From a virus, in the IMG/VR virus record IMGVR_UViG_3300033273_000396, positions 1-20,917 of that record: a stretch of 20,917 nucleotides of DNA; one strand, written 5' to 3'. The translations under genes and the position numbers were made by a program. Positions within the stretch are counted from its first letter, which is position 1; every line of letters begins with the position of its first letter. The notes under the pieces are model-generated. The model made no database searches. It saw only the letters and a program-made list of their open reading frames with translations, and was not told where the DNA came from. This document shows positions 1 through 20,917 of the stretch, piece by piece.

Positions 1-61
1 AAAAAAGTAAGTTTATTAATCTTCTAAAAACTATTTATAGGAAACAAATTATTTTTAGTTT

Positions 62-355
62 ATGAAGAAGTTCAACAAAAAACACAGAGGTGGTTTTGTA
101 AATCAATCATTCGGTATTACTGAAGAGTTTAGGGAGAAGCAAGAAAAGAGATATGGTAAGTTATGGCCAACTATCGACTTTCAAATGCACGAAGATTTTG
201 ACTTCGATGAATACCCATCCGGCCCTCAAAAGATAGGGTATCTACATTTAGGTAACATTGAGGTTGAGTTAACATACGCTGAGTGTAATCGTATTTTACA
301 TACTGTTTCCCAAGCGATGGATACCGCAAGGAAAAAGTATAGGTTAGGTGTCTGA
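62..355 (+). CDS. Conserved-looking small phage protein, unknown function
   Basis: A 97-residue soluble protein with no signal peptide or membrane segment. The N-terminus is basic (KKFNKKHRGG), the middle is acidic and aromatic (residues about 40-55, FDFDEYPSG nearby), and the C-terminal half looks like a short beta strand (GYLHLGNIEVELTY) followed by a helix rich in A, R and K. I do not recognise the family. The ATG at 62 follows an A/T-rich leader without a Shine-Dalgarno sequence; a TATTTATA element sits at 32-39. The end overlaps the next gene by 8 bases, so the two are probably translationally coupled. Coding potential is supported by this overlap chain and by normal codon use. The function is not inferable. 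Confidence 0.7.
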   Translation: MKKFNKKHRGGFVNQSFGITEEFREKQEKRYGKLWPTIDFQMHEDFDFDEYPSGPQKIGYLHLGNIEVELTYAECNRILHTVSQAMDTARKKYRLGV

Positions 356-701
356 GAAAACTGATATTTTTAGTATGTTTGATAAATCGGATGAGTCTAG
401 CGGCTTGTCCGATTATCTAATTACAGTACGGGATGTTATTGTAGAAAAAAAAGACCCGTATTATACATTAGCTAAGAACAACATAAAAAATATCATTCGA
501 GATGAAACCATATCCGAATCTAATTTAACTTATAGAGACAACGCTAACGATAGGTTGGTAAGGATAACAACAGTTCATACTTCTGAATATGTACTAAACC
601 TCATTGACATCTTTAAAGAGTTTATCAATTCAGATAAAGGTGTTTTAAACAAAGAAGCATTGTATTTTTTAAATAATCTTTGGAAAGCTAGGTATGAGTA
701 A
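348..701 (+). CDS. Small unknown protein, GTG start
   Basis: A 117-residue soluble, mostly helical protein of unknown function. It begins at a GTG (348) that overlaps the end of the preceding gene by 8 bases; the later internal ATG at 375 would remove nine residues. The N-terminus is acidic and polar (SEKTDIFSMFDKSDESSG). A charged region and a C-terminal helical segment with hydrophobic spacing follow (VLNLIDIFKEFI, ALYFLNNLWKARYE). No catalytic motif is visible. It is the second gene of a three-gene overlapping chain of small proteins, an arrangement typical of phage accessory genes. A regulatory or structural role would be guesswork. Confidence 0.65.
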   Translation: MSEKTDIFSMFDKSDESSGLSDYLITVRDVIVEKKDPYYTLAKNNIKNIIRDETISESNLTYRDNANDRLVRITTVHTSEYVLNLIDIFKEFINSDKGVLNKEALYFLNNLWKARYE

Positions 702-723
702 TATTTATAGTAAAGGAGATATT

Positions 724-1089
724 ATGGATTGGGATGAGTCTGAATACAACTACTTTATGCATTTAGATGATGTTACTAAAGTTTATTATCTTCACGACTA
801 CTTGTATGGTGAATTAGAATTAGATGAAGATGAACCTTGGGTAGATTTTGAACTCGATGAGGATGACATTTCCTACTTAGAAGATTCAGAGAAATCTCGT
901 AAAGTAGCCGTAGATGTGATTATCGATGACACAACATTTATTATAAAATGTCCTAATAGAACAGTTTTGGAAAACACTGTTAGAATGTTTATGATGGATG
1001 GTTTTATATTAGAGTACTTAGATTCAAACGGTGATGATGTTATGATTTACAATTTGATTGGTCATAGTAATCCAGTGTCAATGAACTGA
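724..1089 (+). CDS. Very acidic small unknown protein
   Basis: About 121 residues, strongly acidic in the N-terminal half (repeated D/E runs such as LELDEDEPWVDFELDEDD). A more ordinary alpha/beta-looking half follows (VAVDVIIDDTTFIIKCP). No known domain was recognised. I chose the ATG at 724 because AAGGAG at 713-718 lies five bases upstream, one of the best Shine-Dalgarno sequences in the window. The same frame is open from an ATG at 694, which would overlap the previous gene by 8 bases and add ten residues (MSNIYSKGDI), so that start remains possible. A TATTTATA element at 702-709 precedes the ribosome site. The stop codon at 1087-1089 overlaps the first regulatory dyad upstream of hsp20. 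The acidity could indicate a DNA mimic, but nothing else supports that. Confidence 0.65.
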   Translation: MDWDESEYNYFMHLDDVTKVYYLHDYLYGELELDEDEPWVDFELDEDDISYLEDSEKSRKVAVDVIIDDTTFIIKCPNRTVLENTVRMFMMDGFILEYLDSNGDDVMIYNLIGHSNPVSMN

Positions 1090-1149
1090 CAAAATGTCTG
1101 ACAACCTGACAAAGTGTAATAAAATACACTATTGGTATTACTTTTGTTC
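1088..1149 (+). promoter_or_regulatory. Probable -24/-12 (sigma-54-like) promoter with upstream dyad sites for hsp20
   Basis: Seen directly: a GACA-AAA-TGTC dyad at 1088-1098 and a near copy, GACA-AAG-TGTA, at 1108-1118. They start 20 bases apart, about two helical turns, with another GACAA half-site at 1100-1104. Downstream, TTGG (1132-1135) and TTTTGTT (1142-1148) place GG at 1134-1135 and GT at 1146-1147, exactly ten bases between them. That is the spacing of the sigma-54 GG-N10-GC element, with GT replacing GC. The predicted transcript start near 1158 leaves a leader of about 26 bases before the hsp20 ATG. The sigma-54 assignment and the activator-site role are inference. Confidence 0.45.
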
Positions 1150-1184
1150 TTTTAATAACAAATTAACATTAAAAAGGGTAATAT

Positions 1185-1532
1185 ATGACACTATTTGATT
1201 CTACATTTAACAAGGTTTTTGATTCCTATTTGAATTGGGATTTAGAAGACCAACGAATTTCAACTACTAACGCTAGAGTTCTTGATGATGTGTTGACTAT
1301 GGAATTTGAAGTTCCTGGTTTGTCAAACAAAGACATCGAGGTGAAAGTAGAAGACCGATTCTTGCTTATCAAGGGTGAAAGTGGTAATAGAAAGTTTGAA
1401 AAGAAATTTAAAATCCACGATGCTTTTGATTTAAATCAGACAAGTGCTGTTGCTAAAGATGGGTTGTTGAGTATTGAAATTCCAAAATACGAAGACCGTA
1501 AATCCAAAAGTATTACAGTAAAAGTTAAGTAA
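1185..1532 (+). CDS. hsp20: Small heat-shock protein, Hsp20/alpha-crystallin family
   Basis: A 115-residue ATP-independent holdase chaperone that would bind unfolding proteins in the host cytoplasm. Many T4-like marine phages carry one. The alpha-crystallin domain spans about residues 28-101. It includes the conserved VPGLSNKDIEV (43-53), VEDRFLLIKGE (55-65) and the AxxKDGLLSIEIPK segment (88-101). The C-terminal tail has an I-x-V motif (ITV, 110-112), which in this family docks into neighbouring subunits during oligomer assembly. The N-terminal arm is short, about 27 residues, and the total is slightly below the usual 140-150. The start is the ATG after AAAAAGGG (weak ribosome site). The upstream region carries paired dyads and a -24/-12-like promoter, so this gene is probably separately regulated. 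A tiny gene follows one base after its stop, and then a terminator. Confidence 0.93.
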   Translation: MTLFDSTFNKVFDSYLNWDLEDQRISTTNARVLDDVLTMEFEVPGLSNKDIEVKVEDRFLLIKGESGNRKFEKKFKIHDAFDLNQTSAVAKDGLLSIEIPKYEDRKSKSITVKVK

Positions 1533-1533
1533 G

Positions 1534-1725
1534 TTGAATTGGTTTAGGTACGACAAGGTTACATTTAATGACAAACTCTATTTGGTTTTAAGGAAAATAA
1601 GAGAAGACCAATTACCAATTGTCGCTACCTGGAAATCCCACTTGAACGCTGATATTGTATTACGAAAAGATGGCTTTTTCTATTTTTGCCAAGAAGTTAC
1701 GGATGTCGAGTGGGAAGATATTTGA
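1534..1725 (+). CDS. Tiny unknown protein downstream of hsp20, TTG start
   Basis: A 63-residue open frame beginning with TTG, one base after the hsp20 stop and ending just before a strong terminator, so it shares the hsp20 transcript. The frame has no internal Met, hence the TTG call. The sequence alternates basic and hydrophobic residues in a beta-rich pattern (KVTFNDKLYLVLRKIRE, then DIVLRKDGFFYFCQEV) and ends acidic. It resembles a small single-domain beta protein, but I do not recognise the family. Position, full use of the gap and codon pattern support it being real. The rare start codon and small size leave some doubt. Confidence 0.5.
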   Translation: MNWFRYDKVTFNDKLYLVLRKIREDQLPIVATWKSHLNADIVLRKDGFFYFCQEVTDVEWEDI

Positions 1726-1741
1726 AACGGACTTAACATAA

Positions 1742-1769
1742 GGGGGGGTTCTTTTGAATCCCCCTTTTT
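1742..1769 (+). terminator. Strong intrinsic terminator after hsp20 operon
   Basis: A G-rich stem (GGGGG-G-TTC, 1743-1751) pairs with GAA-T-CCCCC (1756-1764) across a TTTT loop (1752-1755), with one internal G·U pair. Five T residues follow at once (1765-1769). The 1770-1893 stretch after it is A/T-rich, holds no gene and contains a TATAAT at 1802-1807 without a convincing -35 partner. Confidence 0.88.
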
Positions 1770-1905
1770 ATATACTATTTTATTTAAGTTAGTTCGTATA
1801 GTATAATTTTATCCAAAAAGATGTTTTTGGTAATTTTTTAGAACTACTTATCAATGAAATTATTTATTAATCTGATATTCGTATCGTAAAACTATGGAGT
1901 TTTTT

Positions 1906-2178
1906 ATGGATGGAATTGTTAATGAAAAGTTTAATGAAGCAAAAGCTTGGTATAAATCCAAAACTATAATTGGATTAGTTATATCATCAGTATCAGCTAT
2001 CGTTTTCTCAATGACAAATGGTAATGTTGATATCCAAGGTGCTACAAATGAAATTTTAAATGCTGACAGTGTTGTTGAGTCGGCTGACAATGTGGTTGCT
2101 GGTGTAATGTTCTTTGTTGGACAAATAGTGGCATTGTGGGGGAGAATAACTGCTAAAACCGGATTGAAGGTAACGTAG
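1906..2178 (+). CDS. Holin-like small membrane protein (two helices)
   Basis: About 90 residues. An amphipathic N-terminus ending in WYKSKT is followed by a hydrophobic helix (TIIGLVISSVSAIVFSM), an acidic loop (about 25 residues), a second hydrophobic helix (VVAGVMFFVGQIVALWG) and a short basic tail (GRITAKTGLKV). The pattern SKTxxG, helix, acidic loop, helix, GRIxAKxxL recurs in small phage proteins often annotated as putative holins; it would sit in the host inner membrane. No endolysin lies beside it, so lysis function is unproven. I prefer the ATG at 1906 because GGAG (1896-1899) lies six bases before it; an in-frame ATG at 1894 would add four residues. The gene lies alone between two intrinsic terminators and must have its own promoter. 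Confidence 0.7.
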   Translation: MDGIVNEKFNEAKAWYKSKTIIGLVISSVSAIVFSMTNGNVDIQGATNEILNADSVVESADNVVAGVMFFVGQIVALWGRITAKTGLKVT

Positions 2179-2211
2179 TACTTGTTTAAAATTTAACAAT
2201 TATTTAACACT

Positions 2212-2239
2212 GGGGGCTTGTATAAGTCCCCTTTTTTTT
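2212..2239 (+). terminator. Intrinsic terminator after holin-like gene
   Basis: GGGG-G-CTT (2212-2219) pairs with AAG-T-CCCC (2224-2231) across a four-base loop (GTAT), again with one internal G·U pair, followed by eight T residues (2232-2239). It matches the terminator at 1742 in architecture, though not in loop sequence. Confidence 0.88.
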
Positions 2240-2267
2240 GTATTTTTATATAGTAAAATAAAAAAGT

Positions 2268-3197
2268 ATGACAAATCTCGGATATTGCTGTATCAATATG
2301 ACCCTTCGGAAAGACAAGATTACTACTAATCGTAGTATGATTAAAAAGACTTTCCTCAAAGAAGGTATCACAAGGTCATCAGACCTTGCTCTACAAAACG
2401 CAAAAGACCTTGTAGAGATTATCAAATGGAATGAAAGGAATGGCTTTAAACTCTTTCGTATGTCTTCTGACTTAGTTCCGTGGGCTAGTGAGTTCAAGTT
2501 GTCGGATATGCCAGACTATGAGAAGTTTAGTAACGTACTCAAGGGAGCAGGTACTTTGGCTAAAAAGTATGGTCAGAGAATCACATCACATCCTGGCCCA
2601 TTCAATGTTCTTGTATCTCCCAATCAGAGAGTCGTAGACAACACCATCAAAGACTTATCTATACACGGAGAACACTTTGACCTTATGGGGTTAGAGAGAA
2701 GTCACTACAACCCAATCAATATACATTGTAATGGTGTGTATGGTGACAAACAATCCGCTATGGATAGGTTTTGTAAAAACTTTGAAAGGTTACCTGAGTC
2801 AGTACAATCAAGATTGGTTGTAGAAAACGATGACAAGGCTAGTATGTACTCAGTCAAAGACCTTATGTATCTACACGAGAAAATTGGTATTCCGATTACC
2901 TTTGACTATCACCACCATAAGTTCAATACTGGTGGACTGAGTGAACAAGAGGCACTTGAGTTGGCTATGTCAACTTGGGGTGACTACAAACCATTGGTAC
3001 ACTATTCTGAATCTCGTACCTTAGAAGAAGAGGGTGTAAAACCACAAGCTCACTCTGATTACATCTATTCTGAAATTAACACATATGGTCATTCTCTCGA
3101 TATTGAGGTCGAGGCTAAGATGAAAGAACTGACTGTATTAGATTATCTTTCCAATTTTGGTAAACACCCAAAAGGGCATAGTATGGGGAAAGCTTGA
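2268..3197 (+). CDS. uvsE: UV damage endonuclease (UVDE/UvsE family)
   Basis: A 309-residue TIM-barrel endonuclease that nicks DNA 5' to UV photoproducts to start alternative excision repair. Length and motif order fit the family: LGYCCIN at the N-terminus (4-10), RMSSDLVPW (64-72), SHPGPFNVL (107-115), NIHCNGVYGDK (151-161), LVVENDD (183-189), FDYHHHKFN (212-220), VHYSES (244-249) and AHSDYI (261-266). Candidate metal ligands are His108, His153, Glu186, Asp213, His216, His245, His262 and Glu280. The position where some family members have a modified lysine two residues before the strand-8 histidine appears to be Leu243; this is an unaligned impression. The ATG follows an A-rich leader with no Shine-Dalgarno. 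Asp is coded mainly by GAC here, unlike many neighbours, which suggests a separate origin. It lies downstream of a terminator and stands alone. Confidence 0.93.
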   Translation: MTNLGYCCINMTLRKDKITTNRSMIKKTFLKEGITRSSDLALQNAKDLVEIIKWNERNGFKLFRMSSDLVPWASEFKLSDMPDYEKFSNVLKGAGTLAKKYGQRITSHPGPFNVLVSPNQRVVDNTIKDLSIHGEHFDLMGLERSHYNPINIHCNGVYGDKQSAMDRFCKNFERLPESVQSRLVVENDDKASMYSVKDLMYLHEKIGIPITFDYHHHKFNTGGLSEQEALELAMSTWGDYKPLVHYSESRTLEEEGVKPQAHSDYIYSEINTYGHSLDIEVEAKMKELTVLDYLSNFGKHPKGHSMGKA

Positions 3198-3219
3198 TTT
3201 TAATTATTTATTATTAAGT

Positions 3220-3245
3220 TTTTTGATATTTATGTGTATCAAAAA
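3220..3245. repeat. Perfect 9-bp inverted repeat between uvsE and membrane gene
   Basis: TTTTTGATA (3220-3228) and TATCAAAAA (3237-3245) form a perfect inverted repeat around an eight-base loop, inside the 134-base gap 3198-3331. There is no T-run after it on the + strand, so it is a poor + strand terminator. The rest of the gap holds no gene; AGCTTGAGCTGC and GCGAAAACG near 3253-3276 could add structure. It may be a protein site or an RNA element. Confidence 0.4.
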
Positions 3246-3331
3246 GTTATTAGCTTGAGCTGCTTAGCGAAAACGTAGTTTGATAATAAGTACAGATTTA
3301 AAAGTTAATAAAACTATATTTTGGAAAGAAA

Positions 3332-4429
3332 ATGAAAAAATTTTTTAACAAGAGGAATGGTTTTGTCTTCTTGATGATTATAAGTACATTCGCCTTGGCT
3401 GGTTCAGCGGCATACTACTCAGTCTTCGGATTGAGTTCTCTTTTTGCTGGAGCTAGATTCGAGGTGATTATTATGGCTGGGGCTTTAGAGTTATCTAAGT
3501 TGGTCGTAGCATCATACCTACATAACAATTGGAAAAAGGCTGGGTGGATGAAGTGGTATCTAACAATAGCAGTTGGTGTACTAATGGTAATCACATCCGC
3601 AGGTATATATGGATTCTTAACATCGGCATATCAAAAAACATCCGACCAGTTAGGAATTATGGACAAACAAATAAACGTAATTGAGTTAAAGAAAGATAGG
3701 TTTTCGGAATCATTAGATGGCTATAAGATTGAAAGAGAACAACTAAACACATCTATATCAGAGTTAACGAAAGGGTTATCTAACAATACTATTCAATACA
3801 AAGATAAGGAAACGGGTGAGATTATCACCACAACATCTTCATCAACTCGTAGAGTATTGAATGCTCAGTTAGATGATATGAAAGAACAACGAAATTTAGT
3901 TTCTATAAAAATGGAAGCTGTAACTGATTCTATAACTAAGTTAGATTTACAAATTTTAGATTTAGAATCAAACAATGAAGTAGCGGGTGAAATTGGCCCA
4001 TTGAGATATATGTCTCAAATAACAGGTAGACCAATGAATGTGATTGTAAATTGGTTTACATTACTAATCGTATTTGTGTTTGACCCATTAGCGATTGCTA
4101 TGGTAATAGCACTAAACAAATTAACAAAAAAGGAAGAGGATGGAATTGAAGATAGTATTCGGAGTACTGATATCAGCGATACTGATGAAGTGTTACCTAC
4201 ACCCAATGTTGATTCGAGCGGGAAGCAGAAGCAAGTATCAATACCTAAAGATGAAGTGGGAGAAGAGGGAAGCAAAACTCCAAAAGAAAAAGTGGAAGAA
4301 GTATCAGAAATTTCTGAAAAAACAAAAACTGAAAAGTCAGATGTAGAGTTTATACCCACAACTGATGAAGCCAAAAAACTATATGGCGAGAAACCTCCAA
4401 AAAGAATAAAACATATATACCGAAGATAA
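3332..4429 (+). CDS. Four-helix membrane protein with long periplasmic or cytoplasmic coiled coil
   Basis: A 365-residue protein of unknown function. A basic start (MKKFFNKRNG) precedes TM1 (about 11-30), then TM2 (about 42-62, with IIMAGALELSKLVVASYLH), TM3 (about 76-97) and a long heptad-like charged segment (about 105-215). TM4 follows (about 237-262), then a 100-residue tail very rich in K, E, S and T that ends in a basic cluster (PPKRIKHIYRR). Similar sequences with the VFGLSSLFAGA and ALELSKL signatures occur in tailed-phage genomes, but I know of no assigned role. With three helices before the coiled coil and one after it, the coiled coil and charged tail should lie on opposite sides of the membrane. 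The gene stands between two gaps and is probably separately expressed. The ATG follows TTGGAAAGAA, which is only Shine-Dalgarno-like. A spanin or superinfection role would be speculation. Confidence 0.8.
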   Translation: MKKFFNKRNGFVFLMIISTFALAGSAAYYSVFGLSSLFAGARFEVIIMAGALELSKLVVASYLHNNWKKAGWMKWYLTIAVGVLMVITSAGIYGFLTSAYQKTSDQLGIMDKQINVIELKKDRFSESLDGYKIEREQLNTSISELTKGLSNNTIQYKDKETGEIITTTSSSTRRVLNAQLDDMKEQRNLVSIKMEAVTDSITKLDLQILDLESNNEVAGEIGPLRYMSQITGRPMNVIVNWFTLLIVFVFDPLAIAMVIALNKLTKKEEDGIEDSIRSTDISDTDEVLPTPNVDSSGKQKQVSIPKDEVGEEGSKTPKEKVEEVSEISEKTKTEKSDVEFIPTTDEAKKLYGEKPPKRIKHIYRR

Positions 4430-4430
4430 G

Positions 4431-4463
4431 TTTGGATTATTCAAATAATTTTTGTATATTTAG
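4431..4463 (+). promoter_or_regulatory. Possible Bacteroidota-type promoter before clpP-like gene
   Basis: TTTG at 4431-4434 is followed after 20 bases by TATATTTA (4455-4462). This is close to the TTTG / TAnnTTTG pair known for Bacteroidota housekeeping promoters, with the last G missing. The 63-base gap is A/T-rich, so chance matches are likely. The tentative call rests on the position ahead of a multigene operon. Confidence 0.2.
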
Positions 4464-4492
4464 TTAAATAAAATAAAAAAATATCGTTTATA

Positions 4493-5119
4493 ATGGATGA
4501 ATTATACGGAAGCACGACATCGGCTGGTAATATGGAAGTAAACTATGAGCCAGTAGATGGCAATGATACACAACGTAGATATTATAGAGAATTTGACTAT
4601 GGTATTGATACAACTGATAATGTAATCTTAATTCAAGATGAGATTCAAGCTGGACTTACATTTGATATAGTATCTAAAGTTAGACTACTCAAAAAAATTA
4701 ATGGTGAATTGGATACCATTAATATTCTACTCAATTCACCAGGTGGTGATGTTATTGAGACCCTTGCGTTGATTGATTATATCAAATCACAAAAAGACCA
4801 AGGTATTAAGTTTAATATCATTGTAAGAGGAGCAGCTATGTCAGCCGCTGCACTTCTTCTAACGTGTGGTACTGGCATCCGTGCTGCATCTAAACACTCT
4901 AAGATTATGGTTCACCAATTGTCAACTGTTGTGGTTGGTAAATTGAGTGATGTAAAATCAAATGCTAAGTTTAGTGAAGAGTTGGAGAGCGATTGTAATC
5001 AACTTATGGCTGACAATACAAATAAAGACAAAAAGTATTGGGAAGGTATTTCATCTTCAGATTACTTTATGTCAGCCGAAAAGGCTTTAGATTTGGGTAT
5101 CATTGATAAAATTATTTAA
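4493..5119 (+). CDS. ClpP-like serine protease (peptidase family S14)
   Basis: A 208-residue self-compartmentalising-type serine protease. The Ser-His-Asp triad can be placed: Ser117 in GAAMSAAALLL, His141 in KIMVHQLS, and Asp190 just before YFMSAEKAL, matching the position in E. coli ClpP. The substrate-binding loop LLNSPGGDV (79-87) and the closing LGIIDKII are also family-typical. The first 40 residues are a divergent polar, acidic extension with no propeptide motif I recognise. In tailed phages S14 enzymes may mature the capsid, or act as ClpP analogues on host or phage proteins. No capsid or portal gene is in view, so either remains open. The start ATG has an A-rich leader without Shine-Dalgarno. 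It heads a compact operon, and the next gene begins three bases after the stop. Confidence 0.9.
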   Translation: MDELYGSTTSAGNMEVNYEPVDGNDTQRRYYREFDYGIDTTDNVILIQDEIQAGLTFDIVSKVRLLKKINGELDTINILLNSPGGDVIETLALIDYIKSQKDQGIKFNIIVRGAAMSAAALLLTCGTGIRAASKHSKIMVHQLSTVVVGKLSDVKSNAKFSEELESDCNQLMADNTNKDKKYWEGISSSDYFMSAEKALDLGIIDKII

Positions 5120-5122
5120 GTT

Positions 5123-5902
5123 ATGTTAGATTTTTTCACCGCAGAGGAGCTCGTAGCAAATTACGAGAAGTTCCGCAAATTAATTAACCAAACTTTTTCT
5201 GGTGAAAGGTTGGAAGCTCTTAACAAGATGTACGACCATTTTGAAGAGAGAATGATTTACACACCAGCATCTTCAGTTGAACATTACCATAATGCTTTTC
5301 CTGGTGGATATGTTGACCACGTTCTTCGTGTAACTCGTAACGCTTTGAAAGTGTATGACCTATGGCAAGACCTTGGTATGATTATGGAAGAGTTTGACAA
5401 AGAGACTCTCATCTTTACAGCACTCCACCACGACTTAGGAAAGTTAGGAACGCCTGATGCTGATTATTACATCAAGAATGATTCTGAGTGGCACGTAAAA
5501 AATCAAGGTAAGATTTATAAAACAAATCCAAATATTCATTGGATGAATCTTAATGACCGAACAATGTATAATCTCCAACACTTTGGTGTGAAATATACTG
5601 AAGAAGAAATGATTGGTATGAGATTGACTGATGGTCTTTATGATGAGAACAATAAAGAGTACTACATCAAATACAATAATGATGATAGACTTGCTACTTC
5701 AATCCCATTCATAATGCATACAGCTGACCAAATGGCTGCTATCTATGAAAACAAAAGATGGGAGAATGAGATGAACCCTTTAAAATCCACTCGTACAAAA
5801 AAAAGTGGTAGACCAAAGAAGGGTAACCTAAGTGAAACTTTTGCTAATAGTACTACTGATACTAAAAGTGTATTTGACGCATTTAAAGATATTGTAGAAT
5901 AA
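5123..5902 (+). CDS. HD-domain metal-dependent phosphohydrolase
   Basis: A 259-residue HD-superfamily enzyme. The metal-binding signature H...HD...D is visible as His66 (GGYVDHVLRV), His103-Asp104 (LHHDLGKLG) and Asp202 (MHTADQMA). Helices between these fit the fold. Related phage proteins hydrolyse nucleotides or cyclic phosphates; the substrate here cannot be told. After the domain (from about 220) there is a low-complexity basic stretch, TKKSGRPKKGN, which resembles an AT-hook, then a Ser/Thr-rich tail and a final helix (VFDAFKDIVE). The tail suggests nucleic-acid contact or a partner-binding end. It sits in an operon with the ClpP-like protease before it and a small membrane protein after it, whose ATG overlaps this stop codon by one base. 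Confidence 0.85.
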   Translation: MLDFFTAEELVANYEKFRKLINQTFSGERLEALNKMYDHFEERMIYTPASSVEHYHNAFPGGYVDHVLRVTRNALKVYDLWQDLGMIMEEFDKETLIFTALHHDLGKLGTPDADYYIKNDSEWHVKNQGKIYKTNPNIHWMNLNDRTMYNLQHFGVKYTEEEMIGMRLTDGLYDENNKEYYIKYNNDDRLATSIPFIMHTADQMAAIYENKRWENEMNPLKSTRTKKSGRPKKGNLSETFANSTTDTKSVFDAFKDIVE

Positions 5903-6180
5903 TGGTTATAACAATTATATTATTGTCAGTAGCGACAATCACGTTTGCATTTACAACTTGGAATCTTCTTCGTAAGAACGAAGCTTCTGAAGATGTTATT
6001 TTAGAACAAGAAGAAATGATTTCAACTATGGCTTCTAAAATTGACAATGCTATGGCTAAAATGAAGGAGTTAGATTCCAAAGGTTCATTTGAGGCTGATG
6101 ATGAAACAGGGTTTATATTTAAAAACCTATATGAAATTATTTCCGAATTAGAAAAATACTATGCCAAGGAAGAGAACTAA
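5902..6180 (+). CDS. Small single-pass membrane protein
   Basis: A 92-residue protein with an N-terminal membrane anchor (residues 2-22, MVITIILLSVATITFAFTTW) and a soluble, acidic helical remainder (coiled-coil-like 28-60). It ends in a segment with the pattern FEADDETGFIFKNLYEIISE (64-83). This FE-DDE-G-FFK-like pattern is familiar from small anchored proteins in marine T4-like phages, with no assigned function. The start ATG overlaps the HD-hydrolase stop by one base (TAATG), and the gene overlaps the sigma-factor gene by 20 bases, so it is co-translated with both. There is no signal peptidase site. Its location suggests a regulatory or membrane-tethering role, but that is inference only. 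Confidence 0.78.
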   Translation: MVITIILLSVATITFAFTTWNLLRKNEASEDVILEQEEMISTMASKIDNAMAKMKELDSKGSFEADDETGFIFKNLYEIISELEKYYAKEEN

Positions 6181-6877
6181 AAAAAGGTACTTCACAAAAA
6201 TTACTGAGATTGCTATAAACGCATACAATAGTTGTGATGACCAAAAACTTAAAAATAAAATTTATAATAGATTCATTCACAAACCATTTGATAAACTTGC
6301 TGAGAATGTAATTCACACTTATAAAACATATTACTTTGATGTACCATATGATGATGTCAAAGCCAATGTTGTAGCTTTTCTAAATCAAAAGATTCATAAA
6401 TTTAATGGAGCCAATGGTAGAGCGTTTTCGTATTTTACGGTAGTAGCAAGAAACTACTTATTCAACGAGAACAATCAGAACTATCAGAGAATGAAACAAA
6501 AAACCGATGTTAATTACATTGATACAACTCGTAACATAACAAATGAAGTTTACGATAAACAAGTAAGAGATGGTGTTTCAGATTTTTTTGATTATTATGT
6601 AAGATACATTGATGCCAATCTATATAAGTTGTTTGCAAAAGATAGAGACCAAAAAATTGCTGATGCTGTGAATGAGTTATTTAGAACTCGACAAGATTTG
6701 TATTCGTACAACAAAAAGGCTCTTTACATACTTATTAGAGAGAGAACTGGTGTACAAACTCAATACATAACAAAAGTTATTGGTAAGTTAAAAATATTGT
6801 ACAGAGAACTATACACCGATTACTCAGTTGATGGATTTTTAAAACTGAATCATAGGATAGAGGAATTCGATGACTAA
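6161..6877 (+). CDS. Late-transcription sigma factor, T4 gp55-like
   Basis: A 238-residue protein read as a phage-encoded RNA polymerase sigma factor. Residues about 45-115 resemble sigma region 2: a helix (KLAENVIHTYKTYYF), a second helix (VKANVVAFLNQKIHKF), then NGRAFSYFTVVARNYLFNE, which parallels the promoter-melting and -10-recognition helix of gp55 and sigma-70. Unlike T4 gp55 (about 185 residues), there is a C-terminal helical part (about 165-218) with an HTH-like run, ALYILIRERTGVQTQ then YITKVIGKLKILY, possibly a region-4-type element. The extreme C-terminus (IEEFDD) is acidic with an aromatic, as expected of a sliding-clamp-binding tail, but this is weak. It would direct late gene expression from TATAAATA-type promoters such as that at 9160. 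It overlaps both neighbours. Confidence 0.78.
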   Translation: MPRKRTKKRYFTKITEIAINAYNSCDDQKLKNKIYNRFIHKPFDKLAENVIHTYKTYYFDVPYDDVKANVVAFLNQKIHKFNGANGRAFSYFTVVARNYLFNENNQNYQRMKQKTDVNYIDTTRNITNEVYDKQVRDGVSDFFDYYVRYIDANLYKLFAKDRDQKIADAVNELFRTRQDLYSYNKKALYILIRERTGVQTQYITKVIGKLKILYRELYTDYSVDGFLKLNHRIEEFDD

Positions 6878-7232
6878 AGATGATGAAATTTTCAAAGGTA
6901 AATCTTTTTCAAGTTTGATGTCTGACATCTACTCGAATCAAAAAAAGAAAGACCGACAAATAAAACTACTGATAGCTCAACTTGAACCAATGGTTAAGAA
7001 TCTAAATGATGCGTCAGTAGTTGTTCCATTAATAAAGGAATATCTTGAGATATCCGTAAAGAACGATGATGCCCTAATCAAACTGGCCGCTATTGTTCAA
7101 AGAATGATGAAAGATAACAACACCGCTGAAGGTGGTGGATTTATGTTATCTGAAGAAGAAAAGCGCCAATTGATGGATGCTATTAATGAAGTTGAAAAAG
7201 ACTTACCAAATAAAGATGGAGATGAGGAATAA
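6870..7232 (+). CDS. Conserved small protein after sigma factor, unknown (possible late co-activator)
   Basis: A 120-residue helical protein beginning inside the end of the sigma-factor gene (8-base overlap). It has an N-terminal KGKSFSSLMSDIYSNQKKKD segment and a central conserved-looking run (VVPLIKEYLEISVKND, then LIKLAAIVQRMM). An acidic C-terminus (INEVEKDLPNKDGDEE) follows a glycine hinge (EGGGF). I have seen comparable sequences in T4-like marine phages but recall no function. Coupling to the gp55-like gene, the small size and the acidic C-terminus would suit a gp33-like co-activator linking sigma and the sliding clamp, but no gp33 motif can be shown. A structural chaperone is an alternative, because the baseplate spike gene follows with a one-base overlap. 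Confidence 0.7.
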   Translation: MTKDDEIFKGKSFSSLMSDIYSNQKKKDRQIKLLIAQLEPMVKNLNDASVVVPLIKEYLEISVKNDDALIKLAAIVQRMMKDNNTAEGGGFMLSEEEKRQLMDAINEVEKDLPNKDGDEE

Positions 7233-8182
7233 TGGTTGGCCTCGTAAAAGAAGTAAAACTACAAGATAGTGATAGCGATAATCTACACGCTATAGTTGTT
7301 AGTGTAAATAACTTATCTAAGACATTCGTAGATATAACAGCGTACCCATTAGACACTAATATCAAACGGGTGCCAGTAATAGGTGAGTTAGTATACTTGG
7401 TCCAGAACCAATCACCAAACGCTTCTGGTAAACATAGAAGTCAAAACTACTACTACATATCTTCAGTATCGTTACAACGTAACGTAAACCACAATGCATT
7501 ACCAAAATCAAATACACCATTTCAAGGTGCTGCTGGGGCATCTGACTATCAATCGGCTGGAGCTGGAAATCCAGAATCAAATACAGATACACCATTTAAG
7601 TTTGACTTTGGATTTGAAGAGGTAAAGGATGTATCTGCGTTACAACCATTTAGTGGTGATGTGTTGATAGAGGGTAGATTTGGACAATCAATCAGATTAG
7701 GATACACTCCATCAAATTCAAAAACCACACAATCACCTTCTTGGAAAGGAGACCCCACATCACCAATCACTATTATTAGAAATACACAAAACTCAAGCGG
7801 TTGGAACAAGTTTGTGATAGAAGATGTTAACGATGATGATTCATCAATATATCTTACATCTGGTCAAAAAGTAAATTTATCCACATCAAATCTTGGTAGC
7901 GGATTAACACCAGCATCAACATACCAAGGTTCTCAGATTATACTTAACTCTGAACAAGTTGCTATAAACTCCAAAACTGATTCGGTGATACTATCATCAA
8001 AAAGTGATATTGGGTTATCCACATCAGATTATAAGGTAGCATTAAATTCATACTTGGATGACCTATTGGATATTCTTGAAACAATCGCTAATGGTAAATA
8101 CCCAACTCCAGTTGGCCCTACGGGCCCATTAGCGCCTGCTGTTACTAAAGTTAAAGCATTAAAACAAAAAATATCACAATAG
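7232..8182 (+). CDS. Baseplate central spike/hub protein, gp5-like without lysozyme domain
   Basis: A 316-residue virion protein. Residues about 1-90 form a beta-rich OB-fold-like domain (LHAIVVSVNNLSK, PVIGELVYLVQNQSP, NYYYISSVSLQRNVNHNAL). This is the type found at the base of gp5/gpV spikes, which plugs the tail tube. After a Gly/Ser/Pro-rich linker (about 92-122), GDVLIEGRFGQSIRLG (142-157) and SPITIIRN continue the fold. Residues 203-270 show short repeated beta strands (SSIYLTSGQKVNL, SQIILNSEQVAIN, DSVILSSKSDIGL) as in the beta-helical needle. The C-terminus is a helix plus a Pro-rich segment (PTPVGPTGPLAP). No lysozyme domain is present, unlike T4 gp5. It would form the trimeric membrane-piercing spike. 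It is the last regulated neighbour of the sigma operon and the first tail gene. Confidence 0.8.
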   Translation: MVGLVKEVKLQDSDSDNLHAIVVSVNNLSKTFVDITAYPLDTNIKRVPVIGELVYLVQNQSPNASGKHRSQNYYYISSVSLQRNVNHNALPKSNTPFQGAAGASDYQSAGAGNPESNTDTPFKFDFGFEEVKDVSALQPFSGDVLIEGRFGQSIRLGYTPSNSKTTQSPSWKGDPTSPITIIRNTQNSSGWNKFVIEDVNDDDSSIYLTSGQKVNLSTSNLGSGLTPASTYQGSQIILNSEQVAINSKTDSVILSSKSDIGLSTSDYKVALNSYLDDLLDILETIANGKYPTPVGPTGPLAPAVTKVKALKQKISQ

Positions 8183-8189
8183 GAGTCTG

Positions 8190-8669
8190 ATGCCTTTAGT
8201 AAAATCTTTATTAAAAAGTGAAATACTAAGATACTTTAATCAAGTGGATGGTGGTAAAGTATATGACTCCGCAGCAGAAACTATTGGTGAGGCTATAATC
8301 ACATATAGTAATCCAATCATATATGCTGTAAATGGTAAACCTCCGATGGATGAATCGTTTAGAGCCAATTTAAGACTGAGTAGAATACCTCCAGCGAGTA
8401 ATGGTTATTTTATGATAAATTTCGCTAATTGGTTAGCAGCATATACGGCACAATTCCCAGCAGGTATGATAGCAGCAGGAGCAACAGCCGCAACTCCACC
8501 CGCCGGATTAGCGGCTTTAAAGGTATCATTAATATCGATATGGGGAACGCCACAACGACCCATACCAAACTCAAGAGAACAATTTGCTACTAAATTTTCA
8601 AATGCGGTGGACATTTATATGAGAACTGGTACTTACACAATAGGTACTACGTTATTACCTTGGAGTTAA
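8190..8669 (+). CDS. Unknown protein next to baseplate spike, probable tail or virion component
   Basis: A 159-residue protein, seven bases downstream of the spike gene, with a good ribosome site (AGGAG at 8182-8186, four bases before the ATG). The N-terminal helix is basic. The middle is proline-containing and aromatic (NPIIYAVNGKPPMDESF), followed by an Ala/Gly/Pro-rich hydrophobic run (about 90-120) that is less uniform than a classic membrane helix. The C-terminus is RPIPNSREQFATKFSNAVDI, then a Tyr/Thr-rich end. No domain is recognised. The position between spike and gp25 suggests a baseplate component or assembly factor, by context only. Confidence 0.7.
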   Translation: MPLVKSLLKSEILRYFNQVDGGKVYDSAAETIGEAIITYSNPIIYAVNGKPPMDESFRANLRLSRIPPASNGYFMINFANWLAAYTAQFPAGMIAAGATAATPPAGLAALKVSLISIWGTPQRPIPNSREQFATKFSNAVDIYMRTGTYTIGTTLLPWS

Positions 8670-8693
8670 TTATTAATTAATTAGATAATTATA

Positions 8694-8710
8694 GATAAAT
8701 AATATTTATA
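8694..8710 (+). promoter_or_regulatory. Late-promoter-like box with mirror copy before 8714 gene
   Basis: GATAAATA (8694-8701) matches the T4-type late box TATAAATA at seven of eight positions, and the expected transcript start near 8707 is seven bases before the ATG. It is followed after one base by TATTTAT (8703-8709), the exact reverse complement of ATAAATA, making a near-perfect 15-base palindrome. Function is inferred from the gp55-like sigma gene and from the position at the head of the tail module. Confidence 0.4.
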
Positions 8711-8713
8711 ACT

Positions 8714-9184
8714 ATGGATACAAAGAAACTAATAAAAGCAATTCAACTTATTATTAAGGAAGAAGTGAAGAAGGAAGTAGCTAAACGTGAGAAGGCTATT
8801 CGTGAATCTATCCTTAAAGAAGTTAAACAATCACAACCAAAAGTTGTTGAAAAAGACCCGCTTGATGTAGACCACATCTTTGAACAAAGAAAAGAACAAA
8901 AGTCGTTTACCAAAAACAGTATGTTAAATACTATGTTAAACGAAACTGCCCAAAGTGGTGAGTGGAGAAATCTGGATGGTGGGCCAAGAGTATTCAACTC
9001 ATCACACGCTCAAGGATTTGGTAGTATGATGAACCCACAATCTTCAGTATTACAAACGCCTGAAGGTGGACAAGTATCTACACAAGAGTTACAAAAAACG
9101 GAAGCCGGTCAGGCAGTAGTTAGCGCATTAACAAGAGATTACTCTGGTTTAATGAAAGCTATAAATACTAAAAAAGGTAAATAA
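8714..9184 (+). CDS. Unknown helical protein upstream of gp25, probable virion or assembly protein
   Basis: A 156-residue protein. Residues 1-40 are a highly charged Lys/Glu-rich helix (IIKEEVKKEVAKREKAIRES) with coiled-coil character. The centre is polar (FTKNSMLNTMLNETAQ, then SGEWRNLDGGPRVFN), and the C-terminal part is Gln/Gly-rich with a final helix (AVVSALTRDYSGLMKAIN). No membrane segment or enzyme motif is present. Proteins of this layout occur beside gp25 in marine T4-like phages, without known function. The stop overlaps the gp25 ATG by one base, and the gp25 late promoter lies within its last codons. The start ATG follows an A/T-rich late-type promoter region with no Shine-Dalgarno. 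Confidence 0.75.
   Translation: MDTKKLIKAIQLIIKEEVKKEVAKREKAIRESILKEVKQSQPKVVEKDPLDVDHIFEQRKEQKSFTKNSMLNTMLNETAQSGEWRNLDGGPRVFNSSHAQGFGSMMNPQSSVLQTPEGGQVSTQELQKTEAGQAVVSALTRDYSGLMKAINTKKGK
9160..9167 (+). promoter_or_regulatory. Exact T4-type late promoter box before gp25
   Basis: TATAAATA matches the T4 late consensus at every position. It lies in the end of the previous coding sequence. With T4 geometry transcription would start near 9173, eleven bases before the gp25 ATG at 9184. On reading I found no second exact copy on the + strand, so this may drive the baseplate wedge genes. Confidence 0.5.
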
Positions 9185-9621
9185 TGGCTAGACAACGTGT
9201 AAGTAAGAGAATTAATCCGTTAGACCTACAAAAGAATACGGCAATTGGAATTCCGTTTCCTTTGGGGGGTGTTCCTATTTTCAGCAGTACTTACACAACT
9301 GAAGAACAAGCATTATCTAATTTAAAAAATTTATTATTAACACGAAAAGGTGAGCGACCATTCCAACCTTTGTTTGGAACAGACATCCCTTCAATGTTGT
9401 TTGAAAATATTGAGATTCCACTTTTAAGAAGATTGGAAGCTGGTTTGGAAGAAGACATAAAGTTTTGGTTACCATACATAAACATAAAAGATATTTCAGT
9501 TACGGAAGAGGCAGACCTAAACCGAATGAACGTATCACTAACCTTTTCAGTTGGTGAAAGTGGAGCAAATCAGATAATTATATTAAATGTCGATGAACAA
9601 GCTGGTGTATCGATAGCATAG
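9184..9621 (+). CDS. 25: Baseplate wedge protein gp25
   Basis: A 145-residue member of the GPW/gp25 family, which in contractile tails sits at the wedge core, binds the gp6-type protein and starts sheath assembly. The hallmark is the segment ALSNLKNLLLTRKGER then PFQPLFGTDI (about 43-68). It contains the family's Arg/Glu core (RKGER) and the xPxFG motif. The following helix (LFENIEIPLLRRLEAGLEED) and the paired C-terminal strands (NRMNVSLTFSVG, NQIIILNVDE) match. Length is close to T4 gp25 (132). An exact late-promoter box lies 16 bases before the ATG. It precedes gp6 by 11 bases, the classic order. Confidence 0.93.
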   Translation: MARQRVSKRINPLDLQKNTAIGIPFPLGGVPIFSSTYTTEEQALSNLKNLLLTRKGERPFQPLFGTDIPSMLFENIEIPLLRRLEAGLEEDIKFWLPYINIKDISVTEEADLNRMNVSLTFSVGESGANQIIILNVDEQAGVSIA

Positions 9622-9632
9622 GGAAGCGTAAG

Positions 9633-11546
9633 ATGGCTGACAAAATAAAAAAGAATGTAAACTTAATAGGTAGGGACTTTGGTGAAATCCGAGATAATCT
9701 TGTTGATTTCACAAAAACATATTTCCCACAAACCTATAATGATTTTAATGAATCATCGCCGGGTATGATGGTTCTTGAACTTGCCTCATATGTTGGTGAT
9801 GTTCTTTCATACTATACTGATATTCAATTAAGAGAATCTATCTTAGAGCAAGCTCAAGAGAAAAAGAATATATTTGCAATCGCACAAGCATTTGGTTACA
9901 AACCCAAACTTAATGTACCAGCTACAACGACATTAAGTGTATACCAAATAGTCCCAGCGGTTGGTAGTGGTGATAATGTTAGGCCGGATTACTCATACGC
10001 TCTTACTTTAAAAGAAGGTATGAAGGTAACCGCTGAATCAGATGCTGAGATTGAATTCAGTACAACACAAAAAGTGAGATTTAGTTATTCATCATCATTC
10101 GACCCAACTGAGGTATCAGTATATCAAATCGATGATAACACAAATGAACCAATTCAATATTTGTTAAAAAAATATGTTAAAGCCGTTAGTGGTAAAGAAA
10201 GAACAGCTGAATTTACATTTGAATCTCCAAAGATATACGACAAGATTAGAATCCAAGATGAAGATGGGTTAATTGATGTAATTAAGATTACAGACGATGA
10301 TGGTGATGAATGGACAAAAGTTGATTACTTGGGTCAAGACACGGTATTTGAAGAAACACCAAATACTTCCGAGTATTCATTAGAACATTCAGCTTATAAC
10401 AACGACACCCCAGCTCTTTTAAAACTTAAAAAAGTTCCAAAGAGATATATAACACGGATAACTGATGATGGTGAAATTGTAGTTCAATTCGGCGCCGGTG
10501 TATCAGCAAACTCTGATGAAGAGTTATTACCGAACCCCGACAACGTAGGTTCAGCGTTATACAATTCAACGGGTGATATCAATCAAGGTATAGACCCATC
10601 AAACTTTATGTATTCTAAAACATATGGGGTAGCGCCAGCTAACACAACACTAACTGTAACGTATAGAGTAAGTAATGGTGTAGTTGATAATGTGGTATCA
10701 CAAGACTTAACACAAATTTCTGAGATGGTAGTAGAAACTCCAAACACGGGATTAGACAACGCACAATACGACTCTTCAGTATCTTCTATCGCTGTTACAA
10801 ACGAAGCGCCTGCTAGAGGTGGTCGATTTGAAGAGGAGATGGAAGAGGTTAGAGAAAACGCTAAAGCATATTTTAGTGCACAAAATAGAAGTGTAACTCG
10901 TGAAGATTACCTTGTAAGAGCATACGCTATGCCACCTCAGTTTGGGTCTGTTGCAAAAGCGTTTGTTGCTCCTGATTTTCAGATAAACACACTCTTAGAT
11001 GATGGTAATGACCGAATAGCTAATCCATTAGCTGTAAACTTATATGTGTTGGGATATGACGCTGACAAAAAATTAGCATTACTAAACAACGCAACCAAAC
11101 AAAACTTAGCAAACTATCTATCATATTATAGAGTTCTTACGGATGCTATCAATATCAAGAATGGTTATATTGTAAACATTGGTGTTGATTTTGAGATAAT
11201 TGTAAAACCAAACTACAACTCAAATGAAGTATTACTCAAATGTATAGAAAAAGTAAAAAATTATTTTAGTATAGATAAAAGACAAATAAACCAACCAATA
11301 TTATTATCAGACATATATGTTATGTTAGATGAAATTGATGGAGTTCAATCCGTGGTTAGACCTAATAGTGATGGTCTTGGTGGTTTACAAATTGTAAACA
11401 AATATGGTGGAACATATTCAAAACATAGATACGATATGAAAACGGCTACAAAGAACGGAGTAGTTTACCCACCAAAAGACCCATCTCTATTTGAAATCAA
11501 ATATCCTGATACAGATATTAGAGGTAGAGTAGTTCCGTTATTTTAA
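9633..11546 (+). CDS. 6: Baseplate wedge protein gp6 (baseplate J family)
   Basis: A 637-residue wedge protein, close in length to T4 gp6 (660). Two gp6 copies per wedge normally clamp one gp7 and form the inner ring. The N-terminus carries the family signature: RDFGEIRDNLVDFTKTYFPQ (about 14-33), then NDFNESSPGMMVLELASYVG and DVLSYYTDIQLRES. The middle (about 90-390) is a beta-rich insertion. The J-like part starts near residue 393 (RGGRFEEEMEEVRENAKAYF, then SAQNRSVTREDYLVRAYAMP). The C-terminal helical and strand region (ATKQNLANYLSYYRVLTDAI, then GVQSVVRPNSDGLGG) follows as in gp6/gpJ. A GGAAG ribosome site precedes the ATG. It continues the gp25-gp6 order with a nine-base gap to the next gene. 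Confidence 0.93.
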   Translation: MADKIKKNVNLIGRDFGEIRDNLVDFTKTYFPQTYNDFNESSPGMMVLELASYVGDVLSYYTDIQLRESILEQAQEKKNIFAIAQAFGYKPKLNVPATTTLSVYQIVPAVGSGDNVRPDYSYALTLKEGMKVTAESDAEIEFSTTQKVRFSYSSSFDPTEVSVYQIDDNTNEPIQYLLKKYVKAVSGKERTAEFTFESPKIYDKIRIQDEDGLIDVIKITDDDGDEWTKVDYLGQDTVFEETPNTSEYSLEHSAYNNDTPALLKLKKVPKRYITRITDDGEIVVQFGAGVSANSDEELLPNPDNVGSALYNSTGDINQGIDPSNFMYSKTYGVAPANTTLTVTYRVSNGVVDNVVSQDLTQISEMVVETPNTGLDNAQYDSSVSSIAVTNEAPARGGRFEEEMEEVRENAKAYFSAQNRSVTREDYLVRAYAMPPQFGSVAKAFVAPDFQINTLLDDGNDRIANPLAVNLYVLGYDADKKLALLNNATKQNLANYLSYYRVLTDAINIKNGYIVNIGVDFEIIVKPNYNSNEVLLKCIEKVKNYFSIDKRQINQPILLSDIYVMLDEIDGVQSVVRPNSDGLGGLQIVNKYGGTYSKHRYDMKTATKNGVVYPPKDPSLFEIKYPDTDIRGRVVPLF

Positions 11547-11555
11547 AGGTAGATT

Positions 11556-13646
11556 ATGATTTATAGAATATATCCAAGTAAAGACGCAACCTTATACGAA
11601 GACTCATCTCGTAAGTTACAAAACACGGGTAAAGATGAGATTCTCGAAATCGGTAAATTCTATGATACCGATAATACTACTCTATTGGGTAATAGTAGGG
11701 CTGTGGTTGAGTTTGATTTATCATCAATCTCACAATCTATTGTATCTGGCGATATTACATCACCACAATATAGATTACGATTAGAGAATATAGAAAGTAA
11801 TCAAATCTCATCTAACTATGATTTATATGTATATCCATTATATCAAGGATTTACTGAGGGTCTTGGGTCTGAAGCAGACACTCCACATAATACCGAACAC
11901 GTTAGTTGGGTAAGCAGAAGTTTATCAGATGCTTGGGATACAACAAACGCTACAGTTGATAGACCAACTGACCCATCACAAATTCCTGCCTTAGAAGCGT
12001 ACTATAATTTTGCTGCTAATGTAGGTGGATTTGAAATGGTAGAACCTATAAAAGGGACTCAAAATGAATCTCCTTCTTTAGCTGTAAGTGGTGGATTATT
12101 AATATTATCAGCATCCAACTATGGAGGTGCTACCGCCAATCTATCAGCATCTTTACAAGAGGATGTAGTGTATACTTTAGAATTTGAAGCAAATAAATTA
12201 ACATTATCTGGTATAGACTTTAGAGTATATAAACCAGATGGTTCTTATTATGATGAATCCGAAGTAACAGGATACTTTGATACTCTTGAGGGTGATAGGT
12301 CATACAAAATGACATTCAGCGGTTCAGCTGCTGTTGGTGACAATGATGTACATAAAATTCAGTTCACATACTTTGACAACAATGGTGCGGATGGTTCGGT
12401 TGGGTCATTGGATAACTTCTTTATTTACTCAGTATTAGGTCCTGAAGTAATTGTATATGACCAATTTAATATTGATGGTGACATACCAAGTACATATGTT
12501 GTAAATAATAGAATTTTAAATCAAGGTAATTCACAAGAGAGTCAAGTAGTTAGAGACTTCAAACTAATAATGTCAGCTTCTAACTTTGGTGGGTCTACAT
12601 TAAATCGTAAAGTAACATTACAAGAAGATGCTGTATACACGGCTAGCTTTGCAATCGACCCCGGTACAATTCACACACAATCGGCTGAGGGTGATGCTAA
12701 AGGTATTGTTTTTGATATTCAAGAGCCAGATGGTAGAATATTAGATTCATCTGAATATTTACAAAGCTCATATGTATCAGCATTAACATCATCACAAAAC
12801 GTATCAGTATTCTTTACAGCACAACAAGATGGAATCCACAACTTTAGATTTACAATCTTTGGTAGTGGTAGTGGTGATTTTAGTGGTTCATTAGATAACT
12901 TTAAAGTATCTTCATTCGATGTTTCATCTGACGCAAGATATACTGATTTTGATTACGATGCTCATTGGGCTAAAACAACAGGTGGTGGTACTTGGTACAC
13001 CGCTTCGTTTGCTAATGGTAGACACTACAAACAATCATTCACAAAATATACGGATGACCTTAATGTAGAAGTTACTGATTATGTTAGTGAGTGGATTGAT
13101 GGTACAAGAACTAACAATGGATTTATTATTAAGAAATCTAAAACTGATGAACAATCAACAACTAAGTTTGGTTCAATCAAGTTTTTCTCTTCAGATACAA
13201 ATACAATCTACCCACCAGTATTAGAAGTTCGTTGGGATGATTCATCATTCGTTACAGGTTCATTAGACGCATTAGATTCTGATGATATAATTCTATATGT
13301 TAAGAATCTTGGAACTGAGTACAAAGAATCATCTAAAGGTAAGATTAGAGTATTTGGTAGAGAAAGATTCCCAGCAAGAACATTCTCAACTACATCAAAT
13401 TATACGTTGGTAAAATACTTACCAACTACCACATATTACTCGGTAGTTGATGCTGAAACGGAACAAGTAATTATTCCATTCGATACTAATTATACTAAAT
13501 TAAGTTGTGATTCTGAAGGTAACTATTTTAAATTTTGGTTTAACGGATTACAACCTGAAAGATTTTACAAATTTATATTTAGAGTTGACCAAAATGGAAC
13601 AACTCGATACTTTGATGATAATTTCTTTTTTAAGGTGGTTAGATAA
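11556..13646 (+). CDS. Baseplate or tail protein with split DNRLRE-like scaffold and two jelly-roll-like inserts
   Basis: A 696-residue beta-rich virion protein. Residues 1-130 (RIYPSKDATLYE, SRAVVEFDLSSI, YRLRLENIES) and about 460-565 (GGGTWYTASF, VEVTDYVSEWIDG, NNGFIIKKS, PPVLEVRWDDSSF) look like two halves of one scaffold domain of the DNRLRE or adhesin-stalk kind. Between them lie two similar copies of a roughly 145-155-residue domain (about 150-293 and 300-455) that resembles carbohydrate-binding jelly-rolls. The C-terminal domain (about 575-696) ends in LQPERFYKFIFRVDQNG and FDDNFFFKVVR. It follows gp6 in the wedge operon, so it is likely a peripheral baseplate or fibre-attachment protein; sugar binding is an inference. 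The stop overlaps the next ATG by one base. Confidence 0.78.
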   Translation: MIYRIYPSKDATLYEDSSRKLQNTGKDEILEIGKFYDTDNTTLLGNSRAVVEFDLSSISQSIVSGDITSPQYRLRLENIESNQISSNYDLYVYPLYQGFTEGLGSEADTPHNTEHVSWVSRSLSDAWDTTNATVDRPTDPSQIPALEAYYNFAANVGGFEMVEPIKGTQNESPSLAVSGGLLILSASNYGGATANLSASLQEDVVYTLEFEANKLTLSGIDFRVYKPDGSYYDESEVTGYFDTLEGDRSYKMTFSGSAAVGDNDVHKIQFTYFDNNGADGSVGSLDNFFIYSVLGPEVIVYDQFNIDGDIPSTYVVNNRILNQGNSQESQVVRDFKLIMSASNFGGSTLNRKVTLQEDAVYTASFAIDPGTIHTQSAEGDAKGIVFDIQEPDGRILDSSEYLQSSYVSALTSSQNVSVFFTAQQDGIHNFRFTIFGSGSGDFSGSLDNFKVSSFDVSSDARYTDFDYDAHWAKTTGGGTWYTASFANGRHYKQSFTKYTDDLNVEVTDYVSEWIDGTRTNNGFIIKKSKTDEQSTTKFGSIKFFSSDTNTIYPPVLEVRWDDSSFVTGSLDALDSDDIILYVKNLGTEYKESSKGKIRVFGRERFPARTFSTTSNYTLVKYLPTTTYYSVVDAETEQVIIPFDTNYTKLSCDSEGNYFKFWFNGLQPERFYKFIFRVDQNGTTRYFDDNFFFKVVR
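12003..12920 (+). repeat. Tandem duplicated protein-coding domain
   Basis: Two diverged copies are encoded in tandem, at 12003-12434 and 12453-12920. Shared protein landmarks are SASNYGG against SASNFGG, LQEDVVYTLEF against LQEDAVYTASF, KPDG against EPDG, and GSLDNFFIYS against GSLDNFKVSS. The landmark spacing is nearly constant (155 to 161 residues), as expected of an old in-frame domain duplication. Confidence 0.7.
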
Positions 13647-14071
13647 TGGCTGTAGACACAAATACAAGTACGGGTACACCAATTCGTAGAGAAATAACAC
13701 GAAATATTAGAGGGCAAATTGTATCATATACAATACCAGCGTCTACTGATTCTACGGTAGATACGCCTGAATATGGTAAGGTGTATATGGATACTGGTGA
13801 AAACGGCCCAACAGTTGTAGAACGATTTAGCAGAAACGATATTGTCAATAACTTTGAAACTAATTTTTCTGAATTATCATTTCAGTTTCCAAACGTAGGG
13901 TCGAATGTAAATGTTATAAGTACATTCAATGTGGGAGTAGAACTTATTAGAGCGCAAAGTTCAGGTGATGCTGCCACAGGAAATCCAAGTGGTGGTAACA
14001 ACACTGGCGGTGGTTCTGGTGGTTGGTATAACGGAGATAGTTATGACAGCTTCTATGGTAATTTTAATTAA
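13646..14071 (+). CDS. Small tail-module protein, Gly-rich C-terminus, unknown
   Basis: A 141-residue protein translated from an ATG that overlaps the previous stop by one base (TAATG). The N-terminus is Thr-rich (TNTSTGTPIRREITRNIRG), the middle is beta-like (YGKVYMDTGENGPTVVERF and VNVISTFNVGVELIRAQ), and the last 30 residues are Gly/Ser/Asn/Tyr low complexity (NNTGGGSGGWYNGDSYDSF). No known fold was recognised. The flexible Gly-rich tail and the place between the 696-aa protein and the wedge protein fit a small baseplate decoration or linker protein. This is context-based. Confidence 0.72.
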   Translation: MAVDTNTSTGTPIRREITRNIRGQIVSYTIPASTDSTVDTPEYGKVYMDTGENGPTVVERFSRNDIVNNFETNFSELSFQFPNVGSNVNVISTFNVGVELIRAQSSGDAATGNPSGGNNTGGGSGGWYNGDSYDSFYGNFN

Positions 14072-14084
14072 AAACGAATAAAAG

Positions 14085-14666
14085 ATGTTTTACTTTAGAA
14101 TCGGTGATATTGAAACAACTACTCCTTGGGAAGCCCCAAGGAAAGATAGATTTATAGGTTGGTGGAATAAGTTCAATTCATCGGTAGATTTATCGGACTA
14201 TAAATGTTATTTAGTAGGGTCTTTCGCCGAAAATATGTATGGGGCTAATATTCAAACTATGGATGTTGATATTGTTTTAAGAAATGAAATCAAAGACCCA
14301 TACAAGTTAAAAAACATTATGGATACCGCTATGGTACTTGGGTTTCAATCCAAAATGTTTGTAGATATAAAGTGGAGTTGTGAAACCTTGTGGGCTGAAC
14401 ACCTTGGACTTAGAAAAAAATGTGATAGACCATCAAAGTTGAACAAATTTAAAAGAGTCAAAAATCACAACTACAGTGTAAAGACTCGTAATGGAATTAC
14501 ATTAGAACGAAGGTTACTTCCTGAATCTTTAAATGTTACTAAAATAATTCCCGGTTTATTTGAAATAGAAGGGTATGATTATTATACGACATCAAAAGTC
14601 AGAAAAAGAATGAGAGAAAATATTTATAATGGTAACTATATGGATTTAAAGAATGCCCTTAGATAG
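14085..14666 (+). CDS. Nucleotidyltransferase-fold protein inside tail operon
   Basis: A 193-residue protein with the Pol-beta/MNT-type nucleotidyltransferase signature. A Gly-Ser motif (Gly45-Ser46 in YLVGSFAENMYG) is followed after 13 residues by Asp60-x-Asp62 in MDVDIVL, and a third acidic residue, Asp94, lies in MFVDIKW. All three expected metal-binding acids are present, so the enzyme looks intact. The C-terminal third is basic (RKKCDRPSKLNKFKRVKNHN, KVRKRMREN), which may bind nucleic acid. The family transfers NMP to RNA, proteins or small molecules; the acceptor is unknown. It has a weak ribosome site (AAAAG) and overlaps the giant wedge gene by 14 bases, so it is co-expressed late with virion genes. 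A catalytic enzyme at this position is unexpected. Confidence 0.7.
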   Translation: MFYFRIGDIETTTPWEAPRKDRFIGWWNKFNSSVDLSDYKCYLVGSFAENMYGANIQTMDVDIVLRNEIKDPYKLKNIMDTAMVLGFQSKMFVDIKWSCETLWAEHLGLRKKCDRPSKLNKFKRVKNHNYSVKTRNGITLERRLLPESLNVTKIIPGLFEIEGYDYYTTSKVRKRMRENIYNGNYMDLKNALR

Positions 14667-17600
14667 ATTTACAAATACAAGCGAGGTACTTTCAAAAGCT
14701 CCGACATTTGGTGATACATTTTCACCAAGCGACTTATCTATACTGGGTAATAACGTAAATTTACCACGAGTAAAACGACTCGACATAGAAGGGTTGCCAA
14801 ATTTATCACAAGTTGCGGTTGAACGACATTACTATGCGGATGAAGCATTACTATCATCTACATATGACCTTCCAATAGAAACCGAAGGTAACTCTTCATT
14901 AGGATACACAATATGTGTTAGACCTGAAAAGGATATTAGAGACGCTGGGTATAACAGTGGTACATACAGCGTAGTCTATAACTTTTTACATAACATCGGT
15001 AATGTTAAGATAGCAGAAATATCGGGAGATAGAACTGAAGTTAAAATTCAATCAACTTATCCAAATGGATTAGGTGCATTTAGAGATTTGTTTTTAAAAC
15101 AAACCGGCCTCGATGCTACAACAAATACATTTTCTGGTACCGATAGACATTTACCTGTAAATTTAAATCTTGGTGATAACAAGCTTGTACCAATTTTAAA
15201 TGCGGATTTCTTTGGGCCAATTGGTGGTACTTTCCAAGCTAAACTTAGATATCCGAGTTCAACTAATGGGCAATTTTTATGGTTACCAATAAATCAAAAC
15301 GCACTTGAAGGTAATCTTTTTGGTAACGATACTAATGAAACTCCTTATCAAACATTTGTTGAGGTAAATTTAGGAGAGGCTATATCTCAGGTTGGAGTAG
15401 TAGGAGGGCAAAATCCGATAACCTTATCTGATTATAATTTCACAACAGGCCCATCTACAGTTTATGTTAAAGCTACTGGTAATTTTGATAAATTTAAATT
15501 ATTAAAAAATCCTGACAGCACTTTGTCTTGGATAAAAAAGGGAGACAACCGACCATTAAGTGAAAGTGAAGTACCATCGGATGTATCTGATAGTTTACGC
15601 GTTGCCGCTAATCCTGGTTCAAGTATTTATGTTCCAATTGGTGGTAAGAGTATGGAAATTTCATATCGAGCGTTAGACACCAATTTCACACGAATTGATG
15701 AGGCTATAATCAAGTTATACACACCACTACCAGATGAAGTAAATATAAATGATACTTCAAAGCTATCATTGGAGTTATTAAATTCTTATATAGAAAAAAT
15801 AATTGTATATTCTGAATTAACAAACCAAATAGAACCAGACTTTTTCTCTGACCCAAATTTCCAAGTAGATATTGATTCGAATCGAGGAAGTAGTGGTGAA
15901 TTTGAAAATTGGAATACATTATTAGATGGTGGATACCCTACGAGTCAAAAAATAGTAGATAAATTGTTTAGTGGCTCATTGGGTAATGTAAAGTTAAACA
16001 TTGATTATTCATCATTTGATAACTTCGTAAACTTCTCATCAGCTAAAGAACGTGTTGAAAACTTTACATATAAAATAAAAGAAATTGAAAAGTATGATGC
16101 TAGAATCACCTTACTACAAGGGGTTAGTGGTTCTGAGGCATTAACAAACATATCATCTTCAATAAAAAGAAGAGATGCTTTGATTGGTACATTTGATGAC
16201 TTTGAACATTGGATGTATTATAGTAATGACAATACATTCTATACCCATTACTCATCATCAGCATACTCAATTCAACCATATCCAAAAGTAAGTAGAGACC
16301 CACATACTCTTTACGACTTTACATCGGCTGACGCACAAACTTGGTATACTGGTACAATTGAAAGCGCTTCGGTATATGACGCTACAAACCAAAATAGATT
16401 ATCAAGAATCATTCCTGTAAACATTCAAGAGGATGAAAAAAATATAGAGTATTCATTATTTGTTGATATGTTAGGTCAGCACTTCGATATATATTGGAAC
16501 TACATAAAAGCAATAACAAGTATAAATGATAGAGAAGAACATCCATTAGATGGTATCTCAAATGATTTGTTAGAGTATGTAGCTAACTCTATGGGCTGGA
16601 AATTGTACAACGGATATTCGGATAGGTCATTGTGGCAATATGAATTAGGGTTGGAATCAAATGGTAGTCCATTACAATCGGGCTCATTGTATTCTAAACC
16701 AACTAAACAAATTGTAGAGGAAACTTGGAGAAGGTTGGTAAACAACTTACCTGATATCTACAAATCAAAGGGTACTGCTCGTTCATTTAAAACATTAGTA
16801 GCATCTTATGGTGTACCACAAACATTCTTAAAAATTAGAGAATATGGTGGGCCAAGAATTCAAGATGATAAAAATGAATATGAACACGAGAGATTTGTAT
16901 ACAAGCTTCAAGCATCTCCATCAAAATATATTTCGAATCCGTGGGATGATATACAATCAGATAGACCAGATTCGATTGAAGTTATAGGTAAATTACCAAA
17001 ACAAAATTATCACATCCTTAGATTAAATAGTACGGGTGGTAATATTGATTGTTATTGGGATTACAACTCAGGAGACCAAACTGCTAGAATTAGAGCTACT
17101 TGGCCTAATGGTGCTATAAGTTCAAGTTATGTACCATATGTAAATCGTAGAGAAGTTGTATTCACATTAAACTCATCATCTATTGATATTAGAGCCGCTT
17201 GGGTCGATGATTGGGGTAGGTTGTTAGGTAATCCAACTGCATCTAAGTCTGGTAACGATTCCGATTTCCAAAGTGTTTGGTCGGCTAATGGTACGGTACG
17301 AGTGCCTGGCCCAACTACTGATGGAAACGTAAATTCTTATGAAACGGCAAGTATTCAAGAGATTAGATATTATCGTGATGGTATTACAAATGAGATTATA
17401 GAAGCTCACGCTAAAAATAGAGAAGCATACTTTAGTGATGATAACACGACTGACTTAGATATTGATACATCGTATGATAAGTTAATGTATCGTATATTCC
17501 CTGATAGTAGTTTTACCACTAATACATCTTCTATAAGTTCAATTCATCCAAACCAAAAATTTACGGCAAGTGATAGCGGATTGGTATTATCAGCGTCTCT

Positions 17601-18936
17601 AATCAATATGAAACCATTGGATTTGGTTGGTGAAGTTGATACTCAGTTTGTAACTATTCCATCGGTAGGTGCTTTAAACTTATCAAATAAAAAAGTTAGA
17701 ATTGAATCATCATCACTAAGAGGGTCGTTACAATTTGATAAATCAAACGAATTAAGTCAATACGATTTTGCAAGTACGGATTCAAATTTACTTGGAACAT
17801 ATTTCTCAACAACTGACACTATAAACTTTGACATATATGCTTCAGAGGGATATTTCGAAGCAGATGATTTAATTGGTGATACTGATGTAAGAAACATTGA
17901 TGGGTATGATGATTTAGACTATCGTGCAAGAAATTATTTCCAAAAGTACACAAGTGGTACTGCTCTTGATTTGATTATGGATATTCTATCAAGATATGAT
18001 ATGTCTATATTTGATTCAATGAAACAATTGGTTCCTGCTAGAGCCGATTGGCATAAAGGTATCTTGATTGAACCACACGTTTTTGAAAGAAACAATTATA
18101 AAAGACCAGACACAATAACATATACTCAAAATCAATATGACAACGAACCCGCTCCGATAAGTGTATTAAATGTTATTACAGGTTCTTATTTAACATATAC
18201 AAGTTCAATAGAAAAAGACGCATTTGCCGCATCTATTTACAAGTACACGGATATTCAAAGACTTAGTTCTTCAGGTGAATACTTTACGGATACAAATCCA
18301 TATTGGGAATATTCTCCAACAGGTTCTCATATTTTAGATTCAAGATTGTCAAGATATTATTTAGAACCAAAATATTTTTGGAGTACCGAAGAGAGCGCTT
18401 CTATGGGAGTTGAGTTCGCTAATTCAGCATCATTCCATTTAGCACAAATACAAGATACACGTTTATCATTGGCTATGGAAAATCTGATATACAATGGATG
18501 TAAGGTCACAAGTGATTCTTTAACTACCGACTCATTAGATACGCCTGATGGTGAACCAGCTATCGTTGTTACAACGGTAGACCCAAATACATTGATATAC
18601 AACACAACCACAACGGGTGTGGGTGTTGGTTCAGGTGGTGGTGCTGGCTCTGGTCGAGGTGGTGGTAAGAGACCTAAGACAGTAGAGCAGATTAGAAGTA
18701 CCCCAGCTCAAGATTTAGTTGCGGTTCAACAATACATAAAACAAAACGAAGATAACGATACAATAAGTAAAGCTACTGATAGACAATCTGAAAGTAGTAT
18801 CTTAAAATCAACGCCTGTATTTAGTAAAAGTCGTACTAATCCACCGGAAGTTAGACCAGTACCAAATCCAGATAATTTAAGACAAGTTATAAATCAACAA
18901 CTTCGTAAAAGACAAAGAAGAAGAAGTAGATTTTAA
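14653..18936 (+). CDS. Giant baseplate wedge protein, gp7/P2-I-like with LamG-like domain
   Basis: A 1427-residue structural protein, longer than T4 gp7 (1032). The N-terminal third is beta-rich, and a helical segment lies at about 457-489 (FVNFSSAKERVENFTYKIKE). Next come about 601-655 (LFVDMLGQHFDIYWNYIKAI, LLEYVANSMGWKLYNG) and about 688-737 (TWRRLVNNLPDIYKSKGTAR, SFKTLVASYGVPQTFLKIRE). The last two resemble the tail-protein-I core. A concanavalin/LamG-like domain lies at about 780-947 (ASIQEIRYYRDGITNEIIEA). The C-terminus has a Gly-rich linker (about 1320-1335) and a very basic end (QQLRKRQRRRSRF). Given gp25 and gp6 upstream, it is probably the gp7 equivalent. The start overlaps the NTase gene by 14 bases and has no clear ribosome site. 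Confidence 0.82.
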   Translation: MPLDRFTNTSEVLSKAPTFGDTFSPSDLSILGNNVNLPRVKRLDIEGLPNLSQVAVERHYYADEALLSSTYDLPIETEGNSSLGYTICVRPEKDIRDAGYNSGTYSVVYNFLHNIGNVKIAEISGDRTEVKIQSTYPNGLGAFRDLFLKQTGLDATTNTFSGTDRHLPVNLNLGDNKLVPILNADFFGPIGGTFQAKLRYPSSTNGQFLWLPINQNALEGNLFGNDTNETPYQTFVEVNLGEAISQVGVVGGQNPITLSDYNFTTGPSTVYVKATGNFDKFKLLKNPDSTLSWIKKGDNRPLSESEVPSDVSDSLRVAANPGSSIYVPIGGKSMEISYRALDTNFTRIDEAIIKLYTPLPDEVNINDTSKLSLELLNSYIEKIIVYSELTNQIEPDFFSDPNFQVDIDSNRGSSGEFENWNTLLDGGYPTSQKIVDKLFSGSLGNVKLNIDYSSFDNFVNFSSAKERVENFTYKIKEIEKYDARITLLQGVSGSEALTNISSSIKRRDALIGTFDDFEHWMYYSNDNTFYTHYSSSAYSIQPYPKVSRDPHTLYDFTSADAQTWYTGTIESASVYDATNQNRLSRIIPVNIQEDEKNIEYSLFVDMLGQHFDIYWNYIKAITSINDREEHPLDGISNDLLEYVANSMGWKLYNGYSDRSLWQYELGLESNGSPLQSGSLYSKPTKQIVEETWRRLVNNLPDIYKSKGTARSFKTLVASYGVPQTFLKIREYGGPRIQDDKNEYEHERFVYKLQASPSKYISNPWDDIQSDRPDSIEVIGKLPKQNYHILRLNSTGGNIDCYWDYNSGDQTARIRATWPNGAISSSYVPYVNRREVVFTLNSSSIDIRAAWVDDWGRLLGNPTASKSGNDSDFQSVWSANGTVRVPGPTTDGNVNSYETASIQEIRYYRDGITNEIIEAHAKNREAYFSDDNTTDLDIDTSYDKLMYRIFPDSSFTTNTSSISSIHPNQKFTASDSGLVLSASLINMKPLDLVGEVDTQFVTIPSVGALNLSNKKVRIESSSLRGSLQFDKSNELSQYDFASTDSNLLGTYFSTTDTINFDIYASEGYFEADDLIGDTDVRNIDGYDDLDYRARNYFQKYTSGTALDLIMDILSRYDMSIFDSMKQLVPARADWHKGILIEPHVFERNNYKRPDTITYTQNQYDNEPAPISVLNVITGSYLTYTSSIEKDAFAASIYKYTDIQRLSSSGEYFTDTNPYWEYSPTGSHILDSRLSRYYLEPKYFWSTEESASMGVEFANSASFHLAQIQDTRLSLAMENLIYNGCKVTSDSLTTDSLDTPDGEPAIVVTTVDPNTLIYNTTTTGVGVGSGGGAGSGRGGGKRPKTVEQIRSTPAQDLVAVQQYIKQNEDNDTISKATDRQSESSILKSTPVFSKSRTNPPEVRPVPNPDNLRQVINQQLRKRQRRRSRF

Positions 18937-18960
18937 AAAATCATTTAAAAATAAAAAAAA

Positions 18961-18976
18961 CAATATTTATATATTG
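18961..18976 (+). promoter_or_regulatory. TATTTATA element before 18996 gene
   Basis: CAATAT-TTAT-ATATTG at 18961-18976 is a short palindrome containing TATTTATA (18964-18971). It lies in the 59-base gap between the wedge gene and the next structural gene. An AGAGGAA ribosome site follows at about 18984-18990. On + the word differs from the T4 late box by two central bases; on - it is the exact box. It may be a late promoter variant. Confidence 0.3.
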
Positions 18977-18995
18977 AAACAAAAGAGGAAACAAT

Positions 18996-19640
18996 ATGGG
19001 ATTTTTAGATAATTCATCTGTAACAATAGACGCTATCCTTACCAAGAGAGGAAGAGAGTTACTCGCGGAAGGTAGAGACAAATTTCAAATTACCCAATTC
19101 GCACTTGCGGATGATGAGGTTGATTATGACCTTTGGAATCCTGCGCATTCATTAGGTAGTGACTATTACGGAATCATCATCGAGAATATGCCAATCTTGG
19201 AGGCTATTACTGATGAAAACTATTTAATGAAGTATAAATTGTTATCTTTACCTAAATCTACGGTAAAGCTACCATTTATCGAACTTTCAACAACTACAAT
19301 TTCTGCAACGGAAGAAGGAACACCTGTAACTATTAACGTAACTACTAAAAATGGTGGTAATTCACAATTAGGATATACCGCTATATTACTTAATAGTGAT
19401 GTTGGCGCAATTCAAGGGAACGCCGGTGTACCTGGTACAGTAACTCCTATTATAAATGTAAATTCTTACGCAACCAATAAGGCAATCGCTGTAAATGGTT
19501 TAAATCAATTTACATTTACACCAACAAATAATCTTCCTGTCAATACAACTACTACTACGAGAGTTATCATAGTAGGTAATGAGACTGGTGGTAGAGCTGA
19601 GGTTGATATAACATTAACACCCAAGGTAACTGAGAGATAA
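18996..19640 (+). CDS. Conserved virion protein with Ig-like C-terminal domain
   Basis: A 214-residue structural protein. The N-terminal half carries a signature I associate with marine T4-like phage virion proteins: MGFLDNSSVTIDAILTKRGR then ELLAEGRDKFQITQFALADD, and later YYGIIIENMPILEAITDENY. The C-terminal half (about 98-214) is a Thr/Asn/Val-rich beta sandwich (ISATEEGTPVTINVTTKNGG, TTTTTRVIIVGNETGG, AEVDITLTPKV), compatible with an Ig-like domain, a frequent surface module on phage virions. A strong ribosome site precedes it (AGAGG, with the ATG about eight bases on). Its role in tail or fibre assembly is inferred. The next gene begins 11 bases later. Confidence 0.8.
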   Translation: MGFLDNSSVTIDAILTKRGRELLAEGRDKFQITQFALADDEVDYDLWNPAHSLGSDYYGIIIENMPILEAITDENYLMKYKLLSLPKSTVKLPFIELSTTTISATEEGTPVTINVTTKNGGNSQLGYTAILLNSDVGAIQGNAGVPGTVTPIINVNSYATNKAIAVNGLNQFTFTPTNNLPVNTTTTTRVIIVGNETGGRAEVDITLTPKVTER

Positions 19641-19651
19641 GGAGATAGACT

Positions 19652-20914
19652 ATGGCATTTTTCAGTAATAATAATTATTTTGGTGGAGCAGCTGCTGGTA
19701 ACGGATTTTATATCAGTGGTGCTGAGTTTATAGGCGGCTTTGGTGGCGGTGGTGGTGGAAATGTAATATCACAAAACCTTAATGCTGGTGGTGGAAGAAC
19801 CACACCTGTATTATCATCGGGTCCTCGTAGTTCTGGTGGAGTAACTCCAATTGATGTACTAACAAGCGATGACATCGCAACTAATGATACTCCTGTAATT
19901 CCAGCAGGCGCATACGATTATGGTAGTGGTAAAGTTTTTACTGCTTTTACAATTGAAGATATCGTAGAGGGTGGTACTAAAAGAGTAACAAGAGGACTAT
20001 GGTCAGGTGGAAGTGGTGAATTAGATGTATTCCACACCTCATCTTACCAATCAAGTACTCAAAAATCATACTACTACGAAATCTATAACGGATTACCAAC
20101 GGTATCAACAAATGAACCTCAGTTCTCAGTAGCATATGGTCACTACGCTGGTAGTGGTTCTGCCGGTACTAATGAAGATTCACCTTCATCGGCAATATAT
20201 TCACAAATGCAACAAGTGTTGTTACCATCTAACCAAAAATTCTTTAGATGGGAAGATACTAATCAAGATGATGTTTATGTAATCGCTATCAATAGAGCAA
20301 GATTAAAAGATAGATTAGACCCAGGAAATTGGGAATTAGTTCTTTCAGGTTCAGGTGGTGAAACACTTAGATTAATCGATGATAGTGGTGACACTAACCA
20401 ATCAGGTAACGCAAGACAAACTAAATACAATGTTGTATCTGGTTCTCTTGTAGGTGGTGTTGTAAATTCAACTTCTATATTTGGTGAAGTATACCCACAA
20501 CAAGGTATCATTGTATTAGGGGCTGCCGCTCTTGATTCATCTGCCTCACTTGGAACAGTACGAAGTCAAACTGACCAACAAAACCACAATAGATTATTTA
20601 CTGCTATTAGTGGTGCGGCTGTAGAAGATTCTGATGATGGTTTCCAAGCTAGAAATGAAGAAGAGGTTAAATCTACATTCTACTTTGTAAGAGCTAAAAA
20701 TGCTGAGTATAATTTTAGTAATAACCCAACATATGTATCTGGCTCTGAAGGAAGATTGGCGCAAAATACATTTATTGGTGACCCTAAAACATATATCACA
20801 TCAGTTGGTCTCTATAACAACGATAACGAATTATTAGCTATTGCTAAGTTATCTCAACCAATATTAAAATCTTTCTCTAACGAAATTTTAATAAAGGTTA
20901 AATTAGACTTTTAA
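19652..20914 (+). CDS. Virion structural protein, Gly-rich N-terminus
   Basis: A 420-residue protein with a very Gly/Asn-rich N-terminus (residues 1-60, FGGGGGGNVISQNLNAGGG) and a beta-rich body. The C-terminal signature is TYITSVGLYNNDNELLAIAK then LSQPILKSFSNEILIKVKLDF read as separate short blocks. Sequences ending in this way are common among T4-like marine phage structural proteins, with no precise role known to me. An AAGGAG ribosome site (19640-19645) gives a confident start. The protein probably belongs to the tail or baseplate periphery, since it follows the wedge genes in the same direction. The stop is immediately followed by ATG at 20915. Confidence 0.8.
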   Translation: MAFFSNNNYFGGAAAGNGFYISGAEFIGGFGGGGGGNVISQNLNAGGGRTTPVLSSGPRSSGGVTPIDVLTSDDIATNDTPVIPAGAYDYGSGKVFTAFTIEDIVEGGTKRVTRGLWSGGSGELDVFHTSSYQSSTQKSYYYEIYNGLPTVSTNEPQFSVAYGHYAGSGSAGTNEDSPSSAIYSQMQQVLLPSNQKFFRWEDTNQDDVYVIAINRARLKDRLDPGNWELVLSGSGGETLRLIDDSGDTNQSGNARQTKYNVVSGSLVGGVVNSTSIFGEVYPQQGIIVLGAAALDSSASLGTVRSQTDQQNHNRLFTAISGAAVEDSDDGFQARNEEEVKSTFYFVRAKNAEYNFSNNPTYVSGSEGRLAQNTFIGDPKTYITSVGLYNNDNELLAIAKLSQPILKSFSNEILIKVKLDF

Positions 20915-20917
20915 ATG
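20915..20917 (+). CDS. Possible start codon of the next gene, cut by window end
   Basis: An ATG lies directly after the TAA of the previous gene and is the last three bases of the window. Adjacent stops and starts are normal in this operon, so it may open the next tail gene. Nothing of the product can be seen. Confidence 0.25.

Follow-up and report, generated by a model that had tools for sequence, protein, structure and literature searches.

The avoidance of restriction sites by phage genomes is already known, and the degree seen in the phage described here is extreme. Rusinov et al. (2018; PMC6286503) found in their survey that phage genomes hold fewer short palindromic Type II sites than expected, and that GATC was under-represented in all phages whose hosts encode a GATC restriction endonuclease (46/46). 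Staphylococcus phage K has eliminated GATC from a large virulent myophage genome, which was credited to avoidance of Sau3AI (PMC6532042). The window studied here (the whole stretch of DNA that was analysed, 20,917 bases, one entire IMG/VR record) comes from a similarly purged large myophage genome. Compared with the phages of the survey, two words are down to 0–1 copies of 500–700 expected and the erased set varies between sister lineages. Compared with phage K, the lineage of the window also lacks CATG, its relatives retain a GATC residue largely confined to CWGGATC, and the host can be placed only as a probable member of Bacteroidota. The DpnII cassette (two methyltransferases and the DpnII restriction endonuclease) is a plausible selective agent, whose link to the host here is that of a candidate only, and which leaves the CATG loss and the CWGGATC exemption unexplained. 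Like phage Mu with its Mom DNA modification, the near-identical contig described below has Mom-family genes, another anti-restriction device (two genes, PF25680; the one protein searched has its closest match in Polaribacter phage P12002L). However, among 16 records only this contig has Mom, and Mom-less relatives are equally GATC-free, so Mom modification does not explain the absence of GATC.

We consider it very probable that purifying selection has cleared the genome of the sites of host restriction enzymes, GATC throughout its clade and CATG in its own lineage. Near-perfect site erasure is thereby extended to the joint loss of two words from 167 kb of sequence, as well as to a clade with its own erased set in each lineage, which would make uncultured phage genomes readable as a log of the restriction systems of their hosts.

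Absence of GATC and CATG from the window and the near-identical genome

By exact count the window contains no GATC in 20,917 bases, as claimed in the original prediction made from the letters alone, while 92.5 copies are expected under a maximal-order Markov model (from tri- and dinucleotide counts). That prediction also stated that other palindromic tetramers occur. This holds for GTAC, TCGA, GGCC and GCGC, which are near expectation (0.75, 0.89, 1.15 and 1.06, respectively), and for the low but present CGCG, but the absence of CATG had been missed (0 copies, 65.4 expected). The next lowest tetranucleotides, CGCG (2 observed, 11.5 expected) and CTAG (13 observed, 55 expected), are reduced yet present; the depletion is thus word-specific and does not affect palindromes in general. 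When synonymous codons of the window were shuffled gene by gene, with proteins and per-gene codon usage fixed, GATC appeared 58.8 ± 5.5 times and CATG 26.3 ± 3.9 times. None of the 2000 shuffles had fewer than 41 GATC or 12 CATG, so the loss of both words exceeds the constraints of protein and codon usage. The predicted switch of aspartate codons to GAC before C was confirmed (GAC 46, GAT 0; at all other positions GAT 352, GAC 90). Similarly, histidine codons preceding G are always CAC (14, with no CAT), and no methionine codon has C directly 5′ of it. The features of the window are listed in Table 1.

Table 1. Coordinates, strand and supporting evidence of features in the window
Feature	Positions	Strand	Evidence or remark
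Stretch without GATC and CATG	1–20917	both (words palindromic)	counts and synonymous-codon shuffle
UvdE-type UV endonuclease gene	2268–3197	+	PF03851, E=2e-60
T4-like baseplate wedge pair (gp25-like and gp6-like)	9184–11546	+	
gp25-like baseplate wedge gene	9184–9621	+	Pfam PF04965; PHROG 219/10646 baseplate wedge (evidence joint with gp6-like gene)
gp6-like baseplate wedge gene	9633–11546	+	used for finding relatives and for the tree; evidence joint with gp25-like gene
Largest ORF (1427 aa)	14653–18936	+	no GATC or CATG; no PHROG match

The remainder of the genome, on which the prediction could be checked as well, was represented by a stand-in, a contig of 166,988 bases from another IMG/VR record (G001) that is 99.6% identical to the window over 20,909 bases. 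The expected scarcity was found there as well: GATC occurs once and CATG is absent, while the Markov expectations are 699 and 530 and the codon-shuffle expectations 456 ± 15 and 252 ± 12, respectively. The codon shifts of the window recur in this contig. Aspartate preceding C is encoded by GAC 324 times and by GAT once (GAC makes up just 18% of aspartate codons elsewhere), histidine preceding G by CAC 201 times and never by CAT, and none of 965 methionine codons has C directly 5′. A relative with normal GATC content (G004) displays none of these shifts, with GAT preceding C 207 times and 316 GATC sites against 372 ± 10 by codon shuffle. Mutational decay, codon bias or composition acting in place of selection, as might be proposed for an AT-rich genome with skewed codon use, is extremely improbable: both kinds of expectation amount to hundreds of sites genome-wide, the replacement of GAT by GAC is a T-to-C change whereas deamination of methyl-cytosine is expected to give C-to-T, and GATC and CATG are both at zero while GTAC stays at 0.75. 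The differences between the window and the contig include no new GATC, where 1.8 are expected, and with 85 substitutions they are too few for ongoing purifying selection to be read from them directly.

Identity of the phage and erased words among its relatives

Gene content assigns the window to a T4-like myophage: genes for gp25, gp6, UvdE, Hsp20 and ClpP were recognised in the window and genes for gp23, PhoH, RecA, a DnaB-like helicase, PolB, thymidylate synthase and ribonucleotide reductase in the near-identical contig. The gp41-like helicase gene has a DnaB_C domain and homology to the annotated helicase of Microcystis phage Mel-JY01. The product of the UvdE-type gene is, by its family, a DNA repair enzyme and no candidate for a GATC or CATG nuclease. 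The contig also encodes Endonuclease_NS and PD-(D/E)XK proteins. The closest isolates are Mel-JY01 and Flavobacterium phage immuto, followed by Rhodothermus phage RM378 (capsid protein), and the host is likely an aquatic member of Bacteroidota. An accessory UDP-galactopyranose mutase was tried as a host identifier and rejected; its best matches are mostly from Bacteroidota but scattered, and reach 61–62% at best.

Among 250 relative loci, each of 10 kb or more, the ratio of observed to expected GATC (o/e) is bimodal; it is at or below 0.05 in 154 loci and above 0.6 in most of the others. In the tree of gp6-like proteins, Mel-JY01, G002 and 18 further rows, all nearly without GATC, cluster together (the fork joining Mel-JY01 has support 90/89). 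The other branches are GATC-normal except for three loci (L021, L022 and L037), and a distant sister group is GATC-normal; the GATC-free clade is coherent. The three exceptional loci form a second lineage, which separately from the main clade has lost all or nearly all of its GATC, GTAC and ACGT; GTAC has 0–1 copies there, and CATG has one copy in each locus. GATC is erased across the main clade, including the isolated phage Mel-JY01, while CATG, ACGT, CTAG or GTAC is erased in some lineages only. Within the clade, CATG was erased in the lineage of the window and in that of L011 and L012, with partial depletion in sisters, and ACGT was erased in L006, L007 and L009 and in L011; erasure of these two words comes and goes.

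Whole-genome scans revealed a private set of erased words in each phage. In Mel-JY01 the set comprises about ten words altogether, among them GATC, CTAG, GGWCC, GAATTC (0 of 95 expected), GATATC (0 of 61), CTGCAG and CTGAAG, and in the GATC-normal G004 it includes TTTAAA (0 of 118). Such a patchwork is what shifting restriction repertoires of hosts would leave. There is next to no chance that these absences are artefacts of assembly or of the library, such as would arise if samples had been digested with a restriction enzyme when they were prepared. Most contigs are indeed metagenomic, but the GATC-free relatives are spread over many IMG metagenomes, Mel-JY01, which was deposited as an isolate, is likewise GATC-free, and the codons are adapted to the absence of GATC and CATG. 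Because the loss is palindrome-specific, goes beyond codon and amino-acid limits, is genome- and clade-wide and is accompanied by lineage-wise erasure of other sites, the predicted selection against a DpnII/Sau3AI-type site is supported, with two amendments: CATG has been erased too, and the GATC residue of relatives is almost only CWGGATC.

Candidate agents in hosts and phages

Under selection by host restriction, each unmethylated site would make cutting of the incoming genome likelier, so that variants losing sites would be favoured and mutants regaining them removed; many of the losses would be synonymous, with GAC replacing GAT where C follows and CAC replacing CAT where G follows. The pressure on GATC would come from DpnII/MboI/Sau3AI-type enzymes met in hosts throughout the clade, and that on CATG from NlaIII-type enzymes added in the lineage of the window. 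The enzymes avoided are thus probably a DpnII/MboI-like and an NlaIII-like enzyme of the host; host restriction as the agent, and the enzyme and host concerned, are what we infer from the pattern of erased words.

Homologs of the DpnII and ICEA/NlaIII families were searched in 297 sampled Bacteroidota genomes. Eight genomes had DpnII matches over the cut-off and only two had strong ones, a scarcity that counts against the host-restriction reading. A full three-gene DpnII cassette (D12 methyltransferase, DpnII restriction endonuclease and N6/N4-type methyltransferase) is present in a river Cytophagaceae genome, with the endonuclease gene at 1492–2334 of locus L172, and Arcicella rosea has a DpnII gene with an adjoining D12 methyltransferase gene. 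The ICEA/NlaIII family gave a partial match in one genome, in a search that had no positive control for the family. Systems methylating GATC and CATG are able to coexist in a single host, as in Helicobacter pylori (PMC3983042).

On the phage side, no D12 (Dam-type) methyltransferase was detected in 12 phage records, and a phage-borne Dam was rejected as the cause of the GATC absence. The near-identical contig has no recognised N6/N4 or C5 methyltransferase. Matches to N6/N4 methyltransferases were partial in G002 and came from one intact gene in G331, and Mel-JY01 has an annotated N6/N4-type gene together with the sole C5 enzyme found among the phages. As methyltransferases are mostly missing, the phages appear mostly to remove sites rather than to methylate them. 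G331, a single case, has GATC at 0.41–0.56 of expectation in two loci.

If the phage had nucleases of its own that attacked host DNA at GATC and CATG, and lacked these words to spare itself, the absence would likewise be clade-wide and near-total. No function is known for many phage genes, and the Endonuclease_NS and PD-(D/E)XK proteins are also available for this role. We regard this explanation as very unlikely: the DpnII family was unmatched in six phage genomes (G001, G002, G003, G005, G007 and Mel-JY01), which led us to reject a phage-borne DpnII, the ICEA family was unmatched in 12 phages (in a search without positive control), and erased sets that differ between close relatives, with about ten words in Mel-JY01, would require many nucleases per phage. 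A variant of avoidance of host restriction, which does not exclude it, is escape from DpnI-like cutting of Gm6ATC or from host populations mixed for DpnI and DpnII, in which no methylation state is safe and only deletion of sites works. DpnI, DpnII and DpnIII alternatives occur together in streptococcal populations (PMC12707154), the phages studied here are without Dam, and this variant would account for clade-wide erasure in place of self-methylation; the sequence offers no means of telling it apart from plain avoidance of DpnII, and CATG needs a further enzyme, so that we hold the variant to be possible, though rather unlikely.

GATC sites surviving in the context CWGGATC

Selection by host restriction in the simple form of avoidance does not predict that GATC survives in CWGGATC. 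The sole GATC of the near-identical contig sits within CAGGATC; the window, having no GATC, has no such residue. Among the first eight distinct GATC sites found in purged relatives, six are CAGGATC and seven are CWGGATC. A further 295 loci were then fetched as a test set, in which 56 new distinct GATC sites were found, earlier sites being left out. CAGGATC accounted for 16 of the 56 (background 5.8%, P-value = 7e-8) and CWGGATC for 28 (background 12.6%, P-value about 1e-11, which is somewhat optimistic because the CWG form was picked while looking, though it had already been counted at 7/8). Furthermore, the share of CWGGATC among surviving sites rises with the degree of purging; it is 12/12 in loci with o/e below 0.02, 14/18 at 0.02–0.04, 13/37 at 0.04–0.08 and 9–14% in GATC-normal loci (these bins mix discovery and new sites, with duplicates dropped by 24-mer similarity). 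For CATG, ACGT and CTAG, which have few sites, no comparably sharp residue context was found, and a limited literature search found no published account of the CWGGATC residue.

These sites suggest that the selective agent treats GATC unequally, with 5′-CWGGATC-3′ on either strand partly exempt, and that the phage genomes thus bear the imprint of how an undescribed restriction system of aquatic bacteria discriminates between GATC sites, a reading to which we give an even chance. It would be enough for the enzyme to cut CWGGATC more slowly, or for a modification that overlaps the site to protect it. The surviving sites suggest that logs of this kind may reveal sequence context missing from lists of restriction sites.

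The exemption is partial, since CWGGATC itself is still strongly depleted: strictly purged loci contain 40 CWGGATC against 1001 CWGGATT, and 48 against about 43,300 in other contexts (redundant loci kept). Mutational supply was rejected as the source of the survivors, as CWG precedes only about 5% of one-step transition neighbours. Protein or codon choice was rejected as well, as the survivors lie in two main reading frames, encoding Asp-Pro (GAT-CCW-G, 20 sites) and Gly-Ser (NCW-GGA-TCN, 9 sites).

Missing words in the window and its relatives

Within the window (1-20917), CATG was found 0 times against 65.4 expected, an absence as complete as that of GATC, and CTAG and CGCG were likewise scarce. 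In Mel-JY01 (PP395634.1; L084-L087), a GATC-free phage of the same clade deposited as an isolate, about ten restriction-like words were at zero or close to zero (GATC, CTAG, GGWCC, GAATTC, GATATC, CTGCAG, CTGAAG, GCCGGC, GGCACC and CCAN6TGG). Other relatives lacked different words (observed/expected counts): TTTAAA (0/118) in the GATC-normal G004 (L077-L083), TTATAA (0/54) and CGWCG (0/27) in G003 (L064-L069), ACGT (0/83) in G005 (L070-L073), and AGWCT (0/51) and ACGT (0/95) in G007 (L074-L076).

The host stated for Mel-JY01 is Microcystis, which looks odd because the relatives of this phage point to Bacteroidota.

Modification, restriction and other genes

Two neighbouring Mom-family genes were detected in G001, a contig of which one part is 99.6% identical to the window, and were not found in the 15 other records searched. 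In a single case, the relative G331 (L203, L289, L477), an intact N6/N4 methyltransferase was present and GATC was kept at about half of expectation. The Mom-family genes and further genes are listed below.

Coordinates of genes in the window, related phages and a river bacterium
Feature	Position	Source and remarks
Mom-family DNA modification gene (PF25680)	L051:9469-10260	G001; adjoins next
Mom-family DNA modification gene (PF25680)	L051:10244-10999	G001
DruA-like protein (PF14236)	L051:2034-3224	G001; flanked by phage clamp-loader and polymerase genes
DpnII cassette, three genes, complete	L172:567-3228	River Cytophagaceae genome
tmRNA-like gene	L080:12474-12768	G004
Hsp20 gene	1185-1532	Window; near baseplate cluster
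UvdE UV endonuclease gene	2268-3197	Window; near baseplate cluster
ClpP-like gene	4493-5119	Window; near baseplate cluster
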